A stretch of 64,000 nt of DNA from Flavivirga abyssicola (GTDB lineage Bacteria > Bacteroidota > Bacteroidia > Flavobacteriales > Flavobacteriaceae), in contig NZ_CP141266.1 in NCBI RefSeq assembly GCF_030540775.2, forward strand, positions 1,909,001 through 1,973,000, read 5' to 3'. Both the position numbers and the translations under genes were made by a program. Numbering within the stretch: position 1 is the first letter of the stretch; each line of letters begins with the position of its first letter. This document shows positions 1 to 64,000 of this stretch, in pieces. The notes under the pieces were generated by a model. The model was not told the DNA's origin. It saw only the letters and a list, made by a program, of their open reading frames with translations, and ran no database searches.

Positions 1-906
1 ATCATTATTTCCAGTCGCCGTGCCATGCGCGTTAATATAATCGATATCGCTTGAAGATAAATCGGCGACCTTTAGTGCTTTTTGCATAGCTAGTGTTGCG
101 CCATCCCCATTTTCGGATGATGCCGTTTGATGAAACGCATCATTGGCATTGCCATACCCTTTTACATAAGCTAAAACTGTTTTATTTTCGGCTTGCACTA
201 TCTTATCAGACTCCAAGACTAAAAAGGCAGCGGCTTCACCTAAATTTAACCCTTTTCTGTTTTCATCAAAAGGCGTATTGTATGTATCTGATAAAATCAT
301 TAAGGTTTTAAAACCATTTATGGTGAACTTTGATAAGCAGTCCGCTCCTCCAACGATAACTCTGTCCAATTGTCCAGATTTTATTAATCTGGCACCAAGC
401 ATAATCGCATTCGCAGCAGAAGAACACGCGGTACTTATTGTAGTTACTAGACTTTGTTCTATCCCTAATTGTTCTGCGATTTTTTGAGTAGAATCCCCTG
501 CATGATGCCCTGCTATATACTTTTGAGTTGCTTTGTCTTCAAGATAAGCATAATAATGAGCTTCGGTCTTATCCATTCCACCAACGCTTGTTGATGATAT
601 TAGCCCGGTTTTATAAGTGTTTATATTAGAAATTCTTGCGTTTTCAACAGCTTGTTTTGCTGCTATTGCACCCAGTAATGCCGTTCGGGAATAATTATTA
701 TCTGGCGTTAGACCAAGTTGTTGCTCTAATTCTTGATTTGTAAAAGCAATTTCGCCAACCATAATATGATCCTTATGAAGGGTTTTGATTTTTGAAATTC
801 TTGTAATTCCAGTTTTACCTTCTATAAGTGATCTGTAATTCTCTTCTACATTATTTCCAATAGAAGAAATAATTCCCATTCCGGTGATAGCTACGCCTTT
901 ACTCAT
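1..906 (-). CDS. beta-ketoacyl-ACP synthase (FabF-like), cut by left edge
   Basis: The first 302 codons of a ketosynthase are visible; the C-terminus lies outside the window. Translation starts MSKGVAITGMGIISSIG, the usual KAS I/II N-terminus. The active-site cysteine sits in STACSSAANA and the first catalytic histidine in NAHGTATG, right at the window edge; the second histidine would be outside. The ATG at 906 was chosen because it opens exactly this N-terminus. It is the last gene visible in the pigment operon and lies 148 bp beyond the ACP gene. Known family role: decarboxylative Claisen condensation of malonyl-ACP with an acyl-ACP. Its role here, extension of the aryl polyene chain, is inferred from the neighbourhood. 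Confidence 0.9.
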   Translation of the reverse strand, partial: MSKGVAITGMGIISSIGNNVEENYRSLIEGKTGITRISKIKTLHKDHIMVGEIAFTNQELEQQLGLTPDNNYSRTALLGAIAAKQAVENARISNINTYKTGLISSTSVGGMDKTEAHYYAYLEDKATQKYIAGHHAGDSTQKIAEQLGIEQSLVTTISTACSSAANAIMLGARLIKSGQLDRVIVGGADCLSKFTINGFKTLMILSDTYNTPFDENRKGLNLGEAAAFLVLESDKIVQAENKTVLAYVKGYGNANDAFHQTASSENGDGATLAMQKALKVADLSSSDIDYINAHGTATGNND

Positions 907-1054
907 ATTTTATCATTCCTGTGAAGATAGGAAACTTATTAGAGGTTAAATAACAATCGATAACGATTTCTGAATTTGTGACGGTATTTTTGTGAACGAT
1001 TTGACAACTTCTAGTTAAATATAGGTACTGACAATCGTAAAAAGGGTAAAGATT

Positions 1055-1312
1055 TTACTTTGTTCTATGTTCAAAAATATATTTAGCCATAACATTTATA
1101 GATTCAAAAATAGCGCGACCTTGTTTTGGATCCGTTAATTTAATACCATAGTTTTTATCTAACATAACAATTAATTCTAAAGCATCAATGGAGTCTAAGC
1201 CCAAACCATCTCCAAATAATATATCGTTGTCATCAATATCATCTACTGCTATATCTTCAAGGTTTAATTGCTCTACAATATTCTTTTTTAGCTCTTGTTT
1301 TAAAGTCTCCAT
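1055..1312 (-). CDS. acyl carrier protein of the pigment cluster
   Basis: An 85-residue acidic protein with the phosphopantetheine attachment motif GLGLDSIDALEL; the serine follows Leu-Asp, as in all ACPs. It is a little longer than housekeeping AcpP (compare the gene at 54068) and has a different sequence, including a basic tail ending EHRTK. It sits one base downstream of the degenerate ketosynthase-like gene and upstream of a ketosynthase. It would carry growing chains in pigment assembly. Which of the two cluster ACPs carries the aryl polyene and which the alkyl chain cannot be told from sequence. Confidence 0.88.
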   Translation of the reverse strand: METLKQELKKNIVEQLNLEDIAVDDIDDNDILFGDGLGLDSIDALELIVMLDKNYGIKLTDPKQGRAIFESINVMAKYIFEHRTK

Positions 1313-1313
1313 G

Positions 1314-1931
1314 TTATGTATTATATAATTTTAGTATATTTTGTTTATTGTGTGTTATTGATCCTTTATTAGTAACCAAATATAAAAATGCTTCATAATG
1401 ATCTCCATCTAATTCAACCCAACCACAAAGCACTTTTTCTGTTTTATTTGTTGATAATAAACTATTGGTATTATCTAACAAATGTTGTGCATTAAATGTG
1501 TCAAAGATAAAAAAACTATTTTCAGAAAATAATTTGTATTTGATACTAATTTCTCCAATACAAATATTTGGTAATGTGTACACAAAAACAGCTGGACTTG
1601 GATAGTAGTCTTCTTTATTTTGAATGGACTTTTGATGTTTTCTATCTGTATCTAAACTTGATGCTTTGTTTGAGAATATAATAGCAATATTATTTTCTTT
1701 TTCTGGATTTAAATGTTCGTTTTTTAGTAAAACATCGGCAGCTAAAAATGCTAATTTGCTTAAAGCATCCATTTTAAAAAACTTCGCATAATTTGTTTCA
1801 AAAGATTTATATGCTGCTTTTATAAACTCTGAAAAATTATTATTTTCATCATTATAAACGATAGAACCATTTAAGGATATTGTATTGTTTTTGATCTTGC
1901 AAAAAGAGTCTATATGGTATTCAGAATTCAT
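1314..1931 (-). CDS. degenerate half-size ketosynthase-like protein
   Basis: A 205-residue protein resembling only the N-terminal half of a beta-ketoacyl synthase. The segment PSPAVFVYTLPNICIGEISI followed by KYKLFSENSFFI matches the ketosynthase stretch leading to the nucleophile, but the expected TACxSG is replaced by FDTFNAQ, so the catalytic cysteine is missing. No catalytic histidines are seen. It is packed between the methyltransferase (6 bp gap) and the ACP (1 bp gap), so it is probably translated and useful. It may act as a non-catalytic partner or chain-length factor for a cluster ketosynthase; that is inference. The resemblance was judged by eye and is moderate. Confidence 0.6.
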   Translation of the reverse strand: MNSEYHIDSFCKIKNNTISLNGSIVYNDENNNFSEFIKAAYKSFETNYAKFFKMDALSKLAFLAADVLLKNEHLNPEKENNIAIIFSNKASSLDTDRKHQKSIQNKEDYYPSPAVFVYTLPNICIGEISIKYKLFSENSFFIFDTFNAQHLLDNTNSLLSTNKTEKVLCGWVELDGDHYEAFLYLVTNKGSITHNKQNILKLYNT

Positions 1932-1937
1932 AGTCTA

Positions 1938-2999
1938 TTACTTTTTTTTACAAACCAATAAGGTATGGTATTCTCCAACACTAATATCTTCTTTAAGTTT
2001 AAGTCCCGCTTTATCAATTAATTTAAAAAATACTTCTGCTGAATACATTTTACTATTCCCATTTGCCAATACGGTGAAATAAAGAGAGGTTGCTTCTAAA
2101 ATAAATTTGGCATTATCAAATTTCTGTCTATCTGTAAACGTCTCCATAATCATTAGTTCGGTCTTATCATCCATGGCCTTAACACAAGTCGTTAATACCT
2201 TAAGAATTTCTTCTTCAGAGAAACAATCTAAAAATTGACACATCCATATAGCATCTGCTCCAGTTGGAATTTGAGGATTGTCTTTTAACCAGTCTATTTC
2301 ATAACCGGAAATCCTTTTATCAAAGCCTTCTTTTTTAATATTGGCAAGTGCAATATTTATTTGCCCAGGTAAGTCAATTATTTTTACGGATACATTTTGA
2401 CTATAATGACAACAACTTATAGCAAATTTCCCTGTATTGGCACCAATATCAAATATGGTTTTTGGGTTATTTCTAAAAGCTAATTTTAAAGCTTCATCAA
2501 AAATCGCATCAGAATAGTGATGATCAAATTCAAACCAAGATTTTTGAATTTCGGGCGTTAATTGAGATAACCCTTCATAAACCGTGTTCCAATTACCAAG
2601 CTCTTTTAAACCTTCTGGCTTTCCGGTTTTTATAGATTCATTTAAATGGAATAATCCTTTATAACACACATCATTTGTAAAGTTTATATTAACGTTTACA
2701 GTCTCATGATAATTTAAAAAATAACCTGTAGTGGTTAATTGATAATGACCTGTATCGTCTTTACTAACAATATCGGAACTTTCGGCTATTTCCAATAAGA
2801 CACTTATACCATAAGTACTAACTGACAATTCTTTTGAGATAGCATCTATTGCAATTCCTCCCTTTTTCCTTCTATCAAAAATCAAACTAAGAACACCTAA
2901 TTTTCTTAATGAAACCGTAGCTTGAAATACAAAAGGAGCAAAAGCAATTTTTTGTGCTTCTTGAATAGCGTCAATAGCTCTTAGTGTCGTATTTTCCAT
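1938..2999 (-). CDS. class I SAM-dependent methyltransferase (O-methyltransferase type)
   Basis: A 353-residue protein with a helical/winged-helix N-terminal part (residues about 15-100, as in plant-type and polyketide O-methyltransferases) followed by a Rossmann SAM-binding domain. Motif I is IFDIGANTGKFA and motif II-like acid is in VKIIDLPGQ. It lies 2 bp downstream of a ketosynthase and 6 bp upstream of the next gene, so it is co-transcribed with the pigment genes. Methylated aryl rings are known among flexirubins and aryl polyenes. Methylation of the aryl head group or its hydroxyl is the obvious candidate reaction, but C- versus O-methylation cannot be settled from sequence. Confidence 0.85.
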   Translation of the reverse strand: MENTTLRAIDAIQEAQKIAFAPFVFQATVSLRKLGVLSLIFDRRKKGGIAIDAISKELSVSTYGISVLLEIAESSDIVSKDDTGHYQLTTTGYFLNYHETVNVNINFTNDVCYKGLFHLNESIKTGKPEGLKELGNWNTVYEGLSQLTPEIQKSWFEFDHHYSDAIFDEALKLAFRNNPKTIFDIGANTGKFAISCCHYSQNVSVKIIDLPGQINIALANIKKEGFDKRISGYEIDWLKDNPQIPTGADAIWMCQFLDCFSEEEILKVLTTCVKAMDDKTELMIMETFTDRQKFDNAKFILEATSLYFTVLANGNSKMYSAEVFFKLIDKAGLKLKEDISVGEYHTLLVCKKK

Positions 3000-3001
3000 A
3001 A

Positions 3002-4159
3002 TTAATTTTTATCTTTTTTTACTTTTTTAAAGATTACTGCTGTATTACTACCTCCAAAACCTGACGCTGTTTTTAGAAAAAAATTCATTTTTTTAGGGGT
3101 TATTTTAGTAATGATATTTATTGGCTGTGTAACACCTAATGTGTCAAAACCTAAAGAAGTATATAAGGTGTTATTATAAAGTGAATGCATTCCAACAATA
3201 GTTTCTAATAAACCGGAAGCTCCTAAAGTATGCCCGAAATAGCCTTTTAAACTATTTATAGGGACATCTTGCAGGCCTAATCTGTTGAACGCAATAGCTT
3301 CCATTTCATCATTATAGGATGTCGCTGTTCCATGGGCAGAAATATAATCGATACTTTCGGACGATATGTTCGCTTCTTTGAGAGCCGATGTCACACTTCT
3401 AAATAAGCCTTCTCCGGTTCGGGAAGGTCCGGAAATATGATTGGCATCATTACAAGAACCTTCTCCTAAAACAGCAACGGCTTCTTTTACCAGATTTGTT
3501 TTATTATTAGTAACCAAAATACTTGCAGCAACTTCACCAATATTAATCCCGGAGCGATTTTTACAATAGGGTTTACAAGGCGCATCGCTTAATGCCTGAA
3601 AAGAATTGAATCCCGATAAAATAAACTCTGTAACGAGATCTCCGCTTACAATAAATACATGGTCATAAACACCCTGTTTGATATAACGTTTTGCAACCGC
3701 AATGGCTAAAATTCCTGAAACACAAGCGTTAGAAATAACAACAGCTTCGTTTTCAAATTTAAAAAAGTCTTTGATTTTTTTTCCTAAAACACTTAAATAG
3801 GCACGTTCTTTAGGGAATTCATTGTTTTTTTCTAAAACATCAATATTCCCTTTTGTAGTTGAAATGATTAAACCAACATTTTTTGTTAAAGGAATTTTAG
3901 ACGATTGAATAACATGGTTTAACGATGTTATCATCATCTGTTCTAAGCGAGTGAAATCGCTCTTATCTCCTAAGGATTTAAAACGTTCAGTTAATGCTTT
4001 TGTGTTTATTATTGATGACCAAAAAGGTTGAGGTAATAGATTTTTGTCGTCAATTAATTGTAAACCGGAAACTTCATTATGAATATTATTTATAACAGTT
4101 TCACTATTAAACCCAAGAGAAGAGACTATATTATTATATGATAAGTAAACATCAGTCAT
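3002..4159 (-). CDS. beta-ketoacyl-ACP synthase of the pigment cluster
   Basis: A 385-residue KAS I/II-type condensing enzyme. The catalytic triad is complete: Cys146 in ISNACVSG, His276 in SAHGTATS and His310 in GYFGHTLGASG. It is slightly shorter than typical FabF (about 412) and the N-terminus MTDVYLSYNNIVSSLG is divergent, which is usual for pigment-cluster ketosynthases. It overlaps the thioesterase gene by 8 bp at its start and is 2 bp from the methyltransferase gene, so the three are translationally coupled. Inferred job: chain extension or initiation on the aryl or alkyl precursor. Confidence 0.9.
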   Translation of the reverse strand: MTDVYLSYNNIVSSLGFNSETVINNIHNEVSGLQLIDDKNLLPQPFWSSIINTKALTERFKSLGDKSDFTRLEQMMITSLNHVIQSSKIPLTKNVGLIISTTKGNIDVLEKNNEFPKERAYLSVLGKKIKDFFKFENEAVVISNACVSGILAIAVAKRYIKQGVYDHVFIVSGDLVTEFILSGFNSFQALSDAPCKPYCKNRSGINIGEVAASILVTNNKTNLVKEAVAVLGEGSCNDANHISGPSRTGEGLFRSVTSALKEANISSESIDYISAHGTATSYNDEMEAIAFNRLGLQDVPINSLKGYFGHTLGASGLLETIVGMHSLYNNTLYTSLGFDTLGVTQPINIITKITPKKMNFFLKTASGFGGSNTAVIFKKVKKDKN

Positions 4160-4607
4160 CTAAAAGGCCTACTTTTCGTTTCCATTCCATGAAAAAATCT
4201 GGAATTGTTAAAGATAATTCTCCTTGCCCTGTGTGGTCTACAAAAACCTGGACTGTTTCACCAGTGCAAACAAGTTGGTCTTCTTGATTAAAAATCTCAT
4301 ATCTAAAAACCATTTTCGCAGCACGACTGTCTACATATATTGTTTTTATTGTAGCAACATCTCCATAACGCAAAGGTAATTTGTGTTCGCTACTTGATTT
4401 TACAATTGGCGTAGCATAACCGAATTCTTTTTGATTTAAATATGATATACCATGATGTCTGCCAAAAGCCTCTCTACCATCCTCAAAGTATTGTATATAA
4501 TTACCATGCCAAACAATTCCTAAGGGGTCTGTTTCTACAAACCGAACTCTTACCTTACTAATAAAGCTAATTTCTTTATTATTTTTAGACTGCATTTTTC
4601 TTTTCAT
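4152..4607 (-). CDS. acyl-CoA/acyl-ACP thioesterase (hotdog, 4-HBT family)
   Basis: A 151-residue hotdog-fold protein with the 4-hydroxybenzoyl-CoA thioesterase signature ETDPLGIVWHGNYIQYFEDG, in which the Asp of TDPLG is the catalytic residue of the family. It overlaps the preceding permease gene by 23 bp; an in-frame ATG four codons later (4595) would shorten the overlap to 11 bp and is about equally likely. Family role: hydrolysis of thioesters. In this cluster it could release a polyene acid from ACP or proofread mis-primed chains. The substrate is not known. Confidence 0.85.
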   Translation of the reverse strand: MKRKMQSKNNKEISFISKVRVRFVETDPLGIVWHGNYIQYFEDGREAFGRHHGISYLNQKEFGYATPIVKSSSEHKLPLRYGDVATIKTIYVDSRAAKMVFRYEIFNQEDQLVCTGETVQVFVDHTGQGELSLTIPDFFMEWKRKVGLLDD

Positions 4608-5853
4608 TATAAACTATGGCAATTACGGTTGTGATGATAAAAAACAAAAATAGTAATGTTATTTCCGGAACAATATCTAATAAGCTGGAATTTCTCAAAA
4701 AAACATCGTAAAATGCATTTAATCCCCAATTCATTGGCGAAATGTTAGATAAGGTTTGCATAAATTCTGGCATAATAAATACGGGAACCCAAACACCTCC
4801 TAAAGCTGCCAAAATAACTACAAAAGTTGCTCCAAATGGAGCGGATTGTTCTTGGGTTTTGGCTATAGTCCCCAAAAGTAAGCCCAGTCCTATGGCTGCT
4901 AAACCTGCAAATATGGCAACTAAAAATAAAAGGGGTAATTTGTCTGAAACATTTAATTTTGGTAACCCTATAGCCGGAAATAAATAAATTCCTATAAGTA
5001 ACATTAATACAAACTGAATCAAACAAACTACTAAATATATAACTGTTTTTCCTCCAAGAACGGTTAAATAAGATACCGGATTTGTTCTTAATCGCACAAA
5101 AGTACCTTGACTTTTTTCTTTTACAATATTAATGGATAGGGGCACAATAATAAAGAATATAGCAAAAAGTGTCCAAGCGGGTACATTATGCTGTACGGAG
5201 TTTGGAATGATATTTTCATCCTTCTTTTTTTGCAATATTTCTTTAAAACTTATAAAACTCTCTGTTTCGAAAATGACTTCCGAAGGATCATCTGTTAGTT
5301 GCTCTTGAAATGCATTGTAGATGGATTGGGTTTCTATTTTAGAAATCATTTTATCTACTTCGTTTTTTACTGAACTTTTAAAAGAGAACTGTGTTGCTGG
5401 ATCAAAATATAACTTAACTTCTTTTGCTTCAAAAATTTCTTTTGGCTCATCTTCACCTTCTTCTTCTAAACCAAATTTATCTAAAATGCCTTCAACATTT
5501 TGGTTGATTTTTTTTTCCAGATCTGAAGACAAATTTTTAGGAATTATAATGGCCAATTGGTTTTTGCCTTTAAAAACCAGATTTTTGGCATCTTCTTCAA
5601 TAGCAATTTCAATAACCTCAAAAACATTCGAGTCTTCCAGTCCTTTAACAATCGTTTGTGATACAGATCCTTTGTCATTATCCACTAAAAGTATAGGAAT
5701 TTTGGTTTCACTTACACTTTTAAATGTGCTATCCTGAATTATGGTAATAGTTACTATTAACACTAAAGGCATGATAAATAATATAGCTATTCCACCAATA
5801 TCTCTAGTGAGCAATCTAAATTCTTTATATGTAGATGCCAGTAATTTATGCAT
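4585..5853 (-). CDS. ABC-2 type transporter permease
   Basis: A 422-residue membrane protein with one N-terminal transmembrane helix (GGIAILFIMPLVLIVTITII), a large extracytoplasmic domain of about 190 residues, and five or so C-terminal helices. This is the ABC-2 layout of YhfG/DrrB-like exporters. It overlaps the ATPase gene by 8 bp and the two would form one exporter. Position inside the flexirubin cluster suggests export or outer-membrane delivery of the pigment or a lipid-linked precursor; flexirubins are located in the outer membrane. The transported substrate is inference. Confidence 0.88.
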   Translation of the reverse strand: MHKLLASTYKEFRLLTRDIGGIAILFIMPLVLIVTITIIQDSTFKSVSETKIPILLVDNDKGSVSQTIVKGLEDSNVFEVIEIAIEEDAKNLVFKGKNQLAIIIPKNLSSDLEKKINQNVEGILDKFGLEEEGEDEPKEIFEAKEVKLYFDPATQFSFKSSVKNEVDKMISKIETQSIYNAFQEQLTDDPSEVIFETESFISFKEILQKKKDENIIPNSVQHNVPAWTLFAIFFIIVPLSINIVKEKSQGTFVRLRTNPVSYLTVLGGKTVIYLVVCLIQFVLMLLIGIYLFPAIGLPKLNVSDKLPLLFLVAIFAGLAAIGLGLLLGTIAKTQEQSAPFGATFVVILAALGGVWVPVFIMPEFMQTLSNISPMNWGLNAFYDVFLRNSSLLDIVPEITLLFLFFIITTVIAIVYNEKKNAV

Positions 5854-6589
5854 GATCTCTTAAAGCATGTCCGGTTAAAGCTAAAAATACATCTTCAAGG
5901 TTTTTAGCATTTTTTTGCTCTTTAATTAAGCTTTTTGGGTCTCCCTGTGTTATTATTTTTCCGTGGTCTATTATAGCCACCTTAGTACAAAAGGCTTCAG
6001 CTTCATTTAGATGATGTGATGTATAGATTATTGTAGTTCCTTTTTCGTTAAGTGCTTTTAAATAGTTTATAATAACATTTTTAGATTGCACATCGACTCC
6101 TACTGTTGGTTCATCTAAAAACAGCACTTTTGGATCGTGCAGAATGCTCGCTATTAAATTAATTCGGCGTTTCATCCCTCCAGAAAAAGTATTTATTTTT
6201 TTATTTGAAAATTGTGAAAGACCTAAGGTTTTTAGTGCCTCTTTTATTTTTAATTTTAATTCATTGCCTTTTAATCCATACATGCTACCAAAATACATCA
6301 GATTTTCAAAAGCGGTTAACGTTGGATAAAGGGCATATTCTTGAGGAACTATACCTATAAGTTGTTTTAATTGATTTTTGTTTTTTTTATAGGTAAGCCC
6401 ATTTATAAGAAACGACCCGGAAGTTGGTTTAATTAATGAGCATAACAGCGAAATTAATGTTGTTTTTCCTGCTCCATTTGGACCTAACAGCCCAAAAATG
6501 TCCTTTTCAGAAATACACAAGTCTAAATTGGACACGGAAAATATATCTGCTCCTTTATACTTTTTAGATAATTGCTTAATCTCAATCAT
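5846..6589 (-). CDS. ABC transporter ATP-binding protein
   Basis: A 247-residue ABC ATPase with Walker A GPNGAGKTT, signature motif FSGGMKRR, Walker B VLFLDEPTVGVD and the switch histidine in YTSHHLNEAE. The EPTVGVD form is typical of the DrrA/CcmA-like export ATPases that pair with ABC-2 permeases. Its stop overlaps the permease start by 8 bp. It powers the exporter of the pigment cluster. Confidence 0.93.
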   Translation of the reverse strand: MIEIKQLSKKYKGADIFSVSNLDLCISEKDIFGLLGPNGAGKTTLISLLCSLIKPTSGSFLINGLTYKKNKNQLKQLIGIVPQEYALYPTLTAFENLMYFGSMYGLKGNELKLKIKEALKTLGLSQFSNKKINTFSGGMKRRINLIASILHDPKVLFLDEPTVGVDVQSKNVIINYLKALNEKGTTIIYTSHHLNEAEAFCTKVAIIDHGKIITQGDPKSLIKEQKNAKNLEDVFLALTGHALRDHA

Positions 6590-6598
6590 GTGTCATTC

Positions 6599-7594
6599 TT
6601 ATATGGCCTTTTTTAATTCTTTAAAGAAGATTTCTTCCTTGTCTGCAATGGCTTCTAATTGTGATGCCACATGATTATAAGCATCATCTTTGGCACTTCT
6701 ACTTTTATAAATACGAGATGCATCTAGCGCAAAGTCTCTCCATAAATCACCAATAACGGTCATTTCTTTGGATAATTCTGCCAATTTGCTATTGTTTAAT
6801 ATTTTACTGGATTCTTGTAAAAAAGCTGCATAAATATATCTAAAACCACCACCACCTGTTCCAATCTCTTCTTGCATTCTAACAATTTGTCCTAAATAGT
6901 GATTAGCAACTTTAACCCCTTTTTTCTTAGGCCATTTGCGTATTAATTTTGCGGTGTACTTAATGCCGTTAACACCAATAACAGGCACAGGAGCTAGCAT
7001 ATCCCTACAAGTGTTTTTTATGCCTTTAATAATGGCGCTTTCAATATTTAGTTTTTCTGGAAAATCTATAGGATAATACATATGCCCTTTTGGAGCAAAA
7101 GCACCTTTAGCAAAGCGAACTTTTTCTAATTCTTTACTGGTTAAAGAGGTAACCGTTTCCATGACAGGGTCACTAATTAAATAGTTGTCATTTTGTTTGC
7201 CATACACAATTAAATTATGCGCATTAAAATGAAACCGATATTCGTCTGGAAAATATACTAAATTATAAACGCCAACTTGAAGTCCTACAGGGTTGTTTTT
7301 TTCTAAATTTTCAATTAATCTTGCTTCAGCTTGCTGTGGGTTTTTAAATTTTTCCTTTTTAATTTTTATCCCAGTACGTTTTGCAAATCTTTTAAAAATT
7401 TGACCGGGCATTGTTCTATATGATATTGCCGGGGCATAATTTACTTTTAGAAAAGGAATATAACAAAACATTAAACCAGAACCTATACCAAATACCATGG
7501 GTTCACTTACATCAAAGCCATTATACTTCATTAGATTTGAAACGACTCCATTTTCGCAATGTGCAGTTTGATGATGTGTAAAGTTAATTTCCAT
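6599..7594 (-). CDS. BtrH N-terminal-domain protein, candidate acyl transferase
   Basis: A 331-residue protein that begins FTHHQTAHCENGVVSNLMKY, the HxxxHC...N pattern of the BtrH N-terminal family, followed by the GIGSGLMFCYIP stretch and a helical C-terminal domain with EEIGTGGGGFRYIYAAFLQE. The ATG at 7594 is preferred to an in-frame TTG at 7600. BtrH of butirosin biosynthesis moves an acyl group from an ACP to an aminoglycoside amine. A relative within a cluster that must join a polyene acyl-ACP to a resorcinol hydroxyl is a natural candidate for the ester-forming step; this is inference. It overlaps the upstream gene by 11 bp. Confidence 0.8.
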   Translation of the reverse strand: MEINFTHHQTAHCENGVVSNLMKYNGFDVSEPMVFGIGSGLMFCYIPFLKVNYAPAISYRTMPGQIFKRFAKRTGIKIKKEKFKNPQQAEARLIENLEKNNPVGLQVGVYNLVYFPDEYRFHFNAHNLIVYGKQNDNYLISDPVMETVTSLTSKELEKVRFAKGAFAPKGHMYYPIDFPEKLNIESAIIKGIKNTCRDMLAPVPVIGVNGIKYTAKLIRKWPKKKGVKVANHYLGQIVRMQEEIGTGGGGFRYIYAAFLQESSKILNNSKLAELSKEMTVIGDLWRDFALDASRIYKSRSAKDDAYNHVASQLEAIADKEEIFFKELKKAI

Positions 7595-7991
7595 AGTCAA
7601 TATCCTTTAATTGATCAATAGAAATTTCGAAAACATGGGCATATTTCTCCAATGTTTTTTCAGATAATTTATTGAATCTTTTCAATTTAAAATGTCTTTT
7701 TACCTGCCATTTAAACAGGCCTACATAACTTGCTAAAATACCAATGTCCATTTTATGAAGTTCCATATAATATTCAATAGGGCTGGTTTCTTTATTTAGT
7801 ACTCTGGCTTTTGCTTTTGCTATACGGTCATTAATTTCTTGTATGGCATTGTCTAAGGCAATTGTTTTAGGTTGCCAACCGCTACTTTTAGCTGTAGTGT
7901 ATTCCCCTTTATCGTCAACAGCATAACAAAGTTCTTTGTGTTTACCTGTTTCCAAACTACTTTTATCTTGGGGAACATCACTCTTTTTCAT
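7584..7991 (-). CDS. conserved protein of the pigment cluster, function unknown
   Basis: A 135-residue soluble basic protein that I cannot assign to a characterised family. The N-terminal 40 residues are polar and probably disordered. The middle (residues 45-75) is helical, and the C-terminal part (about residues 75-130) reads like a small helix-turn-helix fold: ELHKMDIGILASYVGLFKWQ, then LSEKTLEKYAHVFEISIDQL, which resembles the end of an XRE-type domain. It is tightly packed between a dehydratase gene (4 bp) and the BtrH-like gene (11-bp overlap). It could be a regulator of the cluster or a scaffold; the sequence does not decide. Confidence 0.7.
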   Translation of the reverse strand: MKKSDVPQDKSSLETGKHKELCYAVDDKGEYTTAKSSGWQPKTIALDNAIQEINDRIAKAKARVLNKETSPIEYYMELHKMDIGILASYVGLFKWQVKRHFKLKRFNKLSEKTLEKYAHVFEISIDQLKDIDYGN

Positions 7992-7995
7992 AAAA

Positions 7996-8451
7996 CTATT
8001 TCAATTCTTTAATAACCAGATTCATCTCACAAGATAATAATTTGGATGCTCCTTCATGAATATTACATTCTAAAGAACATATGCTATAGTTGTTAGTGTC
8101 AAATCTTGATGTTAATCTTGCACTGGAGATAATGGTACTATCCACCTTAGGACAGGAAAACACCGTTACTTTTTTCACGGCACTAATAAAACCAATTAGA
8201 TTAGCACCTTCTCCTTCAATATCATCATCATTAAAAAAACTTTTGCCAACTATTGATGAGCAAGTTTGTGCTGCATTCTCTATTAACCCTATTTCGTTAA
8301 AATAATCATCTTCAACTAAAAGACAGTCTTTTTTAATTTTAAATGATGTAGAAACATGTTCATCGTTAAGAGTTAAGACTTTGTCTACCATCAAAAATGG
8401 AGAACGATGCGGTAAAAAATTAGAGACATCTATTTTATCAAGGTTAATCAT
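7996..8451 (-). CDS. 3-hydroxyacyl-ACP dehydratase-like hotdog protein A
   Basis: A 151-residue hotdog protein of the FabZ/ApeP kind. The N-terminal FLPHRSPFLMVDKV matches FabZ LLPHRxPFLLVDRV, and IENAAQTCSS contains the helix Glu equivalent to the FabZ catalytic glutamate (EAMAQ). The GHFPGxPVMPG loop that carries the FabZ catalytic histidine is not there; the equivalent stretch is EDDYFNEIGLIE. The downstream neighbour is a paralogue, with its stop overlapping this start by one base. Paired dehydratase-like proteins are known from aryl polyene clusters. Inferred role: dehydration of 3-hydroxyacyl-ACP to give the conjugated chain, probably as a heterodimer. Confidence 0.82.
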   Translation of the reverse strand: MINLDKIDVSNFLPHRSPFLMVDKVLTLNDEHVSTSFKIKKDCLLVEDDYFNEIGLIENAAQTCSSIVGKSFFNDDDIEGEGANLIGFISAVKKVTVFSCPKVDSTIISSARLTSRFDTNNYSICSLECNIHEGASKLLSCEMNLVIKELK

Positions 8452-8882
8452 TAACTTGCAATAACAGTTTTCATTATACTTGAAGCCATTTTTTCTTTTT
8501 TGGTATTAAAAACAGTTATTTCCACTAAAGTCACTCCCATAAATTCATGTAAAATATGTGCTTCTGTTTTTATAGTTTCATTTAATTGAGGCAACATTGA
8601 GATCTCTATTTTTTTAATGGATCCTATATAACCTGTTGGTGCAGGGGCTCCTTTTAAAAAATAATCGTATCCCGTATGAAGTGCCACAGTTTGTGCCATA
8701 TTCTCTATTAATCCGGGTTCGGATAGTGCCTTATTTTCAAAAAAAATATTGGTGTCTAAAACTTTTAATGAGGATACCACATTTGTATCGGAAAAACCTA
8801 ACAAGCTATCTACCATCACAAAAGGTGTTTTTTGCGGAATTAAGTGTTCTATATTTGTAATTGGTTTTTGTAGTAAAATCAT
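8451..8882 (-). CDS. 3-hydroxyacyl-ACP dehydratase-like hotdog protein B
   Basis: A 143-residue paralogue of the adjacent hotdog protein. It keeps LIPQKTPFVMVDSL (His of the PHR motif is replaced by Gln) and PGLIENMAQTVALH (helix glutamate kept), again without the GHFPG catalytic loop. It starts 1 base from the DarB gene stop and ends on the first base of protein A, so the pair is translationally coupled. The two probably form a mixed dimer in which only one partner contributes some active-site residues; this is inference from the complementary losses. Confidence 0.82.
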   Translation of the reverse strand: MILLQKPITNIEHLIPQKTPFVMVDSLLGFSDTNVVSSLKVLDTNIFFENKALSEPGLIENMAQTVALHTGYDYFLKGAPAPTGYIGSIKKIEISMLPQLNETIKTEAHILHEFMGVTLVEITVFNTKKEKMASSIMKTVIAS

Positions 8883-8883
8883 T

Positions 8884-10020
8884 TTAGCAAACAGTTAAAT
8901 GCGCATAAGCATAAGAAAATCTTCCGCTTTCTGGCACGGATAGCATTATTTTGTCTCCTTTTTTCAACTTTCCAGAAGACATTAATTCTTCAAGCATTAA
9001 GTAAATAGAGGCAGACCCAACATTGCCCACTTTATCTAAATTAGTAAACCAACTACTTTCTGGAATTTGCAACCCTTTTTCTTTAATGCCAGCTTTTAAT
9101 TTTTCAGCAAAATAATTAGACGATAAATGCGGTAGAAAATAGTCGATATCCGAGGGGTCTTTAGCATGTTTTTTAAAGACCAGTTCCAAGCTTTCTACCC
9201 CTTTATTAATAACATGCTTTTCTAAAATTTTAACATCTTGTTTTACAGAAAAGATAGATTCTTCTAACCATTGTTTAGAGTTGTATTCTGTCCAAGGTTT
9301 AATAGAACCATCGGCAAGTTTTTCTCCACCAGAATACATGCAGGTTTCCAATTCATGTGCATACGAATAGGCTTCCATCCAATCTACTTTTAAAGAGATA
9401 CCGTCTTTATTTTTTTTGTTTTCTAATAGCATTGCCCCTGCTCCATCTGATAACATCCAACGTAAAAAATCTTTTTTAAATGCTATGATGGGCTGCTCTT
9501 CTAAAGATGAAAGCGACACCGCTTCTTCCTTAAACATATTTGCCCGTATTCGTGTAGAAGATCTTTCTGATCCTGTACAAACTGCATTGTTTGAATTTCC
9601 TGATTTTACAGATAAAAATCCAAACTTTAAAGAACTCATACCTGCACAACAAATACCTGAGGCTGAGTTTATCTCCAGATTTTTATTTGCTAATAAACCA
9701 TGAACCATGGATGCATGTGAGGGCAATAATTGATCGGGGGAAGAGGTTCCGCAGCATAATAATTCCATACTGTTTTGAGTAAACGAATCGTCAAATAACT
9801 TTGCAATGGCTTCTTTAGTTAATTCTGCATTGGTATGGGTAATTTCGCCCTGACTATTCATGGCATAATAACGCTCCTTTATGCCATTATTTCTTAATAC
9901 TATTCTTTTTGCTCTAGAAGGCTTGTCGTTAATTTGACCTAAAACACCTTCCATTTCATCATTACTAATAGGGTTATTTGGTAAAAATTTTGATATCCTT
10001 GTTATGTAAACGTCTTTCAT
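8884..10020 (-). CDS. darB: ketosynthase III-type dialkylresorcinol enzyme DarB
   Basis: A 378-residue KAS III-type enzyme. The nucleophile is Cys125 in SGICCAGMSS, the histidine is in FLPHLSSNYF and the asparagine in DKVGNVGSASIYL, so the Cys-His-Asn triad is complete. It stands next to a DarA gene, the arrangement that defines the dialkylresorcinol locus. Established work on DarB relatives shows that they condense two beta-ketoacyl thioesters head-to-tail into a 2,5-dialkyl-cyclohexane-1,3-dione. That dione is the precursor of the resorcinol half of flexirubin. The gene is 10 bp downstream of darA. Confidence 0.9.
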   Translation of the reverse strand: MKDVYITRISKFLPNNPISNDEMEGVLGQINDKPSRAKRIVLRNNGIKERYYAMNSQGEITHTNAELTKEAIAKLFDDSFTQNSMELLCCGTSSPDQLLPSHASMVHGLLANKNLEINSASGICCAGMSSLKFGFLSVKSGNSNNAVCTGSERSSTRIRANMFKEEAVSLSSLEEQPIIAFKKDFLRWMLSDGAGAMLLENKKNKDGISLKVDWMEAYSYAHELETCMYSGGEKLADGSIKPWTEYNSKQWLEESIFSVKQDVKILEKHVINKGVESLELVFKKHAKDPSDIDYFLPHLSSNYFAEKLKAGIKEKGLQIPESSWFTNLDKVGNVGSASIYLMLEELMSSGKLKKGDKIMLSVPESGRFSYAYAHLTVC

Positions 10021-10030
10021 TTAATCCCTT

Positions 10031-10954
10031 CTATTTAATTTCTACAGATGAATAATATTTTTTATCCTTTTTTATCTTTCCAGACAAAGGCAGATAAGTC
10101 AACAAAAATAAAAGAAAAACCACGGGAGCAATAACCCAAATGGCAAATAATAAATAATAATTAAACATTTTAATCCAAATTGTACGCTTATGGATACTTC
10201 TTTTCCCTTTAGAATAGATAAGTTTTGCCCATTTACCAAACAAAACATTGGCTCTTTTATCTGCTAAAACTAAAAAAGGTTTTATTTCTACAGCTTTTTC
10301 TTTGATTAGGCTTTTTTGAAGATTATCGAGCTTATTACTAACGGTATGATCTAATATAATATCACCAAACCTTGTAGATTCATCAATATCTTTTTGAGAC
10401 ACGCCCGGTTTAGGAAATATGCCTAGATACTTCTTTTTCTCTCCAGTAAACATCCATTGTACTATGGTAATAACACTTATATGGTTTATATGTCTATCTC
10501 TTAAAACAATGTTGCCGACTAATTTCGAACCACATTCCTTAAGTAAAGCTTTTGTTTTTTCTTGAGCCATTATCCACATATTTCTACAACCAATAACCGT
10601 AATTACCGGCGTATTTACCAGTAATTGTTTAGCTTTAGGGGTACGTAATAAAGAATTTGTTGGAATTGATGGGCTTAAATACCAAACGGAATACCCTAAA
10701 ATGACTAAATCGAATTTTTGATTTAGAATGGCTTCAGGGATGGGTTTTATTTTTGAAGGAATTTGAAGAAAAGATTCTGGAAATGCATTTAAAAAGTCTT
10801 TTTTTTTCCATGGAAACGCAAAAGGTGTTTCCATTTCTATTTGATGGTGAACAACTTTTATGTTTTTGGAACTATTAAGAGGCATCGCTATATTATTTAC
10901 GATTTCTGTTAATTGTCCAGATTGAGAATAATGAATAACTAGAATGTTCTTCAT
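10031..10954 (-). CDS. darA: dialkylresorcinol biosynthesis protein DarA
   Basis: A flavodoxin-like N-terminal domain (MKNILVIHYSQSGQLTEIV; later LVILGYSVWYLSPSIP) followed by a basic region and a C-terminal membrane segment (YYLLFAIWVIAPVVFLLFLL). The ATG at 10954 was chosen over upstream in-frame codons because it opens the flavodoxin motif and lies 4 bp after the acyltransferase stop. Database naming calls the family 'dialkylresorcinol condensing enzyme', but biochemical work assigned DarA the aromatisation of the DarB cyclohexanedione. The flavin-type fold and adjacent darB make the assignment firm. The hydrophobic tail suggests it works at the inner membrane. Confidence 0.9.
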   Translation of the reverse strand: MKNILVIHYSQSGQLTEIVNNIAMPLNSSKNIKVVHHQIEMETPFAFPWKKKDFLNAFPESFLQIPSKIKPIPEAILNQKFDLVILGYSVWYLSPSIPTNSLLRTPKAKQLLVNTPVITVIGCRNMWIMAQEKTKALLKECGSKLVGNIVLRDRHINHISVITIVQWMFTGEKKKYLGIFPKPGVSQKDIDESTRFGDIILDHTVSNKLDNLQKSLIKEKAVEIKPFLVLADKRANVLFGKWAKLIYSKGKRSIHKRTIWIKMFNYYLLFAIWVIAPVVFLLFLLTYLPLSGKIKKDKKYYSSVEIK

Positions 10955-10958
10955 TTTA

Positions 10959-11843
10959 TTACTTATTGTTTGCATCCCAAAAATCAAAATAATTAAACCA
11001 TTGTAATGGGTATTTTTTAATCATCCATTCTAAGCTTTGCGTATATTCTTTTAGTAATGCTTTAGCATCTCTATGCTTGACCTCGGCTGTTCTTGCATAA
11101 AGGTGGTAGTGTTTTCTGGTTTCTTTTAGTACATATACAAAAAGCACAGGAACTTGTAATCGCGAGCTTATAAGAAATGGACCAGCTGGAAACTTTGTTT
11201 TTTTACCCAATAATTCTTCTTCTAAATATTTTGAATCTTTAATGTAGCGGTCTCCTGTTATACAAACAATTTCATTTCTTGCCAATGCTGCATTAATTTC
11301 AAAGATATGGGAAAGGTCTTCTTTAATAAGAATGATTTTTATATCAGGTTTTTTTGTAACACTGTCAAGATAATCTTTTATAGCGGTATGTTCAACATTC
11401 GTTGTGAGTAAACTTATGCATTCATTTTCTTCTAATTCTCCAAAAAAATGCTGAGCAATTTCAAAATTACCCATATGACCACTTATAAGTATACCCCCTT
11501 TTTTTTGTTTTAGTATGTCTTTTATACGTTCTATACCGTCATAATCATAGGTAAATTTAGATTTTAACCCAGAAGAAATAGCAACTTTATCTATTATGGT
11601 TTGTCCAAAAACAAAATAACTTCTGTAAATGCTTACTATACTTTTAAATTTGGAATAGTTTAGTCTTTTATGAAAGTAATAGTAGGTCGCTATGGTGCTG
11701 TCCATTGCAAAAAGGCAGAAATAAGCAGCAACAAAATATAAAATGAAGTATGCTGAACGTAATCCCAGTTTTTTGATGCAAAACATGAATATTTTGTAGC
11801 CTAAAACTGTACCTCTGGACTTCCCTTTCCATTCAGCAGCCAT
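10959..11843 (-). CDS. LpxL/HtrB-family acyltransferase
   Basis: A 294-residue protein of the lipid A late acyltransferase family. It has the HX4E catalytic motif, His123 and Glu128 in SGHMGNFEIA, a hydrophobic N-terminal anchor (residues about 29-48, AYFILYFVAAYFCLFAM), and the CITGDRYIKD segment of the family. Family members move acyl chains from acyl-ACP to hydroxyl groups at the inner membrane. LpxL-like enzymes recur in aryl polyene clusters. Here it is one of two candidates for joining the polyene acid to the resorcinol, or for anchoring the product to a lipid. The gene lies between an ACP gene (16 bp) and darA (4 bp). Confidence 0.88.
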   Translation of the reverse strand: MAAEWKGKSRGTVLGYKIFMFCIKKLGLRSAYFILYFVAAYFCLFAMDSTIATYYYFHKRLNYSKFKSIVSIYRSYFVFGQTIIDKVAISSGLKSKFTYDYDGIERIKDILKQKKGGILISGHMGNFEIAQHFFGELEENECISLLTTNVEHTAIKDYLDSVTKKPDIKIILIKEDLSHIFEINAALARNEIVCITGDRYIKDSKYLEEELLGKKTKFPAGPFLISSRLQVPVLFVYVLKETRKHYHLYARTAEVKHRDAKALLKEYTQSLEWMIKKYPLQWFNYFDFWDANNK

Positions 11844-11859
11844 ACATATTTGGGTAAAA

Positions 11860-12102
11860 TTATTTTAATTTGTTTTCAATAAGATTGTAAAAATCTTGAA
11901 GTGTAATAATATTTATAAAATCTTCTCCTACTAGTTTAACGCCAAAGTTAGATTCAATAGACACAACAAGGTCTACAAAATCTAAACTGTCCAGCTCAAG
12001 AGTTTCTTTTAAGTTAGCTTCGGGTGAAATATCATCATTTTCAACTTCAAATTCATCTATAAGAAAGTCGTTTATTTTTTCAATAATAACTTCTTTATTC
12101 AT
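11860..12102 (-). CDS. acyl carrier protein of the pigment cluster
   Basis: An 80-residue ACP with the carrier motif LELDSLDFVDLVVSIE; the serine after Leu-Asp takes the phosphopantetheine. Acidic overall. Its start overlaps the end of the ketosynthase gene by 8 bp, which favours a dedicated KS-ACP pair. A DarC-type ACP is expected beside darA and darB, so this one is the better candidate to carry the alkyl/resorcinol precursors, while the ACP at 1055 could serve the polyene side. This division is a guess from position. Confidence 0.9.
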   Translation of the reverse strand: MNKEVIIEKINDFLIDEFEVENDDISPEANLKETLELDSLDFVDLVVSIESNFGVKLVGEDFINIITLQDFYNLIENKLK

Positions 12103-13327
12103 CTTTGTGCTTTATTTTTTTTATTATTAATGCAGAATTTGTTCCTCCAAACCCAAAGGAATTGGACAAAAATACATCAATTTTTTTATCTAACGTTTTA
12201 CTTACCAAATTTAATTTTGCTGCATCTTCGTCTGGTTTCTCTAGATTTATGTTAGGAGCAATAAAAGAGTGCTGCATCATAAGCATCGAATATATAATTT
12301 CACTAGCTCCAGCCATCCAGCATTCATGTCCTGTCATAGACTTTGTAGAGCTTACATAAGGACCGTTTTCTCCAAAAACATCTAATATTGCTTTAGCTTC
12401 ATTGGCGTCTCCAACTGGTGTTGAGGTAGCATGTGCATTAACATAGTCGATACTGTTAACGGGAATGTTTGCTTGTAAAATAGCTTTATTCATGGCGCGG
12501 GAAGGACCATCGACATTTGGTGTCGAAATATGTTCTCCGTTTGATGAAAACCCATAGCCTATAATTTCACCTAGAATAGGAGCGCCTCTCTTTATGGCAG
12601 ACTCATAACTTTCTACGATTAAGGTTGCCCCACCACCACTAGGTATAAGACCGTCACGATTTTTATCGAAAGGACGCGATGCCTTCGCTGGTTGATCTTC
12701 GTTTGCAGAAAACACGCCTAAACCATCAAAGCTTGCCATGGCTAGTTCGTTAATTTCTTGGGCACCACCACAAATAATACAATCTTGAAGGCCACTTTTT
12801 ATAAGTTGATATGCCATACCTATAGCGTGAGAGCCACTTGCGCAGGCAGCACTTATAGTAAAATTAACACCTGTTAATTTAAAAATAGTAGAGAGATTCA
12901 TGGTTACGGTAGAATTCATGCCTTTAAAAATAGATCCTGAGCCTACTAAAGTCGTGTCTTCTTTCTCTCTAATTTTATCAACAGATTCTATGACAGACTT
13001 CGCTGTGCTATCATTGCCGTAAAGAATGCCTACTTCGTTAGCATCTATAAACTCTTGAGTGATTTTTGCATTTTCTAAGGCTTCAATGGTTGCCATATAG
13101 GCATATGATCCTTCTTCTCCTAAACTAATGCGTTGTCTTCTTGTAAGGAGATTTTTAAGGTTAGGTGTCTCTACCATGCCTGTTAGGCTTGAACGGTAGC
13201 CAAAGGGTTTTCTTTTTTCATCAGAGATAATTCCAGAGGTTCCGTTATAAAGAGACGTTTTTACTTCTTCTAAATTTTTACCAATACAGGAATAAATTCC
13301 CATGCCCGTTATTACAACTCTTCTCAT
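12095..13327 (-). CDS. beta-ketoacyl-ACP synthase of the pigment cluster
   Basis: A 410-residue full-length FabF-type ketosynthase. Cys162 in SAACASGSHA, His299 in NAHATSTPVGD and His334 in SMTGHECWMAGASE complete the triad. The motif NAHATST departs from the usual HGTST by an Ala for Gly after the histidine, and GHECWMAG replaces the normal GHLLGAAG, which hints at a changed acyl pocket. It overlaps the ACP gene by 8 bp and is 12 bp after the ketoreductase gene. Together these three form a minimal extension module. Confidence 0.92.
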   Translation of the reverse strand: MRRVVITGMGIYSCIGKNLEEVKTSLYNGTSGIISDEKRKPFGYRSSLTGMVETPNLKNLLTRRQRISLGEEGSYAYMATIEALENAKITQEFIDANEVGILYGNDSTAKSVIESVDKIREKEDTTLVGSGSIFKGMNSTVTMNLSTIFKLTGVNFTISAACASGSHAIGMAYQLIKSGLQDCIICGGAQEINELAMASFDGLGVFSANEDQPAKASRPFDKNRDGLIPSGGGATLIVESYESAIKRGAPILGEIIGYGFSSNGEHISTPNVDGPSRAMNKAILQANIPVNSIDYVNAHATSTPVGDANEAKAILDVFGENGPYVSSTKSMTGHECWMAGASEIIYSMLMMQHSFIAPNINLEKPDEDAAKLNLVSKTLDKKIDVFLSNSFGFGGTNSALIIKKIKHKDE

Positions 13328-13339
13328 CTTTCAAATTAT

Positions 13340-14089
13340 TTATGAGTAAACCCCCCCATTTATATTTATAACTTCTCCAGTAATGTAAGAGGCTTTTTCT
13401 GATGCTAAAAAAGATACTAAATGTGCCACTTCTTCAGGATCTCCAAAACGATTTGCAGGGACTAATTTTTTTAATTCTTTTTCATCTAAATCTCCAGTCA
13501 TATCTGTTTTAATAAATCCAGGGGCAACTGCATTTACTGTAATCTTACGTTTAGCTATTTCTTGAGCTAAAGCTTTAGTGGCTCCTATAACAGCCCCTTT
13601 TGCTGCAGAATAATTGGTTTGACCAGGAGTTCCTTTAAGTCCAGATAATGAAACAATATTGATAATACGTCCATATTTTTGAACCAACAACTTCTGAATT
13701 AAGTGATTTGTTACATTAAAAAATCCGTTAAGGCTAGTATTAATAACATTATTCCAATCTTCAGGTGTCATCCACATAAATAAACCATCTTTTGTGATAC
13801 CGGCATTATTAACGATGACTTCAATAACAGCGTCTTTATTGTTTTCATGCCAATTATCTAAAACAGATTTTACTTCTTCGTTGTTAATGACATTAAATGG
13901 TAATAATTCTCCTGTACCACCAACTTCTTTAACAGCTTCTAAAGTGTCTAAGGCGGCTTGTTTATTACTGTGATAATTAATTAAAATGTGATAATTAGTG
14001 TCTTTAGCTAGTTGAATACAGATGGCTTTCCCGATCCCTCTTGAACCACCAGTTACTAAAGCATATTTTGTAATGTTATTTTTGTCCAT
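13340..14089 (-). CDS. 3-oxoacyl-ACP reductase (SDR, FabG-like)
   Basis: A 249-residue classical short-chain dehydrogenase. It has the nucleotide-binding motif TGGSRGIGK, NNAG in VIVNNAGITKDG, catalytic Ser in NIVSLSGLKG, the YSAAK Tyr-Lys pair, and the C-terminal SYITGEVININGGVYS typical of FabG. NADPH preference is likely from the SRGIGK arginine. It sits directly upstream of the ketosynthase-ACP pair and would reduce the 3-oxoacyl intermediates in polyene extension. The start ATG at 14089 gives a normal short N-terminus. Confidence 0.93.
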   Translation of the reverse strand: MDKNNITKYALVTGGSRGIGKAICIQLAKDTNYHILINYHSNKQAALDTLEAVKEVGGTGELLPFNVINNEEVKSVLDNWHENNKDAVIEVIVNNAGITKDGLFMWMTPEDWNNVINTSLNGFFNVTNHLIQKLLVQKYGRIINIVSLSGLKGTPGQTNYSAAKGAVIGATKALAQEIAKRKITVNAVAPGFIKTDMTGDLDEKELKKLVPANRFGDPEEVAHLVSFLASEKASYITGEVININGGVYS

Positions 14090-14103
14090 TTTTAGAATGA
14101 GAG

Positions 14104-15243
14104 TTAGGGCTTAGTATTTTTTGAAAAAAGTTCAGCATTTTGATACCATTTACCACCTAATGCTTCACCTTTTTTATTTATAAACCCCCATTGTTTACCT
14201 TTTTTTACACGAGCTAATCCGTTACGAAATCCTTTAACATTGTTTTTACTAAATAAAGATAATCCACCAGCAGTAATTTGATATTGTGCTGGTATAATCA
14301 TTTCCCCAGATTTATTAATAAAACCCCATAGTTTTTTTTCTTTCACGGGAGCTAAGCCATCTGCTGAAAAGGTTTCTGCGTCTCTGAAATTGAGTGCCAC
14401 CACTTCTTCTCCCTTTTCATTAATGTACCCCCATAATTTTTTATTAGAGACAGGTGCTAACCCATTATTAAAGGCTCTTGCTTTATCAAATCTAGGTTTT
14501 ATTACCCATTCACCAGAATTATTTATAAACCCAATTTTCTTATTACTTCTCGCATAGGTTAATTCGGAATTGTCATTAAAATCCCAAATTTTATCAATTC
14601 CTACTGTAGTGTTGAATTTATTATTGCTAATCACACCAAAAGTTTCACCTTTTTTTGCCCAAACACCATGTTTATTGTAACTCCCTATTTCAGAGTATTC
14701 TACGGAAATAAAAATGGTGCCTTTTTTGTCGATCATACCCCAATAATCTCCTTTTCTCGCTCTGGCGTAACCGTTAATAAATGGTTTAATGACATCATAC
14801 GTTGGCTCTAATATGGTTTTTCCGTCAGTTCCCAGAAGCCCGGTTTTTTTAGCTTTTTTTAGAAAAGCAACGCCATCATTAAAATCATAATATTTTTCTG
14901 TTACAGGAGTGCTTAATTTTTCTCCCGAAGCATTGACGTAATTCCATTCGTCATTTTGAAGTACCAATACGTAACCAGAATTGAAGCTTTTTACTCTATC
15001 GAACTCAGGATTAAGAACCCACTTGCCAGATGTGTCAATTAGACCCCATTTTTCATCTTTAAAAGCGGCGGCATATCCATCTGAAAAACTACCAGCTTTT
15101 TTAAATTGAGGTTGAATAACGTATTCTCCAGATGTGTTAATGTAACCAAAAAGATCGTTATCTCTAACTAGGGCTAATTCTTGTGCATTAACAAATGTTA
15201 GATTTAAAAAAAACGTAAAAAGTAAAGTGTAGTGAAATTTCAT
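14104..15243 (-). CDS. exported WG-repeat protein
   Basis: A 379-residue protein with a signal peptide (FHYTLLFTFFLNLTFVNAQ) and about eight WG repeats: recurring units such as KWGLIDTSGKWV, YWGMIDKKG, LWGYINEKGEE, LWGFINKSGE and QWGFINKKGE. The whole mature protein is built from them. WG-repeat proteins are beta-rich and exported but of unknown biochemical role. The ATG overlaps the lyase stop codon by one base and the ketoreductase gene follows 14 bp on, so the protein belongs to the pigment operon. A periplasmic or outer-membrane part in pigment placement is possible but unproven. Confidence 0.85.
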   Translation of the reverse strand: MKFHYTLLFTFFLNLTFVNAQELALVRDNDLFGYINTSGEYVIQPQFKKAGSFSDGYAAAFKDEKWGLIDTSGKWVLNPEFDRVKSFNSGYVLVLQNDEWNYVNASGEKLSTPVTEKYYDFNDGVAFLKKAKKTGLLGTDGKTILEPTYDVIKPFINGYARARKGDYWGMIDKKGTIFISVEYSEIGSYNKHGVWAKKGETFGVISNNKFNTTVGIDKIWDFNDNSELTYARSNKKIGFINNSGEWVIKPRFDKARAFNNGLAPVSNKKLWGYINEKGEEVVALNFRDAETFSADGLAPVKEKKLWGFINKSGEMIIPAQYQITAGGLSLFSKNNVKGFRNGLARVKKGKQWGFINKKGEALGGKWYQNAELFSKNTKP

Positions 15244-16778
15244 TATACTATATTGTTTTCGTGATTCATAATAAAGTCTTTAACCTTATTTACATAAGGA
15301 TACATGACAATGTCTTCTGTAAATATAGGAACTAAATGTCTTACAGCATCATACATTTTTTTAGTTTTTGTAGATATTTTATCTTGTGTTTGAAGATATT
15401 CAATAGCCTGTACTATGGTTATCATTTCAATAGCAACGACTTCAAAAGCATTTTCAATAACTTTTTTTGTAATTAACGCTGCATTGGTTCCCATACTAAC
15501 AATGTCTTGATTATCATTGTTATTTGGGATACTATGAACGTACATTGGGTTGGATAGCATTTGATTTTCGGCTGTAGTCGATGTCGCTGTAAATTGAACA
15601 CCTTGCATACCAAAATTTAGACCTAACTTCCCAAGGTTTACAAATGCAGGAAGAATATTATTAAGACTTGGGTTTAATAAATAATTAAGTTGACGTTCAG
15701 CCAGCATACTCATTTTAGTTACCACTAATTTTAATTTGTCCATTTCTAATGATACATAGTCCCCATGAAAATTCCCACCATGATATACATGTTGTTTTTC
15801 GACATTTACAATAGGGTTATCGTTTGCAGAATTAACTTCTTCAATTAATATATTTTCTATATTATTTAAGGTATCTAAAACAGGACCTAATACTTGAGGG
15901 ACGCATCGTAAAGAATAATATTCTTGTACTTTTTCTTCAAAGATGGTAACCTCTGGATTTTTATTATATAAAAACTCTTCACGTTTTCTGGTTAGCTTGC
16001 TGTCACTTAAATGTGTTCTCATTTGTTTAGCAACTTCTCGCTGTCCTTTATGTTTTTTTGTTTGATTTAACTCAAAGGATAAGTGATCATCGTAAGCTTG
16101 AACGATTTCATTGATTGCAGAAGAACACAAGATCACCCAATTAAGCAATCGTCTGGTATTTATGGTGTTTACAATACCAATGCCAGTCATTACAGAAGTA
16201 CCATTCATTAAAGCCAGCCCTTCTCGTAAAGCAACAGTAATAGGTTTTAGGTTTTCTATTTCAAAAACTTCTTTTGTGGATTTTAATTCATTCTTATAAA
16301 AAACTTCACCTTCACCAATTAAAACAAGCGCTAAATGAGCTAATTGTACTAAATCGCCACTAGCGCCAACACCGCCATGCTCATAAATTAACGGAATGAT
16401 ATCTCTGTTAATTAATGCACTCATTAATTCTATTACCGATTTATGTACTCCAGAATGGCCTAACGACAGCGTATTTAATCGAGCTAGCATAGCTGCTTTT
16501 ACATACATAGGATCAATAATGTTTCCTGTGCCGGAAGCATGACTTCTAATTAAGTTGTACTGTAGCTTTATACGATCTGTATCATCTATTTTATATTGCG
16601 CCATGGGGCCAAAGCCTGTGTTAACGCCATAGATAGTTTTGTTTTCCGAAAACATTTTTAAAAAATTAAAACTATTTTCAATAGTTTCAAAAACCGTATT
16701 ATCAATTTCGATAGGGTTGTTTTCAAAAATGATTTTGTAAAAATCTTCAATACCTAAAGTTCCATTAAGTTTTAACAT
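15243..16778 (-). CDS. aromatic amino acid ammonia lyase, probably tyrosine ammonia lyase
   Basis: A 511-residue member of the HAL/PAL/TAL family. The MIO cofactor triad is Ala139-Ser140-Gly141 in HGGVGASGDLVQL, and Tyr50 of IYGVNTGFGP is the catalytic tyrosine region. The substrate-selecting pair is Ser79-His80 (LIRSHASGTG), which looks like histidine lyase, but the characterised Flavobacterium johnsoniae tyrosine lyase, as I remember it, has the same pair and very similar sequence along its length. With darA and darB nearby, deamination of tyrosine to 4-coumarate, the starter of flexirubin, is the expected reaction. It is the first gene of the leftward operon. Confidence 0.9.
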   Translation of the reverse strand: MLKLNGTLGIEDFYKIIFENNPIEIDNTVFETIENSFNFLKMFSENKTIYGVNTGFGPMAQYKIDDTDRIKLQYNLIRSHASGTGNIIDPMYVKAAMLARLNTLSLGHSGVHKSVIELMSALINRDIIPLIYEHGGVGASGDLVQLAHLALVLIGEGEVFYKNELKSTKEVFEIENLKPITVALREGLALMNGTSVMTGIGIVNTINTRRLLNWVILCSSAINEIVQAYDDHLSFELNQTKKHKGQREVAKQMRTHLSDSKLTRKREEFLYNKNPEVTIFEEKVQEYYSLRCVPQVLGPVLDTLNNIENILIEEVNSANDNPIVNVEKQHVYHGGNFHGDYVSLEMDKLKLVVTKMSMLAERQLNYLLNPSLNNILPAFVNLGKLGLNFGMQGVQFTATSTTAENQMLSNPMYVHSIPNNNDNQDIVSMGTNAALITKKVIENAFEVVAIEMITIVQAIEYLQTQDKISTKTKKMYDAVRHLVPIFTEDIVMYPYVNKVKDFIMNHENNIV

Positions 16779-16847
16779 CTAGACTGTGTTGGTAAAATTT
16801 AAAAATAATATTCCAATAACTAAAGATAAAATAGTTATTTTGGAATG

Positions 16848-16855
16848 CAAATTTA
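16848..16855 (-). promoter_or_regulatory. candidate -7 element for the pigment operon
   Basis: On the minus strand the 87-bp divergent region reads TAAATTTG, a perfect match to the Bacteroidota -7 consensus TAnnTTTG, about 70 bp before the lyase start. A TTG is found 16 bp upstream rather than a TTTG at 19 bp, so the -33 element is weak. No equally good match is seen for the divergent halogenase-like gene. Confidence 0.4.
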
Positions 16856-16864
16856 GAATAATAA

Positions 16865-18133
16865 ATGATACCAACTAAAAAGATTGTAAGCGAAGAAAGT
16901 GTTGATGTCCTAATTATAGGGGCAGGACCATCTGGATCTGTCTCTGCATCATATTTATACGACAAGAAATGTAGGATAAAAGTGATAGAAAAAAGTAGGT
17001 TTCCAAGGTTTGTTATAGGAGAAAGCTTGTTGCCTAGATGCATGGATCATTTTGAAGAAGTAGGCTTGTTAGATAGACTAAAAAAGTGTGACTTTGAAGT
17101 TAAAAAAGGGGCGCGATTTATTAGGGGAGAAGAAGTGTGTAATTTTGATTTTAGTAAGAAACATACAGAAGGTTGGGATTGGACTTGGCAAGCACCGCGA
17201 GCAGATTTTGATAATGTACTTGCAAATGAACTTATAAAACGAGGTGTAGATATTGCTTTTGAACATGAGGTGGTTGATGTTGTTTTTAATGAGGATGGAA
17301 CTTCTATAACGACCATTAAGGATAAAGAGGGACAAAGCAGTACGGTTAAAGCAAAATATATTATTGATTCAAGTGGGTATGGTAGGGTCTTACCACGACT
17401 TTTAAACTTAGAAAAACCATCAGAACTTCTTAATCAGTCTTCAATATTTACACATGTAAAAGATATAAAACGCCCTGAAGGGTGGGAAGGTACGCGCATA
17501 ACATTTGATGTTATAGATAGACGAGTATGGTTATGGGTTATTCCGTTTTCTGATGATACAACGAGTATTGGTTATGTTGGACCAACAGAATTTATAGAAT
17601 CTTTTGAAGGAACGCAGACTGAAAAGTTAGCAAAAATGCTCAAACTTTCAGATTATTATGGGGATAGGTTTGAAGGTGTTGATTTTTTATTCAATCCTGT
17701 TGAAATAAAAAATTACTCTAAATCTGTAACTCAGCTTTATGGCAAGGGATATGTACTCACTGGTAATAGTGCCGAATTTTTAGACCCTGTGTTTTCTTCT
17801 GGAGTTACGTTTGCGACTGAATCTGCTTTACTTGCTGCAAAATTAATAGTTAAAGAATTACAGAATGAGGAAGTTAATTGGGAAGTAGAGTATTCAGATT
17901 ACATTAAAAAAGGGGTTAATGTTTTTGCCACTTATGTAAAGGAATGGTATACTGGAAATCTTCAAGAAATATTTTTCCACAAGCCGGAGAATCCTGAAAT
18001 TAAAAAACAAATATGTGCCGTTTTAGCTGGATATGTATGGGATGAAACCAATCCCTTTGTGAAAAATCATCATAGATTGGTTAAGACTGTTGCTCGTATT
18101 ATTGAGATGGAAAAAGAAGAAGCGAATAGTTAA
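16865..18133 (+). CDS. flavin-dependent halogenase/monooxygenase-like oxidoreductase
   Basis: A 422-residue FAD enzyme: dinucleotide motif GAGPSG at residues 19-24, the IGESLLPR stretch at 51-58 shared with tryptophan-halogenase-like proteins, a WxWxIP motif (WLWVIP, 222-227), and GNSAEFLDPVFSSGV for the second FAD contact. WxWxIP is a halogenase hallmark, and a lysine (VKKGARF, about 80-81) lies near where halogenases carry their catalytic lysine. It diverges from the lyase gene by 87 bp. Chlorinated flexirubins are known, so ring chlorination is the first guess and hydroxylation the alternative. The last 93 bases are duplicated downstream. Confidence 0.85.
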   Translation: MIPTKKIVSEESVDVLIIGAGPSGSVSASYLYDKKCRIKVIEKSRFPRFVIGESLLPRCMDHFEEVGLLDRLKKCDFEVKKGARFIRGEEVCNFDFSKKHTEGWDWTWQAPRADFDNVLANELIKRGVDIAFEHEVVDVVFNEDGTSITTIKDKEGQSSTVKAKYIIDSSGYGRVLPRLLNLEKPSELLNQSSIFTHVKDIKRPEGWEGTRITFDVIDRRVWLWVIPFSDDTTSIGYVGPTEFIESFEGTQTEKLAKMLKLSDYYGDRFEGVDFLFNPVEIKNYSKSVTQLYGKGYVLTGNSAEFLDPVFSSGVTFATESALLAAKLIVKELQNEEVNWEVEYSDYIKKGVNVFATYVKEWYTGNLQEIFFHKPENPEIKKQICAVLAGYVWDETNPFVKNHHRLVKTVARIIEMEKEEANS

Positions 18134-18150
18134 AAAACTATTCGCTTCTT
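18117..18150 (+). terminator. 15-bp hairpin over the halogenase-like stop codon
   Basis: A perfect 15-bp inverted repeat, 18117-18131 against 18136-18150, with an AAAA loop. The stop codon lies in the stem/loop junction. It is followed by T-rich sequence. It is repeated at 18577-18610 in the second duplicate and, with a different loop, at 20671-20697. Confidence 0.75.
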
Positions 18151-18196
18151 TACTTCTTTATTTAATTAAGAAAAAATAAGATGGTTATCTGTTTTC

Positions 18197-18493
18197 CCCA
18201 CCACTAGTTGCAAACTGATGGGAGCGTGGGTCATTCAGAGCGCAGCGAAGAATCTCTTGAACAGGTCTTTACAAAAGAATTATTTTTCAATCTTATGATT
18301 TTAAAACCCTGATCGGTTATAGTATATTCGCTACCGCAAGTTTTTAACTTGTGGCAATAAGAGTAAGAAAAAATAAATTAGGAAGCTACTTTAGATACAG
18401 AATAGCTTTTGTATGTAGCCGTTTAAAAATTAAATAAAAAGGTACTCATCACAGATGAGTAATAGTTTCGTGCCACCAGTTGCAAACTGGCGG
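18197..18493. repeat. cluster of REP-like hairpins in the intergenic unit
   Basis: Four short inverted repeats lie here: 18197-18224 around CTAGTTGCAAACTG; 18334-18354 with CCGCAAGTT against AACTTGTGG; 18444-18460 ACTCATC against GATGAGT; and 18473-18493 with CCACCAGTT-GCA-AACTGGCGG. The first and last are variants of each other. Between them, around 18231-18260, is a stretch of the type GTCATTCAGAGCGCAGCGAA, a motif scattered between genes in flavobacteria. All recur 460 bp on. They resemble REP elements moved by RAYT transposases, though no such gene is in view. Confidence 0.65.
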
Positions 18494-18500
18494 GAGCAGT

Positions 18501-18593
18501 GATGAAACCAATCCCTTTGTGAAAAATCATCATAGATTGGTTAAGACTGTTGCTCGTATTATTGAGATGGAAAAAGAAGAAGCGAATAGTTAA
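18501..18593 (+). pseudogene. duplicated 3' fragment of the halogenase-like gene
   Basis: This is the copy of the final 30 codons and stop of the gene ending at 18133, created by the tandem duplication. It reads DETNPFVKNHHRLVK onward to MEKEEANS without any start codon or 5' part. The sequence is unchanged from the source over these 93 bases, as far as I can see. Confidence 0.9.
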
Positions 18594-19004
18594 AAAACTA
18601 TTCGCTTCTTTACTTCTTTATTTAATTAAGAAAAAATAAGATGGTTATCTGTTTCCCCCACCACTGGTTGCAAACTGATGGGAGCGTGTGTCATTCAGAG
18701 CGTAGCGAAGAATCTCTTGAACAGGTCTTTACAAAAGAATTATTTTCCAATCTTATGATTTCAAAACCCTGATCGGTTATAGTATATTCGCTACCGCAAG
18801 TTTTTAACTTGTGGCAATAAGAGTAAGAAAAAATAAATTAGGAAGCTACTTTAGATACAGAATAGCTTTTGTATGTAGCCGTTTAAAAATTAAACAAAAA
18901 GGTACTCATCACAGATGAGTAACAGTTTCGTGCCACCAGTTGCAAACTGGCGGGAGCAGTGTAAAGGCATTAAAACCTATGCACAAAACAGTTGTCCATT
19001 AAGA

Positions 19005-19376
19005 TTAACCCTTTTTCTTCAGTAAATCATATTTGTTAGTAATCGTCATCTTCAAAAAAATATAATAGTCCCTTTTGTCTTGAGTAAGCTTACTTTCGAG
19101 CTTTAAAGATTCTTCTACTATAGATAATAAATCATCTTTGCTCTTTAAAATGAATAAGTTACTAAAATCAACATCTAATTGTTGACTTATAAAATATATC
19201 TTATCCCAACCACTAACGTTTTCAAATCTTTCAACTCTTCCCACCATAGTTGGGTTTGAGCCTAACATTAAAGAGAGACTATGTTGAGATAGACCTTTCT
19301 TCAATCTTGCCAGTCTTAGAACACATCCTATTTGAATATTTAAAAGATGTAATTCTATTTTACCATACTTTCTCAT
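19005..19376 (-). CDS. small XRE-family helix-turn-helix protein
   Basis: A 123-residue protein with an XRE-type HTH near residues 10-65: IGCVLRLARLKKGLSQHSLS, then LMLGSNPTMVGRVERFENV and a tail rich in Lys/Asp. The frame is open to a TTG at 19424, but the ATG at 19376 gives a normal N-terminus. The TTG start would leave only a 15-bp gap to the upstream HTH gene, so the two are probably co-transcribed. The target is unknown. A transcriptional regulator of a small mobile or defence element is plausible. Confidence 0.7.
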   Translation of the reverse strand: MRKYGKIELHLLNIQIGCVLRLARLKKGLSQHSLSLMLGSNPTMVGRVERFENVSGWDKIYFISQQLDVDFSNLFILKSKDDLLSIVEESLKLESKLTQDKRDYYIFLKMTITNKYDLLKKKG

Positions 19377-19439
19377 ATTGTAAAATTTGAAAATCTTTGT
19401 AAGTAAATATACTGTGTTAGTCAAGAAAATTAAAAAAAG

Positions 19440-19694
19440 TTACATAAAGGCTTCCTCTTTCCATTCGTGTTTGAAATCAAATAATTCCTTAGGATGTACT
19501 TTCAATGCTCCTGCAAGCTCTAAAATTGTAAAAAACTGAACATTAATTTTACCTTTCTCAATTTTATTTATTTTACTATTATCCAAATCACATTCTTTCG
19601 CTAACTCTCTAAGGCTTAATTTCTTGTCTAATCTTAGTTCGGCAACACGTCTTCCAAATAAGACTAAAACTTCTTCTTTATATTTTTTGTTCAT
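19440..19694 (-). CDS. small XRE-family helix-turn-helix protein
   Basis: An 84-residue single-domain HTH protein: LFGRRVAELRLDKKLSLREL, then AKECDLDNSKINKIEKGKIN, then TILELAGALKVHPKELFDF. This is the canonical five-helix XRE fold with the LSLRELA and SKINKIEKG recognition segments. It has the size of a phage- or element-type repressor and is followed by a second HTH gene on the same strand. No phage or toxin partner gene is nearby, so its target is unknown. Confidence 0.85.
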   Translation of the reverse strand: MNKKYKEEVLVLFGRRVAELRLDKKLSLRELAKECDLDNSKINKIEKGKINVQFFTILELAGALKVHPKELFDFKHEWKEEAFM

Positions 19695-19738
19695 ATTCTT
19701 ATTATTATGTCTTTGAATATGACTTATTCTTGAAAAAA

Positions 19739-19764
19739 AATCGCTGTCTTTAAAGACAGCGATT
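19739..19764 (-). terminator. perfect 26-bp palindrome with T-run on the minus strand
   Basis: AATCGCTGTCTTT (19739-19751) is followed immediately by its exact reverse complement (19752-19764). Read on the minus strand the hairpin is followed by a run of eight T, the form of an intrinsic terminator for transcripts entering from the right. Read on the plus strand the T-run is weaker. Confidence 0.65.
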
Positions 19765-19842
19765 AATAAATTTTTATTATATTAGACCCAGAATTAATAA
19801 TTTTGCAATTCTTCTTTTAAAATATTGAAGCAATTGCTTAGA

Positions 19843-20020
19843 ATCTCGGAAAGAAAACGGGTAATTTTTTTGCAAACGAGATGATAAGCAGATTGGCTCA
19901 CGTACCCGGGCGTGGGCTCTCTTATCGTTCCAAGGTATACCAGTACCCCTGATAGGTAAGTTGAGTTCCGCGCCTTTTTTGTTTCCATACATTACAGGTT
20001 ATAGTGAGGTATTTACCTCA
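19843..20020 (+). ncRNA. candidate structured RNA or leader, GC-rich island
   Basis: A GC-rich patch inside AT-rich DNA. Nested inverted repeats are ATCTCG (19843-19848) with CGAGAT (19877-19882); GATAAG (19883-19888) with CTTATC (19921-19926), enclosing GCTCACG (19896-19902) with CGTGGGC (19911-19917); GGTATACC (19934-19941); and TGAGGTA/TACCTCA (20005-20020). The inner stem pairs fully, with one G-U, only as plus-strand RNA. A TAATTTTG (19798-19805) lies upstream and the 110-residue gene begins 60 bp downstream. It may be a 5' leader, a small RNA or a DNA-level element. Both minus-strand frames here are open but overlap and look non-coding. Confidence 0.35.
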
Positions 20021-20079
20021 TGTTTCAGGCAACTAAACTTTAAATTTTACTAACCAATAAAAAAGTAACATGTATTGCT

Positions 20080-20412
20080 ATGGAAAAAACAGTAACCGAT
20101 TTATTGCCAGATACGTTTGCAATGCCGCCCTATGCCGTTATAGTCACACTTATTTCATTGTTGAACAGCTCTGGGTTAGCGGATAGCGTTGTAAAACATT
20201 GTATAACGGGGCTAAAGATTATCACCATTATGCACCTGTGTAAAAACCATGATATAGAAATCGATATTTTAGAGAAAAAATATTTCGATGCGTTCTTTGA
20301 GAAACTTCCACAAACATATTATAAGAACAGGGAACTGATTACAGAAATTATGATTATTGAAAATATTGACCAATGCGTTAAGGCCAATAAAATACTAAGT
20401 GTTGATAGCTAG
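20080..20412 (+). CDS. orphan 110-residue protein, function unknown
   Basis: A small protein beginning MEKTVTDLLPDTFAMPPYAV, with a helical, moderately hydrophobic middle (VIVTLISLLNSSGLADSVVK) and a charged C-terminal half. No family recognised. It has an ATG start, a clear downstream terminator at 20411-20455 and a possible structured leader upstream. These flanks support a real transcription unit. The stretch LKIITIMHLCKNHDIEIDIL suggests a compact helical fold. Its setting among repeats and HTH genes suggests an accessory element. Confidence 0.6.
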   Translation: MEKTVTDLLPDTFAMPPYAVIVTLISLLNSSGLADSVVKHCITGLKIITIMHLCKNHDIEIDILEKKYFDAFFEKLPQTYYKNRELITEIMIIENIDQCVKANKILSVDS

Positions 20413-20455
20413 AGCCAAACAACACCAGTTCTCAGGTGTTTTTGGCTCTTTTCAT
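20411..20455 (+). terminator. rho-independent terminator after the orphan gene
   Basis: AGAGCCAAA with ACACC pairs with GGTGT and TTTGGCTCT, enclosing a short loop, and ends in TTTT. It overlaps the stop region of the upstream small gene. Confidence 0.8.
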
Positions 20456-20487
20456 TTGCGGAGCCAGGGAACTCTTATAAATTGAAC

Positions 20488-20520
20488 AGATTGCCACAGT
20501 CGTGCCTCCTTCGCAATGAC
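20488..20520. repeat. REP-like intergenic repeat
   Basis: AGATTGCCACAGTCGTGCCT continuing to TCGCAATGAC. Read on the minus strand it begins GTCATTGCGAAGGAGGCACG, a form repeatedly seen between genes in flavobacteria and related to the GTCATTC stretches at 18231 and 48871. Confidence 0.55.
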
Positions 20521-20521
20521 A

Positions 20522-20648
20522 CTAAATTGTAGGCCTCTTCATTTTATATCTAAACCAGTACTTGTTTCTTTTTCTGAAATACTCAATAAAAACAATAATC
20601 AAAGCACTTATACCAAACAAAGGAAAAAAAATACCGAGTAAAACAATT
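20522..20648 (-). pseudogene. possible truncated membrane-protein remnant
   Basis: Minus-strand frame without a usual start codon, preceded by an in-frame TGA at 20649-20651. It reads as a 41-residue C-terminus with a hydrophobic helix (IVLLGIFFPLFGISALIIVF) followed by a strongly basic tail (EYFRKRNKYWFRYKMKRP). Hydrophobic helix plus basic tail is the look of a small membrane protein. The open stretch ends where similarity to the 460-bp repeat begins (20651), which fits a gene truncated at that junction. No database check was possible, and it may be chance. Confidence 0.35.
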
Positions 20649-20650
20649 CA

Positions 20651-20718
20651 TTGATATGGAAAAAGAAAAAGCGAATAGTTGTGTTGACTATTCGCTTCTT
20701 TACTTCTTTATTTAATTA
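20651..20718 (-). terminator. third partial copy of the repeat unit, terminator of the 20721 gene
   Basis: The segment matches 18101-18168 of the halogenase-like 3' end and its hairpin, but the hairpin loop is replaced (TGTGTTG) and one T is missing. AGCGAATAGT (20671-20680) pairs with ACTATTCGCT (20688-20697). On the minus strand a T-rich run follows, so it works as a terminator for the gene ending at 20721. Confidence 0.75.
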
Positions 20719-20720
20719 GC

Positions 20721-21329
20721 TTAAAAAGCTTTTTTCATAATTAATTTAGATAAGGTTTTACCTGTTTTTGCGTAACCTTCTCCTAAACGGTCTTCGTTAC
20801 TAAAGGTTCCTCCAAATCGGTTTCCGGGAGCATTTTTAGCTGTAATTTCCAATACCACATTATCTCTATTAGCAGTTTCAACAAACTTTAGTAAAGTAGA
20901 TACTTTTGCTGGTTGTCTCATAACGCCAGCATTCCATCCTGGGTAAATCCATACAGTTTCTACTACAAGTGTATATTTTGCATCTGAAAGACCTTCTTCA
21001 AACGACATTCCTTTTTTTTCATGCAAATCTCTATTCATAAGCTCTAAAAATTTTGGAGCATAAATAATTGTACGACTAGATTCCCATTTTTTCTTCCAGG
21101 CTTTTCCTTTTCCTTTCCCTTTCGACTCTAAATCTTCAGATCGTTCCTTCACATATTCATCGTTAGTGAGGTTTTTCTTGAAGATTTTCATGTTGTCATA
21201 TACAAACTCGACATTGATTTGTTTTTGATCTTTAATAAAATCAAAGCCTCCACTCACTACTTTAATTTTTTGTGAATAGATTAAGGACACACAAAATAGC
21301 GCCAAAATAAATGTTAATTGTTTTTTCAT
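20721..21329 (-). CDS. exported protein of unknown function
   Basis: A 202-residue protein with a clear signal peptide (MKKQLTFILALFCVSLIYSQ) followed by a mature domain of mixed alpha/beta character. It has a Lys/Gly-rich stretch (SKGKGKGKAWKKKWESSRT) and conserved-looking WIYPGWNAGVMRQPAK. Similar short secreted proteins are common in flavobacteria, but I recognise no functional family. It has its own strong promoter and terminator, so it is a single-gene unit. A periplasmic or surface location is likely. Confidence 0.8.
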   Translation of the reverse strand: MKKQLTFILALFCVSLIYSQKIKVVSGGFDFIKDQKQINVEFVYDNMKIFKKNLTNDEYVKERSEDLESKGKGKGKAWKKKWESSRTIIYAPKFLELMNRDLHEKKGMSFEEGLSDAKYTLVVETVWIYPGWNAGVMRQPAKVSTLLKFVETANRDNVVLEITAKNAPGNRFGGTFSNEDRLGEGYAKTGKTLSKLIMKKAF

Positions 21330-21370
21330 ATTATAAAATTTAAGGATTGAAAACTGTAGTTATACTATGC

Positions 21371-21401
21371 CAAATATAAAGTTAATTCTTAAGCATGCAA
21401 A
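21371..21401 (-). promoter_or_regulatory. Bacteroidota-type promoter for the 20721 gene
   Basis: On the minus strand TTTG (21401-21398), exactly 19 bp, then TATATTTG (21378-21371). This is a full match to the -33/-7 consensus. The coding start is about 42 bp downstream of the -7 element. Confidence 0.75.
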
Positions 21402-21569
21402 TACTTTAAGCGAAACTTAAGTAAATGTATTTGTTTTTTTGATGATTAGTTATTTTTGAATTACAAAATTCTAAAAGAGAAAGAGTTACCGATTATTTTT
21501 TTAATAGGTATGTTGTTTTTTGCTTCTTTGCTATGAAAAAATTGGAAGGCGTACTTTTGATTTAAGGTG

Positions 21570-24500
21570 TTAGTTAATTTTCACAGCCTGTAAACTATCA
21601 TTATTCTTTACAGCTATGATATATTTTTTGTTTTTAACAGCAATGGTTTCTATATCCTTTACATCTCCGGGAATAAACAATCCACTTTCAGAAGAAGGTA
21701 TAGCTTGAAATGAACCCGAATTATTTCCTTTTAAAAACAAACCATAACCGGCATCGTTACGTGGTGTTTCAACCTCAGACATGAATAGGTTTCCTGCAAT
21801 TAGGGCATCTAAGGCACCATCATTGTCATAATCATCAATAAGGATTTTATTAATACTCGACACTTGAGCTTCAACAGGTAGTTCATGTATTATAAATGTC
21901 CCGCCTTTATTTTCAAGATAAATACTGGCAAAGGATTTTACTTGATAATGCAGGGCAGATTCTAAGGATTTTTCTTCATAAACATCCACCAGAGTAGCTT
22001 CAGAAAAACTTTCGTAGTTTTTAAACTTCTCTTTAATATTTGGTATTTGTTGCGATGAGCATTCTCGTCCTCTTACGGGGTATTGCTTGCCTTCGTTATA
22101 GTAACTTAATACAATATCTTTTTTACTATCGTTATCAAAATCATTCACATAAATATCGAAAGTTTCATTTTCGGTGGCTTTATATTTATAGTTTAGTCCG
22201 TTATTTCCAACGATATAATCCATATCACCATCATTATCAAAATCCCCTTCATTAATACTCCACCACCAACCCGTAGTGTCTTTTGTGAGGCCAACTGCTT
22301 CAGATACTTCTTTAAAACCATGCTTTGTATTTTGAAACACACGGATGGGCATCCATTCTCCAACTATGATGATGTCTTGCCATGCATCATTATTAAAATC
22401 GGTGATAATAGCACTTGTAGCCATGCCTAGATTTTCAAAGGAACTAGCGAATTTTTTGGTAACATCTTCAAATTTTACAATGCCGCCCTCTGTTTTATTC
22501 TCCAATAAAAAGCTCTTTGCTACTGATGGATAGTTACCTGGAATTTGCCTTCCTAAAACCAATACATCCTGCTTACCATCTTTATTAAAATCAAGATTAT
22601 AGGCTTTAGAGCCACTTACTATCATTTCGGGTAAAGCATTTTTTGTTTTTGTTAGATGGCTGTTTCCATCATTTATATATAATCTGTCTTGGAGCATTTT
22701 AGATTTTGGTGAAAATTCATAACCACCACTTACCACGTACAGATCGTTGTCTCCATCATTGTCTGCATCAAAAATTAAAGCCCCAAGGTCTTCACTTAAT
22801 TTATCAGACTGGAATGCCTCTGAATTTTGAATTTCAAACCCGTTATCTGTTTGAAAAAACAAGCTTCCTGTTCTATTAAATGATCCGCCAATAAAATAAT
22901 CGTCTAAGCCATCCTGATTTAAATCACCAACTGCAAGGGCAGGGCCGAGTGTAGACATTTTATGAGGCAAAAGCACTTGATATTTAAAGTCGTCAAAATT
23001 ATTTTCGTCGTGTTTATATTCTGGGAAAACGGCTTTTACATGAGAAGAAAATAGTTTGTTTGAGTCGTTTAAAATAGGATCTGAATCACCTTTAGCGTCC
23101 GAGTATTTTAAAATAATCGTTTGATTGCTTGAAACGTTATTTAATTTTTGAATTTTTCCATCTGTCCAAACCACTTTTAATTCGTTTATAGTATTGGATG
23201 TGCCTAAGCCAAAATGTATTTCTGGCGCTACCGAAGATTGAAACCCACGAGTTAATGTAAGTTCCTGCATTTGTGTTTCGTTATTAGAAGTAACAAAAAC
23301 ACGATTCCCTAAACCAAATTTATTTTTTGAAGTACCTTCAAATTGTATGCTCAAATAATTATTGATTTCTGAGCTTTTATTTTCAAAAAGAGAAGCATAA
23401 TCATCAATATTGTTAGTGATGATTTCTAAATCACCATCATTATCTAAATCTGCATAAGCCACACCATTAGAAAACCCTTTAAACTCGATACCCCAATCTT
23501 TATTGGCTTGTTTAAATTTTAAGTCCCCTTTGTTTTTATAAATAAAGTTGTCGATTTTCTCAGAAGGAATTTTTAAACTCATTGCTAAGGTGCTATCGCT
23601 ATCAATAGAGAAATCGTCACTTAGATTATTGAAAAAGTCACGGTTATTTACCTCCCGTCTTGTACCATTTGAGATGAATAAATCTTTTAAGCCGTCATTG
23701 TCAAAATCTGCAAATAAAGGCCCCCAGCTCCAATCTGTAGAAGAAACGCCTGTTAATCTTGATATGTTGGAATAAAAAGGGTTGTTGTCTTCAAAAACAC
23801 CTGTGTTTAGCTGTAAACAATTTTGCATATATTGATAATGAAACCCAGCATTTACCACACCCCAAAACAAATCTGGATTCATCCCAGCCATATTTGCTTT
23901 TTTGCGTTTATTGGTTTTTGCATCCATATCTACCTGATAGATATCCAGGTTGCCATCATTATTAAAATCTGCAATGTCTACACCCATGCCATAAAAAGCT
24001 GTATGCGAAGTTGCTTGTTTTACGACCTCTCTAAAGGTGCCGTCTTGGTTATTTATATACATGTAATCTGGCGAGGCAAAATCGTTTGAAATATACAAAT
24101 CTGGCCATGTGTCATTATTTAAATCACCAACAGTCGCACTTAATGTTAAACCAAAACTTTTTACGCCTGCTTGATTGGTTACATCTGTAAAGGATGTACC
24201 ATCGTTCCTGTATAAATGATCAGTTTCTACATCATTAACCTGCGCCATTTTTTGCTGGTAAACATAAACAGAGGCATTAAATTTGGTTATGGGATAGTTG
24301 GCAACATATACATCAAGATCACCATCTTTGTCATAGTCAAAAAAAGTGGCTTGTACACTGTTTCCTTGATCTGCTAAACCATATTCTGATGCTTTTTCAG
24401 TAAAAGTGCCATCTTGATTATTAATGTATAGCTGATTTTCTTTAGGATTAAATTTGCCAGCTACAGAACAATAAATATCTAAGTAACCATCGGCATTAAT

Positions 24501-24878
24501 ATCTGCCATGGTAACACCTGTATACCATCTGTTATCTCCAGAAACACCTGCGAGATCTGTGATGTCTTCAAATTGAAGATTGCCTTTATTTAAATATAAT
24601 TTATTTGAAACCTGATTTCCTGTAAAGAAGATATCTTTTAGTCCATCGTTGTTTATGTCTCCTATAGCAACACCGCCACCCATGTACAAATAGGAGTATG
24701 TGAAATAATTAAGCGAATCGTTTTCTGTGAGTGTATTAGAAAAATCTATACCTGTTTTTGAAGCGTTAAGTGTTTCAAATATTTTACTATTTGAAATAGA
24801 CTCTTTTTCTTTTGAACAATTAAAAAAGAGTATCAAAAAAAACAAACCAGTCATTATTTTTAATACTCTAATTTTCAT
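21570..24878 (-). CDS. VCBS/FG-GAP repeat lipoprotein with ASPIC/UnbV domain
   Basis: A 1102-residue lipoprotein: signal MKIRVLKIMTGLFFLILFFN then the lipid-accepting Cys of FFNCSKE. About fourteen calcium-binding-type repeats follow, such as DINNDGLKDIFFTG, DYDKDGDLDVYVANY, DFDNDGLKDLFISNG and DFDNDGDMDYIVGNNG. These build one or two beta-propellers. Between them (about residues 510-580) is an ASPIC/UnbV-like segment with LTRGFQSSVAPEIHFGLG. It is the last gene of the glycerol/alpha-galactoside locus, 17 bp after the GlpD gene. Relatives are often linked to SusC/SusD and are thought to bind carbohydrate at the cell surface. Confidence 0.9.
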   Translation of the reverse strand: MKIRVLKIMTGLFFLILFFNCSKEKESISNSKIFETLNASKTGIDFSNTLTENDSLNYFTYSYLYMGGGVAIGDINNDGLKDIFFTGNQVSNKLYLNKGNLQFEDITDLAGVSGDNRWYTGVTMADINADGYLDIYCSVAGKFNPKENQLYINNQDGTFTEKASEYGLADQGNSVQATFFDYDKDGDLDVYVANYPITKFNASVYVYQQKMAQVNDVETDHLYRNDGTSFTDVTNQAGVKSFGLTLSATVGDLNNDTWPDLYISNDFASPDYMYINNQDGTFREVVKQATSHTAFYGMGVDIADFNNDGNLDIYQVDMDAKTNKRKKANMAGMNPDLFWGVVNAGFHYQYMQNCLQLNTGVFEDNNPFYSNISRLTGVSSTDWSWGPLFADFDNDGLKDLFISNGTRREVNNRDFFNNLSDDFSIDSDSTLAMSLKIPSEKIDNFIYKNKGDLKFKQANKDWGIEFKGFSNGVAYADLDNDGDLEIITNNIDDYASLFENKSSEINNYLSIQFEGTSKNKFGLGNRVFVTSNNETQMQELTLTRGFQSSVAPEIHFGLGTSNTINELKVVWTDGKIQKLNNVSSNQTIILKYSDAKGDSDPILNDSNKLFSSHVKAVFPEYKHDENNFDDFKYQVLLPHKMSTLGPALAVGDLNQDGLDDYFIGGSFNRTGSLFFQTDNGFEIQNSEAFQSDKLSEDLGALIFDADNDGDNDLYVVSGGYEFSPKSKMLQDRLYINDGNSHLTKTKNALPEMIVSGSKAYNLDFNKDGKQDVLVLGRQIPGNYPSVAKSFLLENKTEGGIVKFEDVTKKFASSFENLGMATSAIITDFNNDAWQDIIIVGEWMPIRVFQNTKHGFKEVSEAVGLTKDTTGWWWSINEGDFDNDGDMDYIVGNNGLNYKYKATENETFDIYVNDFDNDSKKDIVLSYYNEGKQYPVRGRECSSQQIPNIKEKFKNYESFSEATLVDVYEEKSLESALHYQVKSFASIYLENKGGTFIIHELPVEAQVSSINKILIDDYDNDGALDALIAGNLFMSEVETPRNDAGYGLFLKGNNSGSFQAIPSSESGLFIPGDVKDIETIAVKNKKYIIAVKNNDSLQAVKIN

Positions 24879-24895
24879 GCTATTAATCTTCTTTT

Positions 24896-26587
24896 TTATT
24901 TAAATTCTTCGGTATAGTAAGTTGTAGCGTCCTGTATTAGTAACTCCATATTGTTGCTCTCAGAATTAATTCTGGATTCATTCCAATTTAAGTACATAAT
25001 AAAATCTTTCAAAACAATATCCAAATATTTTTTAATGCTTGGAATATTGAAATATAAACGGCCAGTACGTCTAACAAAGAAATCTGTTAAACTATTGGTC
25101 ATTTCATAGTGAATGCCATACCAGGTTTCTGCCCTAATTAACCTTTCTAAAGCATCTTCATTCTCGAAATCTTTCATTTTATCGATTATAGTATCGGCCT
25201 GTTTTCCATAAGTAGTACACAGGTACCAAGCGTGATAGGGCTCTACAATTCCTAATTTAGATAATTGATTTTCTATATCTGTTTGATAAGTGTTTACCGC
25301 TTCTTTAGAATGAAGCGCAGGACTCACTAAAGGAATTGTTTCAGTTGATGATTTTTTAAATTTGGACTTTCGCTTTTTACTCATGGTTTTTAAAACGGCT
25401 TCGATAACACGTTGTGCCATTTTACGATAACCAGTAAGTTTTCCGCCTGCTATAGAAATAAGACCACTATCTGAAATAAAAAGTTCATCTTTTCTTGATA
25501 GTTCTGAAGGGTCTTTGTCTTCTTCGTGGATGAGAGGTCTTAATCCCGCCCAATTAGATTCTATATCATTAAGAGTTAAAACGATACTTGGAAACGTCTT
25601 GTTTATGGCATTTAGTAAATATTCAGCATCGCTTTTTGTAGCAACTACGCGTTCTAAATTACTTGAATAATTGGTGTCGGTTGTACCAACATAAGTAACC
25701 CGTCCTCTCGGAATTGCAAAAATCATTCTGCCATCCGGTACATCGAAATAAACGGGTTGATTTATTGGTAATTTTTCGGAAGGAATAACAATATGAACGC
25801 CTTTGGTAAGGTGTAAATATTTATGATTCATGGATGCGTCTTTTTTCCTCACAATATCTACCCAGGGACCAGCAGCAGACACATAATTTCGTGCTTTGAT
25901 GCTTAGTTTGTTTCCTGTGTTATGATCCATACAGTTTAGGTGTTCAATTTTGGAGTCTGCATCATAACTAAACGATTCCATTTCACAATAATTAACTATT
26001 GTGGCACCAAACTCGGCAGCCTTTTTTAGTATTTCGATGGTTAATCGGGCATCGTCTGTTCTATATTCAGCATAAAGTCCGCCTCCTAAAACTACAGATT
26101 CATTTAATAAAGGTTCTTTTGTTAGAGTTTCATTTTTATCTAACATTTTACGTCTATCATTACCAGATACATTTGCTAGAATATCATAAACCATGAGTCC
26201 AATAGAAGTCATCATTTTGCCATAGGTACCACCTTCAACTAGAGGCAGTAGCATTTTTTCTGGAATGACTAAATGTGGTGCTAATTTATGAACGATAGCA
26301 CGTTCTGAACCAGATTCTTTTACTAAGCCTATTTCTAATTGTTTTAAATATCTTAAACCACCATGAATCAATTTTGTGGATTTATTACTAGTCCCTGAGG
26401 CAAAGTCGTTTTTTTCTATAAGACACACTTTTAATCCTCTAGAAGCTGCATCTAAAGCAATACCTGCTCCTGTAACACCTCCACCTATAATAGCTAAATC
26501 AAACTTTTTACTGCTTAACTTTTCAAATTGTTTACTTCTGTTTAAAACTGAAAAACGCTTCTTTCCTTCTTCCTTATCTACTTTCAT
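24896..26587 (-). CDS. glpD: FAD-dependent glycerol-3-phosphate dehydrogenase
   Basis: A 563-residue GlpD. The FAD motif is AIIGGGVTGAGIALDAASRG, followed by the family's FASGTSNKSTKLIHGGLRYL. The C-terminal domain has RAETWYGIHYEMTNSLTDFF and the family RTGRLYFN motif. It oxidises sn-glycerol-3-phosphate to dihydroxyacetone phosphate and passes electrons to quinone at the inner membrane. The gene is 1 base downstream of the glycerol kinase gene. Together the two convert glycerol to DHAP. Confidence 0.95.
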   Translation of the reverse strand: MKVDKEEGKKRFSVLNRSKQFEKLSSKKFDLAIIGGGVTGAGIALDAASRGLKVCLIEKNDFASGTSNKSTKLIHGGLRYLKQLEIGLVKESGSERAIVHKLAPHLVIPEKMLLPLVEGGTYGKMMTSIGLMVYDILANVSGNDRRKMLDKNETLTKEPLLNESVVLGGGLYAEYRTDDARLTIEILKKAAEFGATIVNYCEMESFSYDADSKIEHLNCMDHNTGNKLSIKARNYVSAAGPWVDIVRKKDASMNHKYLHLTKGVHIVIPSEKLPINQPVYFDVPDGRMIFAIPRGRVTYVGTTDTNYSSNLERVVATKSDAEYLLNAINKTFPSIVLTLNDIESNWAGLRPLIHEEDKDPSELSRKDELFISDSGLISIAGGKLTGYRKMAQRVIEAVLKTMSKKRKSKFKKSSTETIPLVSPALHSKEAVNTYQTDIENQLSKLGIVEPYHAWYLCTTYGKQADTIIDKMKDFENEDALERLIRAETWYGIHYEMTNSLTDFFVRRTGRLYFNIPSIKKYLDIVLKDFIMYLNWNESRINSESNNMELLIQDATTYYTEEFK

Positions 26588-26588
26588 T

Positions 26589-28070
26589 CTAATGTCTTTT
26601 AGTTCTTTTTACGGCTTTTTTCCAGCCTTTATATTTTTGTTTTCTTGTTTTATTATCCATTTTTGGACTAAAAACAGTATCAACTTTTCGTATAGTTTCC
26701 ACATGGTTTTTGTTCCAAATATTTGCTTTTATCCCAGCTAATAATGCTGCTCCAAATGCTGTTACTTCTATCATTTTTGGTCTATCTACATCTACATTTA
26801 AAAGGTCTGACTGAAATTGCATGAGATAATTATTAGCACTAGCACCACCATCAACCTTTAGGGTTACTATTTTTTCATTACTATCCTTCACCATAGCATT
26901 TATAACATCTTTAGTTTGATATGCTAAAGCTTCAACCGTTGCTTTTATAAGCTCATTTTTTCCTGTATCTAATGTCATGCCGTAAACACTTCCTTTGGCT
27001 TTGGCATCCCAGTGTGGGGCTCCTAAACCAGCAAATGCCGGCACAACATATACCTTTTTTAAAGGTGGTATGCTATTACAAATAGCCTCAGTATCACTTG
27101 CCTTTTCAATAATTTGCATCCTATCTCGCAACCATTGAATGGATGCGCCTCCAGCAAAAATGCTGCCTTCTAAGGCGTAATTTACAGATTCAGAGTCGAG
27201 GCTGCAGGTTAGTGTTGTTAAAAGCCCTTTTTTAGACCTTACTTGTTTTTCTCCTGTATTTAGTAATATGAAACAACCTGTTCCGTAAGTACTCTTTGCA
27301 ATGCCAGAGTGAAACCCACCTTGACCAAATAATGATGCTTGCTGATCTCCAGCAACACCATAAATAGGGATGTCTATACCTTTATAATCAATCGAGCCAA
27401 AATCTGAAGAAGAGTTTTGAACTTTAGGAAGCATGGATTCAGGGATCTTTAAAACCTCTAATAGCTTTTTATCCCAGTTTAATGTCTTTATATTGTAAAT
27501 CATGGTTCTGGATGCATTGGTATGATCCGTAACATGCTTTTTACCCTTGGTGAATTTATAGATTAACCAACTGTCAATAGTGCCAAATAATAATTTACCT
27601 TGCTCTGCTTTTGCTTGTGCACCTTCCACATGTTCTAAAATCCATTTTAATTTGGTTCCAGAAAAATAAGAATCTATAACAAGTCCTGTGTTTTTTTGAA
27701 TGTATTTTGAAAGCCCTCTTTGCTTAAGTTCCTTACAAATCTCAGAGGTTCTTTTGTCTAACCAAACAATGGCATTATGGATAGGTTCTCCTGTTTCTTT
27801 ATCCCAAACTACGGTTGTTTCTCTTTGGTTTGTAATACCTACAGCTGCAATGTCTTCGATTTTTATGCCAGATTCTGAAAGTGCTTGGTTAAAAGTTTCT
27901 AATTGATCGTTATAAATTTCTAAGGGATCATGCTCTACCCAACCAGATTGCGGGTAATGTTGTGTTAGTTCTTTTTGAGCAATTGCTTTTATTTGTCCTT
28001 TGTCATCAAAGACAATGGTTCTTGTACTTGTAGTTCCTTGATCGAATGCTATGACATATTTCTTATTCAT
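26589..28070 (-). CDS. glpK: glycerol kinase
   Basis: A 493-residue FGGY-family kinase with FDQGTTSTRTIVFD at the N-terminus and the glycerol-kinase signature GVAGDQQASLFGQGGF and YGTGCFILLNTG. The substrate region IQKNTGLVIDSYFSGTKLKW is typical of GlpK. Reaction: ATP plus glycerol to glycerol-3-phosphate, in the cytoplasm. It lies 18 bp after the symporter gene. No GlpF facilitator is in the operon, so the symporter or the breakdown of a glycerol-containing sugar would supply substrate. Confidence 0.95.
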   Translation of the reverse strand: MNKKYVIAFDQGTTSTRTIVFDDKGQIKAIAQKELTQHYPQSGWVEHDPLEIYNDQLETFNQALSESGIKIEDIAAVGITNQRETTVVWDKETGEPIHNAIVWLDKRTSEICKELKQRGLSKYIQKNTGLVIDSYFSGTKLKWILEHVEGAQAKAEQGKLLFGTIDSWLIYKFTKGKKHVTDHTNASRTMIYNIKTLNWDKKLLEVLKIPESMLPKVQNSSSDFGSIDYKGIDIPIYGVAGDQQASLFGQGGFHSGIAKSTYGTGCFILLNTGEKQVRSKKGLLTTLTCSLDSESVNYALEGSIFAGGASIQWLRDRMQIIEKASDTEAICNSIPPLKKVYVVPAFAGLGAPHWDAKAKGSVYGMTLDTGKNELIKATVEALAYQTKDVINAMVKDSNEKIVTLKVDGGASANNYLMQFQSDLLNVDVDRPKMIEVTAFGAALLAGIKANIWNKNHVETIRKVDTVFSPKMDNKTRKQKYKGWKKAVKRTKRH

Positions 28071-28088
28071 TATAGGGCCATATTTTAA

Positions 28089-29744
28089 TTAAAAAATAAA
28101 GTAAGTACTTAAAACAAGTATCGTAATTATTATTCCTACCACCTTAGCATATTTCCATGGTTCAATATCTATTTGTTCAGTAATTGTAGGTGTGTAGATA
28201 TTTTTATTAGGGTATAATTTACCCATTAATAACATAAAAGCGACATTAATAACAAATAGAATTCCCATAATATGTAAAAAATGAGGATATGCCTTCGCTT
28301 TTATAATACCCAATTCTTTTGCATTTGTAATACCATTAGCTGCTGCTTCTGCCAATGCCGTTTCAACAAAATAGGGACTTAATACAAACTGGCTTACTAA
28401 ATACATTAACACGCCAACTGTTAAAACAATTTTAGCTCCTAAAGCGGGTACATTTTTGGTGATTATTCCAACTGTTACAACGGCTAGTATTGGAACACTT
28501 AAACTTCCTAAAGATTCTTGTATATATGAAAACAAACCATCAGGTGCATTGGCGATGAATGGAGATATTGTCATAGATATTATGGCTAGAATCAGTCCGA
28601 ATATTTTCCCAGCTTTCACCATTTCTATTTCAGAGGCATTTGTATTGAAATATTGGCGATAGAGATCAACACCAAATAAAGTTGAACTGCTATTTAATAG
28701 ACTATTAAATGAACTTAAAACAGCTCCAAATAAAACAGCTGCAAAGAACCCTAAAAATGCTCCAGGCAATACTTTACGCACTAATGCCGGATACGCCTGA
28801 TCTGCATTTTCCAAGTTTCCTTCAAATAGATGCCAGGCAATGATACCTGGTAATACCACAATAATTGGAATTAAGAACTTTACAAACCCTGCAAGTATCA
28901 TCCCTTTTTGGCCTTCTTTTAAACTTTTTGCTCCGAATACACGTTGTAAAATAGATTGATTCGTTCCCCAGTAGTACATTTGAGCTATCATCATTCCCGT
29001 AAAAATAGTACTGAATGGAATAAATGAATCGATGTCTCCTTTAGCATTAAACTTATCTGGATTGGCCTCCCATAATGTGCTTATTCCATTTGACACACTA
29101 CCATCTCCTATAAGCATTAAACCAAAAACAGGAATTAAAAGCCCTCCGATTAACAAGCCTATAGCGTTAACTAAATCGGAAACAGCTACGGCTTTTAGTC
29201 CTCCAAAAATGGCATATATAGAGCCAATAATTCCTATGGACCAAACACATAGCCAAATGACAGCGGATTGAGATATCCCTAAAGTCTCTGGTAAATCAAA
29301 CATGGTACTGAATACCAGAGAGCCTGAGTATAGTATAGTTGGTAATAATACAATGCCAAAAGCTACCAAAAAGAGTATAGATAATATCGATTTGGTTTGC
29401 GCATCAAATCGTTCTTGAATAAATTGTGGAATTGTAGTAATGCCCGATCGCATATATTTTGGTAACAGATAAATAGCTGTTACAATCATAGAAATTGCAG
29501 CTAATGTTTCCCAAGCCATCACTAGCACCCCTTGAGCAAAAGATTGTCCGTTTAGTCCAACAATTTGTTCTGCTGAAAGATTTGTTAGTAATAAAGAGCC
29601 TGCTATGGTAATAGCTCCTAAACTTCTTCCTCCAAGATAATAACCGTCTGCAGACCTCTCGTCTGTTTTGCGTGTTGCATACCATGCAATAAAGGCTACC
29701 AATAATGTAAAACCAATAAATGAAATAATTGATAGCGTTCCCAT
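28089..29744 (-). CDS. sodium:solute symporter (SSS family)
   Basis: A 551-residue membrane protein with about fourteen transmembrane helices and SSS features: ATRKTDERSADGYYLGGRSL at the start and LLLTNLSAEQIVGLNGQSFA, the sodium-site region of SGLT-like sugar transporters, then YYWGTNQSILQRVFGA. These fit the SGLT branch that carries sugars and sugar-like solutes. It lies 7 bp after the GH36-like gene and before glycerol kinase, so it most likely brings the periplasmic glycoside, or its galactose or glycerol part, into the cytoplasm. Substrate is not known. Confidence 0.92.
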   Translation of the reverse strand: MGTLSIISFIGFTLLVAFIAWYATRKTDERSADGYYLGGRSLGAITIAGSLLLTNLSAEQIVGLNGQSFAQGVLVMAWETLAAISMIVTAIYLLPKYMRSGITTIPQFIQERFDAQTKSILSILFLVAFGIVLLPTILYSGSLVFSTMFDLPETLGISQSAVIWLCVWSIGIIGSIYAIFGGLKAVAVSDLVNAIGLLIGGLLIPVFGLMLIGDGSVSNGISTLWEANPDKFNAKGDIDSFIPFSTIFTGMMIAQMYYWGTNQSILQRVFGAKSLKEGQKGMILAGFVKFLIPIIVVLPGIIAWHLFEGNLENADQAYPALVRKVLPGAFLGFFAAVLFGAVLSSFNSLLNSSSTLFGVDLYRQYFNTNASEIEMVKAGKIFGLILAIISMTISPFIANAPDGLFSYIQESLGSLSVPILAVVTVGIITKNVPALGAKIVLTVGVLMYLVSQFVLSPYFVETALAEAAANGITNAKELGIIKAKAYPHFLHIMGILFVINVAFMLLMGKLYPNKNIYTPTITEQIDIEPWKYAKVVGIIITILVLSTYFIF

Positions 29745-29751
29745 AGTTTAA

Positions 29752-31527
29752 TTATTTTTTTAAAGTTAGTTTAATCATACCACATGCAGGCACTTTAATT
29801 TCAGTCACTCCTTGTTTTAGTACTATTGAATTCTGATTTACGACATCTCCTTTGCAATTAATGGTCTCATAGTTATAGTCTTTTGTTGAAGAAGCCATTT
29901 TAATAACTATGCTTTCTGACAGTTTACCATTTATAATATGAATATTATTAAAGCTTTCTTTCAACTCAAGAAGATAATCATCAAATACTCCAAAAATAGC
30001 TGTTCCGTTTTTTGAAACTTGTTTTAATGGATAATTTGCTAGCGGATTATAAGGTATAAAATTACCGGTTGTAATGGTGTCCTTGTTTTCATTCCAATAA
30101 TTCGTGTAGAATTTAACCATTTTTAAATGATCTTCTGGGATATCTTTTAGTTTTACTGATATTTGAGGGACTCCAAATAAGGTATTCACCATTTGTAGTG
30201 CGGCAACTTCTAATGATTCTTCATTGTGCCAGGTAATCATATCTGAATGTACAGCAGTATTGCCTGCTAACATTCGTATATCAGCAATTCTGACTCTGTT
30301 CATTGTGGCATCTCCTGGACAATCGAAAGCACGAAACATGTTGCCGTATTTTCTCATGGCCGGACCTGTATATTTTTGTCTAAACTCTATAAAAATATTT
30401 GGATTTATATTTCTAAGAGTAACCATGACATCTGTTAGTAGTCTATCAACGGCTTCATTAATAGAACCATAATCCATTCCATTGCTTTTTTCTTTAATGG
30501 TATCAGGATATAGTCTAAAATCATCAATAAAATCTAGTTTAAACCCATCAAGGTCCCAGTTGATTAAGGCAGATTTATAGATGTTTATTAAATAACGTCT
30601 CACTTCTGGGTAACGGGGATCAAATACAGGAGCCCAACGGTGGTTTTCTGTTAAGAATTTGCCTTTAAATTGTTTATAGGCTTCTGATTTTTTTCCACAA
30701 AAAGGAACAGAGTACCAAAAGCCAACTTTCATGCCTATAGCATGGACATTATCAACAAAAGCTTTTGTTTTTGAGAGACGATCTGGATTCCAATCTCCAG
30801 TATAATCATACCCTCTGTTGCTATCATTTGTTTGCCAGCCATCATCAATTATTATAGACTTGTAGCCTAAGTTATAGGCCATTTTAAACTCTTCTAATAA
30901 TACATCTTCTTCTAGGTTTTGATGGAATTGATACCATGTAGAATATAATGGTGTTAAAGCAATATCTGGTACAGGGGCAGGTTTAAGATTTTCAAATGTT
31001 TCCCACCATTTTGAAACATCTTTTAAAGCATCAGAAAAATGCTTTTCACCAAAGTCTAATCTAATCTGAGCATTGAAATGATCTATTTTAGATTGTTGTT
31101 CAGAAAAGAACGTGATATAACAGTAAAAATAATCATCTTCTTCTCTTATTTCGGTGTTAAGTTCTAGTTTGTTAATAGCATTAGAGCATGCAAAGGTTAA
31201 CCTATTACTATCATCATGACCAAATAAACCAATAACAGGCGCATCTATAGATATTCTTGATTCCATAGGTTGCATTTCCCAATCTGCATGTATGCGTTTT
31301 GCAAAATCTGTTGTAGGTTTCCAGACGCCTTTCACATTGTGTGCTGGGATTTTCCATTTTAATGTTATCGGTCTTGGAGTTTCTGGTGTTGAAGCTGTAA
31401 TATTGAAATTAAATATAGAAAGATCGTTATTGTTAGAAATAACGTTTAATTCCGTATTGAAAGTGTCTGAAGCTCCAATAACTTGGATGTCTTTTACAGA
31501 AGGGATATAGTTTTCTTTTTTTGCCAT
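29752..31527 (-). CDS. GH36-like alpha-galactosidase, cytoplasmic
   Basis: A 591-residue clan-D glycoside hydrolase. An N-terminal beta domain (about 1-185) precedes the catalytic barrel: IIIDDGWQ at 226-231, the nucleophile Asp332 in GFKLDFIDD, and an acid/base candidate among Asp402/Asp406 in FDCPGDATMNRVRIAD. A C-terminal beta domain follows. There is no signal peptide, so it acts in the cytoplasm on an imported substrate. GH36 mostly hydrolyses terminal alpha-galactose, with a few alpha-N-acetylgalactosaminidases and transferases. Next to glycerol kinase, an alpha-galactosyl-glycerol is a likely substrate; this is inference. Confidence 0.88.
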   Translation of the reverse strand: MAKKENYIPSVKDIQVIGASDTFNTELNVISNNNDLSIFNFNITASTPETPRPITLKWKIPAHNVKGVWKPTTDFAKRIHADWEMQPMESRISIDAPVIGLFGHDDSNRLTFACSNAINKLELNTEIREEDDYFYCYITFFSEQQSKIDHFNAQIRLDFGEKHFSDALKDVSKWWETFENLKPAPVPDIALTPLYSTWYQFHQNLEEDVLLEEFKMAYNLGYKSIIIDDGWQTNDSNRGYDYTGDWNPDRLSKTKAFVDNVHAIGMKVGFWYSVPFCGKKSEAYKQFKGKFLTENHRWAPVFDPRYPEVRRYLINIYKSALINWDLDGFKLDFIDDFRLYPDTIKEKSNGMDYGSINEAVDRLLTDVMVTLRNINPNIFIEFRQKYTGPAMRKYGNMFRAFDCPGDATMNRVRIADIRMLAGNTAVHSDMITWHNEESLEVAALQMVNTLFGVPQISVKLKDIPEDHLKMVKFYTNYWNENKDTITTGNFIPYNPLANYPLKQVSKNGTAIFGVFDDYLLELKESFNNIHIINGKLSESIVIKMASSTKDYNYETINCKGDVVNQNSIVLKQGVTEIKVPACGMIKLTLKK

Positions 31528-31605
31528 TCTAATGTTGTATTAATTGTGAGAAGCAATTAATTAAAGTGCTGTTTTAACTTTTAAGATAGCTGGTGGGAGA
31601 TTGAG

Positions 31606-31638
31606 AAAAGCCGAGTTAATTAAAGGAACTCGACTTTT
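31606..31638 (-). terminator. hairpin after the SusD gene
   Basis: AAAAGCCGAGTT and AACTCGACTTTT flank a 9-nt spacer. As minus-strand RNA the stem is unbroken with one G-U pair and ends in UUUU. It may partly separate the susCD transcript from the GH36-GlpD genes, setting higher transporter than enzyme levels. Confidence 0.7.
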
Positions 31639-31681
31639 GTTCAATCTACAAACTAAACTAAAAATCAATTTTTTTCAATGA

Positions 31682-33286
31682 TTAATTATAACCTGGATTT
31701 TGATCAAGATTCGGATTAGAATCTCTTTCAGAATTTGGTATCCAAATCAACTCGTGTTTGTTACTTTGAAAAACACCGCCACTTAATGATTTTGGGTGTG
31801 CGCCATGTAAAGATGTTGCCCCCAGATAATCATCAGCTAAATCCCAACGAACTAAGTCAAAGAAACGGTGGCCTTCGCCTGCAAGTTCCATAGCGCGTTC
31901 TTCAATAATAGCCTGACGCATATCGGCTTGGTTAATACCTGGATTTGTATCTGCTATTAATGTTAAATTTGCTCTATCTCTAACCATATCTATATATTGA
32001 ATAGCTTGAGATGTCATATTATCTTCGTTTAATGCTTCGGCTAACATTAATAAAACATCAGCATAGCGAATAATTCTCCAGTTGTTTCCAACATTGGTGC
32101 CTAAGAAATCCACATCCCCTCTGGCTCCTAAGTCCATCCCAGAATATTTTTTCCCGTATATAGCTTCTAATCCTGCATCTGCTGCTACTGTAAGGTCACC
32201 AGCAACAACATTACCATCTTCATCTAAAGTATCTGCTAAATCGATATTGAAACTTGCGCCTCCATATCCTGTAGCTCCTGGATAATCATAAAGTAAAGTT
32301 TCGTTTCTACGTACAGTATCTCCATTAGCTTCAAATAAATCTTTTAACCAAGGATTGATAAGGTGTCCTTTATCTGGAGACTTTGTTGGCGTTGCATAGT
32401 CTATATGGTAATTCCCCATGCTTCCTGTTCCAGGAATATCAGATCCCCATACAAAGGTCTGTTGACCTAAAAATTGTAATTCAAATACAGACTCGCTATT
32501 ATTTTCATTGGTTGTAGAAAAGTTTTCTCCAAAATTGGCAGCTGGTAATAAGCTGTATTTTCCAACTAAACTTCCCAATGTCGTTGCAGCTGGACCAAAT
32601 TGTTCCATGTATAAATAGCTTTTTCCTTTTAAAGCTGTGGCAGCTCCGCTTGTAGGTCTTCCTAAATCTTCACCTGTCCAACTCTCTGGAAGCATGGTTT
32701 CAGCCATTTCTAAATCTGAAATTATTTGAGCCCAAATACTTTCTGGAGTCGCTTGTTCTACTAGTAAATTATCTAAATCTGGTAATTCTGTAATTAAAGG
32801 CACGTTACCATAAAGATTTACTAAATACCAATAATCAAAGGCACGTAAGAAATATGCCTGTCCAACTAAATTTTCTCTAGTGGTTTGGTCTGGAATACCT
32901 TCTTCAGTAACATTAATAATAACATTATTACAACGTGCAATAGACTTATAAAGTTCTTGCCAAGGTTCAGTAGCCCAACGGTCTCCAGGGTTTCCTAAAA
33001 AAGTTGACATGGCTGTATTAGAACCAAAAGGAAATACGTTAAATTCATCTGATCGTAACATCGCTCCTGTGTGTATAATTCTTCCCCAGAAAAAGGTTCC
33101 TGTAATGGGGTGAAAAGCTCCGTTTATAGCAGACTCCACTTGTTCTACAGAAGTACCAAAATTTGCTGTAGATGTTGCATTGTTATTTTGTTGATCTAAT
33201 ATATTATCAGAACAAGCAAACAATACTAGTAATAACGAACATGTTATTATGCCTAATAAGGACTTTATTTTTATCATTTTTTTCAT
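31682..33286 (-). CDS. SusD/RagB-family surface glycan-binding lipoprotein
   Basis: A 534-residue lipoprotein with signal ending LLVLFACSDN (lipid Cys) and SusD-family features: RDEFNVFPFG in the early part, TPR-like helices around FLRAFDYWYLVNLYGNVPLI, a C-terminal ERAMELAGEGHRFFDLVRWD and LIWIPNSERDSNPNLDQNPG. The extracellular SusD lid binds the oligosaccharide and closes on SusC. The gene is 17 bp after the SusC gene. The ligand is probably a small glycoside given the locus. Confidence 0.95.
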   Translation of the reverse strand: MKKMIKIKSLLGIITCSLLLVLFACSDNILDQQNNNATSTANFGTSVEQVESAINGAFHPITGTFFWGRIIHTGAMLRSDEFNVFPFGSNTAMSTFLGNPGDRWATEPWQELYKSIARCNNVIINVTEEGIPDQTTRENLVGQAYFLRAFDYWYLVNLYGNVPLITELPDLDNLLVEQATPESIWAQIISDLEMAETMLPESWTGEDLGRPTSGAATALKGKSYLYMEQFGPAATTLGSLVGKYSLLPAANFGENFSTTNENNSESVFELQFLGQQTFVWGSDIPGTGSMGNYHIDYATPTKSPDKGHLINPWLKDLFEANGDTVRRNETLLYDYPGATGYGGASFNIDLADTLDEDGNVVAGDLTVAADAGLEAIYGKKYSGMDLGARGDVDFLGTNVGNNWRIIRYADVLLMLAEALNEDNMTSQAIQYIDMVRDRANLTLIADTNPGINQADMRQAIIEERAMELAGEGHRFFDLVRWDLADDYLGATSLHGAHPKSLSGGVFQSNKHELIWIPNSERDSNPNLDQNPGYN

Positions 33287-33303
33287 AATATATTTTTTAT
33301 GGA

Positions 33304-36300
33304 TTAAAACTTAGCCTGTAAGCCTAACATGAATGTTCTGGCATTAGGATACGCTCTTTGGTCTAGACCCCTACCTAGTAAAGGGTTTACTCCAGATCTA
33401 ACTCCAGGAACACCTGAATTTAAATTGGCTCTACCGCCATTTGTTGACGCTATATCTGGGTCGTAACCAGTATAATCTGTTATTACAAAAACATTTTGAA
33501 TGTTTAATGATAGCCTGACACTTTTTATCCAATCAACGCCAAGTGCCTTTTCTCCGAAATTGTATCCAACTTCTAAGTTCTTTAACCTAAAGTAAGATCC
33601 GTTTTCTACAAAGAAGGAAGAAGGTTCTTTATTGCCAGCAGGATCATCTACTGTTGCTCTCGGAATATTGGTATCAGTATTTGAAGGCGTCCATGAATTA
33701 AGGACATCTGTGAGTTTACCACCATCTTGCCATAAGATATTGTAATATCTACTTAGGTTATATATTTCGTTTCCAGAAACCCCATTAAAGTTTAATGAAA
33801 AGTCAAACTTTTTGTATTCCCCAGAAAAATTTAAACCATAAGTAAAATCAGGTGTTGGATTTCCAATAATTGTTTGGTCGTCTGAAGTAATTCCAGCAAC
33901 ACCATCGGTATCAACTCTAATAAAATCACCAGTAGCAGGGTCTACTTTATCTTCAACAACCCAGCCATAAAACGCACCTACAGGGCCATTAGCCTCAGTT
34001 CTATTTACAACACGTAAATCTTCATCTATTCCAGGACCTAAAATAGTTGCGGGAATATCTTTGGCTTCATTTTTAAGATTGAAAGAAAAATTAGTGCCTA
34101 CACTATAAGTAAAATCACCTTCGGATTTTTTGTAAGTAACATCAAACTCAAAACCATTATTAACAAGTGTTCCAGCGTTTCTGGTAACAGGTAAGCTAAC
34201 ACCAGCCGTAGATGGGATACTGATAGGTACTAAAGCATCTTCAACATCTTTTGAATAATAGTCTGCCGAAAAAGTAATGGCACTATTCAATAAGGACATA
34301 TCGACTCCAATATCGAAAGTTTTTGTGGTTTCCCATACTAGGTTTTCGTCTGCAAGTGTTGTTTGTGCTAAACCGTTTGCTGTACCACCCCCAAAACTTG
34401 TGTTTGATTGGTTGGCAAGAAATACGGCTTGTGTAGGATAAAATACATCTGGGTATGATCCTAACTCTCCATAAGATACTCTTAACTTGAAAAAGTTAAT
34501 GGTTTCAGATTCCCAGAAATCTTCATTACTAATATTCCATGCAGCAGAAACAGAAGGAAAATAACCTTCTTGATTATCTTTTGCAAATCTAGACGAAGCA
34601 TCTCTTCTTAAAGTTCCAGAGAAAATATATCTGTCATTGTAGTTATAATTTAAACGACCAAAATAAGATATTAAACCAGCTTCATTATCTTGTCCTAAAA
34701 GTATATTTTGATCGCTTGAAGGTAATGCCCCAACAACTTGAATACTATTGGCAGGTGTACCTTGTCCATAGATTCCACTGCTTTTTTGTGTTTCAATAAA
34801 TCGGGTATAACCTAGAACGGCAGATATTTTATGTACATCATTGAATGTTTTGTTGTATGATAAAGTAGGTTCGAATAACAAGTTAATATCTTCTTGTTTA
34901 AACTCTGTTAAATCATTTAAATCATTCACATTTCTTACCGGATCTACTAAACTCATGAAATAGGTTGGCGTAAACTGAAAACGTTTTTGAGAGGTGTAAT
35001 CAACACCTAAATTAACAGAGGCCGTTAAAGCTTCATTTATTTCGTAGTCTAGTTTTAAACTAGAGAATAATGTTCTAGTGGTTTCTAAATTATTTTCCAG
35101 AGTAGCTAAAGCAAATTGGTTAACACCACCTGGACCCTGAACATCTGTAGAAGGTGCTTCAAAACCACCATCATTGCTAGCATTTCTTAGTGCTACAGTA
35201 GGAGCAGTAGTACCATCAAAACCGTACCAGTTGTTTTCTTGTAATTTTGCTTCGGTAATACCTAATGATTGAGATAATTTAAATTTACCAAATTCATGAT
35301 TACTATTAAATCTAGCATTTAATCTTTTAAATCCAGATCCTATCAAAATACCATCTTGATTATAATAGTTTATAGATGAAAAATAAGATGATTTCTCACC
35401 ACCACCAGAAAGTGATAGTCCGTAATCCTCGATAATTCCACTTTGAAGGTTTTCATCTTGCCAATCTGTATCTACACCGTTAAATGAGACAGTTGTTGAA
35501 CTACCATCATTAGCAAATCGCTGATTTAAATAATCGGTGTATTGCTGACCATTAATAAAATCTAATTTTTTGCTGGGCGTATCAAAACCAATTCTAGTAT
35601 TAAAGGTAACTTCTAAACCTTTATTTTTTCTACCATGGTTTGTTTTAATTAAAACAACGCCATTGGCTGCTCTAGAACCATAGATTGCAGCAGCGGCGGC
35701 ATCTTTTAATACAGAGATGTTATCTATATCTATAGGGTTTATATAGTTCATATTATCTACAAATAATCCATCCACTATATAAAGCGGTGATGCATTACTT
35801 AAGGAATTGATACCTCTAATAAATACATTTCCTGTTCCACCTGGTTGACCTCCAGGGTTCTCAACTTGTATTCCAGTAAGCCTTCCTTGCAGTGCTGCGG
35901 TTGGATTACCGGCTACTGTATTTACTAAGTCACCTCCTTTAACTGACCCTACAGAACCAGTTAATTCGCGTTTGTTTGTTGTTCCATAACCTACAATAAC
36001 GACCTCTTCTAATGCAGCAGCATCTTCGATTAAAGCTACGTTAATTGTAGTTTCGTTTCCGATAGTAACTTCTTGATTTTTATAGCCAACATAGCTAAAA
36101 ACAAGAATGTCTCCTGAGCTAACATCACTAATGGTAAAGTTTCCATCAAAATCTGTTGAGGTACCATTTGCTGTGTTTTTCACAATAATGTTAACTCCGG
36201 GAAGCGGAATTTTTCCGTCTGTAACTGTTCCTGAAACAGTTGATGTTTGAGCATTAGCAACCATTCCCGAGAGGGAAAAGACTAAGGCAAATAATAGTCT

Positions 36301-36318
36301 TAGTACATTTTTTTTCAT
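33304..36318 (-). CDS. SusC/RagA-family TonB-dependent outer-membrane transporter
   Basis: A 1004-residue TonB-linked barrel with a signal peptide (LLFALVFSLSGMVANAQ), an N-terminal carboxypeptidase-like beta domain (about 27-105, SGTVTDGKIPLPGVNIIVKN), the plug with EEVVIVGYGTTNKRELTGSV, FIRGINSLSNASPLYIVDGL, and the barrel ending in ARTFMLGLQAKF with C-terminal Phe. It imports the ligand held by SusD into the periplasm using the proton-motive force through TonB. It is the first gene of the locus, with operator-like repeats before it. Confidence 0.96.
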   Translation of the reverse strand: MKKNVLRLLFALVFSLSGMVANAQTSTVSGTVTDGKIPLPGVNIIVKNTANGTSTDFDGNFTISDVSSGDILVFSYVGYKNQEVTIGNETTINVALIEDAAALEEVVIVGYGTTNKRELTGSVGSVKGGDLVNTVAGNPTAALQGRLTGIQVENPGGQPGGTGNVFIRGINSLSNASPLYIVDGLFVDNMNYINPIDIDNISVLKDAAAAAIYGSRAANGVVLIKTNHGRKNKGLEVTFNTRIGFDTPSKKLDFINGQQYTDYLNQRFANDGSSTTVSFNGVDTDWQDENLQSGIIEDYGLSLSGGGEKSSYFSSINYYNQDGILIGSGFKRLNARFNSNHEFGKFKLSQSLGITEAKLQENNWYGFDGTTAPTVALRNASNDGGFEAPSTDVQGPGGVNQFALATLENNLETTRTLFSSLKLDYEINEALTASVNLGVDYTSQKRFQFTPTYFMSLVDPVRNVNDLNDLTEFKQEDINLLFEPTLSYNKTFNDVHKISAVLGYTRFIETQKSSGIYGQGTPANSIQVVGALPSSDQNILLGQDNEAGLISYFGRLNYNYNDRYIFSGTLRRDASSRFAKDNQEGYFPSVSAAWNISNEDFWESETINFFKLRVSYGELGSYPDVFYPTQAVFLANQSNTSFGGGTANGLAQTTLADENLVWETTKTFDIGVDMSLLNSAITFSADYYSKDVEDALVPISIPSTAGVSLPVTRNAGTLVNNGFEFDVTYKKSEGDFTYSVGTNFSFNLKNEAKDIPATILGPGIDEDLRVVNRTEANGPVGAFYGWVVEDKVDPATGDFIRVDTDGVAGITSDDQTIIGNPTPDFTYGLNFSGEYKKFDFSLNFNGVSGNEIYNLSRYYNILWQDGGKLTDVLNSWTPSNTDTNIPRATVDDPAGNKEPSSFFVENGSYFRLKNLEVGYNFGEKALGVDWIKSVRLSLNIQNVFVITDYTGYDPDIASTNGGRANLNSGVPGVRSGVNPLLGRGLDQRAYPNARTFMLGLQAKF

Positions 36319-36353
36319 AAGTCAATATTTAAGTTAGTTTTAATTGTGATAGT

Positions 36354-36408
36354 GTATGCTACTTTGGTTATTTAAAAGTGTGCTACAGTATGCTACTTTG
36401 CAAATATA
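36354..36408 (-). promoter_or_regulatory. susC promoter with two operator-like repeats
   Basis: GTATGCTACTTTG occurs twice in direct orientation (36354-36366 and 36388-36400), 34 bp centre to centre, with a third half-match GTGTGCTAC at 36378-36386. A perfect minus-strand -7 element TATATTTG lies at 36401-36408 right next to the distal copy; the -33 element is not evident. The repeats would cover the start site, so a repressor bound there, likely the adjacent GntR-type protein, could block transcription. Confidence 0.6.
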
Positions 36409-36492
36409 TAAAAAAAATTGATAGATTTTAAGAATATATAAAAAAATACATCTAAAAACTAGATAGTTAGGAATAAAACCCTTTAAATATTG

Positions 36493-37509
36493 CTATAATG
36501 AATTCCTGTGAATTAGCTCGGAAGGTACTATTTTACGAGTATGTTCCTTGAATTTTAAATAATTAGCAGCTTCTAAAGCCATTTTTTTAAAATCTGTAGA
36601 GATTGTAGTAATGCCTCCAAAAATAATTTCCTTAATAGCATTATCATTATGAGCCAAAACACCTATATCTTTTCCAATAGTATAGGCTTTTAACTTGCTA
36701 TCTTTAAGAACTTCCCATAAAAAGTTATCACTAATAAAAAAGTATAAAGTGTTTTTAGCAACACTCTCTTTTTTATATTCTTTTTCTACTTTAGCATCGA
36801 TATTATATTCATCAACAAATTTATTGAAAGCATTTAAGACGCCTACAGGGTTATCAGAATCGTCTTTAAAAAATAAGATAAACTTTTTATATTTTTTTAT
36901 TTCAGGAAGTAGCTTTTTTAATTGATCATAGGTTGAATCTTCAAACTCTTGTGTGATATATGAGTAATCTCTTGGCAAAGGGATATGTCTATCTATAACT
37001 AATAATTTTTCACTAGGAATATTTTTTAATAACAGTCCCACTTCCGGGGTTTGTATAGGTGCGATAACATACATACCATACCTCCCTGAGATTCTTGAGA
37101 GAATATCTTTAAAAACATCAATATTATTGTGGTGAAAAAAAACATTTATAATATATTTTTTACCTAATTCTTTTCTAAAGGTGTTATAAAAATCTTCCTG
37201 GAACGAATGAAACGCGAAAAGTAAAAGTGCTACCCTTAGTTTTGTATTGGTATTTACATCAGCAATATAATAGCCTTTAAAGTTTTTAGATTCTACAATG
37301 CCTCTTCCTTTTAAGTCTTCGTAAGCTTTAACAATGGTTTTTCTGGCAAAACCGATTTCAGCAACCATTTTATTAATTGATGGTAAGCGATCTCCTTTTT
37401 TTAGTTCTTTTGATTCAATTTTACTAATTATTGCATTTACTAGCTGCTCATGCTTAGTAAGTGGTTTAGTATTTTTCAAATCATTTATTTTTTCAAAAAG
37501 GAATTTCAT
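36493..37509 (-). CDS. GntR-family regulator with sugar-binding-like effector domain
   Basis: A 338-residue regulator. The winged helix (about 18-85) shows LVNAIISKIESKELKKGDRL, PSINKMVAEIGFARKTIVKA and YEDLKGRGIVESKNFKGYYI. The rest (about 90-335) is a LacI/periplasmic-binding-protein-like effector domain, with LRVALLLFAFHSFQEDFYNT and later IGKDIGVLAHNDNAIKEI. This GntR-LacI chimaera is frequent beside Bacteroidota sugar loci. It ends 175 bp before the SusC start, and the operator-like repeats lie in that gap. The ligand is presumably the substrate or a product of the locus. Confidence 0.9.
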   Translation of the reverse strand: MKFLFEKINDLKNTKPLTKHEQLVNAIISKIESKELKKGDRLPSINKMVAEIGFARKTIVKAYEDLKGRGIVESKNFKGYYIADVNTNTKLRVALLLFAFHSFQEDFYNTFRKELGKKYIINVFFHHNNIDVFKDILSRISGRYGMYVIAPIQTPEVGLLLKNIPSEKLLVIDRHIPLPRDYSYITQEFEDSTYDQLKKLLPEIKKYKKFILFFKDDSDNPVGVLNAFNKFVDEYNIDAKVEKEYKKESVAKNTLYFFISDNFLWEVLKDSKLKAYTIGKDIGVLAHNDNAIKEIIFGGITTISTDFKKMALEAANYLKFKEHTRKIVPSELIHRNSL

Positions 37510-37531
37510 AAATCATTAGTTAGAATTTGAA

Positions 37532-38368
37532 TTATAAAAAAGATAAGATTGCTTGTATAACTTTTTGTAAATGTATTGGTAAATTATCTTTTTCCCAAGG
37601 ATGTGAAGCCCCAAAAACATGATTTGCGTCTTTTATAATTTCTAGTTTGCTATTTGGGTTCCACTTGTGAAGTTTATGTGCTTCTTCAATAAAAATACTG
37701 GTATCTGCATGGCCATGAATAATGAGGTGTGGTACTTTTAAGTTAGACACAGCTCTTTTGATGGTTAACCGTGATTCGTTTTTTACGAAGTCTTCATAGA
37801 ATTGATAATAATGAGGCATTTGTTGTTTAGTTCTACCATTAAGAACATATTTTACACCGTCTTTTTTCCAGGATTCCAAATCGCCAATTGTTGCCGTTCT
37901 TTTACCAAAATCACAAACACTTGCTAAACTTATCACGTTTTTAACACGGGAGTCTTCTTCTGCTTTTATAGAAACAATACCGCCGCCACGACTGTGTCCT
38001 ATTAAACTAATGTTAGCGGTATTTCCTTTATCTTTTAGGGTATCATTTTTAAAAACCCAATCCATTACAGTTTCTAGATCATCCAACTCTTTTGTGTAAT
38101 TATTATTACCGAAAGCTTCTAAGTCGGGAAAATCTATAGGCTGTTTGACGGTGCCTCCATTATGCGAAAAATTAAACTTTATAAAGCAAAATCCAGCATT
38201 TGCGAATGTATTTGCCATTAAATTCCATGCGCCCCAATCTTTAAAACCTTTGTAGCCATGACAAAATATAATAATAGGCTTATTTGTGCCATTTACAGTA
38301 TACGTTACATCTATTAAAATGGGCTTTCCGTGCTTCCCTTCAATAACAATATTTTTTTTATCAATCAT
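37532..38368 (-). CDS. alpha/beta hydrolase
   Basis: A 278-residue alpha/beta-hydrolase with the nucleophile elbow GHSRGGG, oxyanion region FCHGYKGFKDWG, acid in IIHGHADTSI and histidine in KDANHVFGASHP. There is no signal peptide, so it is cytoplasmic. Members of this type are esterases or dienelactone-hydrolase-like enzymes. It abuts the AddB-like gene (1-bp gap) and lies just upstream of the GntR-type regulator, and could belong to either unit. The substrate is unknown. Confidence 0.88.
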   Translation of the reverse strand: MIDKKNIVIEGKHGKPILIDVTYTVNGTNKPIIIFCHGYKGFKDWGAWNLMANTFANAGFCFIKFNFSHNGGTVKQPIDFPDLEAFGNNNYTKELDDLETVMDWVFKNDTLKDKGNTANISLIGHSRGGGIVSIKAEEDSRVKNVISLASVCDFGKRTATIGDLESWKKDGVKYVLNGRTKQQMPHYYQFYEDFVKNESRLTIKRAVSNLKVPHLIIHGHADTSIFIEEAHKLHKWNPNSKLEIIKDANHVFGASHPWEKDNLPIHLQKVIQAILSFL

Positions 38369-38369
38369 T

Positions 38370-41129
38370 TTATACTTCTTTTTCTATGAATGGGATATTG
38401 AGGTTGCAAATCTCTAAAACAAGGTGTTTTAATTCTTTATAAAAATGGTCAAGGGTTTCTTGAGTAATCAATGCGTCTTTTTTGGCATATGCCCCTGCTT
38501 TGTCTTTTTTAGAGAATTTTAAAAAGCCTTTACTTAGGTTTTTAAATGATATAATACCGGCTTCAACCGGAAGCTGAATTTGATTAGACACATGCATCAT
38601 GTAGACATAGGTGAGTACTTGAAAACTTTTACTGTATTTAGAGTAATCTGTTGTAATGGATTCCCAATCTATAATCTCAACACTATTTTGTTCGACTTTT
38701 CCAGTTTTGTAATCTACAATTCTTGTAACTCCATTATATTCATCAACTCGATCTACTTTACCAGTAATAATAACTGGGAAGTCAAGTTCTGGAATATCAA
38801 TAGCAACATTATTATTAGCTTCAATAGCTATTATTTTTATTTGATTACCCGCTTTTAAATCGTCAATTTCTAAATCTAAAAAGTTTGATACATACCTTTT
38901 TGCAATTTCAAAAATTATTAAGTTTTTGCCTTTAGTAATATCACCTTCTTTATAAACATCTGTAAAATGATGTGTAACCGTCTTTACAATATTAGTTTTT
39001 AATTCTTTAATTATTTCTACAGATATAAAAGTACCAATTAATGGTTTGTAAAAGTCTTCTAGGGTATTGTGTACAACGGTTCCTAAAGTATTAGCAGCTA
39101 CAGTTTCTTCTACATTATCATGCTCCTTTATTTTTAATACCTTCTGATAATAAAAATCAATAGGGTTTCTTATATAATTAGTTAGCGATGATGGTGAAAA
39201 CCCTTTTTGCGCGACTTTTTTTAGTTCACTTAAAACAGAATTCGTTTTCTCTACTGTGTTTAACGAGGTTTCAATTACGGGAACTTGGGGAGCAATAATT
39301 TGATGATCGATATTATGTATGCCTTCTAATTCCAACTGAGTTATAAATCTACTTTTCTCTCCACCAGTTAAAATGTCTGCCTCTGTATTGTAAAGGATAT
39401 ACACCTTTTTAGCACGTTGTAAAAGTCTATAAAAATGATACGTATAAACGGCATCTTTTTCTTTATAGGTCGGTAGATTGTTTTCTATTTTAACGTCGAA
39501 TGGGATGAATGAATTATTGGTTTTGCCAGAAGGGAGAATCCCTTCGTTTACAGATGAAATAATAACGGTTTCAAAGTCTAAAACACGCGATTCCAACATA
39601 CCCATAACTTGAAGCCCTTGCAAAGGCTCTCCTTGGAAGTCTAGGGTTTCTGAGCTTAATAGTTCTTTGTAAACACTGTACAGCGTTGAAATGTCTTTAA
39701 TGTGGTGATATGCTGTATTCAAGCGAGATAGCTCATTAAAAAGCTCATTGAAGCGAAATAAATATTCTAACGATAATAAGTTAGAAGTTTTTTCATTGTC
39801 CAAATAATCTTTGATGAGTATTATTAATTGGGAGCAATTCTTTAAAGCATTATTAACAGATTGATCCCAATTTGAAAATAATAAATCAATAATATGAATG
39901 GAATTACCAGCTAATTGTTTTAAGCGTTCGGCTGTTAAATAAACCAAGTTATTAGAATCAACAGTCTCGATTATTTTTGTCGCCACATCTACCTCATTGG
40001 TATGAAATAAAGGTCTTATAAATTGATGAGATATTATATTTATAACATCTTTATAATAAAATGTGCTTGATGGTAATTTGTGTAAATGAAATAACGATTC
40101 AAAAAGAGAGGCTATGGGGATAGACTTTAAAGGGAACCCCATTGTTATGTTTAATGCTTCAATAGCTTGAGGGAGCGAATTTAAAACGGGTATAAGTAAA
40201 TTTTCATCACCTAAAACCACAGCTGTATTCTGTAATGATTGATTGTCTTTTTGTAAATTATTTAAAAGCGACCCTATATATTTTGCTTGCCCAATATTTT
40301 TTGGAATACCAAAAACCGAAATATTTTTTTCTTCAGAATAGTTTGTTGTTATCCAATTAAAAGGCTTGTTTTTAAAAAATGACCAATTATTTTTATGTTG
40401 TCGTGTAAATAAGGCAGCATCATGTTTTTGGTTGTTTATAAAAACAGCATCAATATCCCAATACGTTTTTGCTAAGTTGTTTTCAAGCAGCTTTTGTATG
40501 ATGGTTTCTTCAGAAGTATTTAAAGCATTAAAACCTAAAAACACGTGTTGTTTTTTTGAGTTTTCCTGAATATAAGCTTCTAAATTATTAACAGCTTCTC
40601 TATAAATTAGACCTTGATAGCCAATTTTTTTATTTATGAGTTGCTGGGTAAATTGGATATAGTAGTTATGGAGTTTGTTCCAAAAGGATAAATAATTTTT
40701 AACAAATTCGGTTTTATTATTTTCTAACGACCAGTGATTTAAGTCTTGAATAGCACTTAAATAGTCAAAGATATTTTTTTGAGGTATGAGATATCGGTCT
40801 ATTTCATTAAAGTCTTGAAGCAATATTTGAGCCCATTTTGAAAACGATTCAAAAGTGTCAGCTTCATTAGGTTTCGTTAATTTAATATAAGTGCTATAAA
40901 ACTCAAAAAGAAGCTCTGTATTGGTGCTGTTTTTAAGTTCTGATAAGTCTTCTACAAATTCTTCAATGCTTATTATGTTAGGAGAAAAGATAGTTTGTTC
41001 AACTACTTTGGAGAGTTGATGTTTTAGAAATAACCCAGCTCTTTTACTTGGTAAAACAAAGGTTAATTCTGAAAGATTTTGATTATTTTTATGTAAATCT
41101 TTTAGAACATCAAAAATAAAAGTAGTCAT
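38370..41129 (-). CDS. AddB-like helicase-nuclease subunit (PD-(D/E)XK)
   Basis: A 919-residue protein. The N-terminal part carries LTFVLPSKRAGLFLK, like the degenerate helicase fold of AddB; the middle has LQGLQVMGMLESRVLDFETV, matching AddB/RecB-family helicase motifs; and the C-terminal PD-(D/E)XK nuclease has VDRVDEYNGVTRIVDYKTGK. The four-cysteine iron-sulfur cluster of classical AddB is not apparent. With the UvrD-like protein at 42936 it would process double-strand breaks for recombination. The two are split by the OmpA gene. Confidence 0.85.
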   Translation of the reverse strand: MTTFIFDVLKDLHKNNQNLSELTFVLPSKRAGLFLKHQLSKVVEQTIFSPNIISIEEFVEDLSELKNSTNTELLFEFYSTYIKLTKPNEADTFESFSKWAQILLQDFNEIDRYLIPQKNIFDYLSAIQDLNHWSLENNKTEFVKNYLSFWNKLHNYYIQFTQQLINKKIGYQGLIYREAVNNLEAYIQENSKKQHVFLGFNALNTSEETIIQKLLENNLAKTYWDIDAVFINNQKHDAALFTRQHKNNWSFFKNKPFNWITTNYSEEKNISVFGIPKNIGQAKYIGSLLNNLQKDNQSLQNTAVVLGDENLLIPVLNSLPQAIEALNITMGFPLKSIPIASLFESLFHLHKLPSSTFYYKDVINIISHQFIRPLFHTNEVDVATKIIETVDSNNLVYLTAERLKQLAGNSIHIIDLLFSNWDQSVNNALKNCSQLIILIKDYLDNEKTSNLLSLEYLFRFNELFNELSRLNTAYHHIKDISTLYSVYKELLSSETLDFQGEPLQGLQVMGMLESRVLDFETVIISSVNEGILPSGKTNNSFIPFDVKIENNLPTYKEKDAVYTYHFYRLLQRAKKVYILYNTEADILTGGEKSRFITQLELEGIHNIDHQIIAPQVPVIETSLNTVEKTNSVLSELKKVAQKGFSPSSLTNYIRNPIDFYYQKVLKIKEHDNVEETVAANTLGTVVHNTLEDFYKPLIGTFISVEIIKELKTNIVKTVTHHFTDVYKEGDITKGKNLIIFEIAKRYVSNFLDLEIDDLKAGNQIKIIAIEANNNVAIDIPELDFPVIITGKVDRVDEYNGVTRIVDYKTGKVEQNSVEIIDWESITTDYSKYSKSFQVLTYVYMMHVSNQIQLPVEAGIISFKNLSKGFLKFSKKDKAGAYAKKDALITQETLDHFYKELKHLVLEICNLNIPFIEKEV

Positions 41130-41158
41130 TGAAGGTTTAATTGGTATTATATAAAAAT

Positions 41159-41190
41159 AAAAAACGCTTCGGATATCCGAAGCGTTTTTT
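41159..41190 (-). terminator. perfect palindromic terminator after the OmpA gene
   Basis: AAAAAACGCTTCGGAT (41159-41174) is followed by its exact reverse complement (41175-41190). It gives a strong bidirectional hairpin with T-runs on both sides, in the gap between the OmpA and AddB-like genes. Confidence 0.9.
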
Positions 41191-41227
41191 GTAAAACTTA
41201 TTTATTTTAAAACTAATTAATAGTTTT

Positions 41228-42604
41228 TTATTTTACTAAGTTGATTTCAACTCTTCTGTTATTAGCTCTACCTTTTCTAGTTTTGTTAGAATCGATTGGT
41301 TTAGATTCACCATAACCAACAGAAGATAATCTTGAAGTATCAACACCGTGAGAAACTAAATAGTCTTTTACTGAATTAGCTCTTGACTCAGATAATTTTT
41401 GATTAGTAGATTCTCTACCAACGCTATCTGTGTGTCCTTCAACAGTAAATGTTGCAGTTTTATACTCATTTAAGATATTAATAATATCTCCTAATACAGC
41501 TTCAGATTGAGATTTAATAGAAGATCTTCCTGTATCAAATAAGATAGTTTTTGCATACTCATTTAAAGTTTTTTGAACTTCTTCAGTTACTTCAGGACAA
41601 CCATTGTTAGCAACAGTACCAACAACATCTGGACATTTGTCATCTTTGTCTAATACACCATCACCGTCAGTATCTGGCCAAGGGCATCCGTTATTAGCAG
41701 GAGCACCTGGAGTTTGAGGACATTTGTCATCACTATCCTTAACACCATCACCATCAGCATCTGGACAACCAGCTAAAGCTTTTAAACCAGCAACTGTAGG
41801 ACAGCTATCATCTTTATCAGCAATACCATCACCGTCAGTATCAGGACATCCATTAAGTTCAGCTAAACCAGCTTCGTTAGGACAAGAATCTTTGCTGTCT
41901 TCAATACCATCACCATCAGTATCAGGACAACCATTGAACTCTTCTAAACCAGGAACATCTGGACAAGCATCATCTTTGTCGTAGATACCATCACCGTCAG
42001 CATCAGCTCCACCAAATTTGATAGAAATACCAGCTGTATGTTGGAAATGAGTGTTTAAGTAATCCTCAAATGCATGTTTGTATGTTGATTGTAGAGTTAA
42101 ACCAATGTTTTCACTAAACCAAACGTTGAAACCTAAAGTTCCGTTTAAAGTTCCAGCTCCAACTTCATCTATCCATGTGTAACCACCACCAACACCTAAA
42201 TAAGGCTCGAAAGTGTTCCAATCTAATACTTCACCAATACTATATTTAATAGTACCATCTGCAGCATAGTAAGATAAATCATCTACTTTAAGAGCGTCTC
42301 CATTAGCATCTTCTCCCCAGTTCTCTATTTTGTTTAAAGAACCACCAATTCCGAAAGAAAAACCATCACCTATGTATTTTGATACTGTGATAGTTGATAA
42401 AGAAGGTAAAATGTTCCAGTTATCTACGTCAACATATTTACTAAAAATAGTTTCGCTAAAAGGAGCGCCGTCCCCAGAAGGATAAGCATCAACTGCGTTC
42501 GTTCCAATAGTAATTTGCCACGGATTGTTTTTGTCTTGCGCATTAGCGTTGCTATAACCAAGTACAAACAACATAGCGAACAATAATCTGCTAAGATTTT
42601 TCAT
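41228..42604 (-). CDS. OmpA-family outer-membrane protein with TSP3 repeats
   Basis: A 458-residue protein: signal peptide ([20 protein letters not shown]), an eight-stranded beta-barrel-like N-terminal domain (about 25-195), five thrombospondin type-3 calcium-binding repeats ([34 protein letters not shown] and so on, about 200-335) and a C-terminal OmpA peptidoglycan-binding domain with [20 protein letters not shown]. The ATG at 42604 is preferred to an upstream TTG. Such proteins link outer membrane and cell wall. It has its own promoter and terminator. Confidence 0.94.
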
Positions 42605-42639
42605 ATTCAAAAGTTTAATTTTTAAGTGTTAATTGTAAA

Positions 42640-42670
42640 CAAAAGTAAGTTGTTAAATTTTATTAACAAA
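42640..42670 (-). promoter_or_regulatory. Bacteroidota-type promoter for the OmpA gene
   Basis: On the minus strand TTTG (42670-42667), 19 bp, then TACTTTTG (42647-42640): both boxes match at the ideal spacing. The start codon is 36 bp downstream. A second -7-like TATATTTG (42680-42673) has no -33 partner. Confidence 0.75.
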
Positions 42671-42727
42671 GACAAATATATAAAAAAATAGGACATTTCG
42701 TTTAATCATAGATAGTTCAGAATGGAT

Positions 42728-42892
42728 TTAGATAATAATAGGAGTTTCTGGGCTTTTAGGAAACCTAATGATAGCCTTGCCTGAAATACGCGCTTGTATG
42801 ATTTGCCAAAAGCTGTCCGTGTATTCTTGCTTTTTTATAGATTGAGAAAAAAAAGATGGATTTGAGAAGATAAATATCTTAATTATAAGCAC
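42728..42892 (-). CDS. possible small protein with GTG start, below usual size cutoffs
   Basis: A 54-codon minus-strand frame in the 331-bp gap between the OmpA start and the UvrD-like stop. From a GTG at 42892 it reads LIIKIFIFSNPSFFSQSIKK then QEYTDSFWQIIQARISGKAI and RFPKSPETPIII. The C-terminal half has an even mix of charged, aromatic and helix-forming residues, more protein-like than chance. The frame is open to an in-frame TAA near 42940, so a longer reading is possible. No clear ribosome-binding site, no recognised family. Confidence 0.35.
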   Translation of the reverse strand: MLIIKIFIFSNPSFFSQSIKKQEYTDSFWQIIQARISGKAIIRFPKSPETPIII

Positions 42893-42935
42893 TATAAAGC
42901 GTTTTTTCTCACAAACAATAGCGTTTTTTATAGGT

Positions 42936-45900
42936 TTACAAATACTTTATTTTAACATCTTCATTGATATAAATAAGAATTTTGTTTGTAACGGTTATTT
43001 TCATGTCTTCTAAAACATCTTGATAAGATTGTAATTGTTGCCAGTGTTTTTTATCTTCAATTCCCGTTTTATAATCAATAATTACAGCTTCATTTTTTGA
43101 ATTTAAAACCAATCTGTCTGGTCTTAAAATAATCCCTTCCTTAGTAATAATATCTCTTTCATTATATATAGTATAGTTTGAGCTAAAATAGTTTTCTAAT
43201 TTTGGATGTTCAATAATTTTAATTAGGATTCGCTTTAACTCAATGGTTTGTTCTTTTGTAATTAAAGAGGTATTTATAAAATCATTAATAACAGAATCAA
43301 TATCATCTTTTGTTTTAATTTCAGACATGATATTGTGAATAAGGTTTCCTTTTTCAATAGCTTCTTGTTGATTGGTGTCCCAAAGAAGCCCCGACTTGGT
43401 TATAACCTTTATATTATGAGTTTCTTTTGCGGTTGAAATAAATTCTTGCTGAATATTAGCTTCTTTAACAATGGATGGACTTTCAGTCGTCTTTTTAGAA
43501 TCCCCAAAACTGTATATTGATTGAGAATCGTTCCATAAATCTAAGTATTGCAAATAATTGATAAATAAACCTGAATACTTTTTATTATTTGGAACCCCTT
43601 TGGATGATATATCTTTTGTAGAAATGATATATAGTTGCTCTACTGGACGCGTTAGGGTTACATATAATAAATTGATATTATCTAATTCTTGTTCAGATTG
43701 ATGGTCATTATAAATACGATGCCCCTCGTCTCCATAATTTTCAAAATCTTTACTATAGTTTAATAAGGTGTGTGTAAAGCCAGCATATTTTTCTTTATCT
43801 ATCTGGAACCACTCTTTAGGATCTAATTCTTTATAAATATCTAAATCTGCATATGGAAAAATAACTACTGGAAATTCCAAGCCTTTAGATTTGTGAATGG
43901 TCATTATTTGGACCGCATTTTGTCCTTTAGGAGACACAATGCTTAAGCTTTCCTTTTTCTTGTCAAAATATTCTAGGAAGCCAGAAATATTTGATCCCTT
44001 TTTTTGAGAAAAGTCTAAAACAATATCTAAGTAAAACTGTATATAAGCGTTGGAAGATTCAACTAAGTTGAAGGCTCTCACTATAGTTTCAGCCAAATCA
44101 TAAAGAGGAAGTTGTAATAATAAATCACTAGTTATAAATATATTGAACGCTTCAAAACTTTCAAATAAATTAGAGATGGATAAATTTATATGTTTTAAAA
44201 AGAACCCATGTTTGTCTTCAATATTAAAAAGCGTACTTAAGTGATTGAGAATCTCAATTTTTATTTCATCATTTTTTGGCTGAATTAAGAGAGTTAAAAT
44301 GTTATTTATAAAACGAACGTCTTCTGAATTATTAATCAATAACGTTTCAGAAGAAATTATGGGGATTTGCTGCTGACCTAAATAATTTGCAATCGCAACG
44401 CCTTCTTTTTTCTTACGTACCAGCACACAGATATCTTCAAATCTGAAGCCATTTTTTAAACAGGTATGAATTGTTTTTAAAACATTATTAGAAAATAATT
44501 CGTCTCTGTTATCCTCTTTATCAATATCTAAAAAAGATAATTCAACATAGCCTTCATCTTCTAAAAACGTGTTTTGGTGTGCATTTTCATAAAGGTGTTT
44601 ATAATCTTTTTTACTAAAAATCTGACTAGACAGATAATTAAAAAAGCCGTTGTTGAAATTTACAATGGCTTTGAAGCTTCTGTAATTTGTTGGAAGGTTT
44701 TCAACATGTTTTTCAATATGAAAAGGATTATCATTATTAAACAACCCTATAAATTGCTCAGCTTTTCCACCTCGCCAACGATAAATAGCTTGTTTTGCGT
44801 CACCAACCAACATGGCATTTCCTGTTTCTGTTGACAAAGAATTTCCTAAAAGGGGAATTAAGTTTTCCCATTGCATTATTGAAGTATCCTGAAATTCATC
44901 AATAAAATAATGATTAAACTTCTCGCCAATACGTTCGTAAATAAATGGTGTGGGCTGATTTCTTATTTCTTTGCTAATTATGGTATTGAATTCTGAAATG
45001 AGCATCTTGTTTTGTTCTGCCTTAAGCCCTTTTAATTCATTATTAATAGCATTCAAAACAGATAATGGTGTTATGTTTTTATAAAAAGCTTTTAAGAATC
45101 TAAGTTGAAAAACCATGTGTTTGGTTTCGTGAAAATTAGAAGCTATTTGTGGTTGAATTTCCTCTATTATAGACGCTATAGTATCTGTGACGCGTTTAGG
45201 ATATAGTGTTTTAGTTTCGATGTCTTCTTGCCATTTAGCTCCAAAGTTTAAATCAAACTTTTTATTGGTTAAGTTTTTGAAATGCTTTGGTAAATAACTT
45301 CCAGAAAAATCGTTAAACTCTAAACCAGCTTCTTCAATTAGAGCTAATATACTTTGTGCTTTTTGAATGATGTTATTCTCTAAGGATGAAAGGTCTTTTT
45401 TTAACTGAGCCTTAAGTGTTTTAAAGTCATCAAGGGTTTTGTCCTTCAATGTTTCAATAAAAGGAATGTCATTTTCATTAACCAATAGTTTTGCTATTTT
45501 ATTAAAATCAAAAGAAACATCCCAACTTTTATCATCATCCGCTTTTTCAATAGCAAAATCAATAAGTACTTTAGTAAGTGCATCATTTGTTCCTGCCTTT
45601 TCAATTAAACTGTTAACGGCTTCATTTAGTAAAGCATCTTGATCTAGCTCTACTTCAAAGTTTAATGGCAATCTTAAATCATAAGCAAAGGTTCTAATAA
45701 GTTTATGAGTAAAGCCATCAATAGTAGAAATATCAAATGCGGCATAGTTATGAATAATGGTATTTAATAATTTTTCCGATTTATTGTGAAGTACATTTGG
45801 ATTCATTTGCAATTCTTCACATATAGCATTAAACATACTATTTGGCTTGACTAGTATCGTTTTGTTAGAAAATCCCTTGAGTGTTTCTATAATTCGTTCT

Positions 45901-46067
45901 TTCATTTCGGCAACAGCCTTGTTTGTAAACGTAATAGCCAAAATGCGTTTGAAATGTTCTTGGTTATTAGACCGGAACAGAATTTTTAAATATTCTTTTA
46001 CAAGCGTATACGTTTTTCCACTGCCCGCAGAAGCATTATAAATTGTAAAAGAATAGTTTCGGTCCAT
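42936..46067 (-). CDS. AddA-like UvrD-family helicase-nuclease
   Basis: A 1043-residue superfamily 1A helicase. Walker A is NASAGSGKTYTLVKEY, followed by ITFTNKAVAEMKERI (motif Ia), FIDEFQDTS (Walker B), VGDAKQAIYRWRGG (motif III), TIHKSKGLEFPVVIFPYADL (motif V) and LLYVTLTRPVEQLY (motif VI). The C-terminal PD-(D/E)XK nuclease carries VIIDYKTG. This is the AddA arrangement. It unwinds and resects broken DNA ends for RecA loading, with the AddB-like protein at 38370 as partner. Confidence 0.92.
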   Translation of the reverse strand: MDRNYSFTIYNASAGSGKTYTLVKEYLKILFRSNNQEHFKRILAITFTNKAVAEMKERIIETLKGFSNKTILVKPNSMFNAICEELQMNPNVLHNKSEKLLNTIIHNYAAFDISTIDGFTHKLIRTFAYDLRLPLNFEVELDQDALLNEAVNSLIEKAGTNDALTKVLIDFAIEKADDDKSWDVSFDFNKIAKLLVNENDIPFIETLKDKTLDDFKTLKAQLKKDLSSLENNIIQKAQSILALIEEAGLEFNDFSGSYLPKHFKNLTNKKFDLNFGAKWQEDIETKTLYPKRVTDTIASIIEEIQPQIASNFHETKHMVFQLRFLKAFYKNITPLSVLNAINNELKGLKAEQNKMLISEFNTIISKEIRNQPTPFIYERIGEKFNHYFIDEFQDTSIMQWENLIPLLGNSLSTETGNAMLVGDAKQAIYRWRGGKAEQFIGLFNNDNPFHIEKHVENLPTNYRSFKAIVNFNNGFFNYLSSQIFSKKDYKHLYENAHQNTFLEDEGYVELSFLDIDKEDNRDELFSNNVLKTIHTCLKNGFRFEDICVLVRKKKEGVAIANYLGQQQIPIISSETLLINNSEDVRFINNILTLLIQPKNDEIKIEILNHLSTLFNIEDKHGFFLKHINLSISNLFESFEAFNIFITSDLLLQLPLYDLAETIVRAFNLVESSNAYIQFYLDIVLDFSQKKGSNISGFLEYFDKKKESLSIVSPKGQNAVQIMTIHKSKGLEFPVVIFPYADLDIYKELDPKEWFQIDKEKYAGFTHTLLNYSKDFENYGDEGHRIYNDHQSEQELDNINLLYVTLTRPVEQLYIISTKDISSKGVPNNKKYSGLFINYLQYLDLWNDSQSIYSFGDSKKTTESPSIVKEANIQQEFISTAKETHNIKVITKSGLLWDTNQQEAIEKGNLIHNIMSEIKTKDDIDSVINDFINTSLITKEQTIELKRILIKIIEHPKLENYFSSNYTIYNERDIITKEGIILRPDRLVLNSKNEAVIIDYKTGIEDKKHWQQLQSYQDVLEDMKITVTNKILIYINEDVKIKYL

Positions 46068-46148
46068 GAATTATAATTTTGGAGACAAGATAAAAACTAT
46101 CAATGGTTTCATAACAATTAATTATTTTTAATTACCCCGTTTTATGTG

Positions 46149-46156
46149 TAATTTTG
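46149..46156 (+). promoter_or_regulatory. candidate promoter of the superoxide dismutase gene
   Basis: TAATTTTG, a perfect -7 element, lies 37 bp before the start codon, with TTTT (46126-46129) in place of TTTG at exactly 19 bp upstream. A second TAATTTTG near 46072 lacks a better -33. Confidence 0.5.
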
Positions 46157-46192
46157 AAAGAAATTAAATATTAATATTATAAAACTAAAACT

Positions 46193-46801
46193 ATGGCTTT
46201 CGAATTACCGAAATTAGGATACGCGTATGATGCATTAGAACCTCATATTGACGCTCGTACTATGGAGATACACCATTCTAAACATCATCAAGGGTATACA
46301 AATAATTTAAATAATGCTATTGCTGGAACAGATTTAGAAGGGAAGTCTATTGAAGATATACTTGGAAATTTAGATATAAATAATGGAGCTGTAAGAAATA
46401 ATGGAGGTGGTTTTTACAATCATTCATTATTTTGGGACGTAATGAATCCAGAAGACAGAGGTTATTTGTCTGGCGAGTTAAAAGATGCGATTGAAGCTGA
46501 ATATGGATCTAAAGATGAGTTTATTGCTGCTTTTAGTAAGGCTGCTGCAACTCGTTTTGGTTCTGGTTGGGCTTGGTTGTGTGTACATAAAGGAGGTAAA
46601 ATAGAAATATGTTCTACGCCAAATCAAGATAATCCATTAATGCCAGGTATTGGCTGTGGAGGTACACCAATTTTAGGTCTTGATGTTTGGGAACATGCTT
46701 ATTATTTAAACTATCAAAACAGACGTCCAGATTACATTAATGCATTTTTTAATGTTATTAATTGGAACGAAGTTGAAAAACGTTACGCTGAAGCAAAATA
46801 G
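46193..46801 (+). CDS. Fe/Mn superoxide dismutase
   Basis: A 202-residue cytoplasmic dismutase. The four metal ligands are all present: His27 ([10 protein letters not shown]), His77 ([11 protein letters not shown]), Asp164 and His168 ([12 protein letters not shown]). It converts superoxide to peroxide and oxygen. Sequence features do not separate Fe from Mn forms with confidence here. It is a single-gene unit with its own promoter and terminator. Confidence 0.95.
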
Positions 46802-46828
46802 GATTCTGCCGTAAAAAGGTCTAAACAT

Positions 46829-46864
46829 AAAAACGCCTAGTATATATGATTACTAGGCGTTTTT
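46829..46864 (+). terminator. terminator after the superoxide dismutase gene
   Basis: AAAACGCCTAGTA and TACTAGGCGTTTT are exact reverse complements around an 8-nt loop, followed by a T-run. Confidence 0.9.
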
Positions 46865-46928
46865 TAATGGTATTTATCTAAATTTATTAGCAACTGAGTT
46901 TACTTATATCTTAATTCAGAGATCATAT

Positions 46929-47753
46929 TTATTCAATCTTATGTTGCCAATTGTCTAGAAGTTTAGTACATACTTTAGTGAATCTATGTTTTATTAACGG
47001 ATGGATAAGTATGTTTTGTAGGTAACTTTTATATTCAAACTCAAAAATCATTACAATGTCATTTTTATTATCTGAAGATTCATTAACGATCCATGTACCT
47101 TTTAAAGATTTTAGTGGATATGGATAATCTGGAGCACCCGTATTTACTGTAAATGAATATTGTTTTTCGTCTTCCCAAAGTGTGCATGTCTCGGTCCAGC
47201 TATCTTTACCATGAGAACAGGAGCGAACCATCCCTTTTTTTTCTCCAGAAATCACTGTTGAGCTATCAATATTAGGTGCCACTTCGTGGTAATTGGCAAC
47301 ATCAGATATTACTTCCCATACTCTGGATTTATTGGCTCTTACTTTTCTCTTAAATGACAAAGTTTTGATTCGGGTTCCATTTTTCGAATCTATTTTTGCT
47401 AAACCTATAGATTGATAAATAATGAAAAATATAATAGGAATTAAAAATAATCCAATTAGTAAGTAGCCCGTCTCCGAAATGTTAAAAGGTTGTGTGATTA
47501 GTACATAGGTACTTGCCAATACAAATAACAAGTCCTGGGTAATAATCCATAAAATGGCTAACGCTCTTTGTTTCTTTATTTCGATAAACATGGTTAACGA
47601 AAAAAAGGTAATTACGCTGCCTACTACTAAAAATGGTACATTATCACTAGTTTCAAAAATGGCCATAAGTTGTTTTTGGAAAGCCAAAATACCAATACCA
47701 GAAATAAAGGTTGAGATGGCATTTAGTCTTGTTGCTTTTTGCGATGTTTTCAT
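46929..47753 (-). CDS. SRPBCC-family protein with membrane domain
   Basis: A 274-residue protein. The N-terminal half (about 10-120) has four hydrophobic segments, such as FLVVGSVITFFSLTMFIEI and LFLIPIIFFIIYQSIGLA. The C-terminal half (about 135-274) is a START-like SRPBCC domain: KVRANKSRVWEVISDVANYH, then WTETCTLWEDEKQYSFTVNT and MIFEFEYKSYLQNI. SRPBCC domains bind hydrophobic ligands. The gene diverges from an AraC regulator gene 92 bp away, which may control it. No specific ligand can be named. Confidence 0.85.
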   Translation of the reverse strand: MKTSQKATRLNAISTFISGIGILAFQKQLMAIFETSDNVPFLVVGSVITFFSLTMFIEIKKQRALAILWIITQDLLFVLASTYVLITQPFNISETGYLLIGLFLIPIIFFIIYQSIGLAKIDSKNGTRIKTLSFKRKVRANKSRVWEVISDVANYHEVAPNIDSSTVISGEKKGMVRSCSHGKDSWTETCTLWEDEKQYSFTVNTGAPDYPYPLKSLKGTWIVNESSDNKNDIVMIFEFEYKSYLQNILIHPLIKHRFTKVCTKLLDNWQHKIE

Positions 47754-47780
47754 GTTTTTTGTTTTATAAAGTTTCTAAAA

Positions 47781-47809
47781 CAAAATTAGATTGAATCAAA
47801 TCCTTGCAA
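47781..47809 (-). promoter_or_regulatory. candidate promoter of the SRPBCC gene
   Basis: On the minus strand ATTG (TTG at 47809-47807) is followed after 18 bp by TAATTTTG (47788-47781), a perfect -7 element. It lies in the short gap shared with the AraC regulator, which could bind there. Confidence 0.5.
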
Positions 47810-47845
47810 TTGATACTTTGCGCCAATTTGTTATATCTTTATGCT

Positions 47846-48808
47846 ATGAAAATTTTTGCACCATATTTACTTAGCTTACTAAATTTTGCAGAATACCAGG
47901 GGCTTGATAGCGATGTCCTAAAAGGTCTTTTGCCGAATCGGAATGTTGACCTTTGTAATCCGGAAGAAATGATTAAGGCTGAAGAATATTTAGCTGTTTT
48001 TAATAAGGTTATTGAAGCCTCTAAAAATGATTATTGTGGTTTGAATTTTGGGTGTTACCTTAATTTAGGAGCATTAGGTTTAGTTTTGGAAATATCTCTG
48101 AATACTTCAAGTATTGAACAAGGGGTTTTTATTCTTCAAAATTTTCTGGATAGTAAGTTTCCTATCGTTTCGGTTACTGCTATTGAAGATTCTCAAAACT
48201 ATATTTTACAATTAGATAGCTCTGTGGAAGACATTACATTAAAGAGGCATCTTTTAGATATGGTGCTAAGTGTTATTTATAGAGAACTAAAATTGATGTT
48301 AACAGATACTTTCATGCCTCAAATTAAATTGCCATTTATTGAAAGCAAATCTTATAATGATTTGTTAAAAGCGGAGATAACATATAATAACGAATATCAA
48401 ATAGTTTTACCGCTAGAAGTCGTTAAAACAGAAATTAATAAAAATAAAGTAAAACAGGTCGAGCTTTTATTGCCAAAATTTATTGCGATGTTAAACGCAA
48501 GTAAAGCAGGTGATAAGGTTTTTTCGTATCAAATACGGAATATGACTTTAAATATGTGTGCTCCAGAAATTCCCAATTTTGAGCAGGTACAGAAGCAATT
48601 TCCTTACAGTAAACGCAATATGCAGCGAAAACTAACAAAAGAAGGCACATCTTTTAGAAGCATAGTCAATACAATAAAGGAAGAGCTTTCAAATTATTTA
48701 AAGAATGAAAAACATTTAAAAACTAAAGATTTAGCTTACATTTTGGGCTATTCAGAATCTAGTGCTTATTTGCATGCTGTAAAATCCTGGGCAAGGAAAA
48801 GAAATTAA
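47846..48808 (+). CDS. AraC-family transcriptional regulator
   Basis: A 320-residue regulator. The N-terminal domain (about 5-190) is of the Arabinose_bd / OruR-like type (LNFAEYQGLDSDVLKGLL onward). The C-terminal AraC HTH pair (about 225-320) shows PYSKRNMQRKLTKEGTSFRS then KDLAYILGYSESSAYLHAVK. The ATG at 47846 is preferred to the open frame upstream since it opens the fold. It diverges from the SRPBCC gene, its most likely target. A lipid or aromatic effector is possible. Confidence 0.88.
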   Translation: MKIFAPYLLSLLNFAEYQGLDSDVLKGLLPNRNVDLCNPEEMIKAEEYLAVFNKVIEASKNDYCGLNFGCYLNLGALGLVLEISLNTSSIEQGVFILQNFLDSKFPIVSVTAIEDSQNYILQLDSSVEDITLKRHLLDMVLSVIYRELKLMLTDTFMPQIKLPFIESKSYNDLLKAEITYNNEYQIVLPLEVVKTEINKNKVKQVELLLPKFIAMLNASKAGDKVFSYQIRNMTLNMCAPEIPNFEQVQKQFPYSKRNMQRKLTKEGTSFRSIVNTIKEELSNYLKNEKHLKTKDLAYILGYSESSAYLHAVKSWARKRN

Positions 48809-48870
48809 CGTCAGTTTGATATATTATAAAATGATAATCAGATACTTAAAAGGTTTTAAAGAAGAAATCA

Positions 48871-48951
48871 TGTCATTCCGACGAGGAACGAGGAGGAATC
48901 TCATCATGATGAGATGTCTCGTCACTCATGCTTCGCTCCGTCGACATGACA
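48871..48951. repeat. inverted pair of REP-like repeats
   Basis: The arms TGTCATTCCGACGAGG and, reversed, TGTCATGTCGACGGAGC flank a central ATCTCATCATGATGAGAT palindrome. It forms a long hairpin after the AraC gene. The GTCATTC core matches repeats at 18231 and 20488. The surrounding 66-codon plus-strand frame looks non-coding. Confidence 0.65.
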
Positions 48952-49077
48952 AACAGCTGTATTTCATTGGATTATATAAGATGTTTTTAATAAAGTTTAC
49001 GTCGAACTCAGGTTAAATTAATAAGTAATTATTGAGGCTGAATTTTTGATTGGAAAAATACTGGAATAAAGTAAAAA

Positions 49078-49151
49078 TGAAAAAGGTGAACTAGTGTTCA
49101 CCTTTTTGCCCCAAATCTACCATGAACTTAACCTACTTATGTTATGGTGAG
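49078..49151 (-). ncRNA. candidate small RNA, copy 1
   Basis: Minus-strand unit: -7 element TATATTTG (49160-49153), TTTA in place of TTTG exactly 19 bp further up (49183-49180), then a 46-nt core (49151-49106) starting CTCACCATAACATAAGTAGG and a perfect 12-bp terminator (49107-49080). The core can fold ACCAT-AAC with GTTCATGGT. The expected transcript is about 70 nt, starting a few bases from the core's first nucleotide. No reading frame is convincing. The same core occurs 225 bp away. Confidence 0.55.
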
Positions 49152-49300
49152 TCAAATATATACTGCTTGCGAAGTTTGATAAAATATTTTAGTTAAACTA
49201 CTTATATATTGGCTTAAACGGTTATTTTAAAGCTGTTTTAATGTAAAAGGAATGAAAAATAATATTTGGAGATAAATTTTGAAAAGAAACTAGATTGTAT

Positions 49301-49376
49301 AAAAAAAGGCGAACAGTTGTTCACCTTTTTTTGCCCCAAATCTACCATGAACTTAACCTACTTATGTTATGGTGAG
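49301..49376 (-). ncRNA. candidate small RNA, copy 2
   Basis: The 46-nt core is identical to copy 1 (49376-49331). It is followed on the minus strand by a terminator (49332-49301) whose stem GGUGAAC / GUUCGCC has a G-U where copy 1 has U-A. Read as plus-strand RNA that change gives a C-A mismatch. The pairing therefore supports minus-strand transcription. Its upstream -7 is weaker (TACCTTGG). It lies 112 bp past the amidophosphoribosyltransferase stop and could alternatively be that gene's 3' end. Confidence 0.5.
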
Positions 49377-49487
49377 ACCAAGGTATATGTATTTTAGGTA
49401 TTCTGATTATTTTTTAGACGAACGGCACGTTTTTTGGATTAAGTGTGTTTTTATGCTGATAAAGTGGAAAAATTCGACAAACCGTAA

Positions 49488-51386
49488 TTAATAAGCACGT
49501 TCATTATTACCCTCAAAAAAGTTGATAAACGCTCTGTTTACAACTCTGTTTCCTCCTACTGTAGGATAGTTTCCTGTAAAGTACCAATCTCCTAAATGTT
49601 CAGGACATGCTTTGTGTAAATTTTCAACAGATTGAAAGATGATTCTTACTTCTGCGTTAATGCTTTCATCACTTAGTAGTTCGGAAATTTTATCTGATAT
49701 TTCTTCATCAGTAAAAGGGTCATAAATCTCTTTTACAAAATTCTGCACGTGTTTATCATCTAGATCAGTTTGACTAACACATTTATTATATACATCTTCT
49801 ACAATATGATACTTATTTGCGTCTTTTAATAAACTTAAAGCAGCTCTAAAAGCAACTAAACTTTCTAGATTGGCCATATCGATACCATAACAATCTGGAT
49901 ATCGAATTTGAGGCGCAGAAGACACCACAATAATTTTTTTAGGGTTAAGGCGATCAAGCATTTTCAAAATACTCATTTTTAATGTCGTACCTCTAACAAT
50001 ACTATCGTCAATAATAACCAAATTGTCCTCTGGTTTTATAACTCCGTACGTAACATCATAAACGTGAGCCACTAAATCATCACGACTGCTATCCTCTGTA
50101 ATAAACGTTCTAAGTTTTACATCTTTTATAGCAATCTTTTCAATTCGAGCACGCTCAGATAAAATTTCTGTTACCTTCTCGGCAGACAAAGAGCGTTGTC
50201 CTTTTAAGATTGTATTAGTTTTCTTTTTATTTATATAAGCTTCAGCAGTTTCGATCATTCCAAAGAATGATGTTTCTGCCGTATTAGGAATATATGAGAA
50301 GACGGTGTTTTTAGTGTCATTATCTATAGCTTCAAGAACTTTTGGCATTAACAGCTTACCAAGCGTTTTACGTTCCTGATAGATTTCTGCATCACTACCT
50401 CTGGAAAAATAAATACGTTCAAAAGAACAAGACTTTCTTTCTAAAGGTTCTAGTATTTGTTTAAAGCGTACCTCACCAGATTTTTTAATAATAATGGCTT
50501 GTCCAGGATCTAATTCTTTTACGTCTTCAAAGTTTACATTAAATACGGTTTGAATTACAGGACGTTCTGATGCAACAACAACAATTTCATCATCTTTATA
50601 ATAATATGCCGGGCGAATACCTGCAGGGTCTCTTAAAACAAAAGAATCACCATGGCCAATAAGACCAGCCATAGCATAACCACCATCCCAGTTTTTTGCG
50701 GCACGTCTTAATATTTTAGCAACCTTAAGTCGCTCGGCAATAAGAGGAGAAGCTTCTCTCTTATTATAACCTTCTTTCTTTAAATCTTTATAAATTTTAC
50801 TTACAGCATCGTCTAAAAAATGACCGATTTTTTCCATAATAGTTATGGTGTCGGTGTATTCTTTTGGATGCTGGCCCAGTTGAATAAGATTAGCAAAAAG
50901 CTCTTTAACATTTGTCATATTAAAGTTTCCTGCCATTATTAAATTTCTATGCATCCAATTATTTTGTCTTAAAAATGGATGTACACTTTCTACACTGTTT
51001 TTACCAAAAGTTCCATAACGAACATGTCCTAATAATACCTCTCCTATATAAGGGATGTGCTTTTTTTGTAAAGCAACATTATTAGCATACTCAGGGTGTG
51101 CTGTTAACTCGTTATTTACTCTTTCGTTTATCTTACCAAAAATATCTTGAATAGGTTGTTGTGCTACAGAACGTACTCTACTTATATAACGCTCACCAGG
51201 TTTAGTATCTAATTTTATACTTGCAAAGCCAGCACCATCTTGCCCACGATTGTGCTGCTTTTCCATCATAAGATACATTTTGTTTACACCATAAAATGCA
51301 CTTCCGTATTTTTCTTTATAATATTCTAGTGGTTTTAAAAGTCTAATAACTGCTATTCCACATTCATGTTTTAAGGCATCACTCAT
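49488..51386 (-). CDS. amidophosphoribosyltransferase, long Bacteroidota form
   Basis: A 632-residue protein with an N-terminal class II glutaminase domain. Residues 1-8 (MSDALKHE) precede Cys9 of CGIAVIRL, which fits a cleaved propeptide and N-terminal nucleophile. QHNRGQDGAG and LLGHVRYGTFG are glutaminase motifs. The C-terminal phosphoribosyltransferase domain has the PRPP loop LVIIDDSIVRGTT. It is about 130 residues longer than classical PurF, with insertions in the glutaminase part. Reaction: PRPP plus glutamine to phosphoribosylamine, the first step of purine synthesis. The PurN gene is 2 kb away. Confidence 0.88.
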   Translation of the reverse strand: MSDALKHECGIAVIRLLKPLEYYKEKYGSAFYGVNKMYLMMEKQHNRGQDGAGFASIKLDTKPGERYISRVRSVAQQPIQDIFGKINERVNNELTAHPEYANNVALQKKHIPYIGEVLLGHVRYGTFGKNSVESVHPFLRQNNWMHRNLIMAGNFNMTNVKELFANLIQLGQHPKEYTDTITIMEKIGHFLDDAVSKIYKDLKKEGYNKREASPLIAERLKVAKILRRAAKNWDGGYAMAGLIGHGDSFVLRDPAGIRPAYYYKDDEIVVVASERPVIQTVFNVNFEDVKELDPGQAIIIKKSGEVRFKQILEPLERKSCSFERIYFSRGSDAEIYQERKTLGKLLMPKVLEAIDNDTKNTVFSYIPNTAETSFFGMIETAEAYINKKKTNTILKGQRSLSAEKVTEILSERARIEKIAIKDVKLRTFITEDSSRDDLVAHVYDVTYGVIKPEDNLVIIDDSIVRGTTLKMSILKMLDRLNPKKIIVVSSAPQIRYPDCYGIDMANLESLVAFRAALSLLKDANKYHIVEDVYNKCVSQTDLDDKHVQNFVKEIYDPFTDEEISDKISELLSDESINAEVRIIFQSVENLHKACPEHLGDWYFTGNYPTVGGNRVVNRAFINFFEGNNERAY

Positions 51387-51466
51387 ATGTAAAGTTTTTC
51401 GCTTTCGCGGAAATTAAATTATTGGTTCCAAAATAATACTATCTCGGAGTTTTGTTATTAATTAAA

Positions 51467-51491
51467 AACGCACTCTATTTCAGAGCGCGTT
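51467..51491 (-). terminator. terminator after the PfkB kinase gene
   Basis: As minus-strand RNA, AACGCGCUCU pairs with AGAGUGCGUU around GAAAU, with one G-U, followed by UUU. It separates the kinase transcript from the amidophosphoribosyltransferase gene. Confidence 0.7.
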
Positions 51492-51576
51492 CATTTTATG
51501 TTAATTCTATTTTATGTATACTTAATATGTGTTTCTTAAAAATCATATTTAATCGTCTAATTTTCATTAGGGATTG

Positions 51577-52512
51577 CTATAAATTATCGTTTAAGACGAT
51601 TTCAAATTGTGTTAACTGTTTAAATTGTAATAAACGTTTGAGAACTTCTTCACTTGATAAATCTTGCATACGTTCAGTGCCAAATTTCTCCACACAAAAC
51701 GATGCTAATGTAGAGCCATAAATAACAGCATTTTTCATGTTTTCAAAAGAAGTATCTCCAGTCTTTGCAAGATAACCTGCAAAACCTCCAGCAAAAGTAT
51801 CACCTGCTCCTGTTGGATCAAAAACAGCTTCTAAAGGTAAAGCGGGTGCATAAAATACATTGTCATCATGAAACAATAAAGCACCATGTTCTCCTTTTTT
51901 AATCACCACATATTTTGGTCCCATATCATGAATTTTTCTAGCAGCAACAACTAAAGAATATTCTCCTGTTAGTTGTCTGGCTTCTTCATCATTTATGGTA
52001 ATGACATCTACATTTTTAATCACGTTATGTAAATCTTCCAAAGCACAATCCATCCAAAAATTCATAGTGTCTAAAATCACTAATTTGGGCTTTGTTGTCA
52101 TTTGGTCTAAAACACTTTGCTGTACCAAAGGGTGTAAATTTCCTAACATAACAATTTCAGCATCACGATAACTTTCTGGAACTATAGGATTAAAATCGGC
52201 AAGCGTATTTAATTCTGTAACTAAAGTGTCGCGAGAATTCATGTCATTATGATAACGACCGCTCCAAAAAAATGTTTTTCCATCTTTAACTATTTCAATT
52301 CCAGAAATATCTATGTTTTTACTTGATAATAAATCTAAATAGTCTTGAGGAAAGTCATCGCCAGCTATAGATACTATTGACGAGTCTACATTAAATTGTG
52401 AAGCTGATAAGCCAATGTAAGTTGCGGCACCGCCTAGAATTTTATCGGTTTTACCGAAAGGCGTTTCAATGGCATCAAAAGCTACTGTGCCAACTATTAC
52501 TAATTTACTCAT
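51577..52512 (-). CDS. PfkB-family carbohydrate or nucleoside kinase
   Basis: A 311-residue ribokinase-fold protein. It has GGAATYIGLSASQFN near the start and the PfkB signature DPTGAGDTFAGGFAGYLA, in which the Asp of GAGD is the catalytic base. The family phosphorylates sugars and nucleosides such as ribose, adenosine or inosine. Its position between two purine-pathway genes favours a nucleoside or ribose substrate, but this is inference from location. Confidence 0.9.
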   Translation of the reverse strand: MSKLVIVGTVAFDAIETPFGKTDKILGGAATYIGLSASQFNVDSSIVSIAGDDFPQDYLDLLSSKNIDISGIEIVKDGKTFFWSGRYHNDMNSRDTLVTELNTLADFNPIVPESYRDAEIVMLGNLHPLVQQSVLDQMTTKPKLVILDTMNFWMDCALEDLHNVIKNVDVITINDEEARQLTGEYSLVVAARKIHDMGPKYVVIKKGEHGALLFHDDNVFYAPALPLEAVFDPTGAGDTFAGGFAGYLAKTGDTSFENMKNAVIYGSTLASFCVEKFGTERMQDLSSEEVLKRLLQFKQLTQFEIVLNDNL

Positions 52513-52535
52513 AAAAGAGACCTGATAATTTTCTG

Positions 52536-52566
52536 CAAAGATAAGTCTTTTAAGTGCTAATTCAAG
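52536..52566 (-). promoter_or_regulatory. promoter of the PfkB kinase gene
   Basis: On the minus strand CTTG (52566-52563), 19 bp, then TATCTTTG (52543-52536). The -7 match is perfect and the -33 matches three of four at ideal spacing. The start codon is 24 bp downstream. Confidence 0.65.
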
Positions 52567-52626
52567 AATATTTTTTTTGAATATAAATACGCTTAGTTGT
52601 AACGATGTTATGGGGTGGAAAAAGAC

Positions 52627-53268
52627 TTATTTTCTTCCAAAATCAGCGGGAATTTCTCCCCATGCTTTAGTTTCCCATTTTACAATAACGGTTTTATAAC
52701 TGTTCTTTTTTAACCAATCAATAGCTCTGTCAATTAATTCAAAAAGGGTCTTGTTTTTATTATTTCGTTCTAGTTTGGTATTACAATTTTTCTTTTTTAC
52801 CCAACTTATAGCTGTTCTGGAATCGGTATATAAAATGCGATCGCTATTATTTTTTTTAAGTAGAGCCAAGCCATGTACAATAGCTAAAAATTCGCCTATA
52901 TTGTTCGTTCCTTCTTCAAAAGGACCTTGAATAAAGAGTTGTTTTTTAGTTTTGGTATCAACACCTCGATATTCCATTTTCCCTGGGTTGCCACTTGAGG
53001 CGGCATCAACCGAAATAGAGTTATAGTTAGGTTGCCCTATTTTTCTTAATTGCTCTTTAGAGAGTTCACTTTTAAATGTAGAAGATTTTCCTATGTAGTC
53101 CTTATAATTTCCCTTTAAAGCTTTTTTTGCAGCTTCAAATGTAGAAAACGACTTGTATTGAGCGCCCTGAAAATCTTTTATTTGTGCTTTACAATCACTC
53201 CAAAATTCAAAAACCCCCGTGTGATGCCCTCTCCAAACAGTGTAATATTTCTTTTTCTTCTTAGACAT
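52627..53268 (-). CDS. ribonuclease H1 with viroplasmin domain
   Basis: A 213-residue protein. The N-terminal part (about 5-50) is a viroplasmin/caulimovirus-type RNA-DNA hybrid-binding domain: YYTVWRGHHTGVFEFWSDCK. The RNase H domain (about 80-213) has the acidic residues in ISVDAASSGNPG, NNIGEFLAIVHG and ILYTDSRTAISW. It cuts RNA of RNA:DNA hybrids. This two-domain form is common in Bacteroidota. It lies between the PfkB and PurN genes. Confidence 0.92.
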   Translation of the reverse strand: MSKKKKKYYTVWRGHHTGVFEFWSDCKAQIKDFQGAQYKSFSTFEAAKKALKGNYKDYIGKSSTFKSELSKEQLRKIGQPNYNSISVDAASSGNPGKMEYRGVDTKTKKQLFIQGPFEEGTNNIGEFLAIVHGLALLKKNNSDRILYTDSRTAISWVKKKNCNTKLERNNKNKTLFELIDRAIDWLKKNSYKTVIVKWETKAWGEIPADFGRK

Positions 53269-53275
53269 TTTTTTT

Positions 53276-53299
53276 CATTCCCGCGAAGGCGGGAATCTT
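53276..53299. repeat. short intergenic hairpin repeat
   Basis: ATTCCCGC and GCGGGAAT flank GAAG. This is the CATTCCCGCGAAGGCGGGAA type of flavobacterial intergenic repeat, also seen in variant form at 63208. On the minus strand a T-run is absent, so a terminator role is doubtful. Confidence 0.6.
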
Positions 53300-53315
53300 A
53301 ATTTAAGTTTTAATT

Positions 53316-53882
53316 TTATTCAGATAACAACTTCTCAATAACTTTAGGGAAATGTTCCATTTCCAATTCATGAATTTTTTCAGCAACATCTTCGGCCGTA
53401 TCAGAAGGGGAAACATGACATTTTGATTGAAAAATAATAGCGCCCTCGTCGTAATTTTCGTTCACGTAATGTATGGTAATACCAGTTTCAGCTTCATTAT
53501 TTGCAACAACAGCTTTATGAACATTCATACCATACATGCCTTTACCTCCATATTTTGGTAATAAGGCCGGATGAATATTAATTACTTTATTAGGGAATTC
53601 TTTTAAAATAAGCTCTGGAAATTTCCATAAAAATCCAGCAAGAACAATTAAGTCTGGTTGAGAAGCCTTTAAGATATTTAATACGTCATTTGTTTTTGTA
53701 AACGCTATTCTGTTAAAAGACAACGCGCTCACTTTTAGGTTTTTAGCACGGTCTAAAACTTTGGCACGAGGATTGTTAGTAAGTACTTGAATAACAGACG
53801 CATTATCGCTGTTGTGAAAAAACTTAACTAAATTTTCAGCATTAGTACCACTTCCGGACGCAAAAATTACAATACGGTTCAT
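53316..53882 (-). CDS. purN: phosphoribosylglycinamide formyltransferase
   Basis: A 188-residue PurN. It begins MNRIVIFASGSGTNAENLVK, with the glycine loop that binds the ribose phosphate; VINIHPALLPKYGGKGMYG has the catalytic His and the loop; and TGITIHYVNENYDEGAIIFQ ends with the aspartate region. The ATG at 53882 is preferred to an upstream in-frame start because it opens the beta strand of the family. Reaction: 10-formyl-THF plus GAR to FGAR in purine synthesis. Confidence 0.95.
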   Translation of the reverse strand: MNRIVIFASGSGTNAENLVKFFHNSDNASVIQVLTNNPRAKVLDRAKNLKVSALSFNRIAFTKTNDVLNILKASQPDLIVLAGFLWKFPELILKEFPNKVINIHPALLPKYGGKGMYGMNVHKAVVANNEAETGITIHYVNENYDEGAIIFQSKCHVSPSDTAEDVAEKIHELEMEHFPKVIEKLLSE

Positions 53883-54028
53883 TTTACAGTTTATAATGTT
53901 AAAATTATTCAACAAAAAAAAGAATAATTATTAACAATTTGAAGGTGAAATATAAATAGTTAAAACTTATTTTAGTAAATTACAAACACATTTTTATATG
54001 AAAGATGTGTTTTAAAAATAAAGTTTTT

Positions 54029-54036
54029 TATTTTTG
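54029..54036 (+). promoter_or_regulatory. candidate promoter of acpP-fabF
   Basis: TATTTTTG is a perfect -7 element 32 bp before the acpP start, with TGTG (54006-54009) in the -33 place at 19 bp. The region is divergent from purN. Confidence 0.5.
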
Positions 54037-54067
54037 CCAACTAATTAAAATTTAAAATTAAAATATT

Positions 54068-54301
54068 ATGTCAGACATTGCATCAAGAGTAAAAGCGATT
54101 ATCGTAGACAAATTGGGAGTTGATGAGAACGAAGTTGTAACAGAAGCAAGCTTCACAAACGATTTAGGAGCGGACTCATTAGATACTGTTGAATTAATAA
54201 TGGAATTCGAAAAAGAATTTGATATTCAAATACCAGATGATCAAGCTGAAAACATTGCTACAGTAGGTCAAGCTATTTCTTATATAGAAGAAGCAAAATA
54301 A
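54068..54301 (+). CDS. acpP: housekeeping acyl carrier protein
   Basis: A 77-residue ACP with the classical [15 protein letters not shown] motif carrying the phosphopantetheine serine, a close match to E. coli AcpP. It lies 12 bp before fabF, the usual pairing. It carries fatty acids in membrane lipid synthesis and differs from the two cluster-specific ACPs at 1055 and 11860. Confidence 0.97.
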
Positions 54302-54313
54302 GCATTACACTTT

Positions 54314-55564
54314 ATGGAGATAAAGAGAGTTGTAGTCACAGGGTTAGGGGCTTTAACACCTATAGGTAATACCAAAGAAGAATTTTGGGAAGGACTTATT
54401 AGTGGTAGAAGTGGTGCTGCGCCTATAACATATTATGATACCGAGAAATTTAAAACAAAGTTCGCTTGCGAATTAAAGGGTTTTAATGCAACTGATTTTC
54501 TTGATAGAAAAGAGGCTCGTAAGATGGATAAATTTGCGCAGTACGCTATGGTGGCTTCAGATGAAGCTATCGCAGATGCTAAATTAGATCTGGATGAGGT
54601 GAATAAGTTGCGGGTAGGTGTTATATGGGGAGCAGGAATTGGAGGTTTAGAAACCTTTCAGCAAGAAGTTTTGAACTTTGCCGATGGTGATGGAACTCCA
54701 AGGTTTAATCCATTCTTTATTCCAAAAATGATCGCAGACATTGCACCAGCCAATATTTCCATAAAACATGGATTTATGGGACCAAATTATACAACGGTTT
54801 CTGCATGTGCCTCTTCTGCAAACGCTATGTTTGATGCTTTAAACTCAATCCGTTTAGGGTATTGTGATGTAGTTGTTACAGGAGGAAGTGAGGCAGCGGT
54901 TACTATTGCTGGAATGGGTGGTTTTAATGCCATGCATGCATTATCTACTAGAAACGAAAGTCCAGAAACAGCTTCAAGGCCATTTGACGGAACCAGAGAT
55001 GGTTTTGTTTTAGGAGAAGGAGCTGGTGCTTTAGTTTTAGAAGAGTACGAGCATGCTAAAGCAAGAGGAGCAAAAATATATGCAGAAGTTGCAGGAGGCG
55101 GATTGTCTTCTGATGCATATCACATGACAGCTCCACATCCAGAAGGTATTGGTGTGGTTGAAGTCATGAAAAATTGCTTAGAAAATGCCAACCTTAAGCC
55201 AGAAGATGTAGATCACATAAATACACATGGAACTTCTACGCCATTGGGTGATGTCGCCGAACTTAAAGCTATTTCTAAAGTTTTTGGAAATCATGCCAAG
55301 AATATAAATATTAATTCAACGAAATCAATGACAGGGCACTTATTAGGTGCAGCTGGAGCTATTGAAGCTATTTCGGTTATATTGGCAATGGAAAACGGTG
55401 TTGTTCCTCCAACGATTAACCATACTACAATAGACGAGAGCATTGATCCTGAATTAAATTTAACTTTAAATAAGGCTCAAAAACGTGACGTTAAAGTAGC
55501 TATGAGCAATACGTTTGGATTTGGTGGACACAACGCTTGTGTAGTATTCAAAAAAATTGATTGA
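54314..55564 (+). CDS. fabF: 3-oxoacyl-ACP synthase II
   Basis: A 416-residue FabF with the full triad: Cys in TVSACASSANA, His in NTHGTSTPLGD, His in SMTGHLLGAAG. It sits between acpP and rnc, the housekeeping arrangement. Compared with the pigment-cluster ketosynthases it keeps all canonical motifs, which confirms that the others are specialised. Reaction: elongation of acyl-ACP in fatty acid synthesis. Confidence 0.97.
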   Translation: MEIKRVVVTGLGALTPIGNTKEEFWEGLISGRSGAAPITYYDTEKFKTKFACELKGFNATDFLDRKEARKMDKFAQYAMVASDEAIADAKLDLDEVNKLRVGVIWGAGIGGLETFQQEVLNFADGDGTPRFNPFFIPKMIADIAPANISIKHGFMGPNYTTVSACASSANAMFDALNSIRLGYCDVVVTGGSEAAVTIAGMGGFNAMHALSTRNESPETASRPFDGTRDGFVLGEGAGALVLEEYEHAKARGAKIYAEVAGGGLSSDAYHMTAPHPEGIGVVEVMKNCLENANLKPEDVDHINTHGTSTPLGDVAELKAISKVFGNHAKNININSTKSMTGHLLGAAGAIEAISVILAMENGVVPPTINHTTIDESIDPELNLTLNKAQKRDVKVAMSNTFGFGGHNACVVFKKID

Positions 55565-55665
55565 AATCTGAATGAATGATAGACCATAACAATACATTAA
55601 ACTTTTCAGTAAAATGAAACATGGTTTATTACATCTGACATAAAAATAACATTATTAATTTTCAG

Positions 55666-56406
55666 ATGAAAAGCATTCGTAACATATTAAATTCCCGTTC
55701 TAAACGCAACGGGAATTTTTTTATGCAATTAACTAAAATTCTTGGGTTTAAACCTAAACACATTAAGTTCTACAAAACAGCATTCACTCATCGATCCATG
55801 AATATAAAGGATAGTAAAGGCAATGCTATTAATTATGAACGGTTAGAGTTTTTAGGAGATGCTACATTAAGTGCCGTCATTGCATCACATTTGTATCTAG
55901 AAGTACCAAGTGGTGATGAGGGATACCTAACCAAGATGCGTTCTAAGATTGTAAGTAGAGAGCATTTAAATGAACTAGGGAAAGACTTAAATTTAATAGA
56001 CTTAGTAGAAAGTAAAATTCCACCTGGGCAGTTTGGAGACAATATTCATGGTAATATTTTTGAAGCTTTAATAGGGGCTATTTTTCTTGATAAAGGATAT
56101 AAGTTTTGCGAAAAGTTTATATATAAATGTGTTATTATTCCTTATGTAGATATTGAAACTTTAGAGGGCAAAGTTATTAGCTATAAAAGCTTGCTCATTG
56201 AATGGTGTCAAAAAGAAAAGAAAACATTTGGCTATAATGTATATGAAGATACTGGTAATGATGAGGTTCGACATTTTTCAGTAAAACTATCTATAGACGA
56301 AAAAATTGTTGCAAAAGCACGTGCAACGTCAAAGAAAAAAGCAGAAGAAAAAGCTTCAAAACGCGCTTTTTTTGCATTTCAAAGCAAGATATCTAAAATG
56401 ATTTAA
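55666..56406 (+). CDS. rnc: ribonuclease III
   Basis: A 246-residue protein. The RNase III signature is NYERLEFLGDATLSAVIASH, with metal-binding acids, and NIFEALIGAIFLD has the second acidic pair. The dsRNA-binding domain (about 170-240) ends AKARATSKKKAEEKASKRAF. It cuts double-stranded RNA in rRNA maturation and RNA turnover. It lies 101 bp after fabF, a common order. Confidence 0.95.
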   Translation: MKSIRNILNSRSKRNGNFFMQLTKILGFKPKHIKFYKTAFTHRSMNIKDSKGNAINYERLEFLGDATLSAVIASHLYLEVPSGDEGYLTKMRSKIVSREHLNELGKDLNLIDLVESKIPPGQFGDNIHGNIFEALIGAIFLDKGYKFCEKFIYKCVIIPYVDIETLEGKVISYKSLLIEWCQKEKKTFGYNVYEDTGNDEVRHFSVKLSIDEKIVAKARATSKKKAEEKASKRAFFAFQSKISKMI

Positions 56407-56465
56407 TACTTTTTGGGTAAAAGGACTAAACTATAACGTTTTCGTTTATTTTGTTATTAACATAT

Positions 56466-56493
56466 CAGTCAAACGTATTCCGATTGACTGTTT
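56466..56493 (+). terminator. candidate terminator after rnc
   Basis: CAGTCAA and TTGACTG surround an 11-nt loop and are followed by TTTTT. Confidence 0.6.
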
Positions 56494-56526
56494 TTAATAT
56501 TATATTTACCACGATTAATATAAGTT

Positions 56527-57012
56527 ATGGCTGTACACAAGCTTATTCTTGATGATGTTTTTGAAGAAGATCTATATACTTTAATAGCAATTCATTGTAC
56601 CCTTGAAGATTATCGTTTAGCATATCTTTTAAATAAATATTTAGGAATAAGTCTTATAAGAAAACCATTGGATTTAGATTATCAGAATGGAAAATCAACG
56701 TATTCAATTTTTGAATGGGAAGATAATAAACAACAAACAATCTGGAATCTAGTATCTAATATTTGCAAAACAGAACATTATAGACAAGGAAGTAACGAAT
56801 CATTATTTGATTCTGAAGAAAAAATAACGAGGACAACATATTTAATACCAGAATATAAAACGGTTAATTATTTTTTAAAAATAGATAATGACATCAATTT
56901 TAGTAAAGAGAAATATATTCTGAACAATGTATTAGAAGTACCTCAAATAGCTACGGCTTATAGTATTGATAGCAATCAATTGAAATCTAAGGACAATTTA
57001 ATTTTTAACTAA
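56527..57012 (+). CDS. IPExxxVDY-family protein
   Basis: A 161-residue protein of the family named for its motif, here IPEYKTVNYFLKID. It has an N-terminal LDDVFEEDLYTLIAIHCTLE. Function is unknown, but the family is conserved next to pyruvate kinase in Flavobacteriaceae. The TAA stop overlaps the ATG of the kinase gene by one base (TAATG), so the two are translationally coupled. That suggests a role tied to pyruvate kinase or its expression. Confidence 0.9.
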   Translation: MAVHKLILDDVFEEDLYTLIAIHCTLEDYRLAYLLNKYLGISLIRKPLDLDYQNGKSTYSIFEWEDNKQQTIWNLVSNICKTEHYRQGSNESLFDSEEKITRTTYLIPEYKTVNYFLKIDNDINFSKEKYILNNVLEVPQIATAYSIDSNQLKSKDNLIFN

Positions 57013-58454
57013 TGTCAACAACAAAGAAAACGAAGATAGTAGCAACATTAGGACCTGCTACAAGTACAAAAGAAGTTTTAAAGGGAATGCTTGAAGAAGG
57101 CGTTAATGTATTTAGAATAAACTTCTCTCATGCCGATTACAGTGATGTTACCCAACGCATTAAAATGATAAGAGAGTTAAATGAAGAATTCGGTTTTACT
57201 GCTGCCATTTTAGCAGATTTACAAGGCCCTAAACTTCGTGTTGGTGTTATGAAAGAGGAAGTAGTTGTGCATCCTGATGATGAAATCGTATTTGCCACTG
57301 GCGAACGTTTTGAAGGTACAAAGGAACGTGTTTATATGACATATGAAAGGTTTCCACAAGATGCAAAATCAGGAGAGCGTATCCTTTTGGATGATGGGAA
57401 ATTAATTTTTGAAGTAGCCTCTACCAATAATAAGGACGAAGTTATTGCTCGCGTTATTCAAGGAGGTCCGCTTAAATCTAAAAAAGGCGTAAATCTTCCT
57501 AATACAAATATTTCGCAACCAGCTTTAACCGAAAAAGATATTGAAGATGCTATTTTCGCTATTAGCCAGGAGGTGGATTGGATTGCTTTGTCGTTTGTGC
57601 GTCATGCAGAAGATTTAATGCAACTTCGCGATTTAATAAATAAGCATAGCGAGCATAAAATACCAATTATAGCTAAAATTGAAAAGCCAGAAGCTGTAGA
57701 GAATATCGATAAAATTGTAACACACTGTGATGGTCTTATGGTTGCTCGTGGTGATTTAGGTGTAGAGGTTCCTGCAGAGGAAGTACCGCTTATTCAAAAA
57801 CAATTGGTGTTACGTGCTAAAAAAGCAAGAATTCCAGTAATTATAGCAACCCAAATGATGGAGACTATGATTTCTAGTTTAACGCCAACAAGAGCAGAGG
57901 TAAACGATGTTGCGAATTCGGTTATGGATGGTGCAGATGCTGTAATGCTATCAGGAGAGACGTCTGTAGGTAGTTACCCTGTACAGGTTATTAAGCAAAT
58001 GTCTAACATACTTAAAAGTGTAGAAGATTCAAAATTAATTAAAGTACCTCAATTACCACCTCATATTCGTACAAATCGTTATATAACAAAATCTATTTGC
58101 TACCATGCTGCTAATATGGCAAACGAAATTAGTGCAAAAGCTATTTCAACATTAACAAATAGTGGGTATACAGCATTTCAAATTTCGGCATGGAGACCAT
58201 CGTGTCATATTTTAGTTTTTACATCTAATAAGCGCATATTAACACGCCTTAGCTTGCTTTGGGGGGTTCGTGCTTTTTACTATGATAAATTTGTAAGTAC
58301 AGATGAAACGATTGAGGATGTAAATAATATTGCCTGTAAAATGGGGTATTTAGAAGAAGGAGATATGCTTATTAGTTTAGCCGCAATGCCAATTAAAGAC
58401 AGGGGTATGGTGAATACATTACGAGTTACAGAAATAGAGACTTGTAATTTTTAA
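57012..58454 (+). CDS. pyk: pyruvate kinase
   Basis: A 480-residue pyruvate kinase. It begins KTKIVATLGPATSTKEVLKG; the substrate and metal loops include RINFSHADYSDV, AILADLQGPKLRVG, IPIIAKIEKPEAVENI with the catalytic Lys, VARGDLGVEVP and VIIATQMMETMISS. The C-terminal allosteric domain is present. Reaction: phosphoenolpyruvate plus ADP to pyruvate plus ATP. It is the last gene of the plus-strand run. Confidence 0.97.
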   Translation: MSTTKKTKIVATLGPATSTKEVLKGMLEEGVNVFRINFSHADYSDVTQRIKMIRELNEEFGFTAAILADLQGPKLRVGVMKEEVVVHPDDEIVFATGERFEGTKERVYMTYERFPQDAKSGERILLDDGKLIFEVASTNNKDEVIARVIQGGPLKSKKGVNLPNTNISQPALTEKDIEDAIFAISQEVDWIALSFVRHAEDLMQLRDLINKHSEHKIPIIAKIEKPEAVENIDKIVTHCDGLMVARGDLGVEVPAEEVPLIQKQLVLRAKKARIPVIIATQMMETMISSLTPTRAEVNDVANSVMDGADAVMLSGETSVGSYPVQVIKQMSNILKSVEDSKLIKVPQLPPHIRTNRYITKSICYHAANMANEISAKAISTLTNSGYTAFQISAWRPSCHILVFTSNKRILTRLSLLWGVRAFYYDKFVSTDETIEDVNNIACKMGYLEEGDMLISLAAMPIKDRGMVNTLRVTEIETCNF

Positions 58455-58493
58455 TAACTTGATAGGAGAAGTTGATTTTAATTAGTTTAGTTC

Positions 58494-59369
58494 TTACAAA
58501 TCAAATAAATAGGCTATAGAAAAATTAAAAAAACCAGTTGTATTTAAGTTAGATTCTGTACCTATAGCAGAAGGTAAATTTATATTATATCCAAATTCGA
58601 ATTCAAAAGAGTTAGTACTAAATTCTAATGGAATATTAATTTGTGTATTAATTAAATTGAACACATTGTTTTCTAAATAATTTGTTACTGGTACACCATT
58701 TATTATAGTTGTTTGTGCTAACTCAAAAGTTTGCTTTCCGGCAACAATATTTAGTTCGGGTTTTAATTTTAAACTGCTTTTTTTTGTTTTAAGTAGTTTA
58801 AAAGAGGCATAACTTGTGGACGTAATTTGAAATGATTGGTCATTTCCAAATAAATAAGTTCCAGAGAGTTGTGTGCCTATTGTACGTTGTTTGTTTGTTA
58901 TACCAGAACCCAGAGTTAAAGCATAGTGAAAAGGATTATTTACCCCATTAGAATAAAAATACCTTGAGCCTATGGCATAGAGTCTAAATAATTTGTTTTT
59001 GCCTAGGCTTTTACTATACCCTATGGAAGCAGCAGTGTAATCCCATTTAGGGACAAATTCATTATAATATATTCCAGATAAACTAAACATGTACCCTTTG
59101 GAATGCATATATGTAATTTGAGGTCTTATATTGTATTGATCAATACCAATATCTCTTCCAGAAAAATAAGTATCACTATTATAGTCTACAGAGACATATA
59201 AAAATTTAAAATTATTAACTCCTTGTATTAGCTCGTCTAAAATATCGTTTTCCAATAGACTATCAATAATCTCATCGACCTCTTTTTCTTTATCAATAGG
59301 TAACTTTTCCTGTGAGTATGTAAATAGGCCACTTGAAAATATTGCAAATGCCAAGAAGACTTTTTTCAT
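58494..59369 (-). CDS. outer-membrane beta-barrel protein (DUF6268-like)
   Basis: A 291-residue protein with a signal peptide (MKKVFLAFAIFSSGLFTYSQ) and alternating beta strands ending in FFNFSIAYLFDL, typical of outer-membrane barrels. Family assignment as DUF6268-like is from overall appearance, not a clear motif. Convergent with pyruvate kinase, 39 bp apart. The role is unknown. Confidence 0.75.
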   Translation of the reverse strand: MKKVFLAFAIFSSGLFTYSQEKLPIDKEKEVDEIIDSLLENDILDELIQGVNNFKFLYVSVDYNSDTYFSGRDIGIDQYNIRPQITYMHSKGYMFSLSGIYYNEFVPKWDYTAASIGYSKSLGKNKLFRLYAIGSRYFYSNGVNNPFHYALTLGSGITNKQRTIGTQLSGTYLFGNDQSFQITSTSYASFKLLKTKKSSLKLKPELNIVAGKQTFELAQTTIINGVPVTNYLENNVFNLINTQINIPLEFSTNSFEFEFGYNINLPSAIGTESNLNTTGFFNFSIAYLFDL

Positions 59370-59420
59370 GGATTTTTATTTATACTTGAAAAAGAAATAG
59401 AGTTTAGATATAAATATGGA

Positions 59421-59451
59421 AAAGTGGTTGAATTTTTTATTCAACCACTTT
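59421..59451 (-). terminator. 13-bp hairpin after the Spy-like gene
   Basis: AAAGTGGTTGAAT (59421-59433) and ATTCAACCACTTT (59439-59451) are exact reverse complements with a 5-nt loop. On the minus strand the hairpin follows the gene ending at 59483 and is followed by TTTCC. Confidence 0.85.
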
Positions 59452-59482
59452 TCTCTTATAACTTGGTGTGAAAGGCATCGAA

Positions 59483-59938
59483 TTAGCCACCATTATTATG
59501 CTTCCCCCTTTTCTTTCTATCCCGTCTTACAGACTCACGCAACTCATTTCTATCTTCTCCTCTTCTGGTTTTAAACCGTGTGCGCAATTGTTGTCGTTGC
59601 TCACGTGTTAATGTTGCTTTAAATTGTTCTTTAAGCCTATTTACTTTAACCTTATTTTCTTTAAGCAGATTTTTTTGGGTTTCGGTAAAAGACAACACTA
59701 AGGCATTTCGTCTTTCTTCTTTTGAAAGTTTAGCATTTTCTAATATGGCTAATTGCTCGGCAGTAAGACTGGCCTTAAAGGCTTCTCTATTTGTTTTAAT
59801 TAAGTTACGCTGCTCCTGCATGAGTTTTTGTTGCTCCTGTGTTAGATTTCCCTTATCAAGGTTTTCTTGAGCTCCTAAACTTGTGATGCCTATAAAAATA
59901 CCCAGCATTAGTAATTTAATTTTTTTTACAAATTTCAT
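59483..59938 (-). CDS. exported Spy/CpxP-like basic protein
   Basis: A 151-residue exported protein with a signal peptide (LLMLGIFIGITSLGAQ). The mature part is helical and Arg/Lys/Gln-rich with LTxEQ repeats: LTQEQQK, LTAEQLA and LTREQRQ. These recall the LTxxQ motif of periplasmic Spy/CpxP chaperones. The tail is very basic (RRDRKKRGKHNN). It is 50 bp after a lipoprotein gene in the sigma-factor operon. A periplasmic stress role is plausible; evidence is by resemblance only. Confidence 0.7.
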   Translation of the reverse strand: MKFVKKIKLLMLGIFIGITSLGAQENLDKGNLTQEQQKLMQEQRNLIKTNREAFKASLTAEQLAILENAKLSKEERRNALVLSFTETQKNLLKENKVKVNRLKEQFKATLTREQRQQLRTRFKTRRGEDRNELRESVRRDRKKRGKHNNGG

Positions 59939-59988
59939 GTCTTCAATTTTTGTTTCTCAACGAAACAGAATGTTTTATAGCTATGAGC

Positions 59989-60885
59989 TTAGTGCTTTCT
60001 TCTTTTCCTTTTCAATTCTATTTCGGTAACTGTGCCATCTACTTCAGTTAGTGTGCCTATATTATCGCAGGTGCCATCACCATAATCCAAACTAGAAGTT
60101 TCTCCATTTACAGTGTATGTTTTAACACCTTGTACAATGTACTTGCATGCTGCCGGTTTTACTAAAGGTATTGTTATTTCAACTACTTTTGCATTTCCTT
60201 CAGCATTTGTAAACGTATGTGATCCAGTAACGGTTTTTTCATCATCTTTATGTGTGTCTGTATCCCCACCACTAGTAATAACTACCAAACGTGTTCCTAC
60301 TTTAGTTACAGTCCCTTCATCGGTTTCTACAGAGATATCTACAGAGCCACTTATTTGTGGATTGCCATCACCATTAGCAGCAATGAACTCATGGGTTTTT
60401 GTTCCATTTATTACATGACCATTTATAGTAAAATTGGTAAATGTAACTGTACGGGTTTTGTCTATATCGGAGGTAGATTTTACTATGATAATCGTTCCCG
60501 AAATAACATCGCCATTTCTATCTACACAATCTTCTGGGAATGATACAGTAATTGTAACCGTATTATCTAAAGTTTCTTCTTCAAATACAGTACAATCAGG
60601 AAAAAAACCCGAACGATCATGACAATTTTTTCTTGGTGGAAATTTTTCTGAACTTGATTTACCAGTAGCAATATTTGATTCAAATTCTAAAGAACTCATG
60701 GCGTATAAGCTATAAGAGTCAGCCACACTTTCAACGCTTTCAATAGAGGCTTCAAGTGCTACCAATTCTGATGTGCTATCAGAAACTAATGTGTCTTCTG
60801 TTACAGATTCGTCTTTATTACAAGACATAAAAAATAATGTAAGTGTTGCTATAGCCATGGCTATCATAAATTTGTTCTTTTTCAT
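59989..60885 (-). CDS. lipoprotein of unknown function
   Basis: A 298-residue protein with signal MIAMAIATLTLFFMSCNKDE (lipid Cys within). The mature part is Ser/Thr/Asp-rich and beta-rich, with CVDRNGDVISGTIIIV and HVINGTKTHEFIAANGDG repeats. It has an Arg/Lys-rich end (LKRKRRKH). No family was recognised. It lies 26 bp after the anti-sigma gene and 50 bp before the Spy-like gene, so it likely belongs to the sigma-controlled operon. Confidence 0.75.
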   Translation of the reverse strand: MKKNKFMIAMAIATLTLFFMSCNKDESVTEDTLVSDSTSELVALEASIESVESVADSYSLYAMSSLEFESNIATGKSSSEKFPPRKNCHDRSGFFPDCTVFEEETLDNTVTITVSFPEDCVDRNGDVISGTIIIVKSTSDIDKTRTVTFTNFTINGHVINGTKTHEFIAANGDGNPQISGSVDISVETDEGTVTKVGTRLVVITSGGDTDTHKDDEKTVTGSHTFTNAEGNAKVVEITIPLVKPAACKYIVQGVKTYTVNGETSSLDYGDGTCDNIGTLTEVDGTVTEIELKRKRRKH

Positions 60886-60911
60886 AACAAAGGGTTTAAT
60901 TAGTATTAATA

Positions 60912-61379
60912 TTATAAAGCTTCTTTTAAAAGAGCTTCCTCTAAAACATAGTTGTCAATAAATTCATCAATATCATTTTCTTCTATAAAGAGTGAAGTAA
61001 CTAAAATATCATCTTCTGCAAATGGATTGCTATCACTCTCGAATTTAGTTTTATCTAGTTGTTTAATAGTATCCAAAACAATAGTTTGACTATTATCTAT
61101 ATGCAAACTGTTATTAGATTTTACAATTGTAATAGCAATAAGTAATATAACAGATGCCGCAGCGTACCAAACAAAGGGTTTTTTTAAAAAGAAAACAGGT
61201 TTTTTATGCTCTGTTTTATCAGAAATTTTGTCTAATATATCTTGTTTGGATTGAGAAAAGTAATTTTCTGGAATGCTTAATCCTAATTCTTCAGTATGCA
61301 ATTTTTGCATGTTCTTATCAAGTAATTTTTGATGATTTACTTGCTTCTTGAATAGTATATTATTGTTTTTTGAATCCAT
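60912..61379 (-). CDS. putative anti-sigma factor
   Basis: A 155-residue protein with one transmembrane segment (VWYAAASVILLIAITIV, about 68-84). The N-terminal cytoplasmic part is charged (LFKKQVNHQKLLDKNMQKLH). The C-terminal part is acidic. The start lies 9 bp after the sigma-factor gene. No typical anti-sigma zinc motif was found, so the call rests on location, topology and size. Confidence 0.65.
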   Translation of the reverse strand: MDSKNNNILFKKQVNHQKLLDKNMQKLHTEELGLSIPENYFSQSKQDILDKISDKTEHKKPVFFLKKPFVWYAAASVILLIAITIVKSNNSLHIDNSQTIVLDTIKQLDKTKFESDSNPFAEDDILVTSLFIEENDIDEFIDNYVLEEALLKEAL

Positions 61380-61388
61380 GTTATTTAC

Positions 61389-61955
61389 TTAGACCTGGGT
61401 TTTTTCTAAAAGTTGAACAGAGAACATATTTTTTTCAATATGCTTAACGGTATTATAATAAGAAGACTTTATTGTACTTTCCTTTACATTTATAATTTCC
61501 TCTATTTCTCTAAAAGTTAAATCGTCAAAATATTTCATTTGAAATATTTCTCTTTCTCTTTCTGGAAGTTCAAATAAAATATGTTGTAATTTTAATTGAG
61601 CCTCATTACTATCAAAAAAAACATCGCTAACCAAATGGTTTAAATAAGAGGCGTTAACGTCATTAATAGAAACACTTTTTCTTTTATTGTTTTTTTCTAA
61701 AAATCGAAGCGATTCGTTATAGGCTATTCGATACATCCAGGTATGAAGAGAACTTTGTTGTTTAAAATTGGGTAAGCTTTTGTAAATTCTTAAAAATGTA
61801 TTTTGAAGAACATCGTCTGCGTTTTCATGAGTGATTACCAGTTTGCGAATATGCCAATACAATCGCTCTTGGTAGAGGTTCAGCAATTTTGCAAATGCCT
61901 TTTCTTTACCCTTAGAACTAATTAATTCTTTTACAAAAATGGCTTCGTTTGTCAA
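61389..61955 (-). CDS. ECF-type RNA polymerase sigma factor
   Basis: A 188-residue sigma-70 family protein. Region 2 contains ENADDVLQNTFLRIYKSLPN and FKQQSSLHTWMYRIAYNESL. Region 4 contains LPEREREIFQMKYFDDLTFR and EIEEIINVKESTIKSSYYN. The start is TTG: an in-frame TAA lies two codons upstream and there is no ATG nearby. It heads an operon with an anti-sigma candidate and two exported proteins, which suggests a cell-envelope response. Confidence 0.92.
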   Translation of the reverse strand: MTNEAIFVKELISSKGKEKAFAKLLNLYQERLYWHIRKLVITHENADDVLQNTFLRIYKSLPNFKQQSSLHTWMYRIAYNESLRFLEKNNKRKSVSINDVNASYLNHLVSDVFFDSNEAQLKLQHILFELPEREREIFQMKYFDDLTFREIEEIINVKESTIKSSYYNTVKHIEKNMFSVQLLEKTQV

Positions 61956-62094
61956 AGTTTAACTAAAAAAGACTTAAGTGTATTTATAGAAAATACGAGT
62001 TATTGAACAATACTGTTTTAGTTAGACCTTTAAAAAGAGAAATAGTTTATTTTGTATTTTAATATGTAGATGTTTGAGTTTTATAAAGCCGAAT

Positions 62095-63192
62095 TTAAAA
62101 CTCGAATTTCAATTGCACACTCACACTTTTTTGCTCAGGCTTTTTCTTCGTTTCAGTATTTAAATTAGATATCGATATTCCCAATAATCTTACCGAATTG
62201 CTCAATTTTTCCTGATATAACAAATCCTTTGCAGTTTCTAGAATAACACTTTTATCGTTAATAAAATATTGCAATGTTTTACTCCTGGTTTGTAATGTAA
62301 AGTCACTGTATTTTATTTTTAGAGTTACTGTTTTTCCAGCGACTTTACTTTTGTTCAAACGTCGTGAAACTTCGTCGGCAATATGTTCAAGTTTTTCAAG
62401 CATAAATATTTCGCTTGATAAATTTTCGTAAAAAGTACGTTCGGCAGCTAACGATTTTCGTATTCTGTTAGGTTTTACCTCGCTATTATGAATACCCCTG
62501 ACTATGTGGTAATAATAGCGTCCAGATTTTCCAAAGTTTTTGTCAAGATACTCAAGTGATTTTCCTTTTAAATCCAAGCCTGTAAAAATACCTTTTTGAT
62601 ACATTTTTTCTGCAGTAACCTTACCCACGCCATAAAACTTCCTAATATCTAATTGTTCTAAGAATTCAATGACTTCTTCTGGATTTACCGTTTTTTGTCC
62701 ATTGGGCTTATTGTAATCACTTGCCACTTTAGCTATGAATTTATTAATAGAAATTCCAGCAGAAGCTGTTAAACCAACTTCTTTAAAGATGCGCTCACGA
62801 ATTTCTTCTGCAATTAAAGAAGCACTTGGATTCCCTTTTTTATTTTCAGTAACATCTAAATAAGCTTCATCAAGTGAAAGTGGTTCTACCAAATCGGTAT
62901 AATCATAAAAGATACGTTTAACTTTTTTAGAAATTTCGGTATATCTATCAAAACGCGGTTTTACAAAAATTAAACCAGGGCATAATTTAGAAGCCAAATT
63001 ACCAGCCATAGCACTTTTTACTCCAAATTTTCTAGCCTCATAACTAGCCGCACTAACAACACCTCGTTTACCGCCACCACCAACAGCAATGGCTTTTCCC
63101 TTAAGCTCAGGGTTATCCATTTGCTCAACAGATGCATAAAATGCATCCATATCCACATGAATGATTTTTCTTATTGGTAAATCGTCAGACAT
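62095..63192 (-). CDS. dinB: DNA polymerase IV
   Basis: A 365-residue Y-family polymerase. Catalytic residues are in IIHVDMDAFYASVEQ and LSLDEAYLDVTEN. ASYEARKFGVKSAMAG and GISINKFIAKVASDYNKPNG are DinB signatures, followed by a helix-hairpin-helix region (FYGVGKVTAEKMYQKGIFTG) and a little-finger domain. It copies past damaged bases. It ends QKSVSVQLKFEF without an obvious clamp-binding box. Confidence 0.95.
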   Translation of the reverse strand: MSDDLPIRKIIHVDMDAFYASVEQMDNPELKGKAIAVGGGGKRGVVSAASYEARKFGVKSAMAGNLASKLCPGLIFVKPRFDRYTEISKKVKRIFYDYTDLVEPLSLDEAYLDVTENKKGNPSASLIAEEIRERIFKEVGLTASAGISINKFIAKVASDYNKPNGQKTVNPEEVIEFLEQLDIRKFYGVGKVTAEKMYQKGIFTGLDLKGKSLEYLDKNFGKSGRYYYHIVRGIHNSEVKPNRIRKSLAAERTFYENLSSEIFMLEKLEHIADEVSRRLNKSKVAGKTVTLKIKYSDFTLQTRSKTLQYFINDKSVILETAKDLLYQEKLSNSVRLLGISISNLNTETKKKPEQKSVSVQLKFEF

Positions 63193-63207
63193 ACTGTAAA
63201 TTTATGA

Positions 63208-63227
63208 ATTCCTACGGAGGCAGGAAT
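63208..63227. repeat. short intergenic hairpin repeat
   Basis: ATTCCT and AGGAAT flank a spacer, in an ATTCCTACGGAGGCAGGAAT context. It is a variant of the hairpin repeat at 53276. It lies between the dinB and CYTH gene starts. Confidence 0.5.
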
Positions 63228-63284
63228 CTCAATTTATGAGATTTGAATAAAATTAATAAGATACTCACTTTCGTGGGCATTATT

Positions 63285-63752
63285 ATGATAGAAATAGAAC
63301 GTAAATTTTTAGTAGCATCAAATGGGTATAGAGATGAAGCATTTAAGCATACTAGAATTACTCAAGGATTTTTAAATACTCACAAAGCACGAACAGTTCG
63401 TGTTAGGTTGAAAGGAGATATAGGCTATATAACGGTTAAAGGAGAGTCCACGCAAAATGGACTATCACGATTTGAATGGGAAAAAGAAATATCTAAAACC
63501 GAAGCAGAATCACTTTTAAATATTTGTGAATCAGGAGTTATTGATAAAATTCGCTATGAAGTAAAGATTAAAAATCATATTTTTGAAATAGATGAATTCT
63601 TTGGAGATAATGAGGGTTTAGTCATTGCAGAAGTTGAATTATGCAATGAGGATGACATCTTTGATAGACCTCAATGGATAGGTGAAGAAGTTACAGGACA
63701 GATAAAATATTATAACTCCCAGTTAAGTAAACACCCATATAAAACGTGGTAA
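63285..63752 (+). CDS. CYTH-domain protein
   Basis: A 155-residue triphosphate-tunnel protein. It begins MIEIERKFLVASN, the ExExK signature of CYTH proteins, and has ARTVRVRLKGDIGYITVKGE and FEWEKEIS, with the basic residues of the tunnel. The ATG at 63285 is preferred over one 14 codons earlier since it opens this motif. CYTH enzymes hydrolyse triphosphates or inorganic tripolyphosphate. The substrate here is unknown. Confidence 0.9.
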   Translation: MIEIERKFLVASNGYRDEAFKHTRITQGFLNTHKARTVRVRLKGDIGYITVKGESTQNGLSRFEWEKEISKTEAESLLNICESGVIDKIRYEVKIKNHIFEIDEFFGDNEGLVIAEVELCNEDDIFDRPQWIGEEVTGQIKYYNSQLSKHPYKTW

Positions 63753-63772
63753 TAATCTAAAAAGACCTAATT

Positions 63773-64000
63773 ATGAAACATTTAGTAATACCAGTATTTT
63801 TAGCATGTGTTCTTTTTTCGTGTAAAGAAGGCACAAAAGCTTCTATAGCAGATGTTAAAGAGAATGCCTCAGAAGTTGTTGAAGAACAAGTTGACTCAAT
63901 AATAGAAGTTACACAAGAACCTATTAAGAAAACCGTAAAACAAATTAAAGAGGAACTTGCCGCAAAAGGCTTTAAGATTTTTGATTATGTTGATGAAAAA
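63773..64000 (+). CDS. putative lipoprotein, cut by right edge
   Basis: A start ATG at 63773 opens MKHLVIPVFLACVLFSCKEG, a lipoprotein signal with Cys after LFS. The visible 76 residues continue with an acidic, helical region (ASEVVEEQVDSIIEVTQEPI). No family recognised in the visible portion. Confidence 0.75.
   Translation, partial: MKHLVIPVFLACVLFSCKEGTKASIADVKENASEVVEEQVDSIIEVTQEPIKKTVKQIKEELAAKGFKIFDYVDEK

Follow-up and report, generated by a model that had tools for sequence, protein, structure and literature searches.

As judged from its genes and those of its relatives, the SusCD-type locus of Flavivirga abyssicola (NZ_CP141266.1) described here very probably serves the use of an alpha-galactosyl-glycerol as a nutrient, floridoside or isofloridoside being the likeliest candidates. 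Floridoside is 2-O-alpha-D-galactosyl-glycerol, the main soluble sugar and photosynthate of red algae. The choice among the alpha-galactosyl-glycerols is the part that we infer, and sequence does not separate floridoside from isofloridoside. A substrate that yields galactose and glycerol, as a first-pass annotation of this DNA had proposed, is favoured by the galactose genes (GalK, GalT or GalE) at sister loci, the presence of two GlpK lineages, and the recurrence of the operator at glpK or glpD.

In the proposed pathway, SusC and SusD would carry the heteroside across the outer membrane, perhaps with the help of an FG-GAP/UnbV protein, and a sodium:solute symporter (SSS) would bring it intact into the cytoplasm. 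A GH36-like enzyme would there hydrolyse it to galactose and glycerol. Glycerol would be converted to DHAP by GlpK and a GlpD-like enzyme, and galactose would be used by the Leloir enzymes of a distant GalM-GalK-GalT operon. Control of the operon would lie with GntR and its putative ligand, acting at a pair of GTAGCATA-type operators that closely follow a -7-like element.

Locus content and layout

Coordinates are those of the window, the whole stretch of 64,000 nt that was analysed. All locus genes lie on the minus strand.

36493..37509, minus strand, GntR-type regulator, 338 aa (PF00392)
33304..36318, minus strand, SusC-type TonB-dependent outer-membrane importer, 1004 aa (TIGR04056, 787 bits, cut-off 368)
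31682..33286, minus strand, SusD-type lipoprotein, 534 aa (PF07980, PF14322)
29752..31527, minus strand, predicted GH36-like alpha-galactosidase, 591 aa (PF02065, 27.5 bits, cut-off 27)
28089..29744, minus strand, sodium:solute symporter (SSS), 551 aa (PRK10484, 725 bits, cut-off 401)
26589..28070, minus strand, glycerol kinase GlpK, 493 aa (TIGR01311, equivalog, 700 bits, cut-off 590)
24896..26587, minus strand, FAD-dependent glycerol-3-phosphate dehydrogenase, GlpD-like, 563 aa (PF01266, DAO; PF16901, DAO_C)
21570..24878, minus strand, FG-GAP / UnbV_ASPIC protein, 1102 aa (PF13517, PF07593)

The genes follow one another in this order, from GntR to the FG-GAP/UnbV gene, with successive gaps of 174, 17, 154, 7, 18, 1 and 17 bp by coordinates. 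Coordinates and profiles agree with the first-pass annotation, which had placed SusC/SusD, a signal-less GH36-like protein, an SGLT-like symporter, GlpK, GlpD and GntR on one strand, mostly a few bases apart. Adjacent SusC and SusD were found with a degradative enzyme and a regulator, as in a SusCD-type utilization locus. The FG-GAP/UnbV_ASPIC gene lay inside the span of the annotation and was absent from its text; its product is accessory, with an N-terminus that is lipoprotein-like by eye.

The nearest solved relative of the symporter was vSGLT (2xq2, E 5.6e-61). GlpK of the locus is the sole glycerol kinase above cut-off in the genome. The GlpD-like protein gave a single match at E 1e-60 in this genome, and its best NCBIfam matches were glycerol-3-phosphate oxidase/dehydrogenase models, all below their cut-offs (equivalog scores of 476 bits against 840 and 323 bits against 360). 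Judged by its position and by its fusion to GlpK elsewhere, it would work like GlpD. One GalK above cut-off was found in the genome, in a GalM-GalK-GalT operon more than 2 Mb from the locus and therefore outside the window, where galactose-use genes had indeed been reported missing.

The GH36-like enzyme

The PF02065 (Melibiase) match of the enzyme was a narrow pass, confined to residues 196-292. No signal-like hydrophobic stretch was seen within the first 60 residues. The AlphaFold model (mean pLDDT 79.9) was compared with the PDB using Foldseek, yielding alpha-galactosidases or a galactosaminidase at ranks 1-26 and GH31 entries from rank 27 (best E 6.8e-26, TMq 0.53-0.65); untitled entries among ranks 1-26 were assumed to belong to GH36. 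The KLDF stretch was aligned to KWDM of 3mi6, in the KxD region. K330, D332 and D402 were kept in 86 of 86 sequences and are candidate catalytic residues by analogy. An Asp-Asp-Gly-Trp motif, which we take to be typical of alpha-galactosidases, was invariant in the relatives. The modelled fold and the conserved residues fit an alpha-galactosidase.

In its modelled fold and its candidate KxD region this enzyme resembles the GH36 enzymes SpAga (6phw), AgaA (4fnr) and the Flavonifractor galactosaminidase (9awt). It has 591 aa, whereas most of these have about 650-760, and its identity to the best PDB matches was only 11-15% in structural alignments. This low identity and the bare Pfam pass count against the proposed reading. 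Isofloridoside has been made from galactose and glycerol by a GH36 enzyme, according to excerpts of PMC8509150.

Related loci

Related loci were surveyed by alignment of the GH36-like enzyme; of 167 relatives that were confirmed, the 80 best-scoring were used, Zobellia uliginosa (L083) among them. Among these 80, glycerol genes were present in 40 loci, GalK, GalT or GalE in 21, and both sets together in 13; neither set was found in the examined flanks of 32, which argues against the galactosyl-glycerol reading. An SSS symporter gene was found in 76 of the same 80, an FG-GAP/UnbV_ASPIC homolog in 63 and a GntR relative in 56. GlpK and GlpD were fused in 22 of the 40 loci with glycerol genes, for example in Aquimarina latercula (L116), and a literature search for publications on such fusions gave nothing relevant. 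Gene labels were checked on examples (GalE 415 bits, cut-off 262; GalK 317, cut-off 227; GalT 475, cut-off 102; fused GlpK 696, cut-off 590).

The full gene order was repeated in seven loci (L061, L062, L064, L066-L069), L061 being that of Flavivirga rizhaonensis. Its recurrence in other genera shows that the arrangement is not a chance one. Two loci lay outside Flavobacteriaceae. In one (L235, enzyme 48% identical) the enzyme gene points away from a neighbouring set of GalT, a short GalE-like gene and GalK; in the other (L238, 36% identical) GalK and GalT come next.

Glycerol kinases and glycerol channels

The family sample comprised 299 genomes, 17 of which carry the close GH36 clade. The sole GlpK above cut-off was the locus copy in 7 of the 17 (p about 3e-12), and in 6 the sole GalK above cut-off was no more than 12 kb away from the gene of the enzyme (p about 3e-10); both p values consider position alone and ignore shared descent. 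In a GlpK tree, a branch supported at 100/100 groups the proteins of four loci (L089, L092, L099, L104) with the canonical kinases, so that a second glycerol kinase lineage is, on sequence, present in the locus. The tree also suggests that the unfused GlpK and GlpD-like pair of the window may derive from a fused ancestor, a reading behind which stand midpoint rooting and long branches that meet at that point.

No MIP channel was detected within the 80 loci (best 80 of 167 relatives). In the 7 genomes that have no GlpK above cut-off besides that of the locus, no GlpF-type channel was found, only NPARS/NPIRS-type channels or fragments. An NPARD-type channel was found in 8 of the other 10 genomes, in which GlpK lies outside the locus. 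The remaining two (G026, G102) have none though their GlpK is outside the locus, which speaks against the galactosyl-glycerol reading.

Candidate promoter, operators and hairpin

The following elements were located between the genes.

36401..36408, minus strand, TATATTTG, candidate Bacteroidetes -7 promoter element (sequence; aligned in relatives)
36374..36400, minus strand, operator site 1, immediately after the -7-like element (34.8 bits)
36340..36366, minus strand, operator site 2 (29.2 bits)
31606..31638, minus strand, hairpin in the gap that separates susD from the GH36-like gene, its base A/T-rich; possible attenuator or terminator (RNA fold)

The -7 consensus was presumed to be TAnnTTTG. 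A consensus promoter scan was at the shuffled mean (71 vs 77.5). The operators are of GTAGCATA type and are conserved between the GntR and SusC genes in relatives; GntR is predicted to bind both. The exact pattern gave 22 sites in the 17 genomes, 20 at GH36 loci and two directly upstream of the glpK-glpD operon, outside the locus, in two Zobellia genomes. With one mismatch 10 sites were found: 2 belong to GH36 loci, 2 immediately precede glpD genes outside the locus (G086, G211) and 6 are elsewhere. The pattern read backwards, as a control, gave 4 matches in total in the same genomes. Six of the 10 out-of-locus matches thus sit at places other than glpK or glpD, a point against a galactosyl-glycerol, and among the 10 genomes whose glpK is not in the locus, 5 (G026, G102, G120, G050, G215) showed no operator at glpK or glpD.

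A regulon common to the locus and the organism's own gal operon (L192) was considered and rejected, as no operator above 9 bits was found there; this too speaks against the proposed reading. The gal operon has a GntR of its own, 38% identical to that of the locus.

The fold of 31600-31645 had an energy of -14.7 kcal/mol (z -5.8), a value that none of 200 shuffles reached. The hairpin was not among the calls of a consensus terminator scan.

We consider it rather likely that these loci form a family-wide, previously undescribed system dedicated to floridoside. It would be a GntR regulon that links import of the intact compound and its hydrolysis in the cytoplasm to the catabolism of galactose and glycerol, whether those genes lie in cis or in trans, and a natural bifunctional GlpK-GlpD fusion would channel the glycerol to DHAP.

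Alternative substrates

If the substrate were no free osmolyte of algae but galactosyl-glycerols from the head groups of MGDG, DGDG or lyso-galactolipids, galactose and glycerol would likewise be released, and galactolipid head groups had been named at first pass beside floridoside. MGDG is a beta-galactoside; in DGDG the alpha-galactose is outermost, and its use additionally needs a beta-galactosidase and a lipase. Both are absent from the window operon, and the gene set conserved in relatives showed no evident lipase, so this origin is disfavoured and appears improbable, leaving floridoside or isofloridoside as the best candidate. A GH2 beta-galactosidase gene does adjoin GntR in 4 of the 80 loci (L062, L064, L066, L069; Pfam on L064), but on the opposite strand and with a hydrophobic, signal-like start by eye. 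Such a start conflicts with the order of steps, since a cytoplasmic alpha-enzyme must precede the beta-enzyme.

Use of ordinary alpha-galactosides (melibiose, raffinose, galactomannan fragments), with the glycerol genes as operon passengers, is quite improbable. Two GlpK lineages, 22 fusions and the four genomes in which glpK or glpD carries the locus operator are at odds with mere passengers, even though 40 of the 80 loci (best 80 of 167) have no glycerol genes and GH36 is known mainly for substrates of this type. GH36 PULs, not known to be identical with the present genes, are labelled 'galactomannan' in excerpts of PMC12313589.

Another glycosyl-glycerol, such as cyanobacterial alpha-glucosyl-glycerol, would impose the same requirement for GlpK and GlpD, and the GH36 enzymes characterised so far are only distantly related to this one. 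This is nevertheless very improbable given the invariant Asp-Asp-Gly-Trp motif, the GalK or GalT that adjoins the enzyme in several lineages, other families included, and the GH13_18 phosphorylase of known glucosylglycerol catabolism (PMC11787520, in part). Co-regulation of galactosides and free glycerol, met together on algae and placed under one regulator with no chemical link, would explain an operator common to two gene sets but is hardly credible: no MIP channel was detected in the 80 loci and no GlpF-type channel in the 7 genomes with GlpK only in the locus, which suits glycerol produced inside the cell, though glycerol may also enter passively.

Comparison with known systems

The classical glpFK-glpD glycerol regulon comprises a glycerol channel, GlpK and GlpD. 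The reactions of GlpK and GlpD are common to the window locus, which differs in having no channel gene and in carrying kinase and dehydrogenase, often fused in relatives, behind a predicted alpha-galactosidase. SusCD PULs of Bacteroidota for galactomannan or raffinose with GH36 group SusC/SusD, a glycoside hydrolase, a transporter and a regulator as in the window. In contrast to these, the window operon has no secreted enzyme, its hydrolase being apparently cytoplasmic, and has a glycerol-to-DHAP branch, with a small heteroside as predicted substrate. Red-algal floridoside breakdown employs alpha-galactosidase, GalT, GalE, glycerol kinase and glycerol-3-phosphate dehydrogenase (PMC8703398, in excerpt); enzyme types are alike, but the excerpt concerns algal metabolism and no bacterial uptake operon. 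Marinobacter also degrades a glycosyl-glycerol compatible solute, there glucosyl-glycerol, by phosphorolysis with GH13_18 (passages of PMC10873239 and PMC11787520). The portions of two Zobellia papers that were available (PMC9296495, PMC5613140) held nothing on GH36, floridoside, glycerol or galactosidase bearing on this locus. No bacterial gene set for floridoside use was found among the top-ranked matches of a full-text literature search, nor any described locus of such content, in line with the first-pass annotation.

Ecology and significance

Of the 17 genomes that have the locus, 5 gave a GH86 (PF18206, Porphyrn_cat_1) match above cut-off, as did 12 of the 282 that lack it (Fisher p 0.0013), and at E 0.001 the counts were 5 of 17 and 14 of 282 (p 0.0023); these tests concern one marker and are uncorrected for kinship. 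The enrichment weakly backs a red-algal ecology of the locus. The genome of Flavivirga abyssicola gave no match to PF18206, which counts against the proposed reading. Strain 4-528 (L112) is stated to come from Gelidium, the only algal host traced via strain names in the available text of PMC10233909 and PMC12313589, and was not counted.

If the proposed reading is true, the turnover of an osmolyte that is major in seaweeds and on reefs could be followed with the locus as genetic marker, and enzyme, transporter and regulator would be named as targets for tests. GntR and its operator would be parts for a floridoside biosensor, and some 'GH36, galactomannan' labels may need correction.

Locus content and the GH36-like enzyme

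Nine ORFs (21570-38368 of the window, which spans C1:1909001-1973000 of a single-contig genome of 4.68 Mb) were searched against Pfam and NCBIfam. The locus comprises eight genes on the minus strand, in transcription order GntR, SusC, SusD, GH36-like hydrolase, SSS symporter, GlpK, GlpD-like (a FAD enzyme) and FG-GAP/UnbV_ASPIC. Intergenic gaps are, in order, 174, 17, 154, 7, 18, 1 and 17 bp, and the first-pass annotation was right to describe the SusC/SusD, hydrolase, symporter, GlpK, GlpD and GntR genes as lying close together on one strand (1-174 bp apart). Two genes upstream of GntR, for an alpha/beta hydrolase and for a PD-(D/E)XK nuclease-domain protein of 919 aa, were taken as neighbours outside the locus. 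Flavivirga rizhaonensis is the closest relative with a title (94% across the GH36-like protein).

PF02065 matched the GH36-like protein at 27.5 bits, just above its cut-off of 27. PDB matches obtained with phmmer and with a 23-sequence profile were alpha-galactosidases, most of them of GH36 type and others of GH27 or GH31 type. An AlphaFold model built on 17 sequences reached a mean pLDDT of 79.9, residues 73-94 being its weak part, and 26 alpha-galactosidase or galactosaminidase chains ranked ahead of the first GH31 entry among its structural matches, which included 9awt (E 6.8e-26) and SpAga 6phw (1.3e-23) at 11-15% identity. Profile alignment placed the KLDF stretch onto KWDM of 3mi6. An alignment of 81 close and 5 distant sequences showed W198, H202, D228, D229, W231, D245, W246, K330, D332, E381, R383, R399, D402, H427 and D429 to be identical in all 86; their putative roles are assigned by analogy with GH36 enzymes.

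The enzyme had been called signal-less, and no strongly hydrophobic N-terminal stretch was present in the 81 close sequences (best 12-residue Kyte-Doolittle mean ≤1.54 within the first 60 residues), whereas the 5 distant sequences do carry one (2.29-3.33). The enzyme of the locus is therefore probably cytoplasmic. Two paralogs in the same genome (~41% identical) have signal-like N-termini (L035:7905-11207 near C1:546345; L036:7889-11105 near C1:2542378; L numbers denote fetched DNA stretches). Similar genes adjoin both. The L036 paralog matches PF22422 (mannosylglycerate hydrolase MGH1-like) at 109 bits and Trehalase at 71 bits. As mannosylglycerate (digeneaside) also belongs to the red-algal heterosides, this genome may conceivably hold a second heteroside system.

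Related loci and galactose genes

Among 299 genomes of the family sample (G numbers), 54 had any match and 17, this genome included, carried the close clade (≥55% identity). In the species-genome collection 167 relatives were confirmed; the best 80, kept as L061-L140, are all labelled Flavobacteriaceae, and gene presence at them was called by tblastn thresholds. Counts at these 80 loci, which include distant paralogs, were SSS 76, SusC 66, SusD 66 and FG-GAP 63, with GntR at 56, GlpD at 40, GlpK at 39 and an O-acetyltransferase at 18. The survey of flavobacteria proposed in the first-pass annotation recovered, among the best 80 of 167 relatives, glycerol genes at 40 loci and GalK/GalT/GalE at 21 (both at 13, neither at 32).

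By type, GalK was found at 8, GalT at 5 and GalE at 14 of the 80. In 14 loci, from Aquimarina and Dokdonia, a co-oriented GalE gene is found downstream of the symporter gene (label tested on L125: TIGR01179, 415 bits). GalK or GalK-GalT follows the enzyme or symporter directly in L053, L051, L047 (the same DNA as L094), L101, L126 and L133, and L105 has GlpD and then GalK. For a view beyond the family, 395 genomes of the phylum were searched (E 1e-100); 7 gave matches, from which 4 stretches were newly fetched, L236 duplicating the DNA of L081. In L235 the enzyme gene (48%) adjoins an SSS gene, and GalT, a short GalE-like gene (below cut-off) and GalK are transcribed divergently from the enzyme gene. 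GalK and GalT come after the enzyme (36%) in L238, and neither was seen in the L237 stretch (enzyme 36%). Since such genes stand beside the enzyme within the family and beyond, the sugar half of the predicted substrate is most likely galactose in several lineages.

The galactose-use operon lies outside the window, as had been noted, at C1:4386504-4390607 (GntR-GalM-GalK-GalT). The GntR protein heading it (L192:7504-8496) carries Peripla_BP_3 and is 38% identical to the locus GntR. Just downstream, a 521-aa protein with no Pfam match and a TIR/SEFIR-domain protein (L192:11758-14493) may form a defence pair. Reminiscent of LacA in the lac operon, a maltose/galactoside O-acetyltransferase-like gene (PF12464, PF00132; L043:11457-12017 and at least 17 other loci) lies close to the genes for the GH36-like enzyme and the symporter. 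A PAP2-superfamily protein (PF01569; L043:7892-9214 and similar) often occurs together with the FG-GAP/UnbV protein at such loci.

Glycerol branch

Of the 40 loci with glycerol genes, 22 encode GlpK and GlpD as a single fused polypeptide 1054-1091 aa long; Kordia, Tenacibaculum, Polaribacter, Aquimarina and Dokdonia are among the genera concerned. Such fusions are also present in the GH36 loci of stretches L040 and L052:
L040:5181-8348, GlpK-GlpD fusion
L052:6011-9196, GlpK-GlpD fusion
The L065 fusion passed the GlpK cut-off, and its second half matched G3P dehydrogenase models. A 50-row GlpK tree separated the main locus lineage from the canonical one with support of 100/100; GlpK of L089, L092, L099 and L104 fell on the canonical side, and the unfused pair of the window nested among fusions. 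On the GH36 tree (quick method), 7 changes were needed to explain where glycerol genes are present, and starred branches force no fewer than 5 of these.

Each of the 17 close-clade genomes has exactly one GlpK over the cut-off, which in seven (G000, G019, G072, G138, G036, G017, G177) is encoded within the locus. No MIP channel gene was detected at the best 80 loci with three MIP queries; the same search did find GlpF beside canonical GlpK in four genomes. MIP genes in the seven genomes are of the NPARS/NPIRS type (both matches in G072 interrupted or partial), and no channel of GlpF type was found there. The NPARD type, presumably the mark of glycerol facilitators, occurred in 8 of the remaining 10 genomes and was absent from G026 and G102, though these have GlpK outside the locus.

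Conserved operator and putative regulon

A conserved site, GTAGCATA-(C/G)-(A/T)-GTA(G/T)CA(C/T)A, directly follows a TATATTTG element in the GntR-SusC spacer. In the window it occurs twice:
36374-36400, operator site 1
36340-36366, operator site 2
The regular expression matched 47 of 52 spacers, that of the window included. A 27-column PWM gave sites above 15 bits in 68 of 80 loci, partly by construction as it was built from these loci; when the same sequence (1.67 Mb) was reversed, the top score was 13.3 bits.

The genome-wide search is the independent part. Exact matches to the pattern in the 17 genomes numbered 22. GH36 loci account for 20 of them; the other 2 immediately precede the canonical glpK-glpD operon of two Zobellia genomes (G236; G001, Zobellia uliginosa), likewise right after a TATATTTG or TATCTTTG element. 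Ten further sites had one mismatch: 2 at GH36 loci, 2 directly upstream of glpD (G086, G211) and 6 elsewhere (L202, L203, L206, L207, L208 and one in L201). The backward pattern matched 4 times across the 17 genomes. Four of 10 out-of-locus sites thus stand at glp promoters (p ~7e-14 by position alone, assuming random placement and ignoring kinship, e.g. of the two Zobellia). A weaker site (16.6 bits) was found at glpK of G018, and no operator in the glpK and glpD stretches of G026, G102, G120, G050 and G215. Operators at glp promoters in genomes with out-of-locus glycerol genes are the strongest single argument that glycerol is part of the substrate.

A 33-bit match in a Zobellia genome (G236:C1:4892097; L203:6093) lies upstream of a TetR-family regulator gene, a possible further regulon member. 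In L055:1-11594, where the homolog (46%) is signal-bearing, the operator (33.7 bits) and a GntR related to that of the locus are again present, so this regulator type also serves a variant system.

Predicted substrate and pathway

GH86, a red-algal cell-wall marker, was commoner with the locus (5 of 17 genomes vs 12 of 282 without it) and is absent from the genome of the window. The locus is also carried by Poritiphilus flavus (L094), whose genus name presumably points to corals. Galactolipid head groups fit less well as a source than the two alpha-galactosyl-glycerols, floridoside and isofloridoside, named as red-algal products in passages of PMC8509150, which also describe isofloridoside formation from galactose and glycerol by a GH36 enzyme. 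Coral holobionts and their algal symbionts are reported to contain floridoside as well (excerpt of PMC6918757), and red algae are described as handling it with the same enzyme types (excerpt of PMC8703398).

Under control of GntR, the intact heteroside would be imported by SusCD and then by the vSGLT-like symporter, and hydrolysed in the cytoplasm. GlpK and GlpD would process the freed glycerol, and the galactose would pass to the Leloir enzymes of the distant gal operon. Among top-ranked open-access matches on floridoside or galactosyl-glycerol and bacteria no bacterial locus was found, which is not proof of absence. A SusCD nutrient locus as such is already known; as read from sequence, the novelty would lie in the substrate that is predicted, in a cytoplasmic hydrolase paired with a glycerol branch, in the fusion of kinase and dehydrogenase, and in the putative in-trans regulon.
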